Origin: Polymorphobacter multimanifer
Lineage (GTDB): Bacteria > Pseudomonadota > Alphaproteobacteria > Sphingomonadales > Sphingomonadaceae
Length of the DNA stretch: 64,000 bases
Assembly (NCBI RefSeq): GCF_014205635.1
Contig: NZ_JACIIV010000004.1
Coordinates: forward strand, 1-64,000
Direction: 5' to 3'
Shown: positions 1 through 64,000 of the stretch, in pieces
Layout of the letters: every line of letters begins with the position of its first letter
Numbering within the stretch: the stretch's first letter is position 1
Translations under genes and position numbers: made by a program
Notes under the pieces: generated by a model
Told to the model about the DNA's origin: nothing
The model's input: the letters and a program-made list of their open reading frames with translations, nothing else
Databases searched by the model: none

Positions 1-191
1 AAAGGGACAAGCCTAACCAATGGCCGGGTTTTACACCGCCCTCATCGACACGCCGCCGACGATCCAATGGCCTGGTTTGTCACCGCCGTGCACACCATCG
101 CGAGATCGGCCAGATTGTCGGCATCGGTGAAAGCGCCGTCGGCACCCGGATCGACCGCATCAAGCAAAAGCTTCGAAAGGAACTGGCATGA
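1..191 (+). pseudogene. C-terminal remnant of an ECF-type sigma factor (region 4), frame-disrupted
   Basis: The last ~30 codons, from about position 93, read as a typical sigma-70 region 4 helix-turn-helix (H-R-E-I-G-Q-I-V-G-I-G-E-S-A-V-G-T-R) and end at a TGA that overlaps the next gene's ATG (ATGA). Upstream, the same frame turns into arginine/serine-rich nonsense. A sigma-like stretch (ALIDTPPTIQW) lies in another frame ending near position 70, so removing one base around 71 would join them. A stop at 14-16 breaks that second frame further upstream. I infer a decayed or frameshifted sigma gene, although the window edge prevents proof. Alternatives are a sequencing error or an unrelated upstream frame. 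Confidence 0.5.
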
Positions 192-859
192 CGAAAGGAC
201 AGGCAATGGATCTGGACGAGCTGAAAGCTGCGATGGCAAGGCTTGGCGATCGAGAAGCCGGGCTTGCCTTTCCCGGCCAAGCGGCAGCCCGCATGGCGCG
301 GCGCAGCATCATTACTCTTGTACATTGGCAAATCGCCCAGACCGTCGCTGGCATCCTTGTCACCCTGGCGGGCGGAACAATATGGGGCAGCCTGTTGGCG
401 CAACCGGGGCTGTTGTTCGCCAGCGGGGTGCTCGTCAATCTCTACGGGGCAGCAATGATCGCGCTTGCTGTCGCCGGTCTGGCCCATGCCAGGGGGATCG
501 ACACAACTGCCCCCATCGTCGAGACCGAAGGTCACATGGCCCGCCTGCAGCGGATCAGGCTGCTATCGGGCTGGGTGCTGGGGGCGAGTTGGTGGGTGCT
601 GTGGCTCCCGTTCTTGGCGGTGGCTGTCCGACTGCTATGGGGTGCAGACATACTGGCACCGATCGGCGTCAGCGCATGGCTCGTTACGACGCTGGCAAGC
701 GGGGTCGTCGGATTGGCGGGCATGTGGGGGCTACGCCGCTGGGCGATCCGGAACGGCCGCGCGCGCCTTGCAGCGCGGTTGGATGACGTGATGACCGGTC
801 GCACCTTTCGCGAGGTGCGCCAGCGTCTGGATGAGGTTGCTAGCTTCAAGGCCGGTTGA
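188..859 (+). CDS. Four-helix membrane protein coupled to the sigma-factor gene
   Basis: This 223-residue protein has a short charged N-terminus (DLDELKAAMARLGDRE) followed by four hydrophobic segments at about residues 48-72, 78-105, 122-152 and 160-182, then a basic cytoplasmic tail. The ATG overlaps the upstream TGA by four bases, which indicates translational coupling to the sigma-like frame. Small membrane proteins of this layout often sit directly after ECF sigma genes in Xanthomonas and sphingomonads, where they are presumed signalling partners. No catalytic motif is visible, so the function is unknown. It looks intact even though its presumed partner looks damaged. Confidence 0.7.
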   Translation: MTKGQAMDLDELKAAMARLGDREAGLAFPGQAAARMARRSIITLVHWQIAQTVAGILVTLAGGTIWGSLLAQPGLLFASGVLVNLYGAAMIALAVAGLAHARGIDTTAPIVETEGHMARLQRIRLLSGWVLGASWWVLWLPFLAVAVRLLWGADILAPIGVSAWLVTTLASGVVGLAGMWGLRRWAIRNGRARLAARLDDVMTGRTFREVRQRLDEVASFKAG

Positions 860-888
860 GTAACAGCTGGGTGGAATGGAACTGGTCT

Positions 889-907
889 TTGTGTCCGTAG
901 CGGGACC
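889..907 (+). repeat. Copy 1 of a 19-nt dispersed motif (TTGTGTCCG...GACC)
   Basis: This copy reads TTGTGTCCGTAGCGGGACC. Closely related copies lie at 7389-7407 and 9565-9583, all in the same orientation and all outside coding regions. It may be a small dispersed element or a remnant of a longer one. No function is known. Confidence 0.45.
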
Positions 908-1005
908 TGTCTGCGGTAAGGTACTGGGCTCTGGCCCTAACATCGCGAACAATCAAACCGACAGATTGTGCAAGCGCACGGCGAGCGCAGCAGCAAGTGG
1001 ACGCC

Positions 1006-1563
1006 CTACTGCAACCGATCGCGCAGCTTAAGGAACGTCACCAGGCCGAAGACGGCGACCATGAACGACCAAAATGCCAGAGCAAATGCCGGCGGGAACA
1101 GACCATGCCTCCCTTGGAAAGCGTCGAACAGAAATTTCGCGCTCAACAACAGAAAGAAGATGATTGCCGGCCAGCTTTGCGTGGTCCTGGCTTGGCGCCA
1201 GACATCCGATCGAGGACGAGAACCCGTAACATACGGCCGATCTTTAACAGCCTTGGATGCTGCGACCGCTGGCCGTCTGAACCATGCAAAGAGGCCAAAT
1301 ATCCAAACAGCGGCAGGGCCGAACTTCGCCAAATTCGAGCTCTCATGACGTAGCAAGAAGATGCTCACGATAATAAAAACAAGGCCAAGCCCTACCGACA
1401 CGCTCATCGGAGCTAATCCAGTGGCGCGCTTCCAGTCATTGACGAACCCCTCATGCTCCTCGACAGTGATGAGCTTAGCGCCCTTCCAGGGTGACGGGTA
1501 GTAAAGGTAGCCGCCCTCTGTTGGTGTGAACTGTTGGTCAAAATCACCGCGCAGTCTCGCCAT
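1006..1563 (-). CDS. Uncharacterised four-helix membrane protein
   Basis: I do not recognise the family of this 185-residue protein. An in-frame extension to 1656 exists, but I chose the ATG at 1563 because AGGAG lies eight bases upstream and the residues after it read like a normal N-terminus. The soluble N-terminal third (about 45 residues, aromatic-rich, with YLYYPSPWKG) is followed by membrane segments near residues 49-69, 76-95, 126-145 and 156-180. It stands alone between intergenic regions. Its lower GC and lack of conserved motifs suggest an accessory gene. Confidence 0.6.
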   Translation of the reverse strand: MARLRGDFDQQFTPTEGGYLYYPSPWKGAKLITVEEHEGFVNDWKRATGLAPMSVSVGLGLVFIIVSIFLLRHESSNLAKFGPAAVWIFGLFAWFRRPAVAASKAVKDRPYVTGSRPRSDVWRQARTTQSWPAIIFFLLLSAKFLFDAFQGRHGLFPPAFALAFWSFMVAVFGLVTFLKLRDRLQ

Positions 1564-1804
1564 CAAACTCGCTCCTAGACCATCCCTACTATCACGATAC
1601 CTTACCCTTGTTGACCGATCAATCGCCGGGCCGCTGGGCACTTTGACGCTTGTCATACGGACTAGGTAATGCTGCGGCGCTGCGCGTCGCGATAGCTAGT
1701 GGATTGCCCGATCCATTTCCGTTCTGACACTTCGGTATGCTGGTTCTAACCTGGTCATGTCAGGCCAAGGGAACCCGGTTGTCCGAAACGGGAGCCTCCA
1801 TGAT

Positions 1805-2770
1805 CTAACGACGAAAACAACCCGGCGGTTCGCCAAATTTTCGGCGAAAGCAGCCATTGAAATAGGACAAATCGCCAAAGCCGCACGCCAGAGCAATATC
1901 GATGACGTACATCCCCGCGTGCGCCGGATCGCGGAGCATTCGAAAGGCCCGATCCAGACGCCGGTTCAACACATATTCCGTGAATGTCACGCCTTCACGT
2001 TCAAACATGCGCTGCACAGATCGCACCGAAATGCCGTGTCGGACAGCTACATGCTCGACTCCCAGTGCCTGCTCAGAAAGTGACTCATTTATGGTGCGTT
2101 TGATCGCCAGCATACGGGCGGCGCGGAGGCCGCCCCGCTGCGCCAACGTTGCCGTATCGCCTGTCGCGCCAAACAGCAGCGAAAGGAGATCAGCGAGATG
2201 GCGACCAACGCTTGCGGCAATCTGGGTATCGACTGCTGTCAGGTCAGTCGATTCAAGGAACCGAATATAGCCGAGCAGATAGCGCAGGGTCACACTGTCA
2301 CCCGGCACGCGCTGCAGCACACAACCATCAGGATCGGCGACATTCATCAGCAGCAACGAGCGGTCTATGTGCAGGCAGAGGAAGTGCGATGCCTCTGGCG
2401 ATGTCATCGACGCGGCTTCGGCAGACGTCACAAGGATTGGCTCGCCGGGCCCGCAAAGCACGTCCCGGCCGCGCTGCCGAACCATCGACCGGCCCGAATT
2501 GATGTGAAGACCGTAATCGCCGCGGCCATCCGCAAGCATGGCACGCGACCGGGTGAACCGGACCGGCGTATTGGTGGCCGAGAGCAGACAGACTCCCGGC
2601 AGAGGGCGAACGACGATATCCTGACGATACGGCTGTTCGCCGACAGGCTCCACATCGGCGCCGAACATGGTCGGCCCGAAAAAATCCCTCCACGCTGACA
2701 CACGCTCGCGCTCGGGAAACGCATTCGAAGAGAATCTTGCCGGTCGATAGTCGGCGTCGGGTTTCTGCAT
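1805..2770 (-). CDS. AraC-family transcriptional regulator
   Basis: This 321-residue protein has an N-terminal AraC-binding-like sensor (about residues 20-190) and a C-terminal AraC double helix-turn-helix (about 225-321). The latter shows the ISVRSVQRMFEREG recognition-helix region and the second-helix signature around IALACGFGDLSYFNGCFRRKFG. The ATG at 2770 is preceded by GGAGGGG at good spacing, and a longer in-frame start at 2860 lacks this. It is divergent from the secreted serine hydrolase at 2993, with about 220 bp between the starts, so it may control that gene. The effector is unknown. Confidence 0.85.
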   Translation of the reverse strand: MQKPDADYRPARFSSNAFPERERVSAWRDFFGPTMFGADVEPVGEQPYRQDIVVRPLPGVCLLSATNTPVRFTRSRAMLADGRGDYGLHINSGRSMVRQRGRDVLCGPGEPILVTSAEAASMTSPEASHFLCLHIDRSLLLMNVADPDGCVLQRVPGDSVTLRYLLGYIRFLESTDLTAVDTQIAASVGRHLADLLSLLFGATGDTATLAQRGGLRAARMLAIKRTINESLSEQALGVEHVAVRHGISVRSVQRMFEREGVTFTEYVLNRRLDRAFRMLRDPAHAGMYVIDIALACGFGDLSYFNGCFRRKFGEPPGCFRR

Positions 2771-2992
2771 GTTGAACCCCTCCGTCAATCTGGCGGAATG
2801 ATCGCGGAAATTACCGGACAATCTTGTCGTCGAGAACCATATCCTGTCGCGAGTGCCCAAGAATAACCTTGCCCGGCGCGTTAGACAATCCAGCAGATAC
2901 CAAGCGCAGATACCAGACCATGTTCTGGGGCAGCGGAAGCTTGGATGCCCGATCAGCCATCATTGGCTGACGGGGAAGAAGGGACCCGCGCC

Positions 2993-4291
2993 ATGAGGCA
3001 TGCCGTTCTGTCGATCTTGATGGCTGCATCATGTTCGGTTGCGCCATACCCTGCATCCGCGCTTGCCCAGGATCAGTCGTCCGGGCGTGTGGCGCCCCGG
3101 CGGGCATTGCCGGCTCAAGGCATTTCGGTGGCACCCTCTTTCGACCGCGCCGCGTTCGAAGCCAGCCTCAACGGCCAGCTTCAAGGCAAGGGCATGGGCT
3201 ATGCATTCGTCCTGATGCAAGACGGCCGGATCATATCGGAAGGCGCTGGCGGTGCTGCGCGCGACAATCAGGATGGCTTCCTGCCGATGAAGACCTCGAC
3301 GCCGGTCAATATCGGCAGCCTGTTCAAGTTCGTGGCTGGCGTCAGCATGCTGCACGCCATGGAGCAGCCGCCGTCCGGCGCCGGCTTCAGCGGCACCGAT
3401 ACCAACGCCAAGCTCGATACGCCCGTATCGCTGCTGCTGCCGGCGTTCTGGAAGACGGGGATGTCGCCACGAGCGGCAAAACTCACCTTCCGTGATTATT
3501 TGCAGCACCGCACCGGCTTCACCACCGACAATATGCTGAACGAGTTTCGAAAACCCGCGCCGCCGGGACCGCAGCGCGCGACGGTGTTCAACTATCAGAA
3601 TCTCAACTTCCGCGTGATCGGCTTTGCGCTTGGGGCGTTCGTCGATCCGACATGGCTGTCGCAGATCAATCAGGACAGTGCCCGCACGACATCGAACGAA
3701 AACGACATGATCTACACGCGCCGCGCACTTGGCTCGTTCATGGACGAATACATCCGCAACACGGTGATGAAGAAAGTCCCCGGTGGTCCGGTGCCCAGTT
3801 GCGACGCGGCCAACGAATTCAAGACCACCGGCGCCTATGCCTATAAATCGAAGTCGGACACCGGACGCGGAATCATCACCAGCCGCAAGGCTGATGGCTC
3901 TGGTTGTGTCGGTTCAGGCGGTTACTGGATGTCAGCCCGCCATCTGGCGGCCTTTGCCTCAGCGGCCCTGAACGGGAACAGACTGCTCTCCGCCCAAGCC
4001 CAGAGCCTGATGTACGGAGCCAACAACGAGCCGGCCAATCGCATCGTGTGGACGAGCGCAAGACCGCGCAACTGGACCGCCGAACATTTCGGCGAACCCT
4101 ATGTCGTCTGGTCGGGCGGGCGGCAGATTTATGAAGACACCGGCAACCAGATATCCGGCGGCGCGCTGCTTCGGCTGCCCGACAAACATGTCCTGGTCAT
4201 CCTCCACAACTCGGCAGAACTGAATTCCGCCTCGCTCGAAGGCCAGGGCTATGCCGCCTTCATCGCCGGCAAGGCACCATATCTGGACTAG
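2993..4291 (+). CDS. Secreted serine hydrolase, class C beta-lactamase/DD-peptidase fold
   Basis: This 432-residue protein has an N-terminal signal peptide (about residues 1-26, ending near ALAQ). The catalytic Ser-x-x-Lys motif is S-L-F-K at about residues 109-112, and the second-motif tyrosine is Y-Q-N at about 201-203. A classic KTG triad is not evident, which is common in the esterase/aminohydrolase branch of this superfamily. I started at the ATG that begins the signal peptide rather than the ATG 48 bases upstream. The predicted location is the periplasm or outside the cell. The two downstream exported proteins lie on the same strand at spacings of 31 and 19 bases, suggesting one secretion-related operon. 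The substrate is not predictable. Confidence 0.8.
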   Translation: MRHAVLSILMAASCSVAPYPASALAQDQSSGRVAPRRALPAQGISVAPSFDRAAFEASLNGQLQGKGMGYAFVLMQDGRIISEGAGGAARDNQDGFLPMKTSTPVNIGSLFKFVAGVSMLHAMEQPPSGAGFSGTDTNAKLDTPVSLLLPAFWKTGMSPRAAKLTFRDYLQHRTGFTTDNMLNEFRKPAPPGPQRATVFNYQNLNFRVIGFALGAFVDPTWLSQINQDSARTTSNENDMIYTRRALGSFMDEYIRNTVMKKVPGGPVPSCDAANEFKTTGAYAYKSKSDTGRGIITSRKADGSGCVGSGGYWMSARHLAAFASAALNGNRLLSAQAQSLMYGANNEPANRIVWTSARPRNWTAEHFGEPYVVWSGGRQIYEDTGNQISGGALLRLPDKHVLVILHNSAELNSASLEGQGYAAFIAGKAPYLD

Positions 4292-4322
4292 GCAGAATCC
4301 GCGTCAATCAGGAGATTGAGCA

Positions 4323-5297
4323 ATGGTCGACAGGCAATGTTGGAAAGCAGCGACCGCATTGTGTTTCGGAGCGACCACAGTCTGTTGCGCTGCTGCAGCC
4401 CAGGCCCAGTCGGGCGTATCAGTGCGACAGGCGGACGTCGCGCGCGACGGGCGTGACATCGGTCTTACGCGCATCGTTGTCGATGGACGAAGTGCCATCC
4501 AGTACGACACGGTCATAAATCGAAATCTGGACATCTGGGCCGCAGTATCGGTGGATCGACTGCTCGACCGTCGCCAATATCACACAATCTACATTGGCAG
4601 CGAAGACACCGATCTTCAGTTCCCGAGGGAGTTTGGCACGCGGCGCTACAAGCTGACCATTCCCTACACCGATCCCCAGTCGCCGATGGTGGTGAACCAG
4701 GGCAACTCGCCGATCGCTCTGTGCAACGCCCGTCTGTCGGCACTTTCCGGCGCTGCGCGCCAGGCATTCTTGCAGCGCGGTGCCACGATCCCGGTGCCTC
4801 GGGCATATCGAATCAGGGCCGGGATATTGGGCGGTGGAAACGAACAGGTAGAGGCCCCTGTGACCGCGCATGTCGAATGCCGAGCTTTGGGACGTCCGCG
4901 CCCGCGAACGGAAACGTCCACCGCTGGCGCACCTTCCCGTCCCGGCCAACGCCGCGAACCGCCGGCACCCACAGCCACCCCTGACAGGCCAATGCGCGCC
5001 AACTCGCGAGCGGCAGACTTCGACATCCGTATCCGCCGCGTTGACCGCGATGGGCCCGGAGGTGCGACCCGCCTCTGGCTCTACAACGCCGGGCCGGACA
5101 CCGCCCCTGCCTGCACCGTCACGGCCCGGGCGGGCTCTGCAGCAAGCTGGCAGACGGTCGCCACAACGGACGTGGCTGCCCGCCAGACGTTGGAGCTCGA
5201 TGCGCCGATGCCGACGGGCGCCAACCTCAATTTCATCGTCGCCTGCATCGGAGAGCCCGAGAGCAAACTGGAGAACAACACGGCCGCATTGCCATGA
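4323..5297 (+). CDS. Exported protein of unknown function with proline/arginine-rich linker
   Basis: The protein is 324 residues long, with a signal peptide of about 29 residues ending AAAAQAQ. A soluble domain (about residues 30-190) contains two cysteines (around SPIALCNARL and HVECRAL). It is joined by a low-complexity Pro/Arg/Thr linker (about 190-225) to a smaller C-terminal domain, also with two cysteines, that resembles a CARDB-like beta sandwich (LWLYNAGPDTAPACTV). The CARDB comparison is inferred from pattern only. It lies between the serine hydrolase and a PEP-CTERM protein. No enzymatic motif was found. Confidence 0.65.
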   Translation: MVDRQCWKAATALCFGATTVCCAAAAQAQSGVSVRQADVARDGRDIGLTRIVVDGRSAIQYDTVINRNLDIWAAVSVDRLLDRRQYHTIYIGSEDTDLQFPREFGTRRYKLTIPYTDPQSPMVVNQGNSPIALCNARLSALSGAARQAFLQRGATIPVPRAYRIRAGILGGGNEQVEAPVTAHVECRALGRPRPRTETSTAGAPSRPGQRREPPAPTATPDRPMRANSRAADFDIRIRRVDRDGPGGATRLWLYNAGPDTAPACTVTARAGSAASWQTVATTDVAARQTLELDAPMPTGANLNFIVACIGEPESKLENNTAALP

Positions 5298-5316
5298 AAC
5301 CAAAGGAGAATTCTGT

Positions 5317-5898
5317 ATGAAGATGATGTCTTTCGTTGCAGCATCGGCTCTTGCGCTCGCGTGCCCGCTGCACGCCACTGAGCTGGTCACCAACGGCAGT
5401 TTTGAAACCGGGAACTTCGGTGGCTGGACCGAGTTCGGCGTTTCCAATCAATCCTTCATCACCGACGACCTGCTGGGCGGCGGCCCGACCGACGGTACCC
5501 GTCACGCAGCGTTCGGTCCCGTTGCGGAGGAGGGCGGCATCCGGCAGATCCTCGAAACCGTCCCGGGTCAAACATATCGGTTGAGCTTCGACATTGCGAA
5601 CCTGGGTGGTGGTTCCAATTTCTTCACCGCCGAATGGGATGGCGCCTTGTTCAGTTTTGGCTTTGCCCAGCCCGGCTTCGATTATTTGACTTCATCGGGG
5701 TTTGTGGTGGCCACGGGCAATTCCTCGCTGCTGAACTTCCGCTTCCGCCATGCCGAGAGCTTGTGGTTGCTGGACAATGTGTCGGTGAAATCGACAGCTG
5801 TCATCCCCGAACCGGCAAGCTGGGCGCTGCTTATCCTGGGTTTTGGCCTCATCGGGATCGCAAAGCGCAGGCAGACACCCCATGCCAGCAGTATGTAG
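5317..5898 (+). CDS. PEP-CTERM sorting-signal exported protein
   Basis: This 193-residue protein begins after a strong AAAGGAGAA site. It has a signal peptide (about 1-20), a beta-rich domain beginning ELVTNGSFETGNFGGW (typical of choice-of-anchor/carbohydrate-binding-like exported proteins) and a C-terminal PEP-CTERM anchor. The anchor has a P-E-P-A-S-W motif, a hydrophobic helix (ALLILGFGLIGIA) and a K-R-R tail. Such proteins are processed by exosortase and moved to the surface or an exopolysaccharide matrix. No exosortase is in the window, so that enzyme must be encoded elsewhere. Confidence 0.85.
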   Translation: MKMMSFVAASALALACPLHATELVTNGSFETGNFGGWTEFGVSNQSFITDDLLGGGPTDGTRHAAFGPVAEEGGIRQILETVPGQTYRLSFDIANLGGGSNFFTAEWDGALFSFGFAQPGFDYLTSSGFVVATGNSSLLNFRFRHAESLWLLDNVSVKSTAVIPEPASWALLILGFGLIGIAKRRQTPHASSM

Positions 5899-6067
5899 CC
5901 GCCGCTGCGCTCACCCTCGATCGGCACGCCCGATGTACCAGCGTTTCGATGTCGCGGTAGATCGTGCGAAGCGAGACCTCCAGTCGCCCAGCAAGATCGC
6001 GGCCGAGGAGCAGCCCTTCGTGCTGGAAGAGCGGCATGGTCTCGAAGAGCCGGTCCGTCCGCCGTAT
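5874..6067 (-). pseudogene. Truncated and frameshifted YafY-type (HTH_11) transcriptional regulator
   Basis: On the minus strand the codons from 6067 read I-R-R-T-D-R-L-F-E-T followed by Q-H-E-G-L-L-L-G-R-D-L-A-G-R-L-E-V-S and a T-I-Y-R-D-I-E-T-L helix, the N-terminal winged helix of YafY regulators. The expected ATG start is an ATA, directly after a TAG. After E-T-L the frame changes, and G-V-P-I-E-G-E-R-S-G-G-Y, the wing, continues in another frame (about 5930-5895). The WYL part is absent because the PEP-CTERM gene's 3' end follows. This is a decayed gene fragment. Confidence 0.7.
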
Positions 6068-6193
6068 CTACCCCAGCGCGAGCTCGACTTCGGAATGCGA
6101 CATCTTCAAGCTTGGCCCGTAGGTGGCGCGCGTGAACGCCTAGGTGCGAGCGTCCTTGCCAATCGCTTCGGCGACCGCCTGTGCATCGTTCAT
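6068..6193 (-). pseudogene. Small amber-interrupted coding remnant upstream of the YafY fragment
   Basis: An ATG at 6193 opens a 41-codon frame that is protein-like on both sides of an in-frame TAG at codon 18 (6140-6142) and ends in a TAG immediately before the YafY fragment. The second half contains S-L-K-M-S-H-S-E-V-E-L-A-L-G. I do not recognise the family. Its position suggests it was co-transcribed with the regulator before both decayed. Confidence 0.35.
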
Positions 6194-6323
6194 GCTTTGC
6201 CACGCGATATGCTCAGTTCAGGCTCCATCGTTCGAGAGAGACAGCAGCGCACAAAGCCGGGCTGCGGACGGTCACCGGTCTTGACTCATAAACTCGTTTC
6301 CATATCATGGTATATAACAGGGT
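6194..6323. other. Short intergenic stretch before the MarR-GNAT gene
   Basis: Together with the two remnants, this fills the 425-base interval between the PEP-CTERM and MarR-GNAT genes. It is AT-richer near its end (ATATCATGGTATATAACAG), with CCATA and TATGG arms that could form a weak operator. No gene is visible. Confidence 0.3.
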
Positions 6324-7331
6324 ATGGAGATAGTCGTGAGAGACGTGATTGCAGACATGGGACCAGCGTTCCTTGGCAGTCGCCTCAAGCGACTGGCAGA
6401 GCGAATGCAGGCGGGTGCAACGACCGCCATTGCCAATGCCGGCGTGCCGCTCCAGCCTGCCCATATGGCAGTCCTCGCAGCGCTGCGGGTCGGGCCGATG
6501 AATGTCGGACAGCTTGCCGGGGTGATCGGGATCAGCCAGCCTGGCGTTACGCGCAGCGTCAGTCAGATGGCCAAGCTCGGCATTCTTGCTGATCTTCCGG
6601 CGTCCGATCAGCGCACGCGCCTTGTGGAGCTGACATCCAGAGGACGCGCCTTCGCCGAACTGGCGGTAACAGAGCTGTGGCCGCGGATCGGGATGGCGGC
6701 CGAAGAACTATTGGCAGATACGTCCCCATCTTTTCTGCTGCAGTTGGCCGCCATCGAAAGGGCGCTCGACCATGCATCCATCGCCCAGCGCGCAGAACGG
6801 GCACGCCCCGGTGGATTGCGGCTGCGCGAGTTCGACGATGCTTTGGCGGCGGTCTTCCATGACATCAATGTTGAATGGATCAGCGCCATGTTCACGCTGG
6901 AGGCGACTGATCAAGACGTTCTGGAAAATCCTCGTGAGAGGATCATCGACTCCGGTGGCGTAATTCTGTTCGTGGAGGCGCCTGGCCTGGGCATCGTCGG
7001 CACCTGCGCCTTGCAGAAAACCGGTCCCAGCAGCTTCGAATTGACCAAGATGGGGGTTCGTGAGGTCGCGCGCGGGCTGAAGGCGGGCGAGTTCCTTCTC
7101 GAAGCGGCTGTCGCGAGGGCTACGGCACTCCAAGCCGATCCTCTTTACCTGCTCACCAGCCGCAAATGCGCTGCGGCCATTCATCTCTACGAAAAACTTG
7201 GCTTTGCTCATGATACCGAGATCATGAACGACTATGGTTCACGGTATCAACGGTGCGATGTCGCCATGAAGTATATCGCAGAGGGGGCTCATCCAGAGGC
7301 CGAGGCATCGGACCCAGCAGAAGGTGCGTAA
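6324..7331 (+). CDS. MarR-type regulator fused to a GNAT acetyltransferase
   Basis: The protein is 335 residues long. The N-terminal half is a MarR winged helix (about residues 10-150), with helix-turn-helix region VGQLAGVIGISQPGVTRSVSQM and a wing around SDQRTRLVELT. The C-terminal half is a GNAT fold (about 165-325), with acetyl-CoA-region features LTKMGVREVARGLKAGEFLL and the late YEKLGF motif typical of N-acetyltransferases. An alternative start is the ATG at 6357. Such MarR-GNAT bifunctional proteins are known in proteobacteria, but their substrates mostly are not. It follows a decayed regulator and stands alone. Confidence 0.8.
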   Translation: MEIVVRDVIADMGPAFLGSRLKRLAERMQAGATTAIANAGVPLQPAHMAVLAALRVGPMNVGQLAGVIGISQPGVTRSVSQMAKLGILADLPASDQRTRLVELTSRGRAFAELAVTELWPRIGMAAEELLADTSPSFLLQLAAIERALDHASIAQRAERARPGGLRLREFDDALAAVFHDINVEWISAMFTLEATDQDVLENPRERIIDSGGVILFVEAPGLGIVGTCALQKTGPSSFELTKMGVREVARGLKAGEFLLEAAVARATALQADPLYLLTSRKCAAAIHLYEKLGFAHDTEIMNDYGSRYQRCDVAMKYIAEGAHPEAEASDPAEGA

Positions 7332-7388
7332 CCTGCTGGCCCGGGATCACCTTGTCCGCAAGCCAAACTTGGGCGGATGCATCAGCGT

Positions 7389-7407
7389 TTGTGTCCGCAA
7401 GGCGACC
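7389..7407 (+). repeat. Copy 2 of the 19-nt dispersed motif
   Basis: This copy reads TTGTGTCCGCAAGGCGACC and lies between the MarR-GNAT gene and the end of the DUF2141 gene. See the copies at 889 and 9565. Confidence 0.45.
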
Positions 7408-7437
7408 ATTCTGTTGCAAAGCAAAAGTTGATGAGGC

Positions 7438-7893
7438 TCATGGCTGCTGGAGGATCACCGAGAGTGTAACAGGCCGGTTTCCGACCGGAAACTGTGCCGC
7501 CTCGAACTTGGGCGGGCCAAGCCTTGCCTTTGGGTTGTTGCTTGCTCCGATGCTCTCGCGGGGGAGGAAACCGAACCGCATATCCAACTTTCTGTTGGCA
7601 TTGGCGTCGTGGAAGACCGAGACGGCAGCCGGCCCTGCCGGCACGTCGCTGAACACACATGTCGCTGTCCCTTCCTTGATCGGAACGGAGATGCGGTAAG
7701 CGGCTCGCTCCGGCTTGCTGGGAAAGCCGGCTGAGCTTCGGAAAAGGGCGCATGTCACTTCGCCGGCCGCCGACGTCATCCCCGTCGCGTTGATCTGGAC
7801 GCTCGTTCCGGCGGCGAGGGCTGCTGCAGGCGTGGTCGCCAGGATCATGGCAAGCACTTGGGCAGCCAGTCCAGGGGCAGTCGATTTGGTCAT
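7438..7893 (-). CDS. Exported DUF2141-family protein
   Basis: This 151-residue protein starts at an ATG with GGAG nine bases upstream; a TTG 18 bases further out is less likely. A signal peptide (about residues 1-28, ending AAALAAG) precedes a domain with VTCALFRSSAGFPS, CVFSDVPAGPAAVSVFHDANANRKLD and FGFLPRESIGASNN, the conserved pattern of DUF2141 proteins common in sphingomonads. The family is periplasmic and of unknown function. The next minus-strand gene upstream is another exported protein 35 bases away, and the two may be co-transcribed. Confidence 0.8.
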   Translation of the reverse strand: MTKSTAPGLAAQVLAMILATTPAAALAAGTSVQINATGMTSAAGEVTCALFRSSAGFPSKPERAAYRISVPIKEGTATCVFSDVPAGPAAVSVFHDANANRKLDMRFGFLPRESIGASNNPKARLGPPKFEAAQFPVGNRPVTLSVILQQP

Positions 7894-7928
7894 CACGATG
7901 TTCTCCAGCAACGGATTTTCCGGTCTGA

Positions 7929-8477
7929 CTAGCGGGCCGTCACGTCTGCTGTGAGGCGACGGTTCTGATAGAGTCGAAATCGAAAGGCTGCATTCTCCGT
8001 CCAGTATTCGAGATCTTGCGAGAGGGTCGAGCCATCACCCAGATCGACGAGCTGATGCTCATAGATGCGTCCTCGGTGGCAGAACGCCGACTGGAGCGTT
8101 CGGCGCAGTTCTTCGTCTTCCCTGTCCTGGCCGAGCCGGACGACACGGTCGGCAAAGATGTCCGATGTAAGCGGCCCACGGTTCGAGCTGCCAACGATGG
8201 TGAAGCGTCCATTTCCAGTGCTGGCCACATTGAATTCGCTGATCTCAAATGCGCCTTCGCCAACAAAGGTCTCATAGAGCGAATTTAGCGTCGACAGACC
8301 CCTGTTGCCGAAGGTGATCTGCACAAGCGAATAGCGGGCTTTGAACGACGGACATGCGCCGTCGGCAGCAAAAGGCCCCTGCGTCACAGTCACAAATGGC
8401 GATCGAAATGCGGTAAAGGCCAGCGCACCGACAGCGGCAAGCACAACCAGTGCGAATGCTGCAGGCTTTTTCTTCAT
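7929..8477 (-). CDS. Membrane-anchored or exported protein of unknown function
   Basis: The protein is 182 residues long. I chose the ATG at 8477 (MKKKPAAF) because AAGGA lies eight bases upstream and a lysine-rich signal or anchor helix (about residues 5-25) follows. The remainder is soluble, with two cysteines (ACPSFKARY and FCHRGRIYEHQL). The text NRGLSTLNSLYETFVGEGAFEISEFNV suggests an alpha/beta domain, but I recognise no family. It sits 35 bases upstream of the DUF2141 gene on the same strand. Confidence 0.6.
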   Translation of the reverse strand: MKKKPAAFALVVLAAVGALAFTAFRSPFVTVTQGPFAADGACPSFKARYSLVQITFGNRGLSTLNSLYETFVGEGAFEISEFNVASTGNGRFTIVGSSNRGPLTSDIFADRVVRLGQDREDEELRRTLQSAFCHRGRIYEHQLVDLGDGSTLSQDLEYWTENAAFRFRLYQNRRLTADVTAR

Positions 8478-8605
8478 TCGAGCTTCCTTCGCACTCACAT
8501 CATCGAGGCAGCGATATACTGGAAGACGCCAATAACGGCTTGAACGCAGTTTCAGAGGCGAACGGCTTTGGGCGCGTACCGGTCAGTGCGCCGACGGCTT
8601 GCCGT

Positions 8606-9493
8606 TCAACGGCCGCCCGGCCGAGCCTTGTCGGCGGACGTTTGTGTTCGCATGAACCGCTTTGCCCATCGCGACGGCGCCAGTCCATATTGATCGCGAA
8701 ACGTCCGGCTCAGATGCGCGGTATCGGCAAAGCCGGCTTCGTGCGCAGCGTGCAGGACGGAACTGCCATTGGCCAGTGCTCGCGTGGCATGGGCAAGCCT
8801 CACCTGCTTGCGATAGGCTTCGGGGGTGATGCGGTGATAGGCTTTGAACTGCCTACTGAGTTCTGTGGGCCGCAGTCCGACGGCTTCGGATATGGAGGCG
8901 ATGGTGATGGCGTGCCCTTCGCTCTGCCTCAGCATCGCGGCCGCGCGCAGGACGGGCGTATAGCCCGCCAGCGTCGGGCGGTTCGGGCCGAACATGGTGC
9001 CTACATGGTCCAGAACAGCGTCCAGAACCGGCGCCTCCTCCAGCCTAGTCGAGCCTCCATCAAGGAGATGGGCTGCAAGACCGATAAGCAGCGATGCCAG
9101 ATGTTCCGGGGCATTGGCCGATGCAGCGCCAATCCTTGCCAGATCGATCCGTGCAAGCGAAACGCGGTGAGCCGGAATGAAAACGGTCAGGAAATCCGAA
9201 CCCAGCAAGTTTTCGCCGCGGTGGGCAAAGCCGGCGTCGATCCACATGCACTGACCACGGCGGACCTCGAACGCGCCTCCGGCAAATTCGACCTCACAGC
9301 CCCCGTCGCCCCACGCAAGGGACATGCTGGCGTGCGGCGGCACGATCGACCAGGTGGCGACGTCTGCAAGCCGCCGGCCGACCATCACCCAACAGCCGCT
9401 GTCGGCGGAAGCGCCATAATGCCTGCCTTGCGGAAGCTGCAAAAGCTTTGCGAGAGCGGCGCTCTCCTCCGGACCGGGCGCTTGAACCTGCAT
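8606..9493 (-). CDS. AraC-family transcriptional regulator
   Basis: This 295-residue protein has an N-terminal cupin-like sensor (about residues 30-115, with MSLAWGDGGCEVEFAGGAFEVRRGQ). A C-terminal AraC helix-turn-helix (about 180-285) has ASISEAVGLRPTELSRQFKAYHRITPEAYR and the second-helix signature AAHEAGFADTAHLSRTFRDQYGLAPSRW. This domain order fits AraC regulators with a cupin sensor. It is followed on the same strand by the two small exported proteins. The target and ligand are unknown. Confidence 0.85.
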   Translation of the reverse strand: MQVQAPGPEESAALAKLLQLPQGRHYGASADSGCWVMVGRRLADVATWSIVPPHASMSLAWGDGGCEVEFAGGAFEVRRGQCMWIDAGFAHRGENLLGSDFLTVFIPAHRVSLARIDLARIGAASANAPEHLASLLIGLAAHLLDGGSTRLEEAPVLDAVLDHVGTMFGPNRPTLAGYTPVLRAAAMLRQSEGHAITIASISEAVGLRPTELSRQFKAYHRITPEAYRKQVRLAHATRALANGSSVLHAAHEAGFADTAHLSRTFRDQYGLAPSRWAKRFMRTQTSADKARPGGR

Positions 9494-9564
9494 CCCATCG
9501 TTCTGGCTGGTGCTTCGCTACACGACAAGGTGCAGCTTGGCTTGGCTACACGGCAACGTGGCTC

Positions 9565-9583
9565 TTGTGTCCGCAAGGGGACC
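9565..9583 (+). repeat. Copy 3 of the 19-nt dispersed motif
   Basis: This copy reads TTGTGTCCGCAAGGGGACC and lies upstream of the AraC gene. It matches copy 2 at 18 of 19 positions. The rest of the 250-base interval 9494-9745 shows no other feature. Confidence 0.45.
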
Positions 9584-9745
9584 AGCTGCAGACAGGAAGG
9601 CGTTGTAGTCGCCACTCGACCACGCCGGCCCCCTTAAGCGCTCCCATTCCCTATTCACCTGAAAATGCAATCGGAGCCAGCCGCAACGTCTCAAATCAGG
9701 CGGCCGTGATCAATCGTGCAGCTCGCGCACGCGCGTGACAGCGAT

Positions 9746-10804
9746 TTATATCACGAGTGGCCCATGCGTCATGCGCGGCAGCACATGTCGGGCGAAGAGA
9801 TCGGCTTCGGCGGCATGGGGATAGCCCGAGAGGATGAACGCCTCCATGCCCATCGCCTGATAGGCCTGCAGCTTGGCGAGCACCTGATCGGGATCGCCGA
9901 CGATGGCGGCGCCACAGCCGGAGCGGGCGCGGCCGATGCCGGTCCAGAGATTGTCCTCGACATAGCCGTCGCTGGTATTTTCGCGCAGCTCGGCCTGGCG
10001 CTTGACGCCGACCGACTGCGAATCGAGCGATTTGGCGCGGATGGCATCGCCGGTGGCGGCATCGAGCTTGGAAAGCAGCCGGTCGGCAGCGGTCCGTGCC
10101 TCGGCCTCGGTCTCGCGCACCACGACATGGACGCGGTAGCCGAAGCGGAGCGTCCGGCCATGCGCGGCGGCGCGGGCCTTCATGTCGTCGACGATCGCCT
10201 GCACTGCCGGCATGGTGTCGGGCCACATGAGGTAGACATCGGCGGCGCGGGCGGCGGCTTCGCGCGCATCGGGCGACAGGCCGCCGAAATAGAGCGGCGG
10301 GCATTTGCCGGACATGGTGGTGACGCCAGGGGGATCGAGCTTGAGCTTGTAGTGCTCGCCCTGGTGATCGAGTGGCTCGCCGTTGAGGATCGTTTTCAGG
10401 ATCTGCATCACCTCGACGGTGCGGGCGTAGCGCGGGGCCGAGGCCATGGTTTCGCCGGGCATGTCGGACGAGATGATGTTGACGGTCAGCCGACCCTGAA
10501 GAATGCGATCGAGCGTGGCGATCTGGCGGGCGAGCTGCGGTGGCCAGGTTTCTCCAACGCGGACGGCCATGAGCAGGCGGATGCGGCTGGTGAGCGCTGC
10601 GATGGCGCCGGCGAAGATGGTGGTGTCGATGCCGAGCGCATAGCCGGAGGGCAGCAGGATATTGTCGAAGCCGCCCTTTTCGGCCGCGAGAACGATGTTG
10701 CGGCAATGCTCGAAGCTCGACTTGAGCGCCGGATCGGGTTGCCCGAGAAACTCGTAATCATCGTCGCACAGCGCTGAAAACCAGCTGACTTCGCAGGCGC
10801 TCAT
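9746..10804 (-). CDS. LLM-class flavin-dependent monooxygenase (SsuD-like)
   Basis: This 352-residue protein has the bacterial luciferase-like TIM barrel. Visible features include NILLPSGYALGIDTTIFAGAIAA, the LARQIATLDRILQGRLTVNIISS segment typical of alkanesulfonate monooxygenases, and PPLYFGGLSPDAREAAARAADVYLMWPD near the flavin-phosphate site. The ATG overlaps the stop of the aldo/keto reductase gene by four bases (ATGA), and AAGGGAG lies upstream. SsuD-like enzymes use reduced flavin and oxygen to cleave C-S or C-N bonds. No flavin reductase or sulfonate ABC transporter is nearby, so the substrate may not be a sulfonate. Confidence 0.8.
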   Translation of the reverse strand: MSACEVSWFSALCDDDYEFLGQPDPALKSSFEHCRNIVLAAEKGGFDNILLPSGYALGIDTTIFAGAIAALTSRIRLLMAVRVGETWPPQLARQIATLDRILQGRLTVNIISSDMPGETMASAPRYARTVEVMQILKTILNGEPLDHQGEHYKLKLDPPGVTTMSGKCPPLYFGGLSPDAREAAARAADVYLMWPDTMPAVQAIVDDMKARAAAHGRTLRFGYRVHVVVRETEAEARTAADRLLSKLDAATGDAIRAKSLDSQSVGVKRQAELRENTSDGYVEDNLWTGIGRARSGCGAAIVGDPDQVLAKLQAYQAMGMEAFILSGYPHAAEADLFARHVLPRMTHGPLVI

Positions 10805-11736
10805 GGCAGGTTTTCTCCCTTGGAAGCGACGAGGACGCCATACCATTCGGCGCGCGTCCAGCGCACCTTGAAGGCGTCTGCCGCTTCCGCGATGCGCGCC
10901 GGGTTCTGGCTGCCGATGATGGGGATGGGTCGCGTGGGGTGCGCCATGATCCAGGCATAGGCCGCTGCCTGCACGCTGACGCCATAGGCATTGGCCTGCG
11001 CCTGCAAGGCGGCAATTACCCGCTCGGTGCGCGGGTCCTGCGCCTGCATGCGGCCGGGGCGGGGGTCACCACTGCCCAGGCGGCCTTGCCCGAGCGGCGA
11101 CCAGGCCATGACGGCATGGCCGGCTTCTAGTGCGAGATCGAACGTGCCGTCTTCGAGTGGGGCGAGGGCCAGTGCGGAAAACTCGGGCTGGGTGGAGACG
11201 ATGCCACTTTCCAGATGCGCGGCCAGCGCCCTTGTCTGTGCAGGGGTGTGATTGGAAACGCCGATGGCGCCGATCTTGCCTTCCGCCACCATCGCATCGA
11301 GCACCACGGCGGTCTCCGCTGGATGGGCGAGCATGTCGGGCCGGTGAATCTGCCACAGATCGATGCGCTCGACGCCGAGGCGGGTGAGCGACGCCTCGAC
11401 CGCTTGGCGCAGATAGACGGGCGAGCTGTCATAGGGCACGCCCATGCAGATGCCGCCCTTGCTCGCGAGCACCATCGCATCGCGCAACTGCGGCGCTTCG
11501 GCGAGCACGCGGCCGAGCAGCACTTCGGAAGCGCCGAAGGGCTCGTCATTGTCAGGGCCGTAGATATCGGCGGTATCGAGGAAGGTGATGCCGGCGGCGA
11601 GTGCGGCTTCGACGAGGCGGCGCGCCGCGCTCACATCATCGCCGGCGAAGCGCCACATGCCCCAGGCCAGCGGCGAAACCATGAGGGGGGACTTGCCGAG
11701 CGGGCGAAGTTCGGGCGAAAGCGCGATATCTGTCAT
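10801..11736 (-). CDS. Aldo/keto reductase family oxidoreductase
   Basis: This 311-residue protein is an NAD(P)H-dependent AKR barrel. The catalytic tetrad is visible as Asp and Tyr in FLDTADIYGP (about residues 51-60), Lys in VLASKGG and His in WQIHRPD. The C-terminal cofactor-binding segment PIPIIGSQNPARIAEAADA is also present. It is translationally coupled to the SsuD-like gene downstream. Its start lies only 29 bases from the start of the divergent Gfo/Idh/MocA gene, suggesting joint control of a small redox pathway. The substrate is unknown; sugars and lactones are typical of this branch. Confidence 0.85.
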   Translation of the reverse strand: MTDIALSPELRPLGKSPLMVSPLAWGMWRFAGDDVSAARRLVEAALAAGITFLDTADIYGPDNDEPFGASEVLLGRVLAEAPQLRDAMVLASKGGICMGVPYDSSPVYLRQAVEASLTRLGVERIDLWQIHRPDMLAHPAETAVVLDAMVAEGKIGAIGVSNHTPAQTRALAAHLESGIVSTQPEFSALALAPLEDGTFDLALEAGHAVMAWSPLGQGRLGSGDPRPGRMQAQDPRTERVIAALQAQANAYGVSVQAAAYAWIMAHPTRPIPIIGSQNPARIAEAADAFKVRWTRAEWYGVLVASKGENLP

Positions 11737-11765
11737 CCCCTGCCCTTACTCCGGAGACTCCGACA

Positions 11766-12851
11766 ATGAAAAGCACCGATCACATCCGCTGGGGCATCGT
11801 GGGCGCGGGCATGATGGGGCGCGAGCACATCGCCAACATCGCATTGCAGCCGAACGCCAGCATCACCGCCCTGGCCGATCCGGTGGCGAGCTCGATCGAG
11901 AGCAGCCGCTCCGCCATCGGCGCAGATGTGCCAGCCTTTGCCGATGCTGCAGCCCTGGCCGCTTCGGGGCTTTGCGACGCCGTGGTGATCGCCAGCCCCA
12001 ACTTCACCCACCGCGATGTGCTGGCGCCGCTGATGGACGCGCGGCTGCACATCTTGTGCGAAAAGCCGCTGGCGACCACGATCGTTGATGCGCGGGCGCT
12101 GGCGGTGGCGGCGGCGGGCTATGACCGGGTGTTCTGGACCGGCATGGAATATCGCTTCATGCCGCCGGTGACCGAGTTCGTGGCCCAGGTGCATGGCGGT
12201 GCGGTCGGCGCGCTGAAGATGCTGTCGATCCGCGAGCATCGCTTTCCGTTTCTGGTCAAGGTGGGCGACTGGAACCGGTTTTCGGCAAACACCGGCGGCA
12301 CGATGGTGGAGAAATGCTGCCATTTCTTCGATCTGATGCGGCTGATCGTGGGGGCCGAGCCGGTGCGGGTGCATTGCTCGGGCGCCATGGACGTCAACCA
12401 CCGCGACGAGCTCTATGATGGCCGGGTGCCCGACATCATCGACAACAGTTTTACGACCGTGGACTTTGCGAATGGCGTACGGGCGATGCTCGATCTCTGC
12501 ATGTTCGCGGATGGCGCCGAGCAGCAGGAGGATATCTCTGCGACCGGTGACGAAGCGCGGCTCGATGTGCATATTCCGGCGGGCGAGATCGTACATTCCC
12601 CGCGTGTAGGTTTCCGCAACGCCAAGCAGGTGACGCGGCGGCATGTCGAGACCGACCCGGCCGCCCTCGCGGCGGGCGATCATCATGGCGCGAGCTTCCA
12701 CCAGCATGCGGCCTTTGCCGCGGCGGTGCGCGGCGAGGGTCCGGTGATCGTGTCCGCCGACGATGGCCTGCGCGCGGTGGCGATCGGACTGGCTGCCGAG
12801 ATGAGTGCCCGCGAGCACCGGATGGTGGAGATGCGCGAACTGGGGCTCTAG
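11766..12851 (+). CDS. Gfo/Idh/MocA-family oxidoreductase
   Basis: This 361-residue protein has an N-terminal Rossmann fold (WGIVGAGMMGREH, about residues 9-21), the E-K-P-L-A motif near residue 100 with the family's conserved lysine, and a C-terminal alpha/beta substrate domain. The segment GGTMVEKCCHFFDLMRLIVG provides the His/Asp region typical of inositol/sugar dehydrogenases of this family. GGAG lies nine bases upstream of the ATG. It is divergent from the aldo/keto reductase and followed by a TonB-dependent receptor, a context that favours a sugar or sugar derivative as substrate. Confidence 0.85.
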   Translation: MKSTDHIRWGIVGAGMMGREHIANIALQPNASITALADPVASSIESSRSAIGADVPAFADAAALAASGLCDAVVIASPNFTHRDVLAPLMDARLHILCEKPLATTIVDARALAVAAAGYDRVFWTGMEYRFMPPVTEFVAQVHGGAVGALKMLSIREHRFPFLVKVGDWNRFSANTGGTMVEKCCHFFDLMRLIVGAEPVRVHCSGAMDVNHRDELYDGRVPDIIDNSFTTVDFANGVRAMLDLCMFADGAEQQEDISATGDEARLDVHIPAGEIVHSPRVGFRNAKQVTRRHVETDPAALAAGDHHGASFHQHAAFAAAVRGEGPVIVSADDGLRAVAIGLAAEMSAREHRMVEMRELGL

Positions 12852-12914
12852 GCCATTTGCGCCAAAAGGCGTTGCGCCCGGGCAACACAGTCACGGCAAC
12901 GCAACAAAGCCCCG

Positions 12915-12942
12915 TTGACGCGCCACAAGAAACGGTTTCTTG
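12915..12942 (+). promoter_or_regulatory. TTGACG box and 17-bp palindrome upstream of a TonB receptor
   Basis: TTGACG at 12915 is followed by the perfect inverted repeat CAAGAAACGGTTTCTTG (12926-12942), centred on one base. The GAAAC/GTTTC arms resemble LacI/GalR-family operators. It lies about 75 bases before the receptor start. No LacI gene is in the window, so the regulator would be encoded elsewhere. Confidence 0.5.
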
Positions 12943-13017
12943 CGGCAACAACGGACCGTCGCGACAAGGCGGCGCAGTCCGATAGCCCGAAACCGGGCCG
13001 TTTTCAGGGGAGCCATC

Positions 13018-15342
13018 ATGATTCGCACGACGCTTTTGGCCACGGCCGCCTTGTTCATCAGCCTGCCCGCATTCGCGCAGGAGGTGGCACAGGCGGACGA
13101 GGATTCGATGGAGATTGTCGTCACCGCGCAGAAGCGCACCGAGCGCCTGCAGGATGTGCCGGTCGCGGTGTCGGTGGTCGGCGGCGCGCAGCTTGAGCGG
13201 CTTGGCGCGCAGAGCCTCGAAAATGCCCAGTATCTCGTGCCCGCGCTCAACTTCCGGAAGTCGGGCACCGCGATCAACCAGTCGCTCTATCTGCGCGGCG
13301 TCGGCACGGCGACCTTCTCGATCGCCGGCGAGCCTTCGGTCTCGACCGTGCTCGATGGCGTGGTGCTGAGCCGCGCCGGTGAAGCCTTCACCGATCTGGT
13401 CGACATCGAGCGGATCGAAGTGCTGCGCGGACCGCAGGGCACGCTGTTCGGCAAGAATGCTTCGGCGGGTGTGGTCAACATCGTCACCCGCCGGCCCGGC
13501 ACCGAGCTCGGCGGCTTTGCCGAGGGCGGTTTCTTCTTCAACAACGGCAACGAGTATCGCGTGCGCGCCGGCATCGATGTGCCGATCGGCGAGAATGTTC
13601 GCACCCGGCTGCTGGGCTTTTATTCGGATTACGAGGGCAACATCTTCAACGATGCGCCGGGCGTGAACCGCCGCGTGAACGGCTGGCAGCGCTACGGCTT
13701 CCGTGCGGTCGTCGATGCGGATGTTTCGGACACCGTGACCGCGACGATCATTGCCGACTGGCGCCGTGCGAATGACGATTGCTGCGCCGAAGTGATCGGC
13801 ACCCAGCCGACGGGCGTTGCGGCGCTGGCGCTGGCAGGCATCAACTTCCAGGGCGACGAGACGCGAACCGTTCGCCACAATCTCGTCACCCGCACCGAGG
13901 AGGAGAGCTGGGGCCTTTCGGCACAGATCAATGCCGAGCTGGGCAGCCACACCGTCACCAGCATCACCGCCTATCGCAACTACAAGAACCGCGAGATCCG
14001 CGAGGGCGATTGGATTGCCCAGCCGATCGCGGGCGTGCCGCAGCTGCACGACGATGGTCCGCAGACCGGCCATACCTTCACGCAGGAATTGCGGCTGACG
14101 TCACCGGCGGATTACGCGGTGAACTATGTGCTCGGTGCCTTTTATTATCACGCCGTGACTGACCGCACCTTCACCCGCAACGTGATCCAGTGCGGTGCGG
14201 CCCCCACCCCGCTGGCGATCGTGCCCTGCGGCTCGGCCGGTGCGGAACCCAGCACCTTCCCGTCCGGCTCGGCCGATTTCGGTTCGGTGTTCGACAATGT
14301 CGCGGTGTTCGGCCAGGCGAACTGGAACATCACCGACTCGATCCGGCTGATCGGTGGCGCGCGCTACACGATCGACAATCTGTCGGTCGATCACATCCGC
14401 CGATCGCCACTCACAGGCCCCGGCATTGCCGCCAACTTCGACCAGGGCGTGTTCAATTCGGTGGCGCCGGGGCTGATCAACGGCACTCCGGCGGCGTCGA
14501 ACGGCGTGCCGTTCCGGACGCAGACCTCGGATACCGATCTCTCCGGCAAGCTCGGGGTACAGGCCGATCTTTCGAACGATACGATGGCCTATGCGACGTG
14601 GTCGCGCGGCTACAAGGGCCCGGCGTACAACATCTTCTTCAATCTCAGCGCTTCGGGCACCAACGTGATCGACTCAGAAACGGTGAATGCCTATGAAGTG
14701 GGCTTGAAGAATAGCCTGTTCGACGGTCGCTTGATTGTGAACATTGCGGGCTTCTATGCCAAGTACAAGAACTTCCAGGCGAACAATCCCGATCTGATCG
14801 AGGGCGTGGTTGTGACGCGCTTCACCAATGCCGGCGATGTGAGCACCCGCGGCGCCGAGGTGGATTTCGCCATCCGCCCGGTGCGGGACTTCAACATCAA
14901 TGGTGCGGTGGCCTATACCGATGCCCGCGTTGACCAGTTCAACGCACCGCCGGGGGCGACGGTGGTGCCGGCCGGCACGCCACTCGGCTATGCGCCGAAA
15001 TGGCGTGCGTCGTTGGGCATGGATTACACCGTGCGCACCGGCGGCTTTGCCGATGTCCAGGTGGCGCTGCAGGGCAGCACCCAATCGAGCCAGCTTTCGC
15101 TGTTCGACGCCAATCCGGTGGTGCGCGCACAGGGCACGATCGGGGCCTACAGCCTGCTCAACGGAACGATTGCGTTGCTGGGGGAGGAGGACAAGTGGAA
15201 GCTGAGCTTTGTTGCCAACAACATCCTCGACAAGAGCTTTGCGGCGGCGATCACCAATGGCGGGCCGGGAGGGGCGCTGCGCTACCTCATCCCGCGTGAA
15301 GCGGACCGGTATTTCGGGCTGACGGCGCGGGTGAATTTCTAG
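13018..15342 (+). CDS. TonB-dependent outer-membrane receptor
   Basis: This 774-residue protein starts at an ATG with GGGGAG seven bases upstream. A signal peptide (about residues 1-20, ending PAFAQ) is followed by a TonB-box-like segment (EIVVTAQKR), the plug domain (DVPVAVSVVGGAQLERLGA... to VNIVTRRPG, about residues 40-160) and a beta barrel that ends in an aromatic residue (ARVNF). It has the NPDL/YEVGLK late-barrel motifs of sphingomonad catabolic receptors. It likely imports a plant-derived aromatic or carbohydrate compound. The neighbouring oxidoreductases may act on the imported substrate. Confidence 0.9.
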   Translation: MIRTTLLATAALFISLPAFAQEVAQADEDSMEIVVTAQKRTERLQDVPVAVSVVGGAQLERLGAQSLENAQYLVPALNFRKSGTAINQSLYLRGVGTATFSIAGEPSVSTVLDGVVLSRAGEAFTDLVDIERIEVLRGPQGTLFGKNASAGVVNIVTRRPGTELGGFAEGGFFFNNGNEYRVRAGIDVPIGENVRTRLLGFYSDYEGNIFNDAPGVNRRVNGWQRYGFRAVVDADVSDTVTATIIADWRRANDDCCAEVIGTQPTGVAALALAGINFQGDETRTVRHNLVTRTEEESWGLSAQINAELGSHTVTSITAYRNYKNREIREGDWIAQPIAGVPQLHDDGPQTGHTFTQELRLTSPADYAVNYVLGAFYYHAVTDRTFTRNVIQCGAAPTPLAIVPCGSAGAEPSTFPSGSADFGSVFDNVAVFGQANWNITDSIRLIGGARYTIDNLSVDHIRRSPLTGPGIAANFDQGVFNSVAPGLINGTPAASNGVPFRTQTSDTDLSGKLGVQADLSNDTMAYATWSRGYKGPAYNIFFNLSASGTNVIDSETVNAYEVGLKNSLFDGRLIVNIAGFYAKYKNFQANNPDLIEGVVVTRFTNAGDVSTRGAEVDFAIRPVRDFNINGAVAYTDARVDQFNAPPGATVVPAGTPLGYAPKWRASLGMDYTVRTGGFADVQVALQGSTQSSQLSLFDANPVVRAQGTIGAYSLLNGTIALLGEEDKWKLSFVANNILDKSFAAAITNGGPGGALRYLIPREADRYFGLTARVNF

Positions 15343-15478
15343 GCGCAGCGCGGGACAGAATAGCAAAGCCGTTTTCGGACCCGCGAGATCTCGGCTAGCG
15401 ATGCGGACAGGTTCGCTGGCCCGACGCGTCTTACGTCAACCGGGGCCTTGCTTCCTTGCCCTACAAACCAGACGCAAA

Positions 15479-15512
15479 ACGGCCCGGCCCCCTTCAAGAA
15501 GGGCCGGGCCGT
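15479..15512 (-). terminator. Intrinsic terminator of the csbD-like gene
   Basis: Two perfect 12-base arms (ACGGCCCGGCCC and its complement) flank a 10-base loop. Read on the minus strand, the stem is followed by a short T tract, placing it 32 bases after the CsbD-like stop. The receptor gene on the other strand ends 136 bases away, so it could also serve that side weakly. Confidence 0.8.
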
Positions 15513-15544
15513 CGTCTCATCCGGTTGCCCGGATCAGATTCGTG

Positions 15545-15727
15545 TCAGATCTTGTCGCCGAGCGCACCCTTGACCGAGCCGCTGGCCTTCTGGGCATCGC
15601 CCTTGGCCTGCTGTGCCTTGCCTTCGGTCTGAAGGCTCGCGTTGTCGGTTGCGTCGCCAGCAATATCCTTGGCCTTGCCGGCAATGTTGTTGCCGACGCC
15701 CTTGGCCTTGTCCTTGAATTCACCCAT
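15545..15727 (-). CDS. CsbD-family stress-response protein
   Basis: This is a small hydrophilic protein of 60 residues starting MGEFKDKAKGVGNNIAGKAK, preceded by AGAGGAGAG. The Lys/Ala/Gly-rich repeats (GKAKDIAGDATDN, GKAQQAKGDAQKASG) are typical of CsbD-like proteins induced by general stress in many bacteria, whose molecular role is unclear. The gene has its own terminator, which fits a short monocistronic stress transcript. Confidence 0.85.
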   Translation of the reverse strand: MGEFKDKAKGVGNNIAGKAKDIAGDATDNASLQTEGKAQQAKGDAQKASGSVKGALGDKI

Positions 15728-15791
15728 GGGAACTCTCCTCTGGTTGTTGATGCTACCTGACACCAACAGCGGTTCGGCGATTTGGTTCCTT

Positions 15792-16184
15792 TTAGATGGC
15801 GGCAGCCTCGATCGCATCCATGTCGTCGTCGCTCAGCCCGAAATGATGGCCGACCTCATGCACGAGCACATGGGTGACGAGCGCTTCGAGACTGTTCTCG
15901 CCGACGCACCATTCAGCGAGCAGCGGCTGGCGATAGAGGAAGATCATGTCCGGCATGGCGCCGCTGGGCACATCGCCCTTCATGCCGACATGGCGGCCCG
16001 AATAGAGGCCGAGCAGCTCCCATTCGCTTTCGCATTCCATTTCCGCCATCACCTCGGCATCAGGAAAATCGTCGATGCGGAGAACGACGCCATCAAGATG
16101 GTTGCGGAAGGTGGTCGGCAGGCGCGCAATGGCTTGCCGGGCAAGGCTCTCGATGTCATCGAGCGAGGGAGGCATGGTTTCCAT
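15792..16184 (-). CDS. Small zincin-like metallopeptidase-family protein
   Basis: This protein of about 130 residues carries the zinc-protease motif H-E-V-G-H-H near the C-terminus, followed by FGLSDDDM, where an acidic residue can supply the third ligand. This is the pattern of the alphaproteobacterial metallopeptidase family formerly called DUF1025. It has no signal peptide, so the location is cytoplasmic. The start is uncertain: ATG 16184 (METMPPSLDD) or ATG 16175, which has GGAA just upstream. It is divergent from the pterin dehydratase gene. The substrate is unknown. Confidence 0.8.
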   Translation of the reverse strand: METMPPSLDDIESLARQAIARLPTTFRNHLDGVVLRIDDFPDAEVMAEMECESEWELLGLYSGRHVGMKGDVPSGAMPDMIFLYRQPLLAEWCVGENSLEALVTHVLVHEVGHHFGLSDDDMDAIEAAAI

Positions 16185-16227
16185 GTCACATCGATAGCCG
16201 CGGCCACGCCGCAAGGCGAGGGCCGAA

Positions 16228-16512
16228 GTGATCCAGAAACTCGACGAGACCGAAATCCTGGCCGGGCTGGCGCAGCTGCAAGGCTGGTCACAGGTGGGCG
16301 ACGGGATCGAGAAAGACTGGAAATTCAAGAATTTCGTGGCCGCTTTCGGCTTCATGAGCCGCGTTGCCCTGCTTGCTGAAAAGGCCGACCATCACCCCGA
16401 ATGGTCTAATGTCTATGGCAAGGTGCACATCAGGCTGACGACGCACGATGCAGGCGGCCTTTCTGAGCGTGACCTGGCGCTCGCCGGCGCGATCGACGCG
16501 CTGGCGAGCTGA
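16228..16512 (+). CDS. phhB: 4a-hydroxytetrahydrobiopterin dehydratase (PCD)
   Basis: This 94-residue protein of family-typical length starts at GTG. It has the PCD signature [20 protein letters not shown] with the catalytic histidine pair, followed by [10 protein letters not shown]. The enzyme dehydrates 4a-hydroxytetrahydrobiopterin to recycle the cofactor of aromatic amino-acid hydroxylases. No hydroxylase gene is adjacent, so it may support one elsewhere or act on related pterins. The short spacing (43 bases) to the divergent metallopeptidase gene means promoters overlap. Confidence 0.92.
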
Positions 16513-16516
16513 ACTG

Positions 16517-16699
16517 TCAGGCGGCGCTGTTGTCTTCGGTCGGCGCGGCGGGGCCGTTCTTCTTGATCGATTCGATGGCGTTGACGGCGGACGACTTGGA
16601 CGCATAGCCCTGTGTCGAGAACATCACTTCGCTGTTGTAGCTGAACCGGACCCGGTATTCACCGGCCTTGTCCTTGTAGATCTCGAACTTGTGCGCCAT
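16517..16699 (-). CDS. DUF1508 (YegP-like) small protein
   Basis: This 60-residue protein begins MAHKFEIYKDKAGEYRVRF after GGGGGAG. The KFEIYKDKAGEYRVRF and STQGYASKSSAVNAIESIKKN pattern is the single DUF1508/YegP domain, usually found as one or two copies. The family function is not established. It converges with the pterin dehydratase gene, with only four bases between stops. The C-terminal tail is Ala/Pro-rich and likely disordered. Confidence 0.85.
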   Translation of the reverse strand: MAHKFEIYKDKAGEYRVRFSYNSEVMFSTQGYASKSSAVNAIESIKKNGPAAPTEDNSAA

Positions 16700-16794
16700 C
16701 GCGTGTCTCCCCCGTTTGCGGCTCATCGGCCGGGGACCAATTTGGCCGGGGGGGTCGCCGGGTGTCAATGGCCCTCTGGTTGCGAGGCAGCGCT

Positions 16795-16815
16795 GGGCGC
16801 GGCAAAGCCGCGCCC
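16795..16815. terminator. GC-rich hairpin after the SDR gene
   Basis: A perfect 9-base stem (GGGCGCGGC and its complement) has an AAA loop and lies 39 bases beyond the minus-strand SDR stop. There is no T tract, so it may be a REP-like or Rho-assisted end rather than a classic terminator. Confidence 0.4.
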
Positions 16816-16853
16816 TCGTCGGACGAGGTCAGCGCGCAGGTGCGCTTGCTGCG

Positions 16854-17633
16854 TTATCGCGGAGCCATCCGGATTGCCCCGTCGATCCGCACATCCTCGC
16901 CGTTGAAATAGCTGTTCCGGCACATCTCAAGCGCCAGCGACGCATACTCCGCCGGATTGCCGAGGCGCTTGGGGAACGGCACCGAGGCGGCGAGCGCATC
17001 CTTCACATTCTGCGGGGCGCCGTTCATCAGCGGCGTGTTGAAAATGCCGGGCAGGATGCAGTTGACGCGGATGCCCTCGCTCATCAGGTCGCGCGCGATC
17101 GGCAGGGTCATGCCGACGACGCCGCCCTTGGAGGCGCTATAGGCCGCCTGCCCCATCTGGCCGTCCTCGGCCGCCACGCTGGCGGTATTGACGATCGCAC
17201 CGCGCTCGCCATCCTCCATCGGCGGCAGCGTGAGCATGCCCGCAGCCGACTTGGCGATGCAGCGGAAGGTGCCGATCAGGTTGATCTGGATGAGCATGGT
17301 GAAGGCATCAAGCGGGAAGTGGCGGATCTCGCCTGTCTCCTTGGCGCGGCTGGCGGTCTTGATCGCATTGCCGGTGCCGGCACAGTTGATGAGAATGCGC
17401 TCCTGGCCGTTGGCCGCGCGCGCCTTGGCAAAGCCGGCATCAACCGAATCGTCCGAGGTTACGTTCACATGGCAGAACACGCCGCCGATGTCCGCGGCGA
17501 CCGCCTCGCCCTTTTCGGCGTTCATGTCGAAGATCGCGACCTTGACGCCTTCGGCCGCAAGTGCCCGCGCCGTCGCTTCACCCAGCCCCGAAGCGCCGCC
17601 CGTGACCACAGCACTCAATCCATCAAGCTTCAT
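16854..17633 (-). CDS. Type-2 3-hydroxyacyl-CoA dehydrogenase-like SDR
   Basis: This 259-residue short-chain dehydrogenase has the NAD motif TGGASGLGEA (about residues 11-20), the D-at-end-of-beta2 residue (IFDMNAEKG) favouring NAD over NADP, NCAG, and a catalytic Ser with YSASK (YxxxK). Overall it resembles HSD17B10/type-2 HAD enzymes, for example in the NLIGTFRCIAKSAAGM and PFPKRLGNPAEYASL regions. These oxidise 3-hydroxyacyl-CoAs in fatty-acid or branched-chain degradation. The EamA gene lies upstream on the same strand, about 75 bases away. Confidence 0.85.
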   Translation of the reverse strand: MKLDGLSAVVTGGASGLGEATARALAAEGVKVAIFDMNAEKGEAVAADIGGVFCHVNVTSDDSVDAGFAKARAANGQERILINCAGTGNAIKTASRAKETGEIRHFPLDAFTMLIQINLIGTFRCIAKSAAGMLTLPPMEDGERGAIVNTASVAAEDGQMGQAAYSASKGGVVGMTLPIARDLMSEGIRVNCILPGIFNTPLMNGAPQNVKDALAASVPFPKRLGNPAEYASLALEMCRNSYFNGEDVRIDGAIRMAPR

Positions 17634-17708
17634 CGTGTCTCTCCCAAATCCGGTTCGCCAGCCTTGCCCCGCCGGGAGCGGCCTCGCAACCGGGCAAGAT
17701 GGAGAGGC

Positions 17709-18614
17709 TCAGCTGTCCCGCACCGGCAGGCTGGCGGCGCGGGCATCGCGCGCGACCTTGGCTTCTCGCAGCGCCAGATAGATGGTGCTGGCGAGGATGA
17801 TGGCGCCGCCACCCAGCGTGAGCAGATCGTAACGTTCCCCGAACAGCATCACGCCGGCGAGGGTGACAAGCGCGAAGCGGACGAAATCGAAGGGCAGCAC
17901 GGCGGAGGCTTCGGCGAGCGAGAAGGCCTTGCTGACGCTGAGCTGGCCGATTGCGGCCATGACGCCGATGCCGGCGAGGAGCGGCCAGACCTCGCGCGGC
18001 GGCCATACCCAGACGAACGCCGCGACGATGAGGCTCGGGATGACGAGCAGGATGAACGACCAGGCCGCCACCGCGCGGCTGTCATCCTTGCCGACGAGCT
18101 GGCGGATCGCCACCACCGAAAAGGCGGTGCTGATCGCCGAAATGACCGCGGCCACCACGCCGGCCGAGAGCGGCACGGCACCCGGCCGCACGACGATGAG
18201 CATGCCGCAGAAGCCGGCCGCAAGCGCTGCCACCCGGCGGATCCGGATGCGCTCGCCGAGGAACAGCACCGCCCCGATGGTGGCGAACAGCGGTGCGGTG
18301 TAATTGATGCTGAGTGCTGTCGCGAGCGGCGCATTGGCCACGGCATAGAAAGTGCCCATGGTGGCGATGAAGCCCGAGGTGGCGCGGCGGACGTGCACGC
18401 GCCAGCGGGTGAGCTGGAGCAGCCCCGGGGTGCGCAACAGCATCGGCAGCAGTACGATGAGGCCGAGCGCATTGCGGAAGAACACGATCTCGAACGCATG
18501 CAGCGACGCCGACGCATAGCGGATCATCACCCACATCGATGCGAAGGCCACGCAGGAGGTGACCATCCATACCGCTGCCTGGGTGCCTGCGGGGCGGGAT
18601 GCGATGCTTGCCAT
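17709..18614 (-). CDS. EamA/DMT-superfamily membrane transporter
   Basis: This 301-residue protein has ten predicted membrane segments and the two EamA repeats (about residues 15-145 and 155-290). The frame extends to 18854, but the extension is Ser/Pro-rich shadow sequence opposite the receptor gene, so I placed the start at the ATG at 18614. These proteins usually export metabolites such as amino acids, and the substrate cannot be told. Its 5' end is 46 bases from the stop of the BtuB-like receptor gene on the same strand. Confidence 0.85.
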   Translation of the reverse strand: MASIASRPAGTQAAVWMVTSCVAFASMWVMIRYASASLHAFEIVFFRNALGLIVLLPMLLRTPGLLQLTRWRVHVRRATSGFIATMGTFYAVANAPLATALSINYTAPLFATIGAVLFLGERIRIRRVAALAAGFCGMLIVVRPGAVPLSAGVVAAVISAISTAFSVVAIRQLVGKDDSRAVAAWSFILLVIPSLIVAAFVWVWPPREVWPLLAGIGVMAAIGQLSVSKAFSLAEASAVLPFDFVRFALVTLAGVMLFGERYDLLTLGGGAIILASTIYLALREAKVARDARAASLPVRDS

Positions 18615-18660
18615 GCGCCGGAGGTAGCGGGCGGCGCCGGACGTGGGAAGGGCCGCTCGC

Positions 18661-20544
18661 TCAGAAGGTCCTGGTGATGCGGATGCGGCCGCGGCGGGCG
18701 GGGCCGGGAAAGCCGATGGCATCGGCGAAATCGGCATCGAGGGCATTATCGAGGGTGAGGATGATGCGCGTGCCGATGTGCGGCTGCCATTCGGCGGAAA
18801 GGGCGAGCAGGCCATAGGCATCGAGCGCCTGCACCCCGGTGGGAACCGAGGCATCGAAGCGCGTGTCGGTCACGTCGTAGCGCGCGCTCAGCGCCAGCGT
18901 GGCATGGGGCCGCCAGGAGAAAGCGCCGCCGAAGCGCCAGGCGGGACGGTTGAGCAGCGGTGTGCCACCGGCGGCATCGCGGGTGTCGGCATATTGCACG
19001 CTGAGCGACAGATCGGCGGTGCGGCCGAGCGGCTGGGCGAGGCTGGCGACGGCGCCGGTGGTGAGCACGCGGGCGCGGTTGACCAGCCGGGGTGCGGGGT
19101 CGGCGACGAAATCGATAAGATCGGTGTAGCGATTGTGGAAAACGCTGAGCGCAAGTCGCTGGCGGTTCGACGGTGACCAGACGAGGCCGGCTTCGGCGCT
19201 GCGGCCCGATTCAGCGCGCAGCGCCGGATTGCCGACGAAAGGATTACCGAGCGCGTAGAAGCTCGGCGCCTTGAAGCTGGTGCCGGCACCGACGCTCAGG
19301 GCAAGGTCGGATTCAGCCGGCTGCAGCTGCGCGCCGAGCCGGCCAGTGAGGCGGGGGGCAAAGCCATCGATGGCATCCAGCCTGGCGGCGGCGCCAACGG
19401 AAAACGGCCCGCGGGACCGGGCGGCCTCGGCAAAGGCCGCATAGCTGGTGCGCGCGGCGCGAAAGCTGGTGGGAACGGGAAAACCGAAATCGAGGCTACC
19501 ATCGCTGCTGCCGCGCTCATGGCCGATCTCGGTGCCCAGCACGAGCCGGGCGGCGGGACCGCCGACGCCGAGGACGAGCTGGCCGAGGGCGCGCCGATAG
19601 CGCGACACATCCTCGCCCGCCGGCACGCCGAACGGATCGAGTGCCGAGCCGGCGACGCCGGGGCTGTTGCTGGTGTCCCGCCGATCGAGCCAGGAGGCGG
19701 AGGCGTCGAGGCTGAGGGCATCGGCCTCGACGAGGCGGAGCGTGCCGCCGGCCAGCCATTCGCGGGCAGTGCGGCGCTCGGTCGAGCGGCGGGTGGCGAA
19801 GGCGGGGCCGCCGCTGTTGTCGGGAAATTGCCGCGACACGACGTCGTTGAAGCGGAGCAGCAGCCTGTCGGGCCGGGCGGGATCGCGCGATGCCACCTTG
19901 GCGGTGAGGGTGACCATCTCGAAAGCAGCGCCGGGCGAGGCCTCGCCATCATCGGCGTATTCGGCGGTGATGGCGGCGCCGGCGCCGGTGGAAATGGGGC
20001 CGCGCCAGCCCAGCACGCCGCCCAGATCGCCGCGCGTGCCGGCACCGGCGGTGGCGGTGAGGCGGGGCACATCGGTGCCGCCGGCGACGACGAGATTGAC
20101 CGCACCGGCGAGCGAGCCCGAGCCGAGGACGCTCGACAACGGCCCGGCAGCGATCTCGACCCGGGCAATTCCGGCGGTGCCGAGTTCGGAGAGGTTGACC
20201 GCACCGCCGCGCGAGCTGGTGGCGTTGTTGAGCGGGATGCCGTCGAGGAGAACGGTGGTGAAGTTGGGATCGGCACCGCGCAGGAACAGCGCGCCGAAGC
20301 CGCTGCGGCCGCCGGGCTGCTGGACATAGACTTCGGGAAGCCGGGCGAGCGCGTCGGCGAGGCTGTCGCTTGTGGCGAGATCGGCGGGGGTGAGTGTCGT
20401 GATGGCGATAGATGCAGCATCGAGCCGGCTGGCGGTGACGATGATCGGCAGCTGTGCGGCGGCCTGGGCGAAAGCCGGCCCCGCTGAAAGCACGAGCCCA
20501 GCCGCGGCGCCGAGCGCGAATATGAGCGGATGCGCAGGACTCAC
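18661..20544 (-). CDS. BtuB-like TonB-dependent receptor
   Basis: This 627-residue protein starts at a GTG that overlaps the DedA-family stop by four bases (GTGA). It has a signal peptide (about residues 1-28), TonB box PIIVTASR, a compact plug domain (about 30-150, including GFGALFLRGADPNFTTVLLDG and the VEIAAGPLSSVLGSGSLAGAVNLV region), and a barrel ending in phenylalanine (RITRTF). The size and plug layout match BtuB/vitamin-B12-type or siderophore receptors rather than the larger sugar receptors nearby. I see no cobalamin riboswitch upstream. Confidence 0.85.
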   Translation of the reverse strand: MSPAHPLIFALGAAAGLVLSAGPAFAQAAAQLPIIVTASRLDAASIAITTLTPADLATSDSLADALARLPEVYVQQPGGRSGFGALFLRGADPNFTTVLLDGIPLNNATSSRGGAVNLSELGTAGIARVEIAAGPLSSVLGSGSLAGAVNLVVAGGTDVPRLTATAGAGTRGDLGGVLGWRGPISTGAGAAITAEYADDGEASPGAAFEMVTLTAKVASRDPARPDRLLLRFNDVVSRQFPDNSGGPAFATRRSTERRTAREWLAGGTLRLVEADALSLDASASWLDRRDTSNSPGVAGSALDPFGVPAGEDVSRYRRALGQLVLGVGGPAARLVLGTEIGHERGSSDGSLDFGFPVPTSFRAARTSYAAFAEAARSRGPFSVGAAARLDAIDGFAPRLTGRLGAQLQPAESDLALSVGAGTSFKAPSFYALGNPFVGNPALRAESGRSAEAGLVWSPSNRQRLALSVFHNRYTDLIDFVADPAPRLVNRARVLTTGAVASLAQPLGRTADLSLSVQYADTRDAAGGTPLLNRPAWRFGGAFSWRPHATLALSARYDVTDTRFDASVPTGVQALDAYGLLALSAEWQPHIGTRIILTLDNALDADFADAIGFPGPARRGRIRITRTF

Positions 20545-21272
20545 TCGGGGCGGCGTGCGAAACGCGTCCAGAAGGCCCAGGCCAGCGCTGGAATGGCGAC
20601 AAGGCCGGTGAAGACCATGACGAAGGAGCCGCTGCCGGCAGCAGCCGCGCCGAGGCCGGCATAGGCAAGTGCGACGATGACATTGGCAGCGGCGGTGGCG
20701 AGCAGGAACAGCCGCAGATCGAGCCGGGCGGCGCCGGCGGCGATGACACTCGCTTCGGCCAGTACCGGCACGCCGCGCGCAAGGACCAGCGCCAGCGGGC
20801 CGAACCGGCCGAACGCCCGTTGCAAGGCAGCGACCTGCGCTCCTCCGACGACACGGCCGGCGAGGCGGCGCCCGGGGCGGGCGCCGAGCCAATAGCCGAG
20901 GAGGCAGCCCGCCATAAGCCCGGCCCAGAGCACCACAGCTCCGCGTGCGAAGCCGAGCACGCCGCCGGCGAAGACGCCGACGATGCTCGATGGCACCGGC
21001 AGCACGATATCGGCCGCGAGCAGTGCGATGATGGCGGCAGCGGCGGTGGCGGGGCGAGCGCGGACCGATTCCAGCCACGCGGCGCCCGAGGTGGTGACAA
21101 GGCCTTCCAACGCGAGGTATGGCAAGAGGATCGCCGCGACGAGGCCGGCGGCGAGCAGCAGCCAACCGCGCCGGGGGGACAGGCGGGGAGAAGGCCGGGG
21201 GGCGGGAGCGGACTGGCCGGGCATCATTGGTTCGGGGAGGTCACTCTGCTCATGGTCGTTATCACGCGTCAT
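20541..21272 (-). CDS. DedA/VTT-domain (TVP38-like) membrane protein
   Basis: This 243-residue membrane protein has a hydrophilic N-terminus of about 35 residues and five to six hydrophobic segments. The VTT/SNARE-associated-Golgi features are visible in ADIVLPVPSSIVGVFAGGVLGFARG and LVLARGVPVLAEASVIAAG. The family includes DedA lipid scramblase-like proteins involved in envelope homeostasis. It is translationally coupled to the BtuB-like receptor downstream, an unusual partner. An alternative internal start (ATGATGCCG, about 15 codons in) is possible. Confidence 0.8.
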   Translation of the reverse strand: MTRDNDHEQSDLPEPMMPGQSAPAPRPSPRLSPRRGWLLLAAGLVAAILLPYLALEGLVTTSGAAWLESVRARPATAAAAIIALLAADIVLPVPSSIVGVFAGGVLGFARGAVVLWAGLMAGCLLGYWLGARPGRRLAGRVVGGAQVAALQRAFGRFGPLALVLARGVPVLAEASVIAAGAARLDLRLFLLATAAANVIVALAYAGLGAAAAGSGSFVMVFTGLVAIPALAWAFWTRFARRPE

Positions 21273-21329
21273 CGGATGCCGCCTGCTTGGCTTGCGCCAC
21301 GTTACGCGGCTGCGGCACGATAGGCCATA

Positions 21330-21346
21330 CTATATACAGAATACAG
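21330..21346 (+). promoter_or_regulatory. Candidate regulon operator, site 1
   Basis: CTATATACAG, followed by AATACAG, lies 57 bases before the large cytochrome dehydrogenase ATG. It matches the decamer found at six other intergenic sites and has the same strand as the gene. No clear -35 was seen. Confidence 0.5.
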
Positions 21347-21402
21347 TTGCTATAAGGCGGGTGGAGCGCAAAGGATTGCGCCTTGGGGTTGGAGAGCTGG
21401 GC

Positions 21403-24003
21403 ATGCGTTCGGGTGTGAAGATTGTCGGAGGTTTGCTGGCCGGGACGTTGCTGCTGCCATGGGTGATGGCGGAAGCCAACATCGTTCCTGGCCCGCTGAC
21501 CAGCCAGTCCAACAAGCCCTGGCCGGCCTTTTATGCCGATGAGCCCGAGGCCCCCCCGGTGCTGGCACCGGCGGATGCGCTGGCGAGCTTCACCATGGCG
21601 CCGGGGTATCATCTCGAGCTGGTGGCATCCGAACCGCTGGTGAAGGACCCGATCCTGATGGAGTTCGACCCCGATGGCCGGCTGTGGGTGATCGAGCTGC
21701 CGGGCTGGGCGCACAACGACAAGATGGAGAACACCCTCGAGCCGGTGAACCGGCTCGTGGTGCTGGAGGATACCGACGCCGATGGCGTGTATGACAAGCG
21801 CACGGTGTTCATGGACAAGCTGGTGCTGCCACGCGCCTTCAAGATCCTCGACAAGGGCTGTGCGCTGGTGGGCGAGCCGCCGAACCTCTGGAAGGCGTGC
21901 GACACCGATGGTGATCTTGTCGCCGACACGAAGGAAGTGGTGGCGGATACGTTTGGCCGGCTGGGCATCCTCGAACACGGCGCCAACGGCCTTTATTGGG
22001 GCATGGACAACACGCTGGTGGTGTCGGAACACGACTGGAACCTGGCCTATGAGGCCGGCAAATTCCTGACCGTGCCGGGCATCCGCCGCGGTCAATGGGG
22101 TGTGACGCAGGACGATGGCGGGCGCATCTACCGCAACGTCAACACCGATCCGCTGTTCGTGGACTATGTGCCGCCGGGCTATTTCGTCCGCAATCCCAAT
22201 CTTGTGCGCACCAGCGGGCTGTATGAATCGCTGGTGGACCAGGAGACGACCAACATCTGGCCGGCGCACCCGACCTTCGGGCTCAACCGCGGCTACCGGC
22301 GCGAAGTTTTTCGCGAGGACGGCACAGCCTCCTATTATGGCGGCGTGTCGTCGCCGATGATCTACCGCGGCGCGCAGCTGCCCAAGGATGTGCAGGGCCA
22401 GGCGTTCGTGGCGGACGGCGCCACCAACATCGTGCATTTGCTGCGGCTGACCGACGACAATGGCAAGCTGACGGCGCGGGACTTCTACCCCAAGGGCGAA
22501 TTCCTGGCTTCCACCGATGTGCGTTTCCGCCCCACCGCGCTTGCGCCGGGCTGGGACGGCAGCTTCTACATCGTCGACATGTATCGCGGCGTGTCGCAGG
22601 ACGGGCCGCTGCAGACCGATTATCTGCGCGACTGGATCGGCAAGCGCCAGCTGGCGCGCGACACCGGGCGCGGCCGCATCTACCGTGTGGTGGCCGATGG
22701 CATGGGCCGCGATGCCCGGCCGCAGCTTTCCAAGGCGACGACGTCGGAGCTGATCGGGCATCTGTCGCACGCCAACGGCTGGTGGCGGGACATGGCGCAG
22801 CAGCTGCTGGTGCAGCGCGCCGACAAGGCCGGCATTCCGGCGCTGAAGCGGCTGGCCGCATCGAAGGGCGAGGATGCGCGCCCGCGCCTGCACGCGCTGT
22901 GGACACTGAACGGCCTTGGCGCGATGGAGGCAGAGCTGGCGACACGGGCGCTGACCGACCCATCCGCCGATGTGCGCGCCGCCGGGCTGCGGCTGGCCGA
23001 GCCGTGGCTGAAGACCGGCAAGGGGCCGGTAGTCGCGGCCGTTCTGGGGCGGCTCGACGACGACAACTGGTTCGTGCGCCGGCAGCTTGCCGCAACGCTC
23101 GGTGAACTGCCCGAGGCGATGCGGATGGCGCCGCTGCTGACGCTGCTCAAGCGCTACGGCGACGACAAGATCACCGTCGATGCCGCAGCATCGAGCCTCG
23201 GCGGGCAGGAGGCGCAGGCGCTGGCAGCATTGCTCGACGATCCCGCACCGCCCGCCGATGCGCTGATGATGCTCGCGGCGGCCACCGGCAAGCGGCGTGA
23301 CCCGGCGCTGGCGCAACAGCTGATCGGCCATGCCGGCGATACAGGGCGCGCTGCCCCGGTGCGCGAGGCGATCCTCTCTGGGTTGGCGCTGGGCCTGACC
23401 GGAAGCGTGGGACAGGCCGGGAATGCCGTGGCCGGTGGCCGGGCCGGGGGCGCGATCCCGGGTGTGGGGCCGCAGCGGGCCGGGCCGCAGCGCTTTGCCA
23501 TGCCGGCCGAGCCGCAGGGCTTGACGACCCTCGCTGGCAGCAATGGGCCGCTGGCGGGCAAGGCGCGCGAAGTGCTCGGTCTGATCACCTGGCCCGGTCG
23601 GCCGGCACCGCCGGCGCTTGCGGCCCGCAGCGAGCAGGAGGAGCGGCTCTATCTTGCCGGCAAGGCGCTTTATGCCGAACAATGCGCTGGCTGCCACCAG
23701 ATGCAGGGCCAGGGCGCGCCCAATGTGGCAGTGGCGCTTGCCGGATCGAAGCGCGTGGTGGATGCAGGCCATATTCCGGTGCGCATCCTCACCAACGGCT
23801 ATGAGGGCAAGATCGGGCTGATGCCGCCGCTGGGTGCCGCGATGAGCGACGAGGAGCTGGCAGCGCTGCTGACCTACACAAGGCAATCCTGGGGCAACAC
23901 CGGGTCGCCGATCCCGCCGGCGGCGGTGAAGGAGTGGCGGCTGGCCTTTGCGCACCGCGAAATGCCCTGGACGGCCGAAGAGCTTGCCCAGCCGATCCGG
24001 TAG
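21403..24003 (+). CDS. PVC-type membrane-bound dehydrogenase with HEAT-like region and cytochrome c domain
   Basis: This 866-residue protein starts at an ATG with GGAGAG upstream and has an N-terminal signal helix (about residues 7-24). Residues ~60-430 form a beta-propeller resembling the 'putative membrane-bound dehydrogenase' domain best known from Planctomycetes (DPDGRLWVIELPGWAHNDK, DTDADGVYD). Residues ~440-640 look like HEAT repeats. A C-terminal cytochrome c domain (about 750-830) has C-A-G-C-H and a distal Met (GLMPPLG). It likely oxidises a sugar or polyol in the periplasm and passes electrons to the respiratory chain. The ABC transporter genes follow directly. Confidence 0.8.
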   Translation: MRSGVKIVGGLLAGTLLLPWVMAEANIVPGPLTSQSNKPWPAFYADEPEAPPVLAPADALASFTMAPGYHLELVASEPLVKDPILMEFDPDGRLWVIELPGWAHNDKMENTLEPVNRLVVLEDTDADGVYDKRTVFMDKLVLPRAFKILDKGCALVGEPPNLWKACDTDGDLVADTKEVVADTFGRLGILEHGANGLYWGMDNTLVVSEHDWNLAYEAGKFLTVPGIRRGQWGVTQDDGGRIYRNVNTDPLFVDYVPPGYFVRNPNLVRTSGLYESLVDQETTNIWPAHPTFGLNRGYRREVFREDGTASYYGGVSSPMIYRGAQLPKDVQGQAFVADGATNIVHLLRLTDDNGKLTARDFYPKGEFLASTDVRFRPTALAPGWDGSFYIVDMYRGVSQDGPLQTDYLRDWIGKRQLARDTGRGRIYRVVADGMGRDARPQLSKATTSELIGHLSHANGWWRDMAQQLLVQRADKAGIPALKRLAASKGEDARPRLHALWTLNGLGAMEAELATRALTDPSADVRAAGLRLAEPWLKTGKGPVVAAVLGRLDDDNWFVRRQLAATLGELPEAMRMAPLLTLLKRYGDDKITVDAAASSLGGQEAQALAALLDDPAPPADALMMLAAATGKRRDPALAQQLIGHAGDTGRAAPVREAILSGLALGLTGSVGQAGNAVAGGRAGGAIPGVGPQRAGPQRFAMPAEPQGLTTLAGSNGPLAGKAREVLGLITWPGRPAPPALAARSEQEERLYLAGKALYAEQCAGCHQMQGQGAPNVAVALAGSKRVVDAGHIPVRILTNGYEGKIGLMPPLGAAMSDEELAALLTYTRQSWGNTGSPIPPAAVKEWRLAFAHREMPWTAEELAQPIR

Positions 24004-24004
24004 C

Positions 24005-24937
24005 ATGGCGCGCCTTGCCGACTCCGGGGCGCCGCTGCTGGCGGTGGCGGGGCTGGTGAAGCGCCATGGCACGACCGCGGCGGTGGCCGGCGTGGACCTG
24101 ATGGTGGCGCCGGGCGAGATCGTGGGGCTGCTGGGGGCAAACGGCGCCGGCAAGACCAGCCTGATCGAATGCATCGCCGGGCTGGCGACGCCCGATGCGG
24201 GGACGATCCGCATCGCCGGAGTCGATGCTGGAGCCGACCCGCGGGGAGCGCGGCGGCTGTGCGGGGTGGCGTTGCAATCGACGGGGTTGCCGCCGCGGTT
24301 GACGGTGGCCGAGACGGTGGCGCTGTTTGCAGTGCTGCATGGCGGCGCCGACACCGATGGCCTGATCGATCGGTTCGGGCTGGCCGGCAAGGCGGGAGCG
24401 CGCTGCGAGACGCTTTCGGGCGGGCAGCGCCAGCGGCTGGCGCTGGCACTGGCGCTGATCGGCGATCCGCCGCTGCTGATCCTCGACGAGCCAGGGGCCG
24501 GGCTCGATCCGGCAATCCGCGACGACTTCCATGGCCTTATCGAAACGTTGCGCAGCAGCGGGCGCGGCCTGCTCATCGCCACCCACGATCTCGCCGAGGC
24601 GGCGCGGCTGTGTGACCGGGTGGTGGTGATGGCGGCGGGACGCGTGGTTGCGGCAGGATCGCCGGGGGCGCTGATCGAAGACGCTGGCGGGCTGGTGCGG
24701 CTGCGCGTGCGCACGCGCCCGGCGGTGCCCGACACCGTTGCAGCGGAGATTGCCGGCGACGCACGACTGGCGCAGGACGGCGAGTTGATGGTGTTTTCCG
24801 GCGGCGATCTGCGCGCCGTGCTTGCACGGCTGGGGGCGGCGCTGGCGACCGCTGACATCGCGATTGTCGATATCGCCACCGAAACCGCCAGCCTCGAGGC
24901 ACTGATCGTGGCAATGGTACGGCGTGCCGATGGCTGA
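24005..24937 (+). CDS. ABC transporter ATP-binding protein
   Basis: This 310-residue protein has Walker A GANGAGKTS, a Q-loop (ALQST), signature LSGGQRQR, Walker B LLILDEP and the H-loop ATHDL, followed by a C-terminal extension of about 90 residues typical of the DrrA/CcmA-type exporter family. The start lies one base after the cytochrome gene's stop, and the end overlaps the permease start by eight bases, so the three genes form one operon. The role is export of an unknown substrate or membrane insertion linked to the cytochrome protein. Confidence 0.9.
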   Translation: MARLADSGAPLLAVAGLVKRHGTTAAVAGVDLMVAPGEIVGLLGANGAGKTSLIECIAGLATPDAGTIRIAGVDAGADPRGARRLCGVALQSTGLPPRLTVAETVALFAVLHGGADTDGLIDRFGLAGKAGARCETLSGGQRQRLALALALIGDPPLLILDEPGAGLDPAIRDDFHGLIETLRSSGRGLLIATHDLAEAARLCDRVVVMAAGRVVAAGSPGALIEDAGGLVRLRVRTRPAVPDTVAAEIAGDARLAQDGELMVFSGGDLRAVLARLGAALATADIAIVDIATETASLEALIVAMVRRADG

Positions 24938-26441
24938 GCTTGGCGCCCTGTCGCTGGCGATGGTGCGGATGAACCTGCGCAACCGGATCGCGCTCGTCTA
25001 TGGCTTCGTGTTTCCGCTGCTGTTCCTGGTGGCGTTCTGGGCGCTGTATCGCAATGATCCGGTGCCGCTGGCGCTGCATGCGGGGCAGTTTCTGACGGTG
25101 ACGATCCTGGGGGCAGCGTGCTTCGGGCTGCCGACGCAGATGGTGAGCGAGCGAGAGGCCGGCATCTGGCGTCGCTTCCGGCTGACGCCGACGCCCACGC
25201 CGGTGTTCGTGGGAGCGACGCTGCTGGTGCGGCTGGCGCTGCTGCTGGCGGCCGTGGCGCTGCAACTGCTGCTGGCGCGCGCGCTCGGGATGCCGTGGCC
25301 GGTCCACCCCATCGGCCTCGCGGTGGCGCTGCTGGCGGCGAGCTTTGCTTTTCTGGGGCTGGGTGCCGTCATCGCCATGCTGGTGCCCAATGTGCCGGCG
25401 GTGCAGGCGCTCGGCCAGTGCCTGTTCCTGCCGATGCTGATCGTCGGCGGTGTGGCGGTGCCGCTCACCAGCCTTCCCGATTGGGCGCTGACGCTGTCCG
25501 TGTTCCTCCCCGGCCGCCATGCAGTGACGGCGCTGCAGGCCAATGTGACCGGGCTCGGCATAAGTGCGGTCCGGTTCGAGCTGGGGGCGCTGGTGGTGAT
25601 CGGCGGGGCGGCCTTTGCTGCGGCATCGGCCCTGTTCCGCTGGCAGCCGGTGGCGCCGGCGCGCAGCGGCAGGACGACCGGCTGGCTGCTTGTGGCGCTC
25701 GCCGCCTGGGGTGCTGTGGGGTTGGCGGCGATCGGCACCGGCCGCGTGGCCCCTGCCGGCCGCGACATCGCCCGGATCGGGCCGGTGACGGATTTTCTGG
25801 CCGCGCCGCCGGTCCCCGCGCGGGAGCAGGCTGCCGACACGCCGGCCGAACCGCCCGTCGCCACCGAACCCGAGAAGGTGCCCGAGCCTGCCCCCGAGCC
25901 CGTAATCGCGCCGCTGCCCCCGCCGCGCCCGCCGGGCTGGCAAGCCGTGGGACCGGCAGACTATGCGCGGATCGCCTTTGAAGCGCTGCCGCCCGATGGC
26001 GGGCTGGTGTCGCCCATCGCGTCGGCCGGCGAAGCGATGGACCCGGTGGTGGCCGAGCAGATCGCACTGCTGAGCGTGCGGCTGCCATCGTGGCCGCCCG
26101 CCAAGGTGGCGGATCCGGTGCAGCGGGTGCGCAACCTGCTGACGGTGGCGGCGGTGCCCGACCTTCTGCAAATGGACGGCTTCGAGCGCCATGTGCCGCT
26201 GCTGGTGCTGGAGCGGCTGGAGGCGGAGGTGCCGGCGGCGGACCTTCCGAAGCTGCTCTATTGGGTGGCGATGCACCCCGACGAAGGCGACGACAGCGCG
26301 ATTGCCGCACTGGAGCGGTTGCGGTTGCCGGCGACGAGCGAGCCGACCAAGCCGGTGCGCGAGCGGATCATGCTCTATGCGATGAAGCTGCTCGGCCGGC
26401 TGACCGATCAGCCACCGCCGGCAGCGGCGCGGCGCGAGTAG
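24930..26441 (+). CDS. ABC-2 type permease with Pro-rich linker and extra C-terminal domain
   Basis: The 503 residues divide into two parts. The first ~270 residues form an ABC-2 permease: six to seven membrane segments, with the family's conserved region FLPMLIVGGVAVPLTSLPDWA. Then comes a Pro/Glu/Ala-rich linker (about 290-335). The last ~165 residues are soluble and mostly helical (YARIAFEALPPDGGLVSPIA...) and not part of the usual permease. The C-terminal unit may contact the cytochrome protein or the cell wall. The 3' end overlaps the convergent metallo-hydrolase gene by 34 bases. Confidence 0.85.
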   Translation: MAELGALSLAMVRMNLRNRIALVYGFVFPLLFLVAFWALYRNDPVPLALHAGQFLTVTILGAACFGLPTQMVSEREAGIWRRFRLTPTPTPVFVGATLLVRLALLLAAVALQLLLARALGMPWPVHPIGLAVALLAASFAFLGLGAVIAMLVPNVPAVQALGQCLFLPMLIVGGVAVPLTSLPDWALTLSVFLPGRHAVTALQANVTGLGISAVRFELGALVVIGGAAFAAASALFRWQPVAPARSGRTTGWLLVALAAWGAVGLAAIGTGRVAPAGRDIARIGPVTDFLAAPPVPAREQAADTPAEPPVATEPEKVPEPAPEPVIAPLPPPRPPGWQAVGPADYARIAFEALPPDGGLVSPIASAGEAMDPVVAEQIALLSVRLPSWPPAKVADPVQRVRNLLTVAAVPDLLQMDGFERHVPLLVLERLEAEVPAADLPKLLYWVAMHPDEGDDSAIAALERLRLPATSEPTKPVRERIMLYAMKLLGRLTDQPPPAAARRE

Positions 26442-27499
26442 CGGGTCGTCACGCCGGTGCGCGGATTGGCAATGGCAATGGCGCCGGTGTCCGAAACCGT
26501 GACGACAAGATTATGGTCGGTCGCCGCATCGGTGTTGGCGATCCGTTCGGGCGCGGTGTTGGCCTCCGGACTGCGATTGGCAAAATGGAGCTGCCACAGC
26601 GCCATGTCTGGCATGGCGCCCAGCCGCGTGAGCACCGAGCCGTCCCCGCCCTTGGTGGGGCCGTTGGAGACGATCACGACACGCGGCCGAAGCGTTCGGT
26701 AAAGCGGCTCGCTGCCGGCATTCTCGCTGCCATGGTTGCTGGCAAACATGAGATCGACCCGGCCCACGCGGTCGCGGGGGCAGACCAGGCGATTTTCGAG
26801 GCGCAGCGTCGCGTCCCCCAGCGCCAGCAGCCGCGCCTTGCCCCAGCGCAGCAAGACGCCGAGCGACCGCCAGTTCTCTTCACCGCCGTCGCGCTCCTCG
26901 GTGACGGCGGCCTCGCAGGTCGTGCCCGCCCTGCCCTCGCGCGGCAGCACATCGCCGTCGCTGGCGACGGCGGTCATCTCGAGTCCGTCGATCATCAGGC
27001 GGTCGCCGGCTTTCATGATCCGGCGCGGCTTGCCGGCGATGGCGGCTTCGTAGCGCGGATAGCTGTTGACCGGTGCGAAGGGGCCGGGAGTGGTGCCGGG
27101 GGGCGGCATTTCGCGGTTGGGGCCGTGATCGATGAACTCGCCGATCTCGATCAGCGGAATGAGATCGAAGACGCCGCCGACATGATCGGCGTGATAATGG
27201 GTGACGAGGACGTGATCGATGCGCGACAGCCCCGCGGCGCGCGCCGCCGCGACGATCCGCTGGGCGCTGCTGGTGCCGGGCGGCGGGCGCGCCTGTCCCG
27301 GTGCCGGGCGCGGGCCGCCCATGCCGGTCGGAAAGCCGGTATCGATCAGCAGCGATTTGCCACCGGGCGTGATGTAGAGATTGGCGGCACCGCCTTCGAC
27401 ATCGATGGCGATGAGCCGCATGTCCCTGGCCGCGGCGGGCGCGCACGCGAGGCCCGCCGCCAGCGCAAGAGCGATCATGGGGGGTGCGATGCGGGTCAT
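26408..27499 (-). CDS. Exported metallo-beta-lactamase-fold hydrolase (ComEC-like)
   Basis: This 363-residue protein has a signal peptide of about 24 residues. The MBL zinc motif T-H-Y-H-A-D-H-V-G-G is near residue 100, with further ligands in LALGDATLR and FASNHGSEN, the pattern of the ComEC/Rec2-like branch. Because it is secreted, it may hydrolyse a lactone or ester in the periplasm; I infer this from the sugar-oxidation context only. It is the last gene of a five-gene minus-strand operon and overlaps galM by four bases. Confidence 0.8.
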   Translation of the reverse strand: MTRIAPPMIALALAAGLACAPAAARDMRLIAIDVEGGAANLYITPGGKSLLIDTGFPTGMGGPRPAPGQARPPPGTSSAQRIVAAARAAGLSRIDHVLVTHYHADHVGGVFDLIPLIEIGEFIDHGPNREMPPPGTTPGPFAPVNSYPRYEAAIAGKPRRIMKAGDRLMIDGLEMTAVASDGDVLPREGRAGTTCEAAVTEERDGGEENWRSLGVLLRWGKARLLALGDATLRLENRLVCPRDRVGRVDLMFASNHGSENAGSEPLYRTLRPRVVIVSNGPTKGGDGSVLTRLGAMPDMALWQLHFANRSPEANTAPERIANTDAATDHNLVVTVSDTGAIAIANPRTGVTTRYSRRAAAGGG

Positions 27500-28626
27500 T
27501 GCTTCTTCCAGAACGGCGTGCGGTCGGTGGAGAAAACGAACTCGGTGGCCGACTGGAAGGTTTCGCCCGGGCGCAGGACGGTGGAAGGGAAATTCGGCCG
27601 GTTGGGGCTGTCGGGGAAGTGCTGGGTTTCGAACGCCACGCCGTCCGACTGGCGCAGCACGCGGCCGCCGGCGCCGATCTGCGCGCCGCTGAGCTGGTTG
27701 CCGGTGTAGATCTGCACCCCGGGCTCGGTGGTGCGAACCTCCATCTGGCGACCGCTGACCGGATCGTGCAGCCGCACTGCCGTCGCCAGCACGCCGGGGG
27801 CTGCGTCGAGGACGAAATTATGGTCGATGCCCTTGGCCAGCTGCAATTGCGGATGCACGGCGTAGAGCGCCGAACCGAGCGTTGCCGGGCGGGCGAAATC
27901 GAACGGCGTGCCGGCGACGGGGGCAAGCTCGCCGGTGGGGATCTGCTTTTCGTCGGTGGGGGTGTAGCGCCGCGCCAGCACCTGCATGACATGGCCATAG
28001 ACCGGGCCCGACGCGGCACCGCCGAGATTGAAGTAGCTGTGGTTGGTGAGGTTGATGATGGTCGGCTTGTCGGTGGTGGCGACATAGTCGATACGCAGCG
28101 CGCCGGCGTCGGTGAGCGTGTAGGTCATCGTCAGCTTGAGCGTGCCGGGATAGCCATTGTCGCCATCGGGGCTGGTGAAGCGCATGATGGCGCCGGCGGT
28201 GGTGGCCGTCTCGAAGGTTTCCACATCCCAGAGTTTGGACGCCAACCCGCCGGGGCCGCCATGGATGGCAACGCCGGTGTTGGGGTTGGAGGGCAGCTTG
28301 TGGAAGGTGCCATCGAGCGTGAAGCCACCGCCGGCGATGCGGTTGGCATAGCGGCCGACGACGCTGTTGAACGACCCGGCCTTTTCCCAGGCGGCGAAAT
28401 CGGGCTTGCCCAGCACGATGTTGGCCAGCTTGCCGGCGCGGTCGGGTGCCAGGATCTCGGTGATGGTGCCGCCGCGCGCCGAAAAGCGGACGATATGTCC
28501 GGCCTTGTTGGTCAGGGTGACGAGTCGCACGGTCTCGCCGGCTTGCGACGTGCCGAAGACGCTGGTCTGCGCCGTGCCGGCATAGACGGGGCTTGCCAGC
28601 AACAGCGAGGCGAGGATGAGCTTCAT
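27496..28626 (-). CDS. galM: Exported aldose 1-epimerase (galactose mutarotase)
   Basis: This 376-residue protein has a cleavable signal peptide (about residues 1-17), implying a periplasmic mutarotase. Family motifs include GRYANRIAGGGFTLDG, the conserved His in AIHGGPGG, the catalytic His/Tyr region NLTNHSYFNL and the catalytic Glu in AFETQHFPDSPN. The enzyme interconverts alpha and beta anomers of aldoses, supplying the correct anomer for the quinoprotein dehydrogenase encoded just upstream. Four-base ATGA overlaps link it to both neighbours. Confidence 0.92.
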   Translation of the reverse strand: MKLILASLLLASPVYAGTAQTSVFGTSQAGETVRLVTLTNKAGHIVRFSARGGTITEILAPDRAGKLANIVLGKPDFAAWEKAGSFNSVVGRYANRIAGGGFTLDGTFHKLPSNPNTGVAIHGGPGGLASKLWDVETFETATTAGAIMRFTSPDGDNGYPGTLKLTMTYTLTDAGALRIDYVATTDKPTIINLTNHSYFNLGGAASGPVYGHVMQVLARRYTPTDEKQIPTGELAPVAGTPFDFARPATLGSALYAVHPQLQLAKGIDHNFVLDAAPGVLATAVRLHDPVSGRQMEVRTTEPGVQIYTGNQLSGAQIGAGGRVLRQSDGVAFETQHFPDSPNRPNFPSTVLRPGETFQSATEFVFSTDRTPFWKKQ

Positions 28627-30155
28627 GGCAGCGGCTCCAGTCGCACGACGAGGCCCGGAGAGGCCTCGGACAGGCCATAGGGCGTGCCGGCGCCGGTCGG
28701 GTTTTGCAGCAGCACGTAGAGCAGCCCGTCGGGGCCGGTGGTCACGGTCCGCGTCCGCCCGAACTGCTGGAAGACGATCTCCTGATGGGTGATCCGGCGG
28801 CCGTCGATTTCCAGTCGGCGAAGCTGCTGGCCGGCCAGCCCGGTGACGAACAGGCTGTTCTTCCAGCCCGGATAGCGATCGCCGGTGTAGAAGTGGATGC
28901 CCGACGGCGAGATGCGCGGGGTGTAGGCAGCGATAGGTTGTTCCATGCCCGGCGCCTCGCGGAGCGTGATGCCCGGCTGCAGCCCAGCTGTGATCACGCC
29001 CCAGCCATAGTTTTTTCCCGGCTCGACGATGTTGATCTCATCGCCGCCCTGCGGGCCATGCTCGGCCTCCCACAGCAGCCCGGTGCGCTTGTCCCAGGCG
29101 AGCCCTTGCGGATTGCGATGCCCCCATGACCAGATCGTGGGCACCGCATCCGCGCGGCCCACCAGCGGATTGTCGGCGGGGACGCTGCCATCGTCGTTGA
29201 CGCGGTGTATCTTGCCAAGCGGGGTTGCGAGCGACTGGGCGTTGGCGATCTCGCCGCGCTCCCCCAGGGTGAAGTACAGCTTGCCATCGGCGCCGAAGCC
29301 GAAGCGCGTGCCATAGTGCGACCCGCTGGTGGTGTAGAGGCTGGAGGGCGCGCGGAAGATTTCCTGCTGCGCCACCCAGCGATTGCGCCGATCGAGCTTG
29401 CCGCGGACAATGACTGTCATCGATGGATGATTGGGCGGCTGTGCGCCGGGCGGCACCGGCGGCGGATTGGCGGGCACGGTGTAGCCGGGCTGCAGTTCGG
29501 AATAACCGAGGTAGATCCAGCCATTGCGCCGATAATCCGGATGGACGGCGACATCGAGCAGTCCGCCATCCTGTCGCTCCCACACCTTGGGGGTGCCGGC
29601 GACCGGCGTCGGCTGCAGCCGGCCGGTGCTGTCGATGATCCGCAACCGGCCCGGCCGCTCGGTGACGAGCAGCCGTCGATCGGGCAGGAAGGCCAGCCCC
29701 CATGGCGTGTCGAGCACGCTGGCAACAATATGGATGCGAAATTTCTGCTTTTCCGAGGCAATCTCGACATTGGCGGGATCGGCGACGAAGACCGGTTTTG
29801 CCACCGACACGTCGGAGCGGATGCGCATCCATGCGATCAGCTGCCAGATCACCTGGTCCTCGAGCACCTCGTCGAACGCCGGCATTTCGGCGCCGTCCAC
29901 GCCCTTCTTTATCTTCTGGAAGAGATCGGCATCGGTGCGCGCGGCCAGCAGCTGCGGATTGAAGAGGCTCGGCCCGCGCCCGCCGGCGAGATCGGTGCCG
30001 TGGCAGCCCGAGCAGCTTTCCTCATAGGTGGTGGCCATCTGCTGCTGAAGCAGGCGGCCGGGGCTGACCGGCTGCTGCGCGCCTGCGCCATCGGCAACGA
30101 AAAGCGATGCTGCCAGTGCTGATATGAGTGCTGCGACCGGCAATCGCCAACTCAT
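28623..30155 (-). CDS. Cytochrome c / PQQ-dependent sugar dehydrogenase fusion (GSDH family)
   Basis: This 510-residue protein has a signal peptide (about residues 1-26), then a cytochrome c domain with heme motif C-S-G-C-H (about 47-51) and a Met-containing distal region (GAEMPAFDEV). The rest (about 140-500) is a soluble aldose-dehydrogenase-like six-bladed propeller with PWGLAFLPDRRLLVTERPG, SHYGTRFGFGADGKLYFTLGERGE, the GHRNPQGLAWD motif carrying the catalytic His/Arg region, and EHGPQGGDEIN. It likely oxidises aldoses to lactones in the periplasm with PQQ, passing electrons through its own heme. Confidence 0.88.
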   Translation of the reverse strand: MSWRLPVAALISALAASLFVADGAGAQQPVSPGRLLQQQMATTYEESCSGCHGTDLAGGRGPSLFNPQLLAARTDADLFQKIKKGVDGAEMPAFDEVLEDQVIWQLIAWMRIRSDVSVAKPVFVADPANVEIASEKQKFRIHIVASVLDTPWGLAFLPDRRLLVTERPGRLRIIDSTGRLQPTPVAGTPKVWERQDGGLLDVAVHPDYRRNGWIYLGYSELQPGYTVPANPPPVPPGAQPPNHPSMTVIVRGKLDRRNRWVAQQEIFRAPSSLYTTSGSHYGTRFGFGADGKLYFTLGERGEIANAQSLATPLGKIHRVNDDGSVPADNPLVGRADAVPTIWSWGHRNPQGLAWDKRTGLLWEAEHGPQGGDEINIVEPGKNYGWGVITAGLQPGITLREAPGMEQPIAAYTPRISPSGIHFYTGDRYPGWKNSLFVTGLAGQQLRRLEIDGRRITHQEIVFQQFGRTRTVTTGPDGLLYVLLQNPTGAGTPYGLSEASPGLVVRLEPLP

Positions 30156-30907
30156 CTGACGGTCCAGCCGCCATCGATGATGAAGTCCCCGCCGGTGACG
30201 AAGCCGGCGAGATCGGAACACAGATAGCAGGCGAGGCCGCCGATCTCCTCGGGGCGGCCCCAGCGGCCGACCGGCAGGCTGGCGAGAAACTGCGCATTGG
30301 CGACGGGATCGTTCATCACCGGCGCGTTGAGCGGGGTGCCGATCGGGCCGGGGCTGATGCCGTTGACGGTTATGCCATCGCCGGCCAGCTCGAGGCTGAG
30401 GGCACGGGTGAGGCCGAGGAGCGACGACTTTGCCGAGGAATAGGCAGTGCGTCCCGGCAACGAGATGTGCGCCATGATCGAGGCGAGGTTGATGATCCGG
30501 CCGTAGCCGGTGCCGACCATGCCGGGCACGAAGGCGCGGCAAGCGAGAAAGGTGCTGATCAGGCTGGAATCGACGACACTGCGGAACTCGTCGAGGGTGA
30601 AATCGACGAGGTTCTTGCGGATGTTGGTGCCCGCACTGTTGATGAGGATCTGCGGAGCGCCGACGCTTTCGGTGATGCTGTCCCTCAGCGTCGCCACGCT
30701 GGCCTCGTCGGTCACATCGGCAGCGAAGACATGCGCGGTGACGCCGTGCGCACGGACCGCTGCGGCAACGGTATCGAGCTTGCCGGTGTTGCGGCCGACG
30801 AGCACGAGCGATGCGCCGGCTTCCGCGAGCGACACGGCCATCGCCTCGCCGAGGCCGCCCGAGGCGCCGATGATGACCGCGGTGCGGCCGGAGAGATCGA
30901 TTTTCAT
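30152..30907 (-). CDS. Short-chain dehydrogenase/reductase (gluconate 5-dehydrogenase-like)
   Basis: This 251-residue SDR has the cofactor motif GASGGLGE (about residues 14-21), NSAG, a catalytic Ser in NLASIMAH, the YSSAK motif (YxxxK) and the SPGPIGTPLN loop. I placed the start at ATG 30907; the upstream in-frame extension overlaps the MFS gene and is shadow. It lies 13 bases after the transporter gene and overlaps the quinoprotein gene by four bases. It could oxidise an aldonate, a keto-sugar acid or an aldose. The substrate is not decided by sequence. Confidence 0.85.
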   Translation of the reverse strand: MKIDLSGRTAVIIGASGGLGEAMAVSLAEAGASLVLVGRNTGKLDTVAAAVRAHGVTAHVFAADVTDEASVATLRDSITESVGAPQILINSAGTNIRKNLVDFTLDEFRSVVDSSLISTFLACRAFVPGMVGTGYGRIINLASIMAHISLPGRTAYSSAKSSLLGLTRALSLELAGDGITVNGISPGPIGTPLNAPVMNDPVANAQFLASLPVGRWGRPEEIGGLACYLCSDLAGFVTGGDFIIDGGWTVR

Positions 30908-30920
30908 TGCTGTTACCTTG

Positions 30921-32171
30921 TCAGAGGGCCGGAGCGACGACGAGGTCGGGCTCAGGGTCGGGCTCGGGGACCTTGATGAAGAGCCAGCAGAAGGCGCCGA
31001 AGAAGGCAACGCCGGCCATGACATAGAGCATGAAGTTCCAGCTCTTGGTGGCGTCTGCGAGGATCATGCCGCCGACGACCGGGGCGAGGAAGCCCGAGAA
31101 ATTGGCGAACATGTTCATCGAGGCACCCATGGTGGCGGTGTAGCGCTTGCCCATCTCGACACAGGTGTTCCACGAGATCGGCACGCTGAGATCGCCTGAG
31201 AAGCTGATCGCGGCGAGCAGCGCGATCGCCACGCCGACATTCGTTGCCTGCGGGATGATCAGCAGCAGCGAGCCGACCGCGATGAACGCGCCGATCGCCA
31301 CCAGCCGCCGCGGCACGCGCAGCGGGATCATGCCCGAGACGAGCGACCCGGCGCCGCCCATGAACAGCGGCAGCACCGAGAGCCCGGCGGTTTCCGCCGC
31401 CGACTGCCCCCAGGCCTCGCCGAGATAGGTGGGCATCCAGGTGACGAAGAAATACCAGACATAGGACCAGCAGAAATACTGGACCATGAGCAGCAGCGCC
31501 TGCGGCTTGAGCAGCAGCTGCAGCCAGCCGCCATGCTCCTGGGTGACCAGCGCTTGCGATTCGGCGAGCAGCGCCAGCTCGGCTTCGTTGACCTTGGGAT
31601 TGTCCTGCGGGCGCTCCTTGAAGCGGCTGAGGAAGAACAGGGCCCAAACGACGCCCATCAGCCCGAAGATGACGAACGCCCAGCGCCAGCCGAACAACGT
31701 GATGCCGACGAGCACCAGCGGCGGGGTGACGGCGGCACCCCAGCGTGTGGAGGCCCACATGAGTGCCTGCGCCTTGACGCGCTCACCGCGCGGCAACCAT
31801 TGGGTGAGCATGCGGGTGAGATTGGGGAAGCAGCCCGCCTCGCCGGCACCGAACAGGAAGCGGATGATCCACATCGAAGTGAGGTTCCACGCAGCACCCG
31901 TGAGGGCGGTGAAGAACGACCACAAGATGACGATCTGGGCGAGCACCCGGCGCACGCCGAGCTTGTCCCCCAGCAGCCCCATTGGGATCTCGAACAGCGC
32001 ATAGGACAGGCCGAAGGCGCCGAAGATCAGCCCCATCTCGACCTTGTCGAGCCCGAGGTCGGCCGAAATCGGGCCGGCGGCCTGGGAAATGGCAACCCGC
32101 TGCACATAGGCGAGAATGGCGAGCGAAAGTGCGAAGCCGACAACGCCGTAGCGGACGCGGGTAGGCTTCAT
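30921..32171 (-). CDS. MFS transporter, anion:cation symporter (sugar-acid) family
   Basis: This 416-residue protein has twelve membrane segments. The loop 2-3 motif GLLGDKLGVRR (MFS motif A) and the region RFLFGAGEAGCFPNLTRMLTQWLPRGER are hallmarks of the ACS family, which includes hexuronate, glucarate and galactonate transporters. A plausible start is ATG 32171, although upstream in-frame codons exist to 32318. It heads a five-gene operon with SDR, quinoprotein, mutarotase and MBL hydrolase, so it probably imports an aldonate formed in the periplasm. Confidence 0.88.
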   Translation of the reverse strand: MKPTRVRYGVVGFALSLAILAYVQRVAISQAAGPISADLGLDKVEMGLIFGAFGLSYALFEIPMGLLGDKLGVRRVLAQIVILWSFFTALTGAAWNLTSMWIIRFLFGAGEAGCFPNLTRMLTQWLPRGERVKAQALMWASTRWGAAVTPPLVLVGITLFGWRWAFVIFGLMGVVWALFFLSRFKERPQDNPKVNEAELALLAESQALVTQEHGGWLQLLLKPQALLLMVQYFCWSYVWYFFVTWMPTYLGEAWGQSAAETAGLSVLPLFMGGAGSLVSGMIPLRVPRRLVAIGAFIAVGSLLLIIPQATNVGVAIALLAAISFSGDLSVPISWNTCVEMGKRYTATMGASMNMFANFSGFLAPVVGGMILADATKSWNFMLYVMAGVAFFGAFCWLFIKVPEPDPEPDLVVAPAL

Positions 32172-32300
32172 CACCACTGGCCGGGTGACCGGATGCCGGT
32201 TGACCCCGAGATGCGCTTCCCCATGATAATCCCTTGTTTTTCTGACGACATGCAGCAGCACTTTACTCTGTGCGCCGCCCCCATCGGTCGACAGCTTTCG

Positions 32301-32332
32301 ATGTATACTAAATACCATTTTCTGCTTGTCAA
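32301..32332 (-). promoter_or_regulatory. Promoter and candidate regulon operator, site 2
   Basis: Minus-strand TTGACA at 32332-32327 lies 16 bases before TAGTATACAT (32310-32301), whose first six bases could act as the -10. It is positioned for the MFS operon, with a leader of about 130 bases. It also lies upstream of the divergent SDR gene at 32440. The layout is the same as at 47228-47259. Confidence 0.65.
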
Positions 32333-32439
32333 CGCTGGGTCAACGGCTCATCAAAGGTCGTGCGATGACACCGGGGGCCGTGTCGCACATGATCCCCGGC
32401 GCTGGCGATACAGACCGATGACGGCAGGAAGGTGGGGAG

Positions 32440-33297
32440 ATGCACAATTTGGTCGGGACCACGAAGGGCGACGCCACGCAGCTCGAAGCGCTGGCGGCAG
32501 GGCTCGATGGCAGCGTCGCCCTGGTGACCGGATCGGGGCGCGGATTGGGGCGGTGCATCGCGCAGCATCTGGCCGACCTCGGCGCCGCGGTGGCGGTGCA
32601 CGACATTTCCGAAGAGGCTTCGGCGCAATATGGCGAGGAAGCCAATCTGACAGCGGTTGCGGCGGCGATCGCCAGCCGCGGAGTCGCCACTGTGGGCGTG
32701 ACTGGCGACATCTGCGACGAGGCGGCGGTGGCGGCAATGGTGGCGCGCGTGTCGGAAACGCTCGGGCCGATCTCTATTCTCGTCAACTGCGCCGGCGGCG
32801 ATATCGGGGCGGCCAACACCAAGCCAAGTCCCAATGGCGCTCTCGACATCAGCCTCGCCGATGCAATGGCGGTGCTGCAGCGCAACTTCATCGGCACGAT
32901 GCTGATGTGCCGCGCCGTGGTCCCGGGCATGGCGCTGCGCAACAAGGGCAGCGTGATCAATTTCGGGTCGCTCAATGCCCATCAGGCGGTGTCTCCAGAA
33001 GTGGTCTATGGATGTGCGAAGGCGGCTGTGGTGCATTACACCCGTTGCCTGGCGCTCGAGATGCGCGACCTCGGCGTACGGGTGAATGTGGTGTCCCCCG
33101 GCCCCGCCACCAGCGCCCGCTTCCTCGCCACCCGCCAGACCGATCCGCGAATGATGGGCGAGGGCCCCTCGCTCGATCGCTATGCGCGGCCCGAAGAAGT
33201 GGCGCGGGTCGTTGCCTTCCTCGCCTCGGATCAATCGAGCTTCGTTTCCGGGCAGGTGCTGCGGATCGACGGCGCCGCCAGCCTTTACGCTGCATGA
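32440..33297 (+). CDS. Short-chain dehydrogenase/reductase
   Basis: This 285-residue SDR has a ~25-residue N-terminal extension before the Rossmann motif TGSGRGLGR (about residues 30-38). It also has NCAGG, a catalytic Ser in NFGSLNAH, YGCAK (YxxxK) and the C-terminal VSGQVLRIDGA. It is 13 bases upstream of the next SDR and divergent from the MFS operon across 268 bases containing the operator-like site. It probably oxidises a sugar, lactone precursor or sugar acid in the same pathway. The specificity is unknown. Confidence 0.85.
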   Translation: MHNLVGTTKGDATQLEALAAGLDGSVALVTGSGRGLGRCIAQHLADLGAAVAVHDISEEASAQYGEEANLTAVAAAIASRGVATVGVTGDICDEAAVAAMVARVSETLGPISILVNCAGGDIGAANTKPSPNGALDISLADAMAVLQRNFIGTMLMCRAVVPGMALRNKGSVINFGSLNAHQAVSPEVVYGCAKAAVVHYTRCLALEMRDLGVRVNVVSPGPATSARFLATRQTDPRMMGEGPSLDRYARPEEVARVVAFLASDQSSFVSGQVLRIDGAASLYAA

Positions 33298-33310
33298 GGA
33301 TCGTTGCTGC

Positions 33311-34051
33311 ATGACCGACCGGCTTTCAGGAAAGACTGCCCTTGTGACCGGGGCCGCACAGGGCATCGGCCTTGCCATCGTCGAGGCGTTCGTTCGGGAA
33401 GGCGCCAGCGTGATCGCCACCGACCTGCAGGAGGACCGGCTGGCGAGCCTGTTCGAGGGATCGGCGGTGCGCTTCCGGCGGATGGACGTGACCGATCCGC
33501 AATCGGTCGGGGAGGCGGCTGCGGCATTTCCGGAAGCGGGGGTGCTGGTCAATTGTGCCGGCTGGGTGGCGAATGGCAGCATCCTCGATGGCACACCCGA
33601 AGACCTTGCGCGCAGCTTCACCATCAACGTCGTGTCGATGGCGACGACGATCCGGGCGTTCCTGCCGGCGATGCTCGATCGCAACGATGGATCGATCATC
33701 AACATCGCCTCGGTCGTCTCGTCGGTGATGGCAGCGCCCAATCGCTTTGCTTATGGCACGTCGAAGGCGGCTGTCATCGGGCTGACGATGTCGGTGGCGC
33801 GCGATTTCATCGGGCGCGGCGTGCGTTGCAACGCCATCAGCCCCGGCACGGTCGACAGCCCGTCGCTGGAAGACCGGCTGGCGGCGAGTGGCGACGCCGC
33901 AGCCGCGCGTGCGGCCTTTGTGGCACGCCAGCCGATGGGGCGCATCGGCACGCCCAAGGAAATTGCCGAGATTGCCGTGCTGCTGGCATCCGACGAAGCG
34001 CGCTTCATGAGCGGCAGCAACATCATCGTCGATGGCGGGATGAGCCTCTGA
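33311..34051 (+). CDS. SDR resembling 2-keto-3-deoxy-L-fuconate (sugar-acid) dehydrogenase
   Basis: This 246-residue SDR begins MTDRLSGKTALVTGAAQGIG. Its text (VIATDLQEDRL, RFRRMDVTDPQSV, LVNCAGWVANGSILD, a catalytic Ser in NIASVVSS, YGTSK, RGVRCNAISPGTVDSPSLEDRL) follows the BDH2/2-keto-3-deoxyfuconate-dehydrogenase branch from memory of that family. Such enzymes oxidise the C4 hydroxyl of 2-keto-3-deoxy-acids, giving 2,4-diketo-acids, the substrate of the FAH-type hydrolase at 44964. The Asp after beta2 favours NAD. Substrate chain length (pentonate or fuconate) is open. Confidence 0.82.
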   Translation: MTDRLSGKTALVTGAAQGIGLAIVEAFVREGASVIATDLQEDRLASLFEGSAVRFRRMDVTDPQSVGEAAAAFPEAGVLVNCAGWVANGSILDGTPEDLARSFTINVVSMATTIRAFLPAMLDRNDGSIINIASVVSSVMAAPNRFAYGTSKAAVIGLTMSVARDFIGRGVRCNAISPGTVDSPSLEDRLAASGDAAAARAAFVARQPMGRIGTPKEIAEIAVLLASDEARFMSGSNIIVDGGMSL

Positions 34052-34087
34052 CGCAGGCGGCGCTGCTGCCCACGTCACGCGAGCATC

Positions 34088-35158
34088 TCAAGCCAGATTG
34101 GCGCTGGCCCATGCGAAAACCTGGCGGTTGTTAGCCTCTTCGCGTTCGAGCTGCTGAGCCGGGCTGAGGCCGTCCATCGCATCGAGCCTGGTGGCCTTGG
34201 CTTCGACCATTGCGAGCCAGGGCGCCACCCTGCCCTTCTGTGCTTCGGGAAAGCTGGCGAGATAGCCGGGGGTGCGCACCGGCACCTTGAGCGGGTTGCG
34301 GGTGATGAGCTCGGTGGTGGGCAGAATCTTCGGGTTGGCCTTGCGCATGATCGCGAACAGCGCCTTCTGGTCGGTCATTCCGGTGCCGAAGGGCACCTCG
34401 GCGAGGAGGAAGCCGTCTTCGTAAAGTGCCACACCCATATCCTTGAGCGAGGTCGCCTTGACCCAGGGGGCCAGCGCGGTGACGGTTTCAATGGGGTCTT
34501 CCATGAAGCTCATGTTGTTGCCGGGATCGATGAGGCTGCCGAGCCAGGGGCTGCTGAAGCGGCGGAGAAAGCCGACATGCTCTTCGACGGTGCGATCCTT
34601 GTGATTTTCCAGCGCGATGGCAACCTTGTACTTCTCGGCGAGCGGCAGGCAGCGCTCGACAATGGCATCGGCTTCGGCCTGCCATGTGCGGTATTCGGCC
34701 AATGACTTGAAGCTTTCGTAGCGGCGGCCGGTGCCGCCCTGCGGCGGGCGGCTGACGGCACGAGCGACGGTGGCGCCGAGGGCAGCCGACGCGCGCAACG
34801 AATTCTCGAAGGTCGACAGGTCATCGGCAAGGCGCGTGGGCAGCTGGACCTGGCCTTCATAATACATGCCGAGCTCGTCGAGGCGCTTGCGCACGGCTGG
34901 GAGATCGGTGGTGATGAGGTGCTGGATGCCGCCCGCACCCAGCGAGCGGCAATATTCGACATAGGCGACCGGATTGTCGCGCAGCGGTGGCACCCCGGCG
35001 GCGCGCAGGCGGGTCGAGAGCGCGGTGGTGGCGATGCCCGCCGGGGACTTGGGTGGCAGTGTGCCTTCGGCAAGCGCCTTGGCGAAGCCGGGACCGATTG
35101 CGATCATGCTCGCGGCCAGAGCCGAGCCCAGGGCTGCACGACGGGAAATGGCGACCAT
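34088..35158 (-). CDS. Tat-exported sugar phosphate isomerase/epimerase-like TIM barrel
   Basis: This 356-residue protein starts at the ATG with GGAG upstream. The N-terminus has a twin-arginine-like signal (S-R-R-A-A-L-G followed by a hydrophobic stretch ending FAKA, residues ~5-30), so it is probably exported folded. The body is a xylose-isomerase-like TIM barrel with metal-ligand-type residues in ALENHKDRT (Glu, His) and SLIDPGNN (Asp). Such secreted barrels accompany 3-keto-glycoside or sugar-modifying operons in other phyla. It is 41 bases downstream of the large receptor gene on the same strand and likely in its operon. Confidence 0.78.
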   Translation of the reverse strand: MVAISRRAALGSALAASMIAIGPGFAKALAEGTLPPKSPAGIATTALSTRLRAAGVPPLRDNPVAYVEYCRSLGAGGIQHLITTDLPAVRKRLDELGMYYEGQVQLPTRLADDLSTFENSLRASAALGATVARAVSRPPQGGTGRRYESFKSLAEYRTWQAEADAIVERCLPLAEKYKVAIALENHKDRTVEEHVGFLRRFSSPWLGSLIDPGNNMSFMEDPIETVTALAPWVKATSLKDMGVALYEDGFLLAEVPFGTGMTDQKALFAIMRKANPKILPTTELITRNPLKVPVRTPGYLASFPEAQKGRVAPWLAMVEAKATRLDAMDGLSPAQQLEREEANNRQVFAWASANLA

Positions 35159-35199
35159 GGCAAATGCTCCAGATGACTGTGGACTGGCGGGATCAAGCG

Positions 35200-37845
35200 T
35201 CAGAACCGGGTGCGCAGCGTAACTTCGAGTGTGCGCCCGAACGGCGAGGCGAGATTGGAAAAATAGCCGAGCGTGCCATCGTAGAATGGGGGGGAACGAT
35301 CGAACAGGTTGGACGCGCGGAACTGGATCTGGCTGCCCTTGAGGACCTGCGGCATGTTGTATTGCAGGGTCAGGTCGAAGGTCTCCCAGCTGTCGACCTC
35401 CGGGAAGGCGACGGAGCCCGGATTGGTGTAGCTGTCGATGTAGTTCATGAACAGCGAGGCCGTGAAATCCTCGAGCGTCCACGAAAGCTGGCCGCGGGCC
35501 CGCCACTTGATGGCTTCCTGCCGGCCGACGAGGTCCTGGAAGCCCGATCCGGGAACGATCTCCTGCCGATAGCCGAGCTGGCGGTTGGCGTTGATATTGA
35601 AAAGGAAATTGCCGATGCCGGTGTCGAGCGTGTAGTTGAGATCGAAATCCAGCCCGTCGATGCTGCGGCTGCCGAGATTGACGGCGTAGGAGCGGAAGAT
35701 GAAATCGATGACGTCGGGCACCGGGCTTTGCGGCGGCGCCTCGGCAATGGCCTGGGCCACCTGCGCGGGTGTGGGATTGCGGGTCAGCGCATAGGCGAAG
35801 GCAGGATTGAAGAAGGCATCGGCCTGTGTCGGCTTGTAGACGAGGTTCGAATATTTGACGTTGTAATAGGTGACGCCGAACCTGAGGTTGGGAATGAATG
35901 TCGGGCGCAGCTCGGCGCCGAACGAATAGGTGGTGGCGTCCTCCGGGGTGAGAGCCGGGTTGCCGCCGCCCTGGTTGTAGATGTTGACGGTGCCGATGCC
36001 GGCAACATTCTGTCCCGGCTGGGGAACGCCGAAGATGGAGGTGATGAGGCCGAGATTGGGAGCGACGAACGAGGTGCCCCAGCTGCCGCGCAGCGTCAGA
36101 TCCTCGATCGGCTGCCAGACAATGCCGAACTTGGGATTGAAGGTGCCGCCGAGCCCCTGATAGTGATCGTAGCGACCCGAGACGGCGAGATCGAGCCGCT
36201 GGAAGAGCGGAATGGCGTTGGCACCGCTGAACAGCGGGATGTTGACTTCGGTGAAGACGGCGGCGACGAAACGCGAGATGTTGTCATCGCGCACCAGCAG
36301 CTGATTGGGGCCGGGGACGCCCCCCAGCTGCAGCTGGTTGGCCTGCTCGTCGCGGAAATCGGTGCCGACCGCGACGCGCACATCACCGCCCGGAACAGCA
36401 AACAGCGGGCCATCGGCCTTGACCTGGAGCTGGCGCAGATATTGCGATGTATCGTTGATCTGGGTGAACCCGTTGTTGATCTGCGCCAGCACATCGGCGT
36501 TGTTGTCGGCTGCCTGACCGAAGGGGTTGAATGCCGTGGCGCGCGTGGTCCCCCGGGCGAGGGCCTGTGCCACCTGGAGATCGACCTCGGGCTGGTCGTT
36601 GTAATCATTGGTTTTCGAATAGTGGGTCAGCAGGTTGATCTGCCAGTCTCCGCCGACATCGATGTCGGCGCCCAGCGTGATGCCCATGACTTCGGAACGC
36701 TGCAGGTTGCGCGGGTTGTCGAAAAGCCCCTGGGTGTTGCGCACCACGGCGACCTGGCTGGCGGTGACGCCGGGCGGCAGCACGAAATAGGGATTGGTGT
36801 TGGGAACGATCAGGTTGAAATTGCGAGGGTTGGCGATGCTGCTGGTTCGCAGGTTGGAATAATTGCCCTCGGCCCAGAGCGTGACGGTGTCGGAGATCTG
36901 CTCGCGGATGGTGGCGAGCACCGAGTAGCGCCGGCTTTCGGGAATGATGGTGTTTTCGAGCTGATTCTCGCAACGGTTGCGGTTGGCATTGCCGGTGAGA
37001 AACGACGGATAGGCGTAGACGACACCATTGGCGGTGACGTTGGGGAGCGAGCATGAGGTACCGCGTCGGTCGGCGCCGCCGCGGAAGCGCTGGTCGGCGC
37101 GGATGAAGTCGTATTCGCCGTTCGTCGGCGGGGTGTTGCCCGAGTATTCGCCGACGATCATGAAATTGCCGGAGCTCCAGCGCTTGCCCCAGCCCAGCGC
37201 CAGATTGCGCTTCTCGTAGGACGAGTTTTCGCTGAAGCCATAAGTGCCCTGGGCTTCAAAGCCCTCCATGTCGCGGCGGTAGATGAAGTTGGCGACCCCG
37301 GCGACGGCGTCGGAGCCATAGACTGCCGACGAGCCGTCGGCGACGATCTCGACCCGCTGCACGGCAAGGATGGGGACGATGCCGGGATCGGGGAGGACCG
37401 CTTCGCCGCCGACGGCGGCCATGCGGTGGCCGTTGAACAGGGTCAACGTGGCGAAGATGCCGATGTTGTGGATGTTGGGCAGGAAGCCGCCGGTGCGGAA
37501 GCGACCGACCGTTGCCTGCTCATGGTTCGCGCCGAAGTTGCCGAGCTGGGGCACCTGGCTGAGCAGCTCGGAAGCATTGGCGGGGGCATTGGCCTGGATC
37601 GTGTCGCGGGTGACGCCGATCAGCGCCGAGCCAGTGGGTGCGACGCCGCGGATGCTGGTGCCGGTGACGATGATCTCGCTGCCATCCTGCGCCGCCTCGG
37701 CGACTGCGGCAGTCTCGGTGGAGGGCGTGGGAGTTTGCGCCTGCGCGGCCTGCGGCAGCGCGAGAAGCGCTGCAAGTGCGGTGGAAGCGAGCAGCACGCG
37801 GCCGCTGCGGGCATGTCCAGCCATTTGCGTGTCGATCTTTGCCAT
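35200..37845 (-). CDS. TonB-dependent receptor, large carbohydrate-type
   Basis: This 881-residue protein has GGGGGG nine bases before the ATG. It has an N-terminal signal peptide (to about residue 37, QAAQAQ), a TonB box EIIVTGTSIRG and a plug domain (SALIGVTRDTIQANAPANASELLSQVPQLGNFG..., with the GSDAVAGVANFIYRRDMEGFE motif). The long barrel ends VTLRTRF. The TGTSIRG plus SELLSQVPQLG layout is characteristic of catabolic receptors of sphingomonads and Caulobacter. Site 3 of the operator set lies 261 bases upstream. The likely cargo is the oligo- or monosaccharide feeding this cluster. Confidence 0.9.
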   Translation of the reverse strand: MAKIDTQMAGHARSGRVLLASTALAALLALPQAAQAQTPTPSTETAAVAEAAQDGSEIIVTGTSIRGVAPTGSALIGVTRDTIQANAPANASELLSQVPQLGNFGANHEQATVGRFRTGGFLPNIHNIGIFATLTLFNGHRMAAVGGEAVLPDPGIVPILAVQRVEIVADGSSAVYGSDAVAGVANFIYRRDMEGFEAQGTYGFSENSSYEKRNLALGWGKRWSSGNFMIVGEYSGNTPPTNGEYDFIRADQRFRGGADRRGTSCSLPNVTANGVVYAYPSFLTGNANRNRCENQLENTIIPESRRYSVLATIREQISDTVTLWAEGNYSNLRTSSIANPRNFNLIVPNTNPYFVLPPGVTASQVAVVRNTQGLFDNPRNLQRSEVMGITLGADIDVGGDWQINLLTHYSKTNDYNDQPEVDLQVAQALARGTTRATAFNPFGQAADNNADVLAQINNGFTQINDTSQYLRQLQVKADGPLFAVPGGDVRVAVGTDFRDEQANQLQLGGVPGPNQLLVRDDNISRFVAAVFTEVNIPLFSGANAIPLFQRLDLAVSGRYDHYQGLGGTFNPKFGIVWQPIEDLTLRGSWGTSFVAPNLGLITSIFGVPQPGQNVAGIGTVNIYNQGGGNPALTPEDATTYSFGAELRPTFIPNLRFGVTYYNVKYSNLVYKPTQADAFFNPAFAYALTRNPTPAQVAQAIAEAPPQSPVPDVIDFIFRSYAVNLGSRSIDGLDFDLNYTLDTGIGNFLFNINANRQLGYRQEIVPGSGFQDLVGRQEAIKWRARGQLSWTLEDFTASLFMNYIDSYTNPGSVAFPEVDSWETFDLTLQYNMPQVLKGSQIQFRASNLFDRSPPFYDGTLGYFSNLASPFGRTLEVTLRTRF

Positions 37846-38105
37846 TGGTGCATCCCCCCTGGATGATGAGCAGCAATGCGCTACGGCAGCACAGCCGGCG
37901 CGGCGTGTTGATGATGAACGATGTGGATCAAGCAACGCGGTACGGCGGGGCGAGGGGCGGGGCGCGCAGCTGCATGTTGGCGCACGCAATGATGCCGACA
38001 TGCCGAGCTGACATAGCGCCTACCCCCCCTGGAAGCGCGGCGATCTATCGTCGCCTGCGCAGCAACTGACTCATCCCAGCGATGGTCCGTCGATCAAGGT
38101 ATGTA

Positions 38106-38126
38106 CACTGTATACAGTGCTGTCAA
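38106..38126 (-). promoter_or_regulatory. Promoter -35 and 14-bp palindromic operator, site 3
   Basis: A perfect palindrome, CACTGTATACAGTG (38106-38119), lies one base from a minus-strand TTGACA (38126-38121), so a bound protein would cover the promoter spacer. It faces the receptor gene starting at 37845. This is the most symmetrical member of the seven-site family. The rest of the 293-base interval holds nothing obvious. Confidence 0.65.
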
Positions 38127-38138
38127 TGGTGTAATTTT

Positions 38139-39446
38139 TCAGGAATCGTCCCGGTTTCCCGATACCGGCAGCGCTGACGGACGCGGTCCTCCAGTGGCCC
38201 AATCGAGCAGCTCCACAAGGTGGATTGTGGGGGCTGCCTCGCTCGACAGATGTTCGAGGCAGCCGATGTTGCCGCTGGCGACGAGCGTGGCGCCGGTGCG
38301 GGCGATGGCGGCTTGCTTGCGGGCCTTCAGGGCTTGCGACATCTCGGGCTGGAGGATGCTGTAGGTTCCGGCCGAGCCACAGCAGATATGGCCCTCGCCG
38401 ATCTCCCGGACATCGAAGCCGCTGGCGGCGAGCAACTGGCGTGGCTGCAGACGGACCTGCTGGCCATGCTGGAGCGAACAGGCCGAATGATAGGCAACGG
38501 CAAGGCCAGGGGCGATGACGGGGGGCAGCAGATCGAGCGTGGCGACATATTCCGATATGTCGCGGGTGAGGCCGGCGATGCGGGCGGCGCGCGCCGCCCA
38601 GGCAGGATCTCTGGCAAACAGCTCGTCGTAATGGCGGACAACGGTGCCACAACCCGAGGCGGTGACGAGGATGGCATCGAGGCCGCCCCCGGCAAGCTCG
38701 GCTTCCCAGGCTTCGATATTGGCCATGGCGAGGCGGCGGGCGCGATCCTCCTTGCCCATGTGATGATCGAGCGCCCCGCAGCACAGGCCGGTTGCGGCCA
38801 CGACCACCTCGACGCCGTGCCGGTTGAGAAGCCGGATGGCCGCGGCGTCGATCTCGGGGCGCAACACCGGCTGGACACAGCCGGCATGGAGCGCAACGCG
38901 GGCACCGGCACCGGCACCAATCGGCGAAAACACTCCTGCGCGCGGCGCCGCAGCAGTCGCTGCCTTCGCCGGCACCATCGCCAGCATCGCCTGCAAGGGT
39001 GCGGGGAGCAGCCCGGCGAGAGGCCGGACAAGGCGGCCGGCGGAGACGGCGGCGGCGAACAGCGCAGGGCGGGTGAGCACCGTGGACAGCAGCCCGCGCA
39101 GCAGGCGCTGGTGCCAGGGCCTTCGGTGATGCTCGGCAATGTGCACGCGGGCGACATCGACGAGCTGGCGATAGTCGACGCTCGACGGGCAGGTGGTGAG
39201 GCAGCTGAGGCAGCCGAGGCAGCGGTCGATATGGTGGACGGCGGCCGGGGCGGGCGGCCCGCCGGCTTCGAGCATGTCCTTGATCAGCCATATGCGGCCA
39301 CGCGGCGAATCGAGCTCGTCGCCGGTGAGCAGATAGGTTGGGCAGGTGGCGGTGCAGAAGCCGCAATGCACGCAATTGCGGATGATGCCTGCTGCCGTCA
39401 CGATGCCGGGGTCTTCTCGCTGGCGGGCAGTGAAATCGGTCTGCAT
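38139..39446 (-). CDS. glcF: Glycolate oxidase iron-sulfur subunit GlcF
   Basis: This 435-residue protein has two 4Fe-4S motifs in the first 90 residues (C-V-H-C-G-F-C-T-A-T-C-P and C-L-G-C-L-S-C-L-T-T-C-P). Two CCG-domain repeats follow, including LCCGALDHH and ICCGSAGTYS, where cysteine-rich segments bind further cofactor. This matches GlcF, which carries electrons from the flavin subunits to the quinone pool. It is the last gene of glcDEF, four bases after glcE. The product of the operon is glyoxylate from glycolate; D-lactate is an alternative substrate of this family. Confidence 0.93.
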   Translation of the reverse strand: MQTDFTARQREDPGIVTAAGIIRNCVHCGFCTATCPTYLLTGDELDSPRGRIWLIKDMLEAGGPPAPAAVHHIDRCLGCLSCLTTCPSSVDYRQLVDVARVHIAEHHRRPWHQRLLRGLLSTVLTRPALFAAAVSAGRLVRPLAGLLPAPLQAMLAMVPAKAATAAAPRAGVFSPIGAGAGARVALHAGCVQPVLRPEIDAAAIRLLNRHGVEVVVAATGLCCGALDHHMGKEDRARRLAMANIEAWEAELAGGGLDAILVTASGCGTVVRHYDELFARDPAWAARAARIAGLTRDISEYVATLDLLPPVIAPGLAVAYHSACSLQHGQQVRLQPRQLLAASGFDVREIGEGHICCGSAGTYSILQPEMSQALKARKQAAIARTGATLVASGNIGCLEHLSSEAAPTIHLVELLDWATGGPRPSALPVSGNRDDS

Positions 39447-39450
39447 GGCG

Positions 39451-40602
39451 TCAGCCTTTCAGCCGGCCGGGGTTGAAAAGACCGGCGGGATCGAAACTCG
39501 TGCGCACCCGCGCCTGCAGCGCTTCGAGTGGCGGCGGCAGCGGCGGGAAGACCGGGACCATTGCCTTGATCGCGGCGGGTGCGCGCATCAGCATGGCATG
39601 GCCGCTGGTCGCCGCCAGCGCGGCGCGGACGTCGATGACCGCATCGGCGGCGTGCCAGAGCCAGATCAACGCTCCGCCCCAATCGAGCAGATGGCCATCG
39701 GCCGCGCCCAGCCGGGCGAGCGCGGCGGGGGCCTGGGTGGCGGGCAGGATGATCCGCCAGAGCATGGCATCGGCATCGGTGACGAAGGGCCCGACAGCGG
39801 CGATATCCTGCCAGAGGCGCTGCGATTCCGCATCGTCCAGCCAATCGGCTTCCCATTCGAGGCTGGCGGCAAGCGCGGCGCGCTGCACCGACAACACGCG
39901 GGGTGTGCCTTCGAGGCGGAGCAGCGTGCGCGCCAGGTGGCCGGGCAGATGCGCGGCGCCGGTGATCGGCACGGCACCTTGCAGCGCGCGGGTCATCATC
40001 ATCACCGCCGCAGCCGGATCGAGCCCGGTGATGACCAGCGAGCCGGTCGCCGCCGGCATCGGCAGTGCCTTGAGGCTGATCTCGGTGAGGATGGCGAGCG
40101 TGCCCCATGACCCGGCCATGACCTTGGGCAGATCATAGCCGGTGACATTCTTGAGCACCTTGCCGCCGGCGACGAACACCTCGCCGAGGCCGTTGACCGC
40201 CTGGACGCCGAGGACATGATCGCGGACTCCGCCGGCCGCGAGCCGGCGCGGCCCGGCGATGCCGGCAGCGACAAGGCCGCCGATGGTGCCGGTGCCGGAA
40301 GCACCGCCCCAGAGCGGCGCCAGGTCGGGCGGCTCGAAAGCGAGGCGCTGGCCGCTGGTGGCGAGGTGCGCGATCACATCGGCGGTCCGAGCGCCGGGCT
40401 GGACGGTGACCACCAGCTCGGGCGCATCATGATCGACGATCGCCGCCAGTCCTTCGAGCGAGAGCGCATCCTCGGCATGGACGCGATGGCCGATGCCGCG
40501 GCGGGTGCCGCTTCCGAGGATCTCCAGCGGGCGTGACGCAGCGCCGGCCGCGCGAACGGCATCGACAACCTCGTTGACGGTCTGGGGACGGAGCAGCGCC
40601 AT
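39451..40602 (-). CDS. glcE: Glycolate oxidase FAD-binding subunit GlcE
   Basis: This 383-residue protein is shorter than GlcD, as expected for GlcE. The FAD-binding PCMH-type domain occupies the first ~190 residues (PLEILGSGTRRGIGH, LVVTVQPGARTADVIAHLA, GASGTGTIGGLVAAGIAGPRRLAAGGVRDHVLG, GKVLKNVTGYDLPKVMAGSWGTLAILTE). It lies two bases after glcD and four before glcF. It is required with GlcD for a functional glycolate oxidase in E. coli. Confidence 0.93.
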   Translation of the reverse strand: MALLRPQTVNEVVDAVRAAGAASRPLEILGSGTRRGIGHRVHAEDALSLEGLAAIVDHDAPELVVTVQPGARTADVIAHLATSGQRLAFEPPDLAPLWGGASGTGTIGGLVAAGIAGPRRLAAGGVRDHVLGVQAVNGLGEVFVAGGKVLKNVTGYDLPKVMAGSWGTLAILTEISLKALPMPAATGSLVITGLDPAAAVMMMTRALQGAVPITGAAHLPGHLARTLLRLEGTPRVLSVQRAALAASLEWEADWLDDAESQRLWQDIAAVGPFVTDADAMLWRIILPATQAPAALARLGAADGHLLDWGGALIWLWHAADAVIDVRAALAATSGHAMLMRAPAAIKAMVPVFPPLPPPLEALQARVRTSFDPAGLFNPGRLKG

Positions 40603-40604
40603 GA

Positions 40605-42089
40605 TCAGAAGCGCGGCAGGTCCGGAAAGCTCAGTCGGCCGCCATGGACATGCTCGGCGCCACCCTCTGCGCAGCGGCTGAGCGCCGGGAAGACCTTTCC
40701 GGGGTTGAGCAGTGCGCGCGGATCGAAGGCCGCCTTGACCCGCTGCTGTTGGGCCAGATCGACGGGGGTGAACTGCTTGTGCATCAGATCGCGCTTCTCG
40801 ATGCCGACGCCATGCTCGCCGGTGAGCACGCCGCCAACCTCGACACAGGTTTCCAGGATGCGGCTGCCAACACGCTCGGCCTTTTCCAGATCGCCGGGGA
40901 TGCTGGCATCATAGAGGATGAGCGGATGCAGGTTGCCGTCGCCGGCATGGAAGACATTGGCCACGCCGAGCCCCTCGGCAGCGGCAATGGCGGTGATCCG
41001 ACCGAGCACCGGCCCCAGCATGCGCCGCGGGATGGTGCCATCGACGCAATAATAGTCGGGGGATACCCGGCCGACGGCGGGGAAGGCCGCCTTGCGACCG
41101 GCCCAGAACAGCAGCCGCTCGGCCTCGCCTTCCGAAGGGCGGCAAAGCGTGGCACCATGCCGTGCGGCGATGGTGGCGATGACCGCGAGCGCATCGTCGA
41201 TCTCCTCGATGCCGCCATCGAGCTCGGCGATCATCAGCGCCTCGACATCGAGCGGGTAGCCGGCGTTGACGAAGGCCTCGGCGGCGTGGATGGCCGGGCG
41301 GTCCATGATTTCCAGCGCGGCGGGGATGATGCCGCAGCCGATGATGCTGGCGACGCACTCGCCCGCCGCCTCGACCGCGGGAAAGCCGATAAGCATGGCA
41401 CGCTGGTGCGGCGGCCGCGGCAAGATACGCACCGTGACTTCGGTGACGACGCCGAGCATGCCTTCCGACCCGCAGACGAGGCCGAGCAGATCATAGCCAG
41501 GCGCCTCGGGTGCCGTGCCGCCCAGCCGCAGGACCGTGCCGTCGATGAGCACGATTTCGACCCCGAGCAGGTTGTTGGTGGTGGTGCCATATTTGAGGCA
41601 GTGCACGCCGCCGGCATTCTCCGCGACATTGCCGCCGATCGAGCAGGCGATCTGGCTGGAGGGATCGGGTGCGTAATAGAAGCCGCGACCGGAAACTGCC
41701 TCGCTGATGGCGGCATTGGTGACACCGGGCTGCACCACGGCACAGCGATTGTCGTAATCGATGGCGAGCACCTGGTTGAAGCGGGCCATGCCGAGCACGA
41801 TGCCGTCGGCGAGCGGCAGCGACCCGCCGGAAAGCGAGGTGCCGGCGCCGCGGGCGACGACCTTGACCCCGGCCTGATGGCACCAGGCGAGCACGGCCGC
41901 GACCTCGTCGGTGGTGCGTGGCAGCACCACGGCAAGCGGCAGCTGCCGATAGGCGGTGAGCGCATCGCACGACCAGGGCGCCAGCGCCGCGGGATCGCTG
42001 ATCACGCCGCTCGGCACGATCTTCGCCAGGGCGCTGGCGATGGCGTCGCGTCCGGCGATCAGGGCCTGGTCGGGGTCGGGCATTTGCAT
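40605..42089 (-). CDS. glcD: Glycolate oxidase catalytic subunit GlcD
   Basis: This 494-residue protein has the PCMH FAD domain (about residues 45-215: VVARGAGTSLSGGSLPLADGIVLGMARFN, GFYYAPDPSSQIACSIGGNVAENAGGVHCLKYGTTTNNLLG). The C-terminal FAD-linked oxidase domain has the His-rich motif ANVFHAGDGNLHPLILYD and the GEHGVGIEKRDLM signature of GlcD/D-lactate dehydrogenases. I chose the ATG at 42089; a second in-frame ATG at 42083 is possible, and neither has a strong SD. It heads glcDEF and is divergent from the sugar-acid dehydratase operon, where glycolate could be produced. Confidence 0.93.
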   Translation of the reverse strand: MQMPDPDQALIAGRDAIASALAKIVPSGVISDPAALAPWSCDALTAYRQLPLAVVLPRTTDEVAAVLAWCHQAGVKVVARGAGTSLSGGSLPLADGIVLGMARFNQVLAIDYDNRCAVVQPGVTNAAISEAVSGRGFYYAPDPSSQIACSIGGNVAENAGGVHCLKYGTTTNNLLGVEIVLIDGTVLRLGGTAPEAPGYDLLGLVCGSEGMLGVVTEVTVRILPRPPHQRAMLIGFPAVEAAGECVASIIGCGIIPAALEIMDRPAIHAAEAFVNAGYPLDVEALMIAELDGGIEEIDDALAVIATIAARHGATLCRPSEGEAERLLFWAGRKAAFPAVGRVSPDYYCVDGTIPRRMLGPVLGRITAIAAAEGLGVANVFHAGDGNLHPLILYDASIPGDLEKAERVGSRILETCVEVGGVLTGEHGVGIEKRDLMHKQFTPVDLAQQQRVKAAFDPRALLNPGKVFPALSRCAEGGAEHVHGGRLSFPDLPRF

Positions 42090-42188
42090 GGGTCGGCAGT
42101 TCCGGGTCGTGCGGCTGGCAGGCTTGCAGCGCCAAGCTTGCCGGGGGATGGTGCCTGAACGCAAGCGCGCTGCGGGGTTGCAGACTGT

Positions 42189-42219
42189 TTGACACAGTCC
42201 GAGTGTCTTCTATATGCAC
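42189..42219 (+). promoter_or_regulatory. Promoter and candidate regulon operator, site 4
   Basis: TTGACA (42189-42194) is followed after 15 bases by CTATATGCAC (42210-42219), the most divergent member of the decamer set. It is positioned to drive the dehydratase-GntR-FAH unit. The ATG is at 42257 after GGGGA. Confidence 0.55.
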
Positions 42220-42256
42220 TTTTGTGCGCGCGGCAATGATTGCTTGGGGACAGCCG

Positions 42257-44047
42257 ATGAACGACGAGAGCGGCAAACCGGCGACGAGGCGACCGTTGCG
42301 CTCGAGCGACTGGTTTTCGAACGAAGCGCGCAGCGACATGACCGCCGTTTATCTCGAGCGTTTCATGAATTACGGGCTGACACCCGAGGAACTCCGCTCC
42401 GGCCGGCCGATCATCGGCATCGCCCAGTCGGGCAGCGACCTGTCGCCGTGCAACCGCGTCCATCTCCAGCTTGCCAGCCGCATTCGCGACGGCATCCGCG
42501 ATGCCGGCGGCATTGCCATGGAGTTTCCCGTCCACCCCATCTTCGAGAATTGCCGGCGACCGACGGCGGCGCTCGATCGCAACCTCGCCTATCTCGGCCT
42601 GGTCGAGATCCTGAACGCCTATCCGCTCGACGGGGTGGTGCTGACCACGGGTTGCGACAAGACCACGCCGAGCCAGCTGATGGCGGCCGCGACCGTCGAC
42701 CTGCCGGCGATCGTGTTGTCGGGCGGTCCCATGCTCGATGGCTGGTTCGAGGGCGAGCGCGTCGGTTCGGGGGCGGTGATCTGGAAGAGCCGCAAGCGGC
42801 TGGCTGCGGGCGAGATCAGCGAGGAGGAGTTTCTCGACGCCGCCTGCGCATCGGCGACGTCGGTGGGGCATTGCAACACCATGGGCACGGCGTCGACGAT
42901 GAACGCGATTGCCGAGGCGCTCGGCATGTCCCTGCCCGGCTGTGCCGCGATCCCGGCGGCGTACAAGGAGCGGGGGCAATTTGCCTATGAAACGGGACGG
43001 CGAATCGTCGGCATGGTCGAGACGAACCTGAAACCCTCGGCGATCCTGACGCGCGAGGCGTTTCTCGATGCCATTGCCGTGACGGCGGCGATCGGCGGAT
43101 CAACCAATGCGCAGCCGCACATCACTGCCATGGCGCGCCATGCCGGGATCAACCTTGTTGTGGACGATTGGCGGAAGGCGCAGGATATCCCGCTGCTCGT
43201 CAACATGCAGCCAGCGGGCAAGTATCTCTCCGAACACTTCTATCGCGCCGGCGGGGTTCCGGCGGTGATGGCCGAACTGGCGGCAGCGGGGCGGCTCCAC
43301 GGCGAGCGGATGAGCGTGACCGGCCGCAGCATTGCCGCAAACATCGCCGGCCGCCACAGCACCATGCCCGATGTCATCCTGCCCTATGCGGAGCCCCTGG
43401 CGCACAATGCCGGGCTGGTGCCGATGAGCGGCAATCTGTTCGATTTCGCGCTGATGAAGGTGAGCGTGATAAGCGAGCAGTTTCGCGCCCGATATCTGGC
43501 GCGCGAAGGTGCCGAAGGCATTTTCGAAGGGCGCGCGATCGTGTTCGAGGGCGGCGATGATTATCACCACCGCATCAACGATCCGGCACTGGCGATCGAC
43601 GAGGATTGCATCCTGGTGATGCGCGGTGCCGGGCCGATCGGCTGGCCGGGCTCGGCCGAAGTGGTGAACATGCAGCCGCCCGATGCGTTGCTGAAGCGCG
43701 GGATCAACAGCCTGCCCACGCTGGGCGACGGCCGCCAATCGGGCACATCGGATAGCCCGTCGATCGTGCATGCCTCCCCGGAAAGTGCGGCCGGAGGCGG
43801 GCTGGCTTGGCTGCGCACCGGCGACCGCCTTCGCATCGATCTCAACACAGGACGCTGCGATGCGCTGTTGAGTGATGACGAGATCGCCGCGCGCAAGGCC
43901 GATCTGCCGCCGCCGGTGCCCGGCAGCAACACGCCCTGGGAGGCGCTCTATCGCGCGCATGTGGGGCCGCTTTCGACGGGTGCGGTCTTCGAGTTTGCGG
44001 TGAAGTTTCAGCGGATCAGCGACACGCTGCCACGGCACAATCATTGA
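42257..44047 (+). CDS. IlvD/EDD-family sugar-acid dehydratase
   Basis: This 596-residue protein has the family's iron-sulfur cysteines (in D-L-S-P-C-N, T-T-G-C-D-K-T-T-P-S and G-H-C-N-T-M-G-T-A-S-T-M), the GGSTNAQPH metal-site region and the catalytic serine segment DGRQSGTSDSPS. Residues such as WFSNEARSDM near the N-terminus and VGSGAVIWK follow the sugar-acid dehydratase branch (L-arabinonate, D-xylonate, D-fuconate type) rather than biosynthetic IlvD. It removes water from an aldonate to give a 2-keto-3-deoxy-acid. GntR and FAH genes follow on the same strand. Confidence 0.85.
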   Translation: MNDESGKPATRRPLRSSDWFSNEARSDMTAVYLERFMNYGLTPEELRSGRPIIGIAQSGSDLSPCNRVHLQLASRIRDGIRDAGGIAMEFPVHPIFENCRRPTAALDRNLAYLGLVEILNAYPLDGVVLTTGCDKTTPSQLMAAATVDLPAIVLSGGPMLDGWFEGERVGSGAVIWKSRKRLAAGEISEEEFLDAACASATSVGHCNTMGTASTMNAIAEALGMSLPGCAAIPAAYKERGQFAYETGRRIVGMVETNLKPSAILTREAFLDAIAVTAAIGGSTNAQPHITAMARHAGINLVVDDWRKAQDIPLLVNMQPAGKYLSEHFYRAGGVPAVMAELAAAGRLHGERMSVTGRSIAANIAGRHSTMPDVILPYAEPLAHNAGLVPMSGNLFDFALMKVSVISEQFRARYLAREGAEGIFEGRAIVFEGGDDYHHRINDPALAIDEDCILVMRGAGPIGWPGSAEVVNMQPPDALLKRGINSLPTLGDGRQSGTSDSPSIVHASPESAAGGGLAWLRTGDRLRIDLNTGRCDALLSDDEIAARKADLPPPVPGSNTPWEALYRAHVGPLSTGAVFEFAVKFQRISDTLPRHNH

Positions 44048-44120
44048 CCGCGCTGGCACCGGCGATGATGGTCAGGCATGGATTGACGCATTGCAGCACT
44101 GCTAGCCGAGGAGGGGTTCC

Positions 44121-44174
44121 ATGTGCTATCGGCAGGCTCTTGCGCCGCCCTCGCGGCTTTTTGGACGACCTTGA
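44121..44174 (+). CDS. Possible 17-codon leader ORF before the GntR gene
   Basis: ATG at 44121 is preceded by an excellent GAGGAGGGG site and opens a 17-codon frame ending TGA at 44172-44174, just before the GntR ATG at 44186. It could be a translated leader coupling the two. Alternatively the same SD serves a GTG at 44123 that opens the GntR frame itself, giving a 21-residue-longer regulator. Confidence 0.3.
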   Translation: MCYRQALAPPSRLFGRP

Positions 44175-44185
44175 TACCGGTGCCC

Positions 44186-44878
44186 ATGGAATACGAAACC
44201 GTCTTGTCATCACGGCCGCAGCCTCAGGCAGCAATCCCTTCGACGTTGCGCAATCATATCCAGCGGAAGGTGCGCGAACGGATTCTAGACGGCACCTTCA
44301 AGCCGGGCGATCGGCTCAACGAGAGCCATCTGGCACGCGAGTTCAACACCAGCCGCATTCCGGTGCGCGAGGCGCTTTCGCAGCTGCAGGAGCAGGGGCT
44401 TGTGATGAGCCTCGAACGCCGTGGCATGTTCGTGATCAAGCTTTCCGAAACCGAGGTGCAGCAGATCAATTCGATGCGCATCATTCTGGAAGCCGAGGCG
44501 ATGAAGCTGGCGCGCGCCAACATGACGCCGGAAATCATGCGCGAGCTGCAGGATCTGGTTGCGCAGATGGACGCCTGGGAGGGGCCGCTGGCCGATGCCG
44601 CGGCACTCGACCGGCGGTTTCACGCGGTGATCTGGCGGGCGGCGGGCAACCCCTATCTGGAGCGCACGCTCGACTCGCTGACGACATCGCTGTTCGCGCA
44701 CAAGACGCTGGAGCATGTGACGCGCGAGATCAGGCGCTGGCGGCTCAACCATCATCGCGAGTTGCTCGAAGTGATGGCCGGTGGCTCGACCGATCCGCAG
44801 ATGGCGCTTCTGACGCATTTGCGGATGGCCTATTCCGAGCCCGAGAAATTTTCGAGCCTCGTCATCCACAAGGACTGA
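44186..44878 (+). CDS. GntR-family regulator, FCD (FadR-type) subfamily
   Basis: This 230-residue protein has a winged helix-turn-helix at about residues 20-85 (RERILDGTFKPGDRLNESHLAREFNTSRIPVREALSQLQEQGLV) and an FCD all-helical effector domain at about 95-220. The latter has metal-binding-type histidines in DRRFHAVIW and LNHHRELLEV. FCD regulators typically repress sugar-acid catabolism and release DNA when the acid or keto-acid binds. It lies between the dehydratase and the diketo-acid hydrolase genes, so it is the best candidate regulator of the seven operator-like sites. The start could be GTG 44123. Confidence 0.9.
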   Translation: MEYETVLSSRPQPQAAIPSTLRNHIQRKVRERILDGTFKPGDRLNESHLAREFNTSRIPVREALSQLQEQGLVMSLERRGMFVIKLSETEVQQINSMRIILEAEAMKLARANMTPEIMRELQDLVAQMDAWEGPLADAAALDRRFHAVIWRAAGNPYLERTLDSLTTSLFAHKTLEHVTREIRRWRLNHHRELLEVMAGGSTDPQMALLTHLRMAYSEPEKFSSLVIHKD

Positions 44879-44963
44879 CCTCCGCTTCTGCATTTTTGTG
44901 CCCTGCCCGGCCTGCCGGTGCGGGGTCGCCCGTGTTTCTCTCCCTGCAATCGAAGGATCTGCG

Positions 44964-45809
44964 ATGAAATTCCTGCGTTATGGCCCACGCGGCCAGGAGA
45001 AGCCTGCGGTGCTCGACGCCGAGGGGCAGGTGCGGTGCCTGTCGGCGCATGTCACCGACATCGATGGCAGCTTCCTTGCACAACGCGACGTCATCATGGC
45101 GGGGATCGACCTTGCCAGCCTGCCGCATGTGGCCGAGCCGGGGCGGATTGCCGAGCCGGTGGCGCGGGTGGGCAAATTTGTCTGCATCGGTCTCAACTAC
45201 CGCGACCATGCGATCGAGGCCGGCATGCCGATCCCTTCGGAGCCGATCGTGTTCATGAAAGCGACGTCGGCGATCATCGGACCCGATGATGACGTGCTGC
45301 TGCCGCCCACTTCGATGAAGAGCGACTGGGAAGTGGAGCTTGGTGTCGTGATCGGCAAGGATTGCCGCTACGTATCCGAAGCCGATGCCATGGATCATGT
45401 GGCGGGGCTGTGCGTGGTCAACGACCTGTCGGAGCGCGAATATCAGCTCGAGCGGGGCGGCCAGTGGGACAAGGGCAAGGGCTGCGATACCTTCGGGCCA
45501 TTCGGGCCATGGCTGGTGACGCTCGATGAGGTGGCAGATATCGACAATCTCGACATGTGGCTCGATGTGAACGGCGTGCGCATGCAGACCGGCAACACGT
45601 CGACGCTGATCTTCAACGTGCCGCATATCGTCCATTATCTGAGCCAGTTCATGTCGCTGCAGGCCGGCGACATCATCAGCACCGGCACGCCGTTCGGCGT
45701 CGGCATGGGGCGCAAGCCCCCGGTCTATCTGGCCGAAGGGGATGTGATGACGCTCGGGATCGCGGGGCTGGGCGCGCAGCGGCAGCAGGTGCGGCGCTGG
45801 CCGGGCTGA
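44964..45809 (+). CDS. FAH-family 2,4-diketo-3-deoxy-acid hydrolase
   Basis: This 281-residue protein starts after AAGGA. It has the fumarylacetoacetate-hydrolase fold with metal ligands in SDWEVELGVVIG (Glu/Glu), the Asp in VVNDLSERE, and the substrate loop LERGGQWDKGKGCDTFGPFGPW. That layout is characteristic of L-2,4-diketo-3-deoxyrhamnonate/fuconate hydrolase (LRA6-like) enzymes. These cleave 2,4-diketo-3-deoxy-acids to pyruvate plus lactate (from 6-deoxyhexoses) or glycolate (from pentoses). With glcDEF nearby, glycolate release is attractive, though the sugar cannot be fixed from sequence. Confidence 0.85.
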   Translation: MKFLRYGPRGQEKPAVLDAEGQVRCLSAHVTDIDGSFLAQRDVIMAGIDLASLPHVAEPGRIAEPVARVGKFVCIGLNYRDHAIEAGMPIPSEPIVFMKATSAIIGPDDDVLLPPTSMKSDWEVELGVVIGKDCRYVSEADAMDHVAGLCVVNDLSEREYQLERGGQWDKGKGCDTFGPFGPWLVTLDEVADIDNLDMWLDVNGVRMQTGNTSTLIFNVPHIVHYLSQFMSLQAGDIISTGTPFGVGMGRKPPVYLAEGDVMTLGIAGLGAQRQQVRRWPG

Positions 45810-45815
45810 CCGGCG

Positions 45816-46292
45816 TCAGCGGGCTTCGGCGAGGGCCTTCATCGACTGCAGTGCCTGGGCGAACCGGGCCTGCAGCCTGGCCCGCTCGGAAATCCGCAGC
45901 GCGTCGGATGCCAGCGCCGCCTGATCGTAGACCAGCGTGTAGCTGAGCCTTGTTTCGCTATCTTTCTTGCCACCGGGCTCGGCGGCCAGCGTGCCGTGCA
46001 ACCCGGCGGCAGCAAGGTTTCCGACAGTCTGCCAGTAGGTGTAGGAGCGCGCTGTCCTCGCGACCATCGGTTCGACAACGGTGCCGTTGACGAGCTTTCG
46101 CACGAGACCGGGCTCACCCGAACCTTCCAGCGTGCATGTTGTCGGCAGCCATTCGGCAATGGCGCAATAGCCGCCGACGCGCGCCCAGACGGCATCGGCG
46201 GGCGCGGCGACGATCAGCTCATTGCGGACGACAACATAGTCGGCGGCAGCGGCCGGCGCGGAGAGCAACATGGCGGCGAGCAGAACACGCAT
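45816..46292 (-). CDS. Exported SRPBCC/START-fold protein
   Basis: This 158-residue protein has a signal peptide of about 19 residues and an SRPBCC-type helix-grip domain: LIVAAPADAVWARVGGYCAIAEWLPTTCTLEGSG near the start is the polyketide-cyclase/dehydrase-like pattern. Its ATG overlaps the ThuA-like stop by one base (TGATG), so it is translated from the same mRNA. The fold binds hydrophobic or small ligands, but the role here is unknown. It converges with the FAH hydrolase gene, with six bases between. Confidence 0.78.
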   Translation of the reverse strand: MRVLLAAMLLSAPAAAADYVVVRNELIVAAPADAVWARVGGYCAIAEWLPTTCTLEGSGEPGLVRKLVNGTVVEPMVARTARSYTYWQTVGNLAAAGLHGTLAAEPGGKKDSETRLSYTLVYDQAALASDALRISERARLQARFAQALQSMKALAEAR

Positions 46293-47167
46293 CACTTGCC
46301 CGCCGCACCGCCGCGCTGCGGGCGCGCGGGGGGCACATAATCAACCAGTGAATCGACCGGCTGCTTGCCGGCCCAGGCGATGCCGCGCAGCAGCATGTCG
46401 CGGATCTGCGGCTTGGCGAAATTCTCGTAGGTGTGGCCCTGCATCCAGACAAAGGCGCGGGCCGGCACCCCGTCCTCGAGGCTGTGCTCATAGGTCCACA
46501 CCTGGGGCACCACCTGGCCGACCCCGCCGCCGCGGCGGGCTGCCGGCGTATCGGGAATCTTCGTGGTGGCGAGGACATGGATCGCTGGCGCCTTGGCCCA
46601 GGTCATCTTGTAAAAGGCTTCGTCGAAGAGCGTGATGTCGGTCATGCCCTTCATGATCGGCGAGCTCTTGTCGACGATCGACAGCGGGATGTCGGCGCCG
46701 AGGGTATAATTGACCTCGCCATGCTTCTTGGCGCCGCCGACATAGGACGCGAACTCCTCGGGATCGGGGCCGCACAGCGGATCGTGCAGCGTCACCAACC
46801 CGCCGCCGCGCTTGATGAAGGCCCGGAGTGCTGCCCGCTCATCGTCGGTCATGTAGCCGGCATCGCCCTTGTACATGACAACGACATCGGTGTTCGCCAG
46901 CTCGCTGGCGCTGGGGGCGTGGAACGACCCGTCGACCACCGCGCCGCGCTCGGTGAGAAGCTTGGACCAGTCGGCGAGAAACTGCGGATAGTCATGCTCG
47001 CCGGCTGCATGAGTCTTGAGGCCGGCGCGCAGATAGACACGCAAGCCATCAGAGTTCTGGCCGGGAATGCGCGGCGAATCGGCAGCCGGCTGCGCGTACG
47101 CGACCTCCGCCGTGGCACCAGCAGCAATCAAGGTGGCACCCCATGTGGCGACCAAAATCATGCGCAT
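46292..47167 (-). CDS. Exported ThuA-like (glutamine-amidotransferase fold) protein
   Basis: This 291-residue protein starts at the ATG preceded by GGGGAG and has a signal peptide of about 24 residues. It is a ThuA-domain protein: KTHAAGEHDYPQFLADWSKLLTERGAVVDGS, LVTLHDPLCGPDPEEF and FVWMQGHTYENF match the trehalose-utilisation ThuA/DUF1037 pattern. ThuA-type proteins often accompany periplasmic sugar-oxidation genes and PVC-type cytochromes. Operator-like site 5 with a TTGACA promoter sits about 60-90 bases upstream. The reaction is not known. Confidence 0.82.
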   Translation of the reverse strand: MRMILVATWGATLIAAGATAEVAYAQPAADSPRIPGQNSDGLRVYLRAGLKTHAAGEHDYPQFLADWSKLLTERGAVVDGSFHAPSASELANTDVVVMYKGDAGYMTDDERAALRAFIKRGGGLVTLHDPLCGPDPEEFASYVGGAKKHGEVNYTLGADIPLSIVDKSSPIMKGMTDITLFDEAFYKMTWAKAPAIHVLATTKIPDTPAARRGGGVGQVVPQVWTYEHSLEDGVPARAFVWMQGHTYENFAKPQIRDMLLRGIAWAGKQPVDSLVDYVPPARPQRGGAAGK

Positions 47168-47227
47168 CGACGTCACTCCCCGGACGTGTCGGCGGCCCGG
47201 CTGACCCGACCTGCTCAAACATCTCTG

Positions 47228-47259
47228 ATGTATGCTAAATACATATGGGACGCTGTCAA
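47228..47259 (-). promoter_or_regulatory. Promoter and candidate regulon operator, site 5
   Basis: Minus-strand TTGACA (47259-47254) lies 16 bases before TAGCATACAT (47237-47228), matching site 2 in sequence and spacing. It drives the ThuA-SRPBCC unit. Confidence 0.65.
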
Positions 47260-47403
47260 CGCGCGGCTCAGACCCTCGACGGATGGGCCTCCCGCGGCGG
47301 TGCGTGAGCATGGAGGGTGTCTGTACCGATTCCGTCTGACCCTGCAAGCCATGTGGACGATTCCTTACCGAATTGCCGAATTTGCCCAATGCAAATAAGG
47401 CGG
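47260..47403. other. Intergenic space between divergent ThuA and receptor promoters
   Basis: The whole gap 47168-47498 (331 bases) holds two divergent promoters, at 47228-47259 and 47404-47437. The part between them shows no gene, repeat or RNA structure that I can support. Confidence 0.4.
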
Positions 47404-47437
47404 TTGACGAACCACCGGAATTACACACAATATACAG
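47404..47437 (+). promoter_or_regulatory. Promoter and candidate regulon operator, site 6
   Basis: TTGACG (47404-47409) is followed 18 bases later by CAATATACAG (47428-47437). It is on the strand of the receptor gene that starts at GTG 47499. Confidence 0.6.
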
Positions 47438-47498
47438 ATGAACGTGGCGGAGAGCAGTTTGCTCTGTCAGATCACGTCAGCAAGGGGAGGGGAATCTC

Positions 47499-50400
47499 GT
47501 GAAAATCAATGCATGGCTCCGTGCCGGATTTCTGCTGGGCACCTGCGGGGCCGCCGTCGGCGCAGCACAGGCGCAGACGGTCGGCATCCCGGCCGGTCCG
47601 TCACCCTCGGTCGGGCGATCGACAACCGATCAACCTCTGCAGAACCCGGTGATCACCAGGTCCGACGATCGGGACGCCGAAAGGGTCGGTACCGCAAGTG
47701 CGGCGTCGCAGAGTGGCGCCGAACAGGAGATGGTTGTCACAGGATCGCGTATTGTTGCAAATGGCTATAGCGCGCCGACGCCGGTGACGGTGGTGACCAC
47801 CACCGAACTGTTGAAAAAAGCGCCCGAATCGATCGCCGCCGGCCTCAACCGGCTGCCGCAGTTTGTCGGCACGGCCGGCGCCAATGTCAGGTCCGGGCAA
47901 GGCGGCACGCCGTCTGCGGGCAACTACCTCAACCTGCGCAGGCTGGGGGCCATCGAGACGCTGCTGCTGCTCGATGGCCAGCGGCTGCCGCCAACAAGCT
48001 TCGATGGCACAACCGATGCCAACATCATCCCGCAGGCGCTCATCCAGCGCGTCGATGTCGTGACCGGCGGCGCGTCGGCTGCCTATGGTTCCGATGCCGT
48101 CGCCGGCGTGGTGAACTTCATCCTCGATACCAAGTTCGAGGGCGTCAAGGCATCGGCGCAGACAGGCATTTCGAGCCGCGGCGACGGCGAGCAGCAGCGC
48201 TTCGCCATTGCTGGCGGCAAGTTCTTCATGGACAATCGCCTGCACCTCGAAGCCAGCTTCGATTATTTCAACCAGCCCGGTGTCCCCACCAGCGAAGGCC
48301 GTCCATTCGGCGGTGACTATCAAGGCGGCTGGGTCAATGTCGGCGCCAATCCGGCCCGGCCCTGTGCGGCCGGCGCCTGTCCCGAAAACCCCTTTACGCC
48401 GATGTTCAACGTCCGTTTGGCCCGCGGCACCTATGGCACGTTGATCGGCAATGGCCGCACCAACGCCCAGTCGGAGCTTCGCTCCGGAGGCCGCGCCTTC
48501 AGCCTCACCGGTTTCACCTTCGAGCCGACACTGGTCGGCGGGCCGGTCTCCGCCCAGGGTGTCAAGCGCGCCGATCTCGGGACACCGACCGGAACGCCGT
48601 TCTACAACGTCGGCGGCGCCGACACCTCGGTGACCTTCGGCGCAAGCCTGACGTCCGACGTCGAGACCAAGCAGGGCTTCGGCCGCGCCGACTATGAATT
48701 CAGCGACAATGTTTCGGCCTTCCTTCAGGGCAGCTACAGCGACGCCGACACGCGTTATGTGACCGTCGGCGCGGGAACGCAGTTCGATTCCTTCCAGATA
48801 TTCTCCGACAACGCATTTCTGCCCACTTTTGTCGCGGATACGATGCGCGCCGAGGGCGTATCCTCCTTTGTCGCCAGCCGCGTCGAGGCCGACCAGGCTC
48901 CCAAGTTGGTGCTGACCAACAACAAGGCATGGACCGTGCTCGGCGGCTTCAAGGGCAACTATGACAGCATCAACTGGAGCATCAATTTCAGCCATGGCCA
49001 GTCGAAGCTCCAGACCGAGCATTTCGGCAATTTCGACCAGCCGAAATGGTTTGCATCGCTCGACGCCGTCGATGCCGGCCAACTGGCAGGCGGACCGCGC
49101 AACGGCAACATTATCTGTCGATCGGACGTGACGCTGCCGGGGCTGTTCCCGGGCTGCAAGCCCTGGAACCCGTTCGGCAACGGCTCGCCATCGGCCGAAT
49201 CGTACAGCTATTTCCAGGATGAGCCATCGCGCTACGAGGTCGATCAACGGCAGACGGCGTTCGCTGCCAACGTCTCCGGCGGCCTTTTCGAGCTGCCGGC
49301 GGGCACTGTAAACTTCGCGGTCGGCGGTGAATATCGCCGGCAACGGCTCGAACAAATCTCCAACGTCGATCCGAGCCGGCCGATCCCACTGTACGAGCCA
49401 GGGTTCAGCGAGAGTTCCGCCACCAACCCCGCCAATCTCAATGGCATACCGGAGGGGCTGCGCACTGCGGCGCTGCCGTTCAACCTGCGCTGGAACTCGA
49501 CCAACGTCGGCAACAGCTTCGGCAAGCAGAACATCGGCGAAGTCTATGGCGAAATCGCGGTGCCGCTGCTCGCCGACCAGCCGTTCTTCGATCGTCTCGA
49601 TGTCAACGGTGCCGTCCGCTACACCGATTACAGCGTCACCGGTGGCATCTGGGCCTGGAAGATTGGCGGCAGCTGGTCGCCGGTGCAGGAGTTGCGCTTC
49701 CGTGGTACCTGGTCGCAGGATATTCGCGCACCCACGTTGTACGAGCTGTTCCAGGGCGTCGGATCGACCCGCGGCAACTTCAACGATGTTCACACCGGCG
49801 TGAACACCAACATCATCACCCTCAACGCCGGCAATCCCGATTTGCAGCCGGAAATCGCGCGCACCATTACCGTCGGCGCGATCTGGCAGCCGAGCTTCTT
49901 CCGCAACTTCTCGGTGTCGGTGGACTATTTCAAGATCCGGATCCGCGATCAGATTTCGCGGCCCGGCACCGGGCTCATCAACCAGCTGTGCGAGGATTCG
50001 AACGGCACCGGCCCCACCTGCGCCTTCATCAACCGGCCGCTGCCCTTCGCAGACCGGTCACCGGCCAACTTCCCGCTCACCATCACCACCGCGCCGTTCA
50101 ACCAGGCCAGCGTGGTGACCGAAGGCATCGACTATGAGCTGAACTATCGCCTTGGCCTCGGCGAAGGCCGGGTCGATCTTCGCCTCCTCGGTAACTACAC
50201 GCCGAAATTCACGGCCTCTTCGACCCCGGGAGCGGATCCGCAGATCCTTGCCGGTGCCGCCGCCGGCCTTCCCAAACATCGGTTCACGGCGTCGGTCGAT
50301 TACTCGCGGGACGGCTTCAACTTCGGGCTCGACGTGCGTTACCTGGGCACACTGTTCTACACGCTGCAGCAGAACGTGTTCGTCACCAACAACCGGATCC

Positions 50401-50612
50401 CGCCGGTCGCCTATCTCAACGCCAACATTTCGCAGGACGTTTTGATGGGCAACAACAAGGTTACGTTCTTCCTCAACGCGCAGAACCTCTTCGACAAGTT
50501 CGTGTTCGTGCCCCAGAACAATGGGCAGCCCACACAATTTCCGGCCTATCTGCAGGCGCAGCATGACGTGATGGGCCGCTATTTCGTCGTCGGTGCGCGC
50601 GCCCAGTTCTGA
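47499..50612 (+). CDS. TonB-dependent receptor, very large carbohydrate-type
   Basis: This 1037-residue protein starts at GTG behind AAGGGGAGGGG. A signal peptide (about residues 1-25) is followed by an unusually long N-terminal linker of about 50 residues, the TonB box MVVTGSRIVANG and a plug domain (TPVTVVTTTELLKKAPESIAAGLNRLPQFVG..., GGASAAYGSDAVAGVVNFILD). The barrel contains the sphingomonad NPDLQPE motif and ends RAQF. It is among the larger catabolic receptors, suggesting an oligosaccharide or glycoside cargo. Two hairpins that could terminate transcription follow. Confidence 0.9.
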   Translation: MKINAWLRAGFLLGTCGAAVGAAQAQTVGIPAGPSPSVGRSTTDQPLQNPVITRSDDRDAERVGTASAASQSGAEQEMVVTGSRIVANGYSAPTPVTVVTTTELLKKAPESIAAGLNRLPQFVGTAGANVRSGQGGTPSAGNYLNLRRLGAIETLLLLDGQRLPPTSFDGTTDANIIPQALIQRVDVVTGGASAAYGSDAVAGVVNFILDTKFEGVKASAQTGISSRGDGEQQRFAIAGGKFFMDNRLHLEASFDYFNQPGVPTSEGRPFGGDYQGGWVNVGANPARPCAAGACPENPFTPMFNVRLARGTYGTLIGNGRTNAQSELRSGGRAFSLTGFTFEPTLVGGPVSAQGVKRADLGTPTGTPFYNVGGADTSVTFGASLTSDVETKQGFGRADYEFSDNVSAFLQGSYSDADTRYVTVGAGTQFDSFQIFSDNAFLPTFVADTMRAEGVSSFVASRVEADQAPKLVLTNNKAWTVLGGFKGNYDSINWSINFSHGQSKLQTEHFGNFDQPKWFASLDAVDAGQLAGGPRNGNIICRSDVTLPGLFPGCKPWNPFGNGSPSAESYSYFQDEPSRYEVDQRQTAFAANVSGGLFELPAGTVNFAVGGEYRRQRLEQISNVDPSRPIPLYEPGFSESSATNPANLNGIPEGLRTAALPFNLRWNSTNVGNSFGKQNIGEVYGEIAVPLLADQPFFDRLDVNGAVRYTDYSVTGGIWAWKIGGSWSPVQELRFRGTWSQDIRAPTLYELFQGVGSTRGNFNDVHTGVNTNIITLNAGNPDLQPEIARTITVGAIWQPSFFRNFSVSVDYFKIRIRDQISRPGTGLINQLCEDSNGTGPTCAFINRPLPFADRSPANFPLTITTAPFNQASVVTEGIDYELNYRLGLGEGRVDLRLLGNYTPKFTASSTPGADPQILAGAAAGLPKHRFTASVDYSRDGFNFGLDVRYLGTLFYTLQQNVFVTNNRIPPVAYLNANISQDVLMGNNKVTFFLNAQNLFDKFVFVPQNNGQPTQFPAYLQAQHDVMGRYFVVGARAQF

Positions 50613-50623
50613 CCTAGGTCCCC

Positions 50624-50650
50624 CGGCCGGGATGGCATGCATCCCGGCCG
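50624..50650 (+). terminator. Strong GC-rich hairpin after the receptor gene
   Basis: An 11-base perfect stem (CGGCCGGGATG with its complement) has a five-base loop and begins 12 bases after the stop. It has no T tract of its own. Confidence 0.5.
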
Positions 50651-50657
50651 CCCACTG

Positions 50658-50701
50658 CGCCAGCGCGTGCCGACACCCGGCATTGCGGCTGGCGTCTTTT
50701 T
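50658..50701 (+). terminator. Probable terminator of the receptor gene
   Basis: A seven-base stem (CGCCAGC/GCTGGCG) is followed at once by TCTTTTT. The loop itself can fold. It lies 46 bases beyond the receptor stop. Confidence 0.65.
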
Positions 50702-50753
50702 GTGTGCGATGGGGGGATGACCCGGTCCGTTCGAAACTGGCGATACGCCCTTT

Positions 50754-50790
50754 ACGGGGTCTGGGGCCTAAGGCCCCAGCCGCCGGAGGC
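50754..50790. repeat. REP-like 37-nt element, copy A
   Basis: ACGGGGTCTGGGGC and GCCCCAGCCGCCGGAGGC flank a five-base variable loop. Copy B is at 51148-51184. Both sit directly downstream of minus-strand genes and form a hairpin whose arms are conserved while the loop differs. Confidence 0.65.
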
Positions 50791-50796
50791 CAAAGG

Positions 50797-51093
50797 CTAC
50801 TCCGCCGGAAACGCCTTCGACAGATACGCCGTGATTGCATCGAAATCGGCATCGGTGCCCTGCGCACCGTTGCCGGCCATCGTATCGACCACCCGCGCCC
50901 AGTCCGCCGGCGCCAGCCGCTGCTGCGTCATGATCTCAGGCTCATGACAGCCCGAGCACACCCGCACCGTCGCCTCGCGCCCCTCCCCGGGCGGAAACTG
51001 TGCCAGTTGCTCAACGGTCAGCGCAACCGGCGCCTGCGCAGCGGCTGCCACGCCGAATGCGAGGACTGCGCTGAACACTATCAGGTTACGCAT
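50797..51093 (-). CDS. Small exported cytochrome c-like protein
   Basis: This 98-residue protein starts at the ATG with GGAG eight bases upstream. A signal peptide (about 1-19, ending AAAAQ) precedes one heme motif C-S-G-C-H with a C-terminal Met-poor region (DTMAGNGAQGTDADFDAITAYLSKAF). The pattern resembles quinohemoprotein-associated small cytochromes. It lies 105 bases after the PQQ dehydrogenase gene on the same strand and is probably its electron acceptor. Confidence 0.82.
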   Translation of the reverse strand: MRNLIVFSAVLAFGVAAAAQAPVALTVEQLAQFPPGEGREATVRVCSGCHEPEIMTQQRLAPADWARVVDTMAGNGAQGTDADFDAITAYLSKAFPAE

Positions 51094-51147
51094 GGGGAAC
51101 ACTCCAGCAAAAGACCTCCGGCAACCTGGTATAGCGACGGCACATGA

Positions 51148-51184
51148 ACGGGGTCTGGGGCTCGAAGCCCCAGCCGCCGGAGGC
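51148..51184. repeat. REP-like 37-nt element, copy B
   Basis: It has the same arms as copy A (50754-50790) with a different loop (CTCGAA versus CCTAAG region). It lies between the cytochrome and PQQ dehydrogenase genes. Compensating loop change with conserved stem suggests an RNA-level function. Confidence 0.65.
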
Positions 51185-51198
51185 AAAAATCCTCCACG

Positions 51199-53079
51199 TC
51201 AGCGCGGCAGGCTGAACGCCACCAGCTCATCGGTGGTGAGTTCTGCGCCGATCTGGCCGCCGCCGGTGGCCATGACGGCGACATATTGGCGGCCATCGCC
51301 GCCCTTGTAGGTGGCCGGCGTGGCGCTGGCCGAGCCGCGCAGCCTGTAGGTCCAGATTTCCTTGCCGGTGGCGGTGTCGAAGGCGCGGAAGCGGGCATCG
51401 TCGGTGGCGCCGACGAATGTCAGCCCGCTCGCGGTGGTGATGGCGCCGCCGAGCCCGGGGCGGCCGGTCGCCTGCTTGCCCTGGGGGAGGCTGTCGGTGA
51501 CCCCGAGCGTCGACCGCCACGCGATCTCGCCGGTGTTGACGTTGACGGCCACAAGCTGGCCCCAGGGTGTGGGCCCGCAGGGAAGGTGATTCTCCGGGTT
51601 CCAGAAGCGCCGTGTCCCGGCGAGCGGCCCGGAGTTGGCATAGTTGCCATCGGGCATCTTCACCATGCGCATCGGCTGCGCCAGGTTGCTGACATTGACG
51701 ACGAAAAGCCCGAGCCGGGGGTCGAACGCGCCGCCATAATAATTCACGCCGCCCTGGGTGCCCGGCAGGTTGACCGTGTATCTCTCGAGCAGGATCGGCT
51801 GATAGGGTGTGGCCCCGAGCATCATGTTGTTGTCGTCCACCAGCGCTTCGCACCATGCCTTGTGCTCGGGCGTATCCTTGTAGAGATTGTCGCGTGACAG
51901 GCTCGTCTGCGCCAGCGGCTCGGGCTTCACCGGCCAGGGCTGGGTCGGGCTGGTGCGTTCGCCGGGCACGTTCGTGGGCGGTGCCGGGCGCTCCTCGACG
52001 CCGAATATCGGCTTGCCGGTGCGCCGATCGAGAATGAACATGAGCGCGTTCTTGTTGACCGTCGCCACCGCCGGAATGGTGCGGCCGGCCTTCTTCACAT
52101 CGAACAGCACCGGCTGCGAGGCGGCGTCCCAATCCCAGATGTCGTGATGCGTCACCTGGAAATGCCAGACATATTTGCCGGTGGCGGCATTCACCGCCAC
52201 GACCGAACTGCCGAACAGATTGTCGCCCGGCCGGTCGATTCCCATGCGGTCGTTGTTGGGTGCGCCCACCGGCATGTAGAGCAGCCCACGCGCCTCGTCC
52301 GCGGTGAAATAGCCCCAGACATTGGCGCCGGCGCGGTCCTTCCAGCTCTCCCCGCCCCAGGTCTCGTGGCCGATTTCGCCCGGCCGCGGCACGGTGTGGA
52401 ACTGCCAGACCAGCTTGCCGGTTCGGACATCCCAGGCGCGCACATCGCCGAGCGGACCAAGTGCCGCGGCCTGGTCCGGGCTGCCGCCGCCGGTGATGAT
52501 CAGGTTCTTGAAGACGAATGGCGTTGCCGCCAGCACATAGGGCTTTTCAATTCCCGTGGGCATGACATCGGGCGTTCGCAGGTTGATGTAGCCGCCGGTT
52601 CCGAAGTCCGTTGCCACGGCACCCGTTGTGGCATCGAGCGAGTAGATCCGGCCCGAGCGGGTGCCCACGATCACCGCCGGCTTGCCGCGTCCGCCAGCCT
52701 TGTCTCCGGGCCAATAGGCAACGCCGCGCACGGCCGGACGCTCGTTGTCGGGCAGGGTGAAGGTCCATTTTTCGGTGCCCGTCGCCCCGTCGAGTGCCAC
52801 CACGCGACCATAGGGCGTGGAGACGAACATGGTGCCGCCGATGATGAGGGGCACGGTTTCCGCCGTCACCAGCCGCGTACCCGCCGACCCGTCGGCCGGC
52901 TTCATGTGATACACCCAGGCCTCGCGAAGCTTCGTCACATTGCCGGCATCGATTTCGGCAAGTCCCGAATGGCGCTGCCCGGCGAGGCCCTGGTTGGATG
53001 TGGGCCAGTCGGTCGGCCCGGCCGATGCGGGTGCCGCACTCGCCAATACCGCCATCGCAATGATCTTCACTGGCTGCAT
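51199..53079 (-). CDS. Exported PQQ-dependent dehydrogenase (quinoprotein family)
   Basis: This 626-residue protein has GGGGGA before the ATG and a signal peptide (about 1-20). It is an eight-bladed quinoprotein propeller with tryptophan docking motifs (GVVALDGATGTEKWTFTLPDN-type, LDATTGAVATDFG, AWDVRTGKLVWQFHTVPRPGEIGHETWGGESW, VNAATGKYVWHFQVTHHDIWDWD, GTPWGQL-like closing region). The HHDIWDWD stretch is typical of membrane-type glucose/polyol dehydrogenases, though no membrane anchor is present. It oxidises a sugar, polyol or aldehyde in the periplasm. Operator-like site 7 lies 64-80 bases upstream. Confidence 0.88.
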   Translation of the reverse strand: MQPVKIIAMAVLASAAPASAGPTDWPTSNQGLAGQRHSGLAEIDAGNVTKLREAWVYHMKPADGSAGTRLVTAETVPLIIGGTMFVSTPYGRVVALDGATGTEKWTFTLPDNERPAVRGVAYWPGDKAGGRGKPAVIVGTRSGRIYSLDATTGAVATDFGTGGYINLRTPDVMPTGIEKPYVLAATPFVFKNLIITGGGSPDQAAALGPLGDVRAWDVRTGKLVWQFHTVPRPGEIGHETWGGESWKDRAGANVWGYFTADEARGLLYMPVGAPNNDRMGIDRPGDNLFGSSVVAVNAATGKYVWHFQVTHHDIWDWDAASQPVLFDVKKAGRTIPAVATVNKNALMFILDRRTGKPIFGVEERPAPPTNVPGERTSPTQPWPVKPEPLAQTSLSRDNLYKDTPEHKAWCEALVDDNNMMLGATPYQPILLERYTVNLPGTQGGVNYYGGAFDPRLGLFVVNVSNLAQPMRMVKMPDGNYANSGPLAGTRRFWNPENHLPCGPTPWGQLVAVNVNTGEIAWRSTLGVTDSLPQGKQATGRPGLGGAITTASGLTFVGATDDARFRAFDTATGKEIWTYRLRGSASATPATYKGGDGRQYVAVMATGGGQIGAELTTDELVAFSLPR

Positions 53080-53142
53080 GATCTGTCCCCCAAGGTCTTT
53101 TGCAAGACAATAGGAGACGGATCGCCCGGCGCAAAGCATAAA

Positions 53143-53159
53143 CTGTATACTATCGACAA
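53143..53159 (-). promoter_or_regulatory. Candidate regulon operator, site 7
   Basis: Minus-strand TTGTCG (53159-53154) is followed one base later by TAGTATACAG (53152-53143), the same close -35/operator arrangement as site 3. It is upstream of the PQQ dehydrogenase gene. Confidence 0.55.
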
Positions 53160-53179
53160 CCGCCATGGCGGTCGTGCGG

Positions 53180-54619
53180 TCAGCCGTCGAGAAGCCGCGT
53201 CAGCATCATCACATCGCCGTCGAGCTCGCGGTCCACCGCGCGCAGTTCCTCGATGCGCTTCACGGCGTGCATCACCGTGGTGTGATCGCGCCCGCCGAAG
53301 CGGCGGCCGATTTCGGGAAGCGAGCGCGGGGTAAGCTTCTTGGCGAGGTACATCGCAACCTGCCGCGGCCGGGCGACTTCGCGGGCGCGGCGTGCCGAGA
53401 GCAGGTCGGCCATCTTGAGCTTGTAGTGCTCGGCGACCTTGCGCTGGATATCGTCGATGGTGAGCTTGCGTTCGTGCGCACGCAGCAGGTCGGCGAGGCG
53501 TTCGCGGGCGAACTCCTGGGTGACGGGTGCGTTGACGAGTGCCGCATAGGCGACGACGCGGTTGAGGGCGCCTTCGAGCTCGCGGACGTTGGCGGTGATC
53601 TTGCGCGCCAGGAACTCGATCACGTCATCGGGCACCGCAACCTGTTGCGGCATCGCCTCGACCTTGGCGTGGAGGATGTTGAGGCGGAGCTCGTAATCGG
53701 CGGGGTTGATGTCGGCAACAAGGCCCCAGGCCATGCGGCTGAGGATGCGTTGCTCGATGCCTTCGAGATTCTGGGGCGAGCGGTCGGCGGTGATGACGAG
53801 GCGCTTACCGGCGCTGATGATCTCGTTCATCGTGTGGAAGAACTCTTCCTGCGTCGATTCCTTGCCGGCGATGAACTGCACGTCGTCGATCATCAGCAGG
53901 TCGACCGAGCGCAGCTTCTGCTTGAAGCTGATCGCTTCCTTGGCACGAAGGGCTGCGAGGAACTCGACCATGAACTTCTCGGCCGACATGTAGACGACGC
54001 GCGCATCGGGCTGGCGCGCCAGATAGGCGTTGCCGATGGCGTGCATGAGGTGGGTCTTGCCCAGACCGGTGGTGCCGTGGAGGAAGAGCGGGTTGAAGCC
54101 CGGGGCGCCCGGCTCGGCAACGGCCTGGGCGGCATTGTAGGCGAGTTCGTTGGACTTGCCGACGACGAAGCTCTGGAAGGTGTAGCGGCTTTCGATAGGC
54201 AGGCTGAGGCCGGGGACGGCCATGGCCGGTGCAGGGACGGCCGCGAGCGGGCGGGGGGCTGCCACGGGCGTGCCGGAGGGCGCTGCATGGGCAGGATCGG
54301 ACCGCACCGACACCGTCACTTGCCGCACACCGGCGCGGCGCTGCGCCCAATGGTGACGCAGCCGCTCGGCGAAATGATTGGCGACCCAGTCGGCCAGGAA
54401 CGCGGACGGGGCCGCGACATGCACCTCGCCCTCGTCGCAGCCGAGAAAGGCGAGCGGCGCCAGCCAGGTCTCGAAGTTGCGCTCGCCCGATTCGGCGCGA
54501 AGGGCGGCGCGCACCTGCTCCCAGATCGCGAGATCGCCGCCGGTGGCATGGGCAGAGGGCAGAGCACGCGCCAGGGGATTGGCGACTTTAACCGAAGATG
54601 TTGCTGCCGAACTCGCCAC
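53180..54619 (-). CDS. dnaA: Chromosomal replication initiator DnaA
   Basis: This protein of about 479 residues has the N-terminal domain I (WEQVRAALRAESGERNFETWLAPL), an Ala/Pro-rich domain II, and a domain III AAA+ core with Walker A GTTGLGKTH and Walker B LLMIDDVQF. Domain IV holds the DnaA signature GGRDHTTVMHAVKRIEEL. I chose GTG 54619 because AGGGGAGGG lies just upstream; further in-frame starts exist to 54721. It is 50-100 bases from the PQQ dehydrogenase promoter and upstream of nothing else on its strand. It initiates replication and also acts as a transcription factor. Confidence 0.95.
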   Translation of the reverse strand: MASSAATSSVKVANPLARALPSAHATGGDLAIWEQVRAALRAESGERNFETWLAPLAFLGCDEGEVHVAAPSAFLADWVANHFAERLRHHWAQRRAGVRQVTVSVRSDPAHAAPSGTPVAAPRPLAAVPAPAMAVPGLSLPIESRYTFQSFVVGKSNELAYNAAQAVAEPGAPGFNPLFLHGTTGLGKTHLMHAIGNAYLARQPDARVVYMSAEKFMVEFLAALRAKEAISFKQKLRSVDLLMIDDVQFIAGKESTQEEFFHTMNEIISAGKRLVITADRSPQNLEGIEQRILSRMAWGLVADINPADYELRLNILHAKVEAMPQQVAVPDDVIEFLARKITANVRELEGALNRVVAYAALVNAPVTQEFARERLADLLRAHERKLTIDDIQRKVAEHYKLKMADLLSARRAREVARPRQVAMYLAKKLTPRSLPEIGRRFGGRDHTTVMHAVKRIEELRAVDRELDGDVMMLTRLLDG

Positions 54620-55217
54620 GCCTGTTTTCCCTCCCCTCACGGGTCCCCTCACGGGTCGTTGAATGCCCGCCTTCACCCGCCGCAGCCTCCCGAAGCAGGC
54701 TGGATTGCCACCCGCGCACAAGGCGCCGTTCGCAGGCCGCAGCCTTCCGGCGAGGCCAGAGGCCCCGTCAGGGATCGAACGTTCGGGCGATCAGTCCAGG
54801 CCGGCCATGTAGGGCAGCAAGGGGTCCGTCTCGGGCTGTGAATTAAGCCGCTGCGGGGCCGCCCGGCAAGCGGCAGAATTGCATCGGGACCGAATAAACC
54901 GCCTTGACACGAACTTTGGTGAATTCGCTTCGAGGCTTCGCCAAGCCGCTGTTTTTTCGTGACGCTGCCGTTACGCTTCAATGACATCGACTAACGACTG
55001 ATACGGCAAGCGGCTGTTTTTGTTCGACATTGCAACTGTCACATCGTTAAGCGATTCGGACGGTCCCGTGTCACCCGCCGCGCATCCCCGGCGCGCGCAT
55101 AGAAGCAACATTAAGCATTTTGGTTCCATCTCAGCGATTGAAGCTCCCGGAACGGGAGCCGAATCGCAGGCTCCATCGGTCGACTCGAAGGCATGGCTGC
55201 GCCCCGCCCGGGCGCAC
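54620..55217. other. rpsT-dnaA intergenic region; possible origin-proximal or promoter sequence
   Basis: These roughly 600 bases carry no convincing gene. They hold the tandem duplication at 54633, a TTGACA on the plus strand at 54905, and a near-direct repeat of CAAGC(C/G)GCTGTTTTT at 54943-54960 and 55008-55027. No match to TTATCCACA or its complement was seen, so I do not call an origin. The dnaA promoter must lie here. Confidence 0.4.
54633..54656. repeat. 12-bp tandem duplication in the dnaA leader
   Basis: CCCCTCACGGGT occurs twice in direct succession. On the dnaA strand this duplicates an SD-like AGGGG and an in-frame GTG. See findings. Confidence 0.7.
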
Positions 55218-55253
55218 GAAAAAGCGGCGGCAAACCTGTGGTTCACCGCCGCT
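55218..55253 (-). terminator. Intrinsic terminator of rpsT
   Basis: On the minus strand AGCGGCGG pairs perfectly with CCGCCGCT across a 15-base loop, followed by TTTTT. It begins 27 bases after the rpsT stop. Confidence 0.88.
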
Positions 55254-55279
55254 CGAAATGCGTTTGCGCTGATCGGGGC

Positions 55280-55549
55280 TCAGGCCTGGGCGAGCGCCTT
55301 GACCTTCTTGGCCATGCGCGAAATCTTCCGCGCCACGGTGTTCTTGTGCATCACACCCTTGGCCACGCCGCGCATCATCTCGGGCTGGGCAGCAGCAAAG
55401 GCAGCAGCGGCGGCATCGGCATCGCCGGCGACGATCGTGGCTTCGGCCTTCTTGACGAAGGTGCGGATGCGGCTGACGCGCGCCTTGTTGATCTCGGCAC
55501 GGCGGCCGTTGCGGCGGATGCGCTTTTCAGCCTGGGGCGTATTGGCCAT
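55280..55549 (-). CDS. rpsT: 30S ribosomal protein S20
   Basis: This protein of about 89 residues starts [21 protein letters not shown] and has the conserved S20 features [53 protein letters not shown]. It binds 16S rRNA in the small subunit. It lies upstream of dnaA with its own terminator between, a pairing common in alphaproteobacteria. An earlier in-frame start (55591) would add 14 unsupported residues. Confidence 0.96.
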
Positions 55550-55678
55550 CTGATATCCTGTGTGGAGCAAAATCGGTTGCAGCGCGGCCAAGAAGCCCGC
55601 ACCGGAAGGCGCGCTCCTTACGCCGGGTGCGGCGAAGGGTCAAGCCATTTGCCCGAAGCGCCCTGGTCGGAGACGGGG

Positions 55679-56494
55679 CTATTTCTGGCAGGCTTCGCAG
55701 AAAAACGTCGAGCGGCCCGACTGGACGATTCGGGCCACGGGGCGCGCGCACGCCGGGCAGGGTTGGCCCACCCGGCCATAGACCTTGAAGCCGGTCTGGA
55801 AATAGCCGAGCGTGCCATCGGGGGCGGCATGATCCCGGAGCGAAGACCCGCCCGCCGCGATTGCCTCGACAAGCACCGCGGGGATGGCATCGGCGAGCGC
55901 CGCAAGCCGCGCCTTGCCGATGCAGCCGCCGGCGCGGCGCGGATCGATGCCGGCGCGAAACAGCGCTTCGCAGACATAGATGTTGCCCAGGCCCGCGACG
56001 ATCCGCTGGTCGAGCAGCAAAGCTTTTGCCGGCGCGGCACGCCCGGCAAAAGCTCTGGCGAGCACGGCTGCGTTGAAATCGGGTGTGAGAGGCTCGGGGC
56101 CGATTCCGGCGATGAGCGGATGCTCGGCGAGCCGGTCGGTGGCAACCAGGTCGAGCGCGCCGAAGCGGCGGGGATCGTTGAACGCCACCATGCGGCCGGC
56201 CTCGGTTTCGAACACCACATGATCGTGCTTGAGCGGCTCCGACGGATCGAGCCGCATCCGCCCCGACATGCCGAGGTGGATGATGAGCGTCTCGCCGCGA
56301 TCGGTATCGACGAGGCCGTATTTGGCGCGGCGGCGCAGCCCGAGCACGCGGGCGCCTGTGAGCCGCTGGCCGAGGCCATCGGGGAAGGGCCAGCGCAGAT
56401 CGGCGCGGTTGAGGACGACGCGGGCGAAGCGCTGGCCCTCCCAGGCGGGCGCCAGGCCGCGCATCACGGTCTCTACTTCGGGGAGCTCGGGCAT
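55679..56494 (-). CDS. mutM: Formamidopyrimidine-DNA glycosylase
   Basis: This 271-residue protein begins M-P-E-L-P-E-V-E, with the catalytic N-terminal proline exposed after Met removal. It has the internal K-Y-G lysine loop, the HLGMSGRM motif, and a C-terminal zinc finger (C-P-A-C ... C-E-A-C) with the preceding G-R-S-T-F-F. It excises 8-oxoguanine and other oxidised purines from DNA. The start was set at the codon giving the invariant MPELPEVE end. It is divergent from ubiE with 73 bases between starts. Confidence 0.97.
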
Positions 56495-56567
56495 GGGGCA
56501 GGCTTTATGCCGCGTTTGCGCATCCGCCAAGGCCGGGCTAAGTCGCAGGCACTTCCGGGAGACGTGT

Positions 56568-57302
56568 GTGACAGGCGATACGGTCAGCTTCGGCTATGAG
56601 GATGTGGCGCCCGCCGAGAAGACCCGGCGGGTGGGCGAGGTCTTTGCCTCGGTGGCCAGGCGCTACGACATCATGAACGACCTGATGTCGGCGGGCGCCC
56701 ACCGGCTGTGGAAGGATGATTTCGTCCGCCAGATCAATCCGCGCGAAGGCGAGGATGTGCTCGACATGGCGGGCGGCACCGGCGACATCGCGTTTCGCAT
56801 GGCGGCGCGCGGCGCCAATGTGACCGTGGCGGACATCAACCCCGACATGCTGCAGGTGGGCATCGACCGCGCCGCGGCGCGTGGGCTGACCTCGCTCGTG
56901 TGGCGCGAGCAGAATGCGGAAACGCTGAGCTTCCCCGATCGCAGCTATGACGCCTATTCGATCGCCTTCGGCATCCGCAACGTGACCGACATTCCGGCGG
57001 CCCTGCGCGAGGCGCACCGGGTGCTGCGCTTCGGCGGGCGCTTTTTCTGCCTCGAGTTCAGCACCACCACCTGGCCGGGCTTCGGAGAGGTGTATGACCT
57101 GTATTCGGAGAAGCTGGTGCCGCGGATCGGCGAGTTCGTGGCGAAAGACGGGGCTTCGTACAAATATCTGATCGAATCGATCCGACGCTTCCCGCCGATG
57201 CCGGAGTTTGCGCGCATGATCGAGGCGGCCGGCTTTGCGCGGGTGAAGTACCGGCCGATCCTCGGCGGGGCAGTGGCGATCCACAGCGGCTGGAAGATCT
57301 GA
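56568..57302 (+). CDS. ubiE: Ubiquinone/menaquinone methyltransferase UbiE
   Basis: This 244-residue protein starts at GTG with GGGAG six bases upstream. It is a SAM-dependent methyltransferase with motif [14 protein letters not shown], the post-I acidic residue in [11 protein letters not shown], and UbiE signatures [32 protein letters not shown] and [17 protein letters not shown] with a Y-K-Y-L-I-E-S segment. It methylates the quinone ring at C2. It lies eight bases before ubiB, consistent with a ubiquinone biosynthesis operon. Confidence 0.96.
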
Positions 57303-57310
57303 CTGCAGCC

Positions 57311-58846
57311 ATGATGGCAATCATTCACCTCTGGCGGATGCTGGTCTGGGGCCGGCGTCTCGCTCGCCACGGCGCGCTGCGGCCGTTCGAAGGCCCGCGC
57401 ATGCCGATGGCGGTGCGGATCATCGCCTGGGTGGCGCGCTTCGGCGCCGGGGCGCCGCAGAAACCCGATTTCGCCGCCGGGCTGGCAGCGGTGGGCCCCG
57501 CGGCGATCAAGCTCGGCCAGGCGCTCGCCACCCGGCCCGACCTCATCGGCTCGGAAGCCGCGACCGACCTGATGCGGCTGCAGGATCAGGTGCCGCCGCT
57601 GCCCTTCGCGGCGGTGGAAGCCAGCCTCAACGATGCGCTGGGGATGCCGTGGCAAGCGAAATTCCAGTCGATCGACCCGGTGGCGGTGGGCGCTGCCTCG
57701 ATGGCGCAGGTACACCGCGGCGTGACGGCCGAGGGGCGGCAGGTGGCCATCAAGATCCTGCGGCCGGGGATCGAGGCCGATCTGGCGCGCGCCATCGCCA
57801 CCTATGAATGGAGTGCGGGGCATATCGAGCGGCTGGGCGGCGAGTTTGCGCGGCTGCGGCCGCGCGCCGTCATCGCCACCTTCAAGGGCTGGACCGAGAC
57901 CGAGCTCGACCTGCGCCGCGAGGCGGCGAGTGCGTCGGAGCTGGCCGAGACACTGCTGGGCACGCCCGACTTCATCGTGCCAGGGATCGACTGGACGCTT
58001 TCGAGCCGGCGGGTGCTGGTGATCGACTGGATCGACGGGATCAAGCTTTCCGACACCGCGAGGCTGGCGACGCTCGATTTCGACCGGCGGCGGCTGGCGT
58101 CGGTGCTGGTCGAGGGGTTCCTGTCGCAGTCGATCGGCCAGGGCTTCTTCCATGCCGATCTCCACCAGGGCAATCTGTTCGTGCTTCCACCCGAGGGTGC
58201 ACAGGGCGCACGGCTGGCGGTGATCGATTTCGGCATCATGGGCCGGATGAACCGCCGGGCGCGGATGTATCTGGCAGAGATCCTGTTCGGCCTCATCACC
58301 GGCAATTATGCGCGGGTGGCGGAGATCCATTTCGAAGCCGGCTATGTGCCGGCGCATCACAATGTGGGTGCCTTTGCCACAGCTCTCCGCTCGGTCGGCG
58401 AGCCGATTCGCGGGCGGCGTGCGAGCGAAATCGCCATCACCGACCTGCTCGAAGGGCTGTTCGCGATCACCCGCAGCTTCGACATGCCGGTGCAGCCGCA
58501 CCTGCTGCTGCTGCAGAAGACGATGGTGATGGTCGAGGGCGTGGCGCTGACGATCGACCCTTCGGTCAACATGTGGGAGATGGCCGAGCCCTATGTGCGG
58601 CGCTGGGTGCGCGACGAGCTGGGCCCCGAGGCGATCCTTGCCGACCGGCTTGCCGAGACGGTGCATGCGCTGGGGCAGCTGCCGCGCATCTTCCGGCAAT
58701 GGGTGGCCGAGCACCCGGTGCCGGGGGCAGCCCCGCCGACCCAGGCCCTGCCGCCGCTGCGCACCGGCGGCGCAAGCGGCTGGCGCTGGCCATGGCTGAT
58801 CCTTGCAGCCGGATCAGGGCTTGCTGCAGGCCATTGGTGGCTCTGA
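57311..58846 (+). CDS. ubiB: UbiB-type atypical kinase for ubiquinone biosynthesis
   Basis: This 511-residue protein has the UbiB/ADCK features: a KxGQ motif (IKLGQALATRPDL, about residues 62-74), the alanine-rich nucleotide loop VGAASMAQVHRG, the invariant lysine (QVAIKILRPG), catalytic residues in FFHADLHQGNLF and DFGIMGR, and a C-terminal hydrophobic helix (about 485-510) that anchors it to the inner membrane. It supports aerobic ubiquinone synthesis, probably by acting on the lipid-protein complex. It is co-directional with ubiE. Confidence 0.96.
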   Translation: MMAIIHLWRMLVWGRRLARHGALRPFEGPRMPMAVRIIAWVARFGAGAPQKPDFAAGLAAVGPAAIKLGQALATRPDLIGSEAATDLMRLQDQVPPLPFAAVEASLNDALGMPWQAKFQSIDPVAVGAASMAQVHRGVTAEGRQVAIKILRPGIEADLARAIATYEWSAGHIERLGGEFARLRPRAVIATFKGWTETELDLRREAASASELAETLLGTPDFIVPGIDWTLSSRRVLVIDWIDGIKLSDTARLATLDFDRRRLASVLVEGFLSQSIGQGFFHADLHQGNLFVLPPEGAQGARLAVIDFGIMGRMNRRARMYLAEILFGLITGNYARVAEIHFEAGYVPAHHNVGAFATALRSVGEPIRGRRASEIAITDLLEGLFAITRSFDMPVQPHLLLLQKTMVMVEGVALTIDPSVNMWEMAEPYVRRWVRDELGPEAILADRLAETVHALGQLPRIFRQWVAEHPVPGAAPPTQALPPLRTGGASGWRWPWLILAAGSGLAAGHWWL

Positions 58847-58925
58847 CCCATACAAAAGACATTTATTTAGAATTGGTGAATTTGAAGCTATCGACAGTGG
58901 TTGGTGGCGGCCTTATCGATCCATT

Positions 58926-59438
58926 ATGAATGTTCGTTTACTTTCTGGTGGGAGCGATGCTTACCTGCTTCCATCGCTTGCCGACCTGTTGATGAACGCT
59001 GTTGAGGACGGTGCATCGATCAGCTTCATGGCAGGCCTTTCCCGTGAGGAGGCACTTGCCTTCTGGACATCGGAGCTGGCGGCGGCCGAGGCCGGGGCGC
59101 ATCTGGTGATTGCGGCAGTCCAGGGCCAGAGCGTGGTCGGCGTTGTGGTGCTCGATATCGACATGCCGCCCAACCAGCCGCACCGGGCGGATGTTCGCAA
59201 GCTGATCGTGGCGGAAGACCAGCAGCGTGCCGGACTGGGCACCGCGCTTCTGGCGCGAGCCGAGGCCGAGGCGCGGTCACGCGAGCGCTGGCTGCTGGTG
59301 CTCGACACCATCTCGGGTGGTGGAGCGGCGCGGCTGTATGCGCGGTCCGGCTGGCAGAAGGTGGGGGACATTCCCGCTTATGCGATGCTGCCGCACGGCG
59401 GCTATGCGCCGACGACCATCTACTTCAAGCGCCTCTAG
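58926..59438 (+). CDS. GNAT-family N-acetyltransferase
   Basis: This 170-residue protein has the GNAT acetyl-CoA motif RKLIVAEDQQRAGLGTALLARAEAEA (Q/R-x-x-G-x-G/A, about residues 96-120) and a late TISGGGAARLYARSGWQKVGDIPAYA pattern. The acceptor may be an amine or protein N-terminus. A longer in-frame start is possible but overlaps the ubiB tail. The ~80 bases before the ATG are AT-rich for this genome, suggesting its own promoter. Confidence 0.85.
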   Translation: MNVRLLSGGSDAYLLPSLADLLMNAVEDGASISFMAGLSREEALAFWTSELAAAEAGAHLVIAAVQGQSVVGVVVLDIDMPPNQPHRADVRKLIVAEDQQRAGLGTALLARAEAEARSRERWLLVLDTISGGGAARLYARSGWQKVGDIPAYAMLPHGGYAPTTIYFKRL

Positions 59439-59470
59439 AGCTTGGCCGCATGTGCCGCTAAGGGTGGCGT

Positions 59471-60649
59471 GTGAACGGTCGCACCATCCTGCTCATCGTC
59501 GGCGGCGGCATTGCGGCCTACAAGACGCTCGACCTGCTGCGCGAGCTGCGCCGCGCCGGTGCGCGGGTGCTGCCGGTGCTGACCGAAGGCGGGGCGCGCT
59601 TCGTGACGCCGCTCAGCCTGTCTGCGCTTGCCGAGGAACGCGTGCGCACCTCGCTGTGGGACCTCGAGGACGAGGCCACGATGGGGCATATCGCACTCAG
59701 CCGAGCGGCCAACCTGATCCTCGTCTGCCCTGCCACCGCCGATCTGATGGCGCGGGCCGCTGCAGGCATGGCGGATGATCTTGCCACCACGCTGCTGCTC
59801 GCCACCGACACGCCGGTGATGATGGCGCCTGCGATGAACGTCCGGATGTGGCAGCACGCCGCCACATCCGCCAATGTGGCGACGTTGCGCGCGCGCGGGA
59901 TGCATGTGATCGAGCCCGCGACCGGTGCCATGGCGTGCGGCGAGACCGGGCCGGGCCGGCTGCCGGACGTGCCCGACCTGATGCGCGCCGTGGCCGCGCA
60001 TTTCGCGCATGGTCCGCTCGCCGGCAGGCATGTGCTGGTGACGGCCGGGCCGACGCATGAACCGATCGACCCGGTGCGCTTCATTGCCAACCGCTCCTCG
60101 GGCAAGCAGGGCTTTGCCATTGCCGCCGCCCTGGCTGCTGCCGGGGCAAGGGTGAGCCTGGTGGCGGGGCCGGTGGCGCTGCCCACGCCGCGCGGCGTGG
60201 ACCGGATCGATGTGGAAACGGCGGCCGAGATGGCGGCGGCGGTGGCGCGCACCCTGCCCGCCGACGCCGCGGTGATGGTCGCGGCGGTGGCTGATTGGCG
60301 GGTCGATGCCGCGACGGCGAAGATCAAGAAGGGCGCTGCCCCCCCTGCCCTGTCGCTGGTCGAGAACGCCGATATCCTGGCCGGGCTTGCGGTACATCCG
60401 CAGCGACCGCAGCTGCTGATCGGCTTTGCCGCCGAAACCGGAGACCTTCTGGAGAAGGCCAAGGCCAAGCGCGCACGCAAGGGCGTCGACTGGCTGGTGG
60501 CGAACGACGTGGCGCAAGGGGTGTTCGGCACCGAGTCCAACCATGTGCATCTGCTCACCGCTGCTGGGACCGAGGATTGGGGGCCGGCGAGCAAGGCGGC
60601 GATCGCCGATCGGCTGGTGGCGCGAATCGTGGAGACGCTTGCCGAATGA
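59471..60649 (+). CDS. coaBC: Bifunctional phosphopantothenoylcysteine decarboxylase/synthetase
   Basis: This 392-residue protein starts at GTG. The N-terminal CoaC flavoprotein decarboxylase (about 1-180) shows [20 protein letters not shown], the APAMNVRMW segment and the catalytic cysteine in [11 protein letters not shown]. The C-terminal CoaB synthetase (about 190-390) shows [25 protein letters not shown] and VAAVADWR. The two steps convert phosphopantothenate and cysteine to phosphopantetheine for CoA. Its stop overlaps the dut start by four bases. Confidence 0.96.
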
Positions 60650-61092
60650 TCATCGACATCGCCATCACCGTGCTTCCGCATGGCGAGGGGCTGCCCTTGC
60701 CCGCCTATGCCACCGAGGGGGCGGCCGGCATGGATGTGGTGGCCGCGCTTGATGCCCCGCTCGAGCTGGCGCCTGGCGCGAGGGCTGCGGTGCCGACCGG
60801 GCTGACCATGGCGATTCCGCCGGGCTTCGAGGTGCAGGTGCGGCCACGCTCGGGGTTGGCGCACAAGCATGGCCTGACCGTTGCCAACGCGCCGGGGACG
60901 ATCGACAGCGACTATCGCGGCGAAGTGAAGGTGCTGCTCGTCAACCTCGGCGCCGATCCGATCAGCATCGAGCGCGGCATGCGCATTGCCCAGCTGGTGC
61001 CGGCCCCGGTCACCCGCGCCGCGCTGCGGGTGGTGGCGGCGCTCGACGATACCGCACGCGGGTCCGGCGGGTTCGGCTCGACGGGTGCCTGA
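60646..61092 (+). CDS. dut: dUTP diphosphatase
   Basis: This 148-residue protein of normal trimeric dUTPase length has all five motifs: [30 protein letters not shown], a RIAQLV strand and the C-terminal [10 protein letters not shown] arm. It hydrolyses dUTP to dUMP and pyrophosphate, keeping uracil out of DNA and supplying dUMP. The start overlaps coaBC (ATGA), an arrangement found in many proteobacteria. Confidence 0.97.
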
Positions 61093-61097
61093 TACCG

Positions 61098-61886
61098 GTG
61101 GCTGACCTCTCCGACGCCGAGCTCGACCGCTATGCCCGCCAGCTGATCCTGAAGGAGCTCGGCGGTGCGGGCCAGCAGCGGCTGAAGGCGGCGCGGGTGG
61201 CGCTGGTGGGCATGGGTGGGCTTGGGTGCCCGGCAGCCCTTTATCTGGCCGCCGCCGGCGTGGGCGCGCTGACGCTGATCGACGATGATGTGGTGAGCCT
61301 CGACAATCTGCAGCGGCAGATCCTCTACACGGTGGACGACATCGGCCGACCGAAGGTGGAAGCCGCGGCTGCGCGGCTGGCGGCGCTCAATCCGCATGTG
61401 GCGCTGCACCCGGTGGCGGCACGGCTCGATACCGACAATGCGCCTTCGCTGCTGGAGGGGCATGACTTGATCCTCGATGGATCGGACAGTTTCGCGACGC
61501 GCCTGCGAGTCAATGCGGCGGCGGTGGCGCTGGGCATCCCGCTGGTATCGGGGGCCATCGGGGCGTTCGACGGGCAGGTGGCGGTGTTTGCGGGGCATCT
61601 GCCGCAAGCCCCCTGCTACCAGTGCTTCACCGGTCCCGCCATCGACCGGCCTGGGGTGAGCTGTGCCGACCAGGGGGTGCTGGGGCCGACCGCCGGCATC
61701 ATCGGCGCCTTCATGGCGCAGGAGGCCCTGCGTGCGCTCACCGGCTTTGGCGCCGGACAAACGGGCCAGTTGATGATTCATGACGGGCTATCCGGTCGCA
61801 TGCGGCGGGCGGCTTGCCCCAAGGACCCCGGATGTTCAGTGTGCGGGGCCGCATGCGGACTTTCGGGCGCCGCAATTTCCCGCTAG
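61098..61886 (+). CDS. ThiF/MoeB/HesA-family E1-like adenylyltransferase
   Basis: This 262-residue protein starts at GTG five bases after dut. It has the nucleotide-binding Rossmann motif [18 protein letters not shown], the [16 protein letters not shown] segment, the catalytic cysteine in [26 protein letters not shown], and zinc cysteines CYQC and CSVCGAAC. MoeB and ThiF adenylate the C-terminal glycine of MoaD or ThiS. There is no rhodanese domain. Which partner it serves cannot be decided, since no moaD or thiS is in the window. Confidence 0.88.
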
Positions 61887-61895
61887 GGGGCCCAC

Positions 61896-63875
61896 GTGTC
61901 GCGTCCCCCTTCCCGCCGGTCCCCCGCTCCGCAGCGCAGCTTTCCGGCGCGGCTGTTGACGGGCGTTTTGCAAGCCGGGCTGGTGGTCGGGCTGATGGGG
62001 CTGATCGCGCTCGTGATCGGCGTGGCCATCAGCTATGCGGGGCTGCCCGATTACGACACGCTCCAGCGCTCGCCCAATGGCCAGTCGATCGAGGTGCGCG
62101 CCGCCGACAATTCGGTGCTGGTGAGCCTGGGACCGAGCTATGGCGAGTGGATGCCGCATGAGGCGATTCCGGATTCGATGAAGAATGCGATCGTGGCGAT
62201 CGAGGACAAGCGCTTTCGCATGCACCCCGGCGTCGATCCGATCGGCATGTCGCGGTCGTTCGTTGCCAACATGCAATCGGGACGCAAGGGCCAGGGCGGC
62301 TCGACGATCACCCAGCAGCTGGCGCGCAACCTGTTCCTCACATCGACCAAGACCTTTGCGCGCAAGGGCCGCGAGATCATCCTCGCGCTGGCGCTCGAAC
62401 GGAAGTTCTCGAAGGACGCGATTCTCGAGCTTTATCTCAATCGCGCCTATTTCGGCGGCGGCGCCTATGGAATCGATGCGGCCAGCCGGAAATTCTTCGG
62501 GCATCCGGCCACGCGCCTTTCCACCGCCGAAGCGGCGATCATCGCCGGGCTGGTGCAGGCGCCGTCACGCTATGCGCCCTCCGCCAACGCCGATGCCGCG
62601 CGCCGGCGGGCGCGCACGGTGCTGGCGGTGATGGTGAACACCGGTGCGCTGAGTGCTGCCGAGGCCGAAGCCGCCGATCCGCTGTCGGTGCCGTTTGTGG
62701 GGCAATCGCGCCAGGCCGGCGCGCGCTGGTTCACCGACTGGGTGATCGGCCAGCTCGACGAATTGATCGACGAGCCATTTGCGCCCTTGCAGGTGCGCAC
62801 CACGCTCGATCCGCGGCTCCAGGCGGCCGCCGAAGCGGCGATCGCGGCCGAAGCACCCAAGGGCTCGGAAGGCGCGCTGCTGGCGGTAGCGCGCGACGGA
62901 TCGGTGAAGGCGATGGTGGGCGGGCGCGATTATGTGCGCTCAAACTACAACCGCGCCGTGACCGCACGGCGGCAACCGGGATCGGCGTTCAAGCTGTTCG
63001 TCTATGCCGCCGCCTTCGAGGCCGGGCTGACGCCCGAGGATGTGGTGGAGGACAAGCCGATCACCATCGGCACCTGGAGCCCGCGCAACTTCAACCGCCG
63101 CTTCCTGGGGCCGCTGACGCTGCGCCAGGCGTTTGCGCAATCCACCAACACCGTTGCGGTGGCGCTGGCGGCACAGGTCGGATTCGACGCGGTGGCGGAC
63201 ATGGCGCGCCGTTTCGGCATCACCACGCCGATCGACCGTCGGCCGGCGATGGCGCTGGGGGCCTCCGACGTGACGCTGATGGAGCTCACACAGAGCTATG
63301 CGACGGTCGCCAACAACGGCACCGAGGCACGGCCGTTCGGCATTACCCGGGTGAGCACCGGCGATGGGGCCATCCTGTATGAGCGCGACAACGAGAGCGG
63401 TCGGGTGGTGGTGGCGCCGGTGATCGCCGCGCGGCTGACGCAGGTGATGCAGGCGGCCGTGGAGAGCGGCACCGGGCGCGCCGCCCAGATCGGCCGGCCG
63501 CTGGCGGGCAAGACCGGCACCACATCATCGAGCAAGGACGGCTGGTTTCTGGGTTTCACCACATCGCTCACCACCGGCGTGTGGATGGGGCGCGACGATG
63601 CGCGCGCCGTGCCGGGGCTGGGCGGCGGGCTGGCACCGGCGCGCGCCTTTGCGCAGTTCATGGCGCGCGCGGTGGGCGGCACCCCGCCCGAGGCGCTCAA
63701 CACCGAGATCATCGGCTCGGATGACCCCTATCTGATCGAGCCCGATGCCGAGGTCTATGGTCTGAGCCCCGAGGACGCGCCCTATCAGACCGAGCCCTAT
63801 GAAGTGGCGCCCGATCCGGCGCTCGACAACCCGCGGCTCGATTCGGAATGGCTGGAGCGCGCGGTCAACCAGTGA
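61896..63875 (+). CDS. Class A penicillin-binding protein (PBP1A-type)
   Basis: This 659-residue protein starts at GTG. It has a short cytoplasmic tail, one membrane anchor (about residues 20-42) and a glycosyltransferase domain with the GT51 motifs EDKRFRMHPGVD, GRKGQGGSTITQQLARN and ALALERKFSKDAILELYLNRAYFGGGAYGI. The transpeptidase domain has S-x-x-K in RRQPGSAFKLF, a SxN motif in QSTNTVAVAL and K-T-G in AGKTGTTSS. It polymerises and cross-links peptidoglycan. A ~60-residue acidic tail follows the catalytic domain. Confidence 0.93.
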   Translation: MSRPPSRRSPAPQRSFPARLLTGVLQAGLVVGLMGLIALVIGVAISYAGLPDYDTLQRSPNGQSIEVRAADNSVLVSLGPSYGEWMPHEAIPDSMKNAIVAIEDKRFRMHPGVDPIGMSRSFVANMQSGRKGQGGSTITQQLARNLFLTSTKTFARKGREIILALALERKFSKDAILELYLNRAYFGGGAYGIDAASRKFFGHPATRLSTAEAAIIAGLVQAPSRYAPSANADAARRRARTVLAVMVNTGALSAAEAEAADPLSVPFVGQSRQAGARWFTDWVIGQLDELIDEPFAPLQVRTTLDPRLQAAAEAAIAAEAPKGSEGALLAVARDGSVKAMVGGRDYVRSNYNRAVTARRQPGSAFKLFVYAAAFEAGLTPEDVVEDKPITIGTWSPRNFNRRFLGPLTLRQAFAQSTNTVAVALAAQVGFDAVADMARRFGITTPIDRRPAMALGASDVTLMELTQSYATVANNGTEARPFGITRVSTGDGAILYERDNESGRVVVAPVIAARLTQVMQAAVESGTGRAAQIGRPLAGKTGTTSSSKDGWFLGFTTSLTTGVWMGRDDARAVPGLGGGLAPARAFAQFMARAVGGTPPEALNTEIIGSDDPYLIEPDAEVYGLSPEDAPYQTEPYEVAPDPALDNPRLDSEWLERAVNQ

Positions 63876-63878
63876 GCA

Positions 63879-64000
63879 TCAACCAACAAGCTGTGCCAAG
63901 CCCCAGGCCGCGGCTTCGGCAACGACGGGATCTTCATCGGCGAGCAGCGCTGCCAGTGATGGACGCAGCGCTGCATCGCCGGAATTGCCGGCGGCGATGG
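63879..64000 (-). CDS. queG: Epoxyqueuosine reductase QueG, C-terminal end (partial)
   Basis: The minus-strand frame that runs off the right edge reads I-A-A-G-N-S-G-D-A-A-L-R-P-S-L followed by A-A-W-G-L-A-Q-L-V-G and a stop. The IAAGNSGD...LLADEDPVVAEAAAW pattern matches the HEAT-like C-terminus of QueG, which reduces epoxyqueuosine in tRNA. Only about 40 codons are visible, so the assignment rests on a short tail. Confidence 0.65.
   Translation of the reverse strand, partial: IAAGNSGDAALRPSLAALLADEDPVVAEAAAWGLAQLVG

Follow-up and report, generated by a model that had tools for sequence, protein, structure and literature searches.

A gene block of Polymorphobacter multimanifer, probably switched by one GntR regulator, that appears to oxidize a sugar outside the inner membrane

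In the window, a 64,000-nucleotide stretch of the Polymorphobacter multimanifer genome, about 23 adjacent genes (g16–g38) form a block whose products appear to oxidize a sugar external to the inner membrane and to cleave the acid so formed to pyruvate plus a small hydroxy acid. One GntR regulator encoded within it, g32, probably switches the block through a shared predicted site. The reading preferred here, with moderate confidence, is a single GntR/FCD-controlled regulon that breaks down an aldose by oxidation, with D-xylose or its aldonate as the likeliest candidate. Gene calls and Pfam/NCBIfam searches found every gene type listed in an earlier note on this DNA at the place given there, along with members that it had missed, namely an ABC ATPase and permease (24005–26441), a secreted metallo-beta-lactamase-fold protein, and two more SDRs.

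Genes and operator-like sites of the block and its left border (window positions)
Feature	Position	Strand	Evidence
g14 BtuB-like TonB receptor, possible extra member	18661..20493	-	TIGR01779 147 bits, below cut-off 600
g15 VTT-domain membrane protein, possible extra member	20541..21272	-	PF09335
Operator-like site, g15/g16	21331..21345		1 mismatch to TGTATNCTRWATACA; top relatives-matrix score of the 64-kb window (31.8)
g16 PVC-type DUF7133/HEAT/cytochrome c protein	21403..24003	+	one CxxCH
g17 ABC transporter ATPase	24005..24937	+	PF00005
g18 ABC-2 permease	24930..26441	+	PF01061
g19 secreted metallo-beta-lactamase-fold protein, candidate lactonase	26408..27499	-	PF00753, HYHADH motif
g20 secreted aldose 1-epimerase	27496..28626	-	PF01263
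g21 cytochrome c + GSDH (PQQ aldose dehydrogenase)	28623..30155	-	PF07995 380 bits, one CxxCH
g22 SDR	30152..30907	-	SDR family match
g23 MFS sugar-acid importer	30921..32177	-	PF07690
Operator-like site, g23/g24 gap	32302..32316		pattern + relatives' matrix
g24 SDR	32440..33297	+	SDR family match
g25 SDR, 2-keto-3-deoxy-sugar-acid 4-dehydrogenase	33311..34051	+	53% identity to H. huttiense L-KDF 4-dehydrogenase
g26 Tat-type xylose-isomerase-like TIM barrel	34088..35158	-	PF01261, SRRAAL
g27 TonB receptor	35200..37845	-	PF00593/PF07715
Operator-like site, upstream of g27	38102..38116		1 mismatch
g28 GlcF	38139..39446	-	NF008434 435 bits, cut-off 333
g29 GlcE	39451..40602	-	NF008439 293 bits, cut-off 284
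g30 GlcD	40605..42089	-	NF008408 655 bits, below cut-off 897
Weak operator-like site, g30/g31 gap	42204..42218		2 mismatches; relatives' matrix 20.9
g31 IlvD/EDD sugar-acid dehydratase, D-xylonate type	42338..44047	+	best PDB 5OYN
g32 GntR/FCD regulator	about 44204..44878	+	PF00392, PF07729
g33 FAH-family 2,4-diketo-3-deoxy-acid hydrolase	44964..45809	+	best PDB 8gsr 333 bits
g34 SRPBCC protein	45816..46292	-	PF10604
g35 ThuA-like protein	46292..47167	-	PF06283
Operator-like site, upstream of g35	47229..47243		0 mismatches
Operator-like site, upstream of g36	47422..47436		second-best relatives-matrix score of the window (23.4); unmatched by pattern searches
g36 TonB receptor	47499..50612	+	PF00593/PF07715
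g37 small CxxCH cytochrome	50797..51102	-	PF13442 20 bits, below cut-off 27
g38 soluble PQQ dehydrogenase, glucose/quinate-like	51199..53079	-	PF01011 602 bits
Operator-like site, upstream of g38	53144..53158		2 mismatches; relatives' matrix 21.6

The cytosolic core of the block corresponds to a published pathway. In H. huttiense, Route III uses a sugar-acid dehydratase, an NAD-dependent SDR 4-dehydrogenase, and an FAH-type hydrolase to form pyruvate and glycolate (PMC6336799, in the available part of that paper). All three enzyme types are present by sequence as g31, g25, and g33, and the description of the pathway as undescribed is not supported for this core. The dehydratase g31 aligns over its full length with the Caulobacter enzyme 5OYN (957 bits, versus 785 for galactonate dehydratase and 485 for L-arabinonate dehydratase). 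The database name of 5OYN is 'Dehydratase, IlvD/Edd family', and we take it to be a D-xylonate dehydratase. Cysteines 38, 106, and 179 of g31 sit in conserved stretches, g25 retains the three substrate arginines of the H. huttiense enzyme (Arg148, Arg192, and Arg214), and g33 keeps its His/Glu pair (H82..E85, HxxE). Against the model for 2,4-didehydro-3-deoxy-L-rhamnonate hydrolase (NF053535), g33 reaches 421 bits, below the curated cut-off of 500. GlcD (g30) and the hydrolase both score below curated equivalog cut-offs, which was counted against the main reading. This chemistry is known, and going by homology, a Route III core joined to GlcDEF should yield pyruvate and glycolate and then glyoxylate. 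The two conserved SDRs g22 and g24 are superfluous to Route III, a further point against the main reading.

How is the sugar oxidized? By domain homology g21 and g38 belong to the PQQ-dependent dehydrogenases. The best PDB match of g21 is the glucose dehydrogenase 7cdy (228 bits), and g38 scores 427 bits against TIGR03074 (cut-off 833). The earlier note had counted three electron-donating dehydrogenases, a count that is only partly supported: g21 and g38 show clear dehydrogenase homology, g16 does not. In a profile comparison (hhalign) of g16 with the GSDH protein, the cytochrome domain was the sole match, and the AlphaFold model of g16 is poor (mean pLDDT 56). The only hint of kinship with dehydrogenases is that the PVC model TIGR02604 gives a sub-cut-off match of 31 bits to g21. 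In the genome of the window, PqqE had only a 43-bit match (cut-off 381) and PqqC had no match, so PQQ would need to be taken up from outside; both proteins scored above cut-off in only 2 of 11 cluster genomes tested (G192 and G155). A search of 11 genomes at E up to 1e-40 turned up no PqqU-type PQQ receptor; E. coli was the only positive control of the model. Uptake of PQQ is thus unproven, and the quinoproteins might operate without it. The neighboring g14 was considered as a PQQ receptor, a role that its BtuB-like sequence does not support. The cluster poses a puzzle: how do cells in which neither pqqC nor pqqE is detectable provide PQQ for their sugar dehydrogenases?

Under the preferred reading, the TonB receptors would carry the substrate into the periplasm, where the mutarotase g20 would supply the right anomer. 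The cytochrome-fused GSDH g21 and the separate PQQ dehydrogenase g38 would oxidize the sugar, with cytochrome c taking up the electrons. The lactone would then be opened, possibly by the candidate lactonase g19, and the aldonate imported by the MFS carrier g23, which scores 239 bits against the galactonate-type model TIGR00893 (below the cut-off of 395). In the cytosol, g31 would dehydrate the aldonate to a 2-keto-3-deoxy acid, g25 would oxidize this at C4, and g33 is predicted to cut the product into pyruvate and glycolate, which GlcDEF (g28–g30) would convert to glyoxylate. An intermediate of the pathway probably frees g32 from the palindromes ahead of the units. Homologies, active-site residues, and the conservation of genes and operators can be read from the sequence, whereas the substrate, the product, the direction of regulation, and the roles of g16–g19, g22, g24, g26, and g34–g35 are putative.

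Evidence that the units belong together comes from related genomes. A g31-like dehydratase (68–74% identity) was found in 27 of the 149 genomes of the family, in each case outside the cluster. None of the fetched surroundings of these copies holds the cluster (up to 20 kb to either side, or 12.5 kb altogether in G010), and the FAH hydrolase g33 was for this reason chosen as the anchor. Three of these genomes (G110, G134, and G063) carry a whole or partial cluster elsewhere. Thirteen related clusters were found through g33 (8 of 80 loci, G149–G155 and G158, and 5 genomes from a second g33 search), so that g33 is present in them by selection. G063, G156, and G157 were judged too small to be counted; in them g33 accompanies GlcDEF, joined by g31 in G156. 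The remaining 70 of the 80 loci were set aside with only a g25-like SDR or scattered weak matches as neighbors. Genes of the fetched loci were called with a simple caller, which gave no usable calls for the contigs of a gammaproteobacterial MAG and for 5 of 34 dehydratase loci.

Each of g16–g38 was found again in 4–13 of the 13 clusters, several of which are fragments at contig ends, so that absences are upper bounds. The flanks of the window are rare in the same clusters (g1–g13 in 0–1, g39–g48 in 0–2), which argues that the block is not a chance assembly. All 13 carry g32 and g25, and 12 carry g22–g24; g21 occurs in 9, g28–g30 in 8, g31 in 8, g38 in 7, g35 in 6, and g34 in 4. AAP62-type clusters are without g34–g38. 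Adjoining runs were also seen in the gammaproteobacterial MAG (g31-g33-g30-g29-g28) and in Phenylobacterium J367 (g33-g30-g29-g28). Because several distinct gene orders preserve the same core set, with subsets varying by lineage, the proposal that the units belong together is supported. In a grouping of 37 dehydratases, from which truncated cluster copies and five loci with failed gene calls were left out, six cluster copies group together (100/98), separate from the outside-cluster copies; the Phenylobacterium Root700 copy falls outside this group. The known range of Route III, described in Herbaspirillum, is extended by these clusters of Sphingomonadales, Caulobacterales, and Steroidobacter, in which the entry involves electron transport.

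What is the substrate? Five of the 13 clusters (G192, G110, G227, G308, and G134) are without g31 in the fetched stretch, and the one-contig genome G227 has only a 60% paralogue. These five clusters and the two extra conserved SDRs make the substrate uncertain, with D-xylose as the best guess. A rather unlikely alternative keeps the same regulon and the same cut but starts from a 6-deoxy-D-hexose or another sugar acid, so that pyruvate would be accompanied by D-lactate, oxidized by GlcDEF or Dld, and not by glycolate. Besides the missing dehydratases, the G110 genome speaks for it. There, a Weimberg-type xylose locus exists in addition to the cluster, the fetched stretch has no GlcDEF, and an operator-like site precedes the genes for a cytochrome c and for a D-lactate dehydrogenase of the Dld type (908 bits, cut-off 391), which hints at a non-glycolate product in G110. 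At the same place G227 has a 565-aa ORF with a similar start, and no site with two or fewer mismatches. Furthermore, the H. huttiense 4-dehydrogenase also binds D-KDP but prefers L-KDF 12-fold (PMC11199699, as far as the available text goes). However, the D-xylonate-type dehydratase is present in 8 of the 13 clusters as in the window, and 5 of those 8 also have g28–g30; the three others are fragmentary or cut off by a contig border. In addition, g25 has Met where the solved enzyme has Trp252, the residue that faces the C6 methyl. Met is also known at this position in such enzymes (PMC11199699, same portion), so the substitution does not decide the substrate.

One further possibility, an as yet unprinted route, is put forward only tentatively. 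A PQQ-scavenging cell would oxidize an unusual sugar in the periplasm, g22 and g24 would rework the acid before or instead of dehydration, and one hydrolase cut would serve either glycolate (through GlcDEF) or D-lactate (through Dld), depending on lineage, under one GntR operator.

The case for common control comes from a palindrome near TGTATACTGTATACA found in the promoter gaps of the block. Across the 3.92-Mb genome, 6 of 9 matches to one palindrome form lie within the block, including all 4 that have one mismatch or none; counts in the window are partly circular because the pattern was first read there. A matrix derived from relatives found one window position of at least 14 bits outside the block (5307, 14.4), a result that is not fully independent because its training sites were picked with the window pattern beside cluster genes. 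Two of the top eight matrix positions in the window overlap (21324 and 21331). The block ends drawn by the earlier note are the first and last operator-like sites (21331 and 53144). On the left they may be too tight: with the leftmost site falling between g15 and g16, g15 and g14 are possibly controlled too; near g16, g14 recurs in 6 and g15 in 7 of the 13 related clusters.

Better tests of the regulon are genome counts of a stricter form and conserved positions. The strict form was found in 13 of 14 cluster-bearing genomes, the negative one (G308) having zero sites, and in 0 of 12 genomes taken as cluster-less, that is, with no g33 orthologue of at least 69% among the matches listed and, for unlisted ones, with inclusion in the g33 search assumed. 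A reversed control pattern occurred at one place each in 4 of 26 genomes (G020, G101, G134, and G155). In three of the 13 positive genomes, the strict form is on no fetched cluster stretch. Sites outside the fetched stretches number 1 of 1 in G192, 1 of 1 in G153, 2 of 3 in G151, and 3 of 3 in G154; the fetched cluster contigs of G151, G153, and G154 are broken, and one outlying G151 site lies 2 kb beyond the fetched stretch on the cluster contig. As for position, the site recurs in the g23/g24 gap of 9 of 9 relatives that keep this divergence, at the same place upstream of g27 in 3 of 3 that retain g28-g27, and in the g30/g31 gap of all 4 that have it.

Could the units be independent sugar genes that happen to be neighbors, with the site a chance AT-rich palindrome or one belonging to another regulator? 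This is very unlikely. It is true that gene subsets vary among relatives, that the site pattern was drawn from the window, and that the sole strict match of G192 is off the cluster contig. However, the sites occupy orthologous gaps across orders and move with the genes when the gene order changes, the strict form is absent from the cluster-less genomes, and the reversed control is rare. The GntR gene, moreover, is in every cluster, so that the palindrome at the promoters predicted to be controlled is conserved together with g32. The proposal of one regulon is thus well supported by sequence, and a list of sugar genes becomes a testable regulon with one regulator, one site, defined promoters, and a predicted product.

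That the block is an ordinary xylose locus of the Weimberg (Route II) or Dahms (Route I) kind is most improbable. The 27 genomes with an outside dehydratase lend it some weight, as do four detailed loci (G091, G134, G110, and G011) that look Weimberg-type (by Pfam for G110 and one G134 gene). Nevertheless, Pfam results for g14–g38 contain no aldehyde dehydrogenase, such as the alpha-ketoglutarate semialdehyde dehydrogenase of a Weimberg operon, and no aldolase, and the one FAH protein is of the hydrolase type and not a Weimberg 2-keto-3-deoxy-acid dehydratase. A Weimberg operon was rejected because its enzymes are missing. None of the 27 outside dehydratases has an operator-like site within 300 bases upstream, and for a 61% dehydratase paralogue, 1 of 7 loci has a 2-mismatch match 105 bases upstream.

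The combination of a Route III core, quinoproteins, in-cluster glycolate oxidase, and this regulator was not found in the open-access literature searched. Three points are new: quinoproteins provide a periplasmic entry although pqqC and pqqE are not detectable in the genome, GlcDEF is part of the cluster, and a single operator extends over all units. A pseudomonad study reportedly described a membrane glucose dehydrogenase with the Weimberg route, whereas the window block has soluble quinoproteins and Route III. PQQ-dependent xylose oxidation in pseudomonads likewise takes place in the periplasm and, by way of aldonate import, feeds a cytosolic oxidative pathway (PMC10107873, in its available part). 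The Caulobacter dehydratase 5OYN matches g31 from end to end, but g31 lies outside any Weimberg-type locus. Similarly, g25 is close to the H. huttiense L-KDF 4-dehydrogenase (PDB 8XWK/8Y11/8Y4J; PMC11199699, available portion), with 53% identity and the arginines kept, but differs in the Trp252-to-Met change and in genomic setting. Among the nearest known systems is Route III of pentoses in H. huttiense, which shares the three cytosolic enzyme types with the block. In the accessible sections of its description (PMC6336799), entry is by an aldose 1-dehydrogenase and a lactonase and the genes lie in several separate clusters, whereas entry in the window block is through periplasmic quinoproteins, and the cluster also includes GlcDEF, TonB receptors, and a single GntR operator.

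The 64-kb window lies on contig C4 of a 3.92-Mb genome. Its genes were called with a codon-usage script, and the calls were scanned with Pfam and NCBIfam. Every gene type that an earlier note had listed was found in the block (g16-g38), and that observation was right. Missing from that list were two more SDRs of the block, its MBL-fold protein, and its ABC transporter pair. The role of the PVC-type protein g16 as a dehydrogenase is putative.

Palindromes near TGTATACTGTATACA are present in the g15-g16, g23-g24, and g30-g31 gaps and upstream of g27, g35, g36, and g38. When the window's own genome was scanned for TGTATNCTRWATACA with up to two mismatches, nine distinct places were found, six of them within the block; at one mismatch or fewer, all four places were in the block. 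The scan returned 11 rows, versus five for a reversed control pattern. Further evidence comes from a matrix trained on 49 sites, all from relatives. Its best eight positions in the window are the seven block sites (two positions overlap), and at 14 bits or more it found eight positions in the block's 32.5 kb, one in the rest of the window, and two in a 1.19-Mb background. A stricter pattern was present in 13 of 14 cluster-bearing genomes and in none of 12 genomes without the cluster, and its reversed control had a single place in each of four of the 26 genomes. All four strict sites of the 8-Mb Steroidobacter genome are inside the cluster; those of genomes G192, G153, and G154 are not on the fetched stretches. 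The site is conserved in the g23-g24 gap of 9/9 relatives keeping that gap, in the g30-g31 gap of 4/4, and in the g15-g16 gap of 6/7. The proposal that the block would act as a single regulon is well supported at the sequence level, because the sites are concentrated in it, recur in the same gaps of relatives, and were not found with the stricter pattern in the 12 cluster-less genomes.

Among 13 clusters, all located via the FAH hydrolase gene g33, g25, g32, and g33 itself were found in 13, g22-g24 in 12, g21 in nine, g16, g17, and g38 in seven, and the remaining g18-g37 genes in four to six. In this g33-based set, g28-g30 and g31 each occur in eight clusters, and both together in five. The flanks are rarely retained (g1-g13 in 0-1 and g39-g48 in 0-2 of 13). 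Sandarakinorhabdus AAP62 and Novosphingobium piscinae carry g26-g33 and g25-g14 in one run; two Sphingomonadales MAGs share this core, but with g14-g18 separate. The run is reshuffled in Steroidobacter agaridevorans, in two fragments in a Caulobacter MAG, and in two blocks in Phenylobacterium Root700, each with a GntR copy of its own, so that the regulator is duplicated there. Five more family genomes carry a variant lacking g31. The distribution across the family is patchy: a g33 orthologue of at least 69% identity is listed for eight of 397 genomes, own genome not counted; two of these eight are among the 10 other listed genomes of the genus.

Several side loci were observed. Genes directly beside the cluster, which by sequence resemble dnaA, rpsT, mutM, ubiE, and ubiB, mostly have homologues near the cluster in relative G110 and Phenylobacterium Root700 too. 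A carboxylesterase-type gene with an adjacent operator-like site borders the cluster in three sphingomonads and is absent from the window's cluster. In the G110 cluster, an MBL-fold protein and a cytochrome c are encoded next to a quinoprotein. The S. agaridevorans g36-like receptor may be broken or misread, since it was called as two ORFs. A second sugar-type locus in the window was not co-conserved with the cluster (0/13).

Side loci in the window and in relatives
Feature	Position	Content
Genes beside cluster	window 53180-58846	
Carboxylesterase-type gene	L172:16206-17831	PF00135 (only this copy scanned)
Carboxylesterase-type gene	L170:16182-17792	
Carboxylesterase-type gene	L175:4734-6356	
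Quinoprotein, G110 cluster	L196:6740-8347	'acido-empty-quinoprotein group A', 653.8 vs cut-off 650
Phenylobacterium Root700 second block	L183:1-16000	own GntR paralogue (58%), TIM barrel, ABC pair, PVC protein, GSDH
g36-like TonB receptor, S. agaridevorans	L178, ~15.5-18.6 kb	two adjacent ORFs, 736 + 277 aa
Second sugar-type locus	window 9746-15342	luciferase-like monooxygenase, aldo-keto reductase, GFO/IDH/MocA, TonB receptor

Both g21 and g38 show homology to PQQ dehydrogenases. PqqE and PqqC were above cut-off in only two of 11 cluster genomes, and neither was found above it in the window's own genome, so PQQ would need to come from outside the cell. Such outside sourcing has been reported as a widespread strategy (PMC12124388). 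A PqqU-type receptor was looked for and none was found.

The best match of g31 is the Caulobacter enzyme 5OYN, annotated 'Dehydratase, IlvD/Edd family', which we take to be D-xylonate dehydratase. The SDR g25 shares 53% identity with the H. huttiense L-KDF 4-dehydrogenase and retains its arginines, and g33 matches the 2,4-diketo-3-deoxyrhamnonate hydrolase 8gsr. Judged by these matches, g31, g25, and g33 would constitute Route III, a non-phosphorylative sugar-acid route. Route III converts pentoses to pyruvate and glycolate (PMC6336799), and the in-cluster GlcDEF is consistent with glycolate as a product. The substrate assignment is the weakest part of the model, because the SDRs g22 and g24 are conserved yet have no place in Route III, the dehydratase g31 is absent from five of 13 clusters (no copy of at least 70% was found in the one-contig genome G227), and G110 has a Dld gene behind an operator-like site, with GlcDEF not found in the fetched stretch of its cluster.

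The earlier note had proposed the system as a candidate undescribed one, and searches of an open-access library listed no publication on this gene set. The core pathway, however, would be the already known Route III; it is the arrangement that is a new variant.
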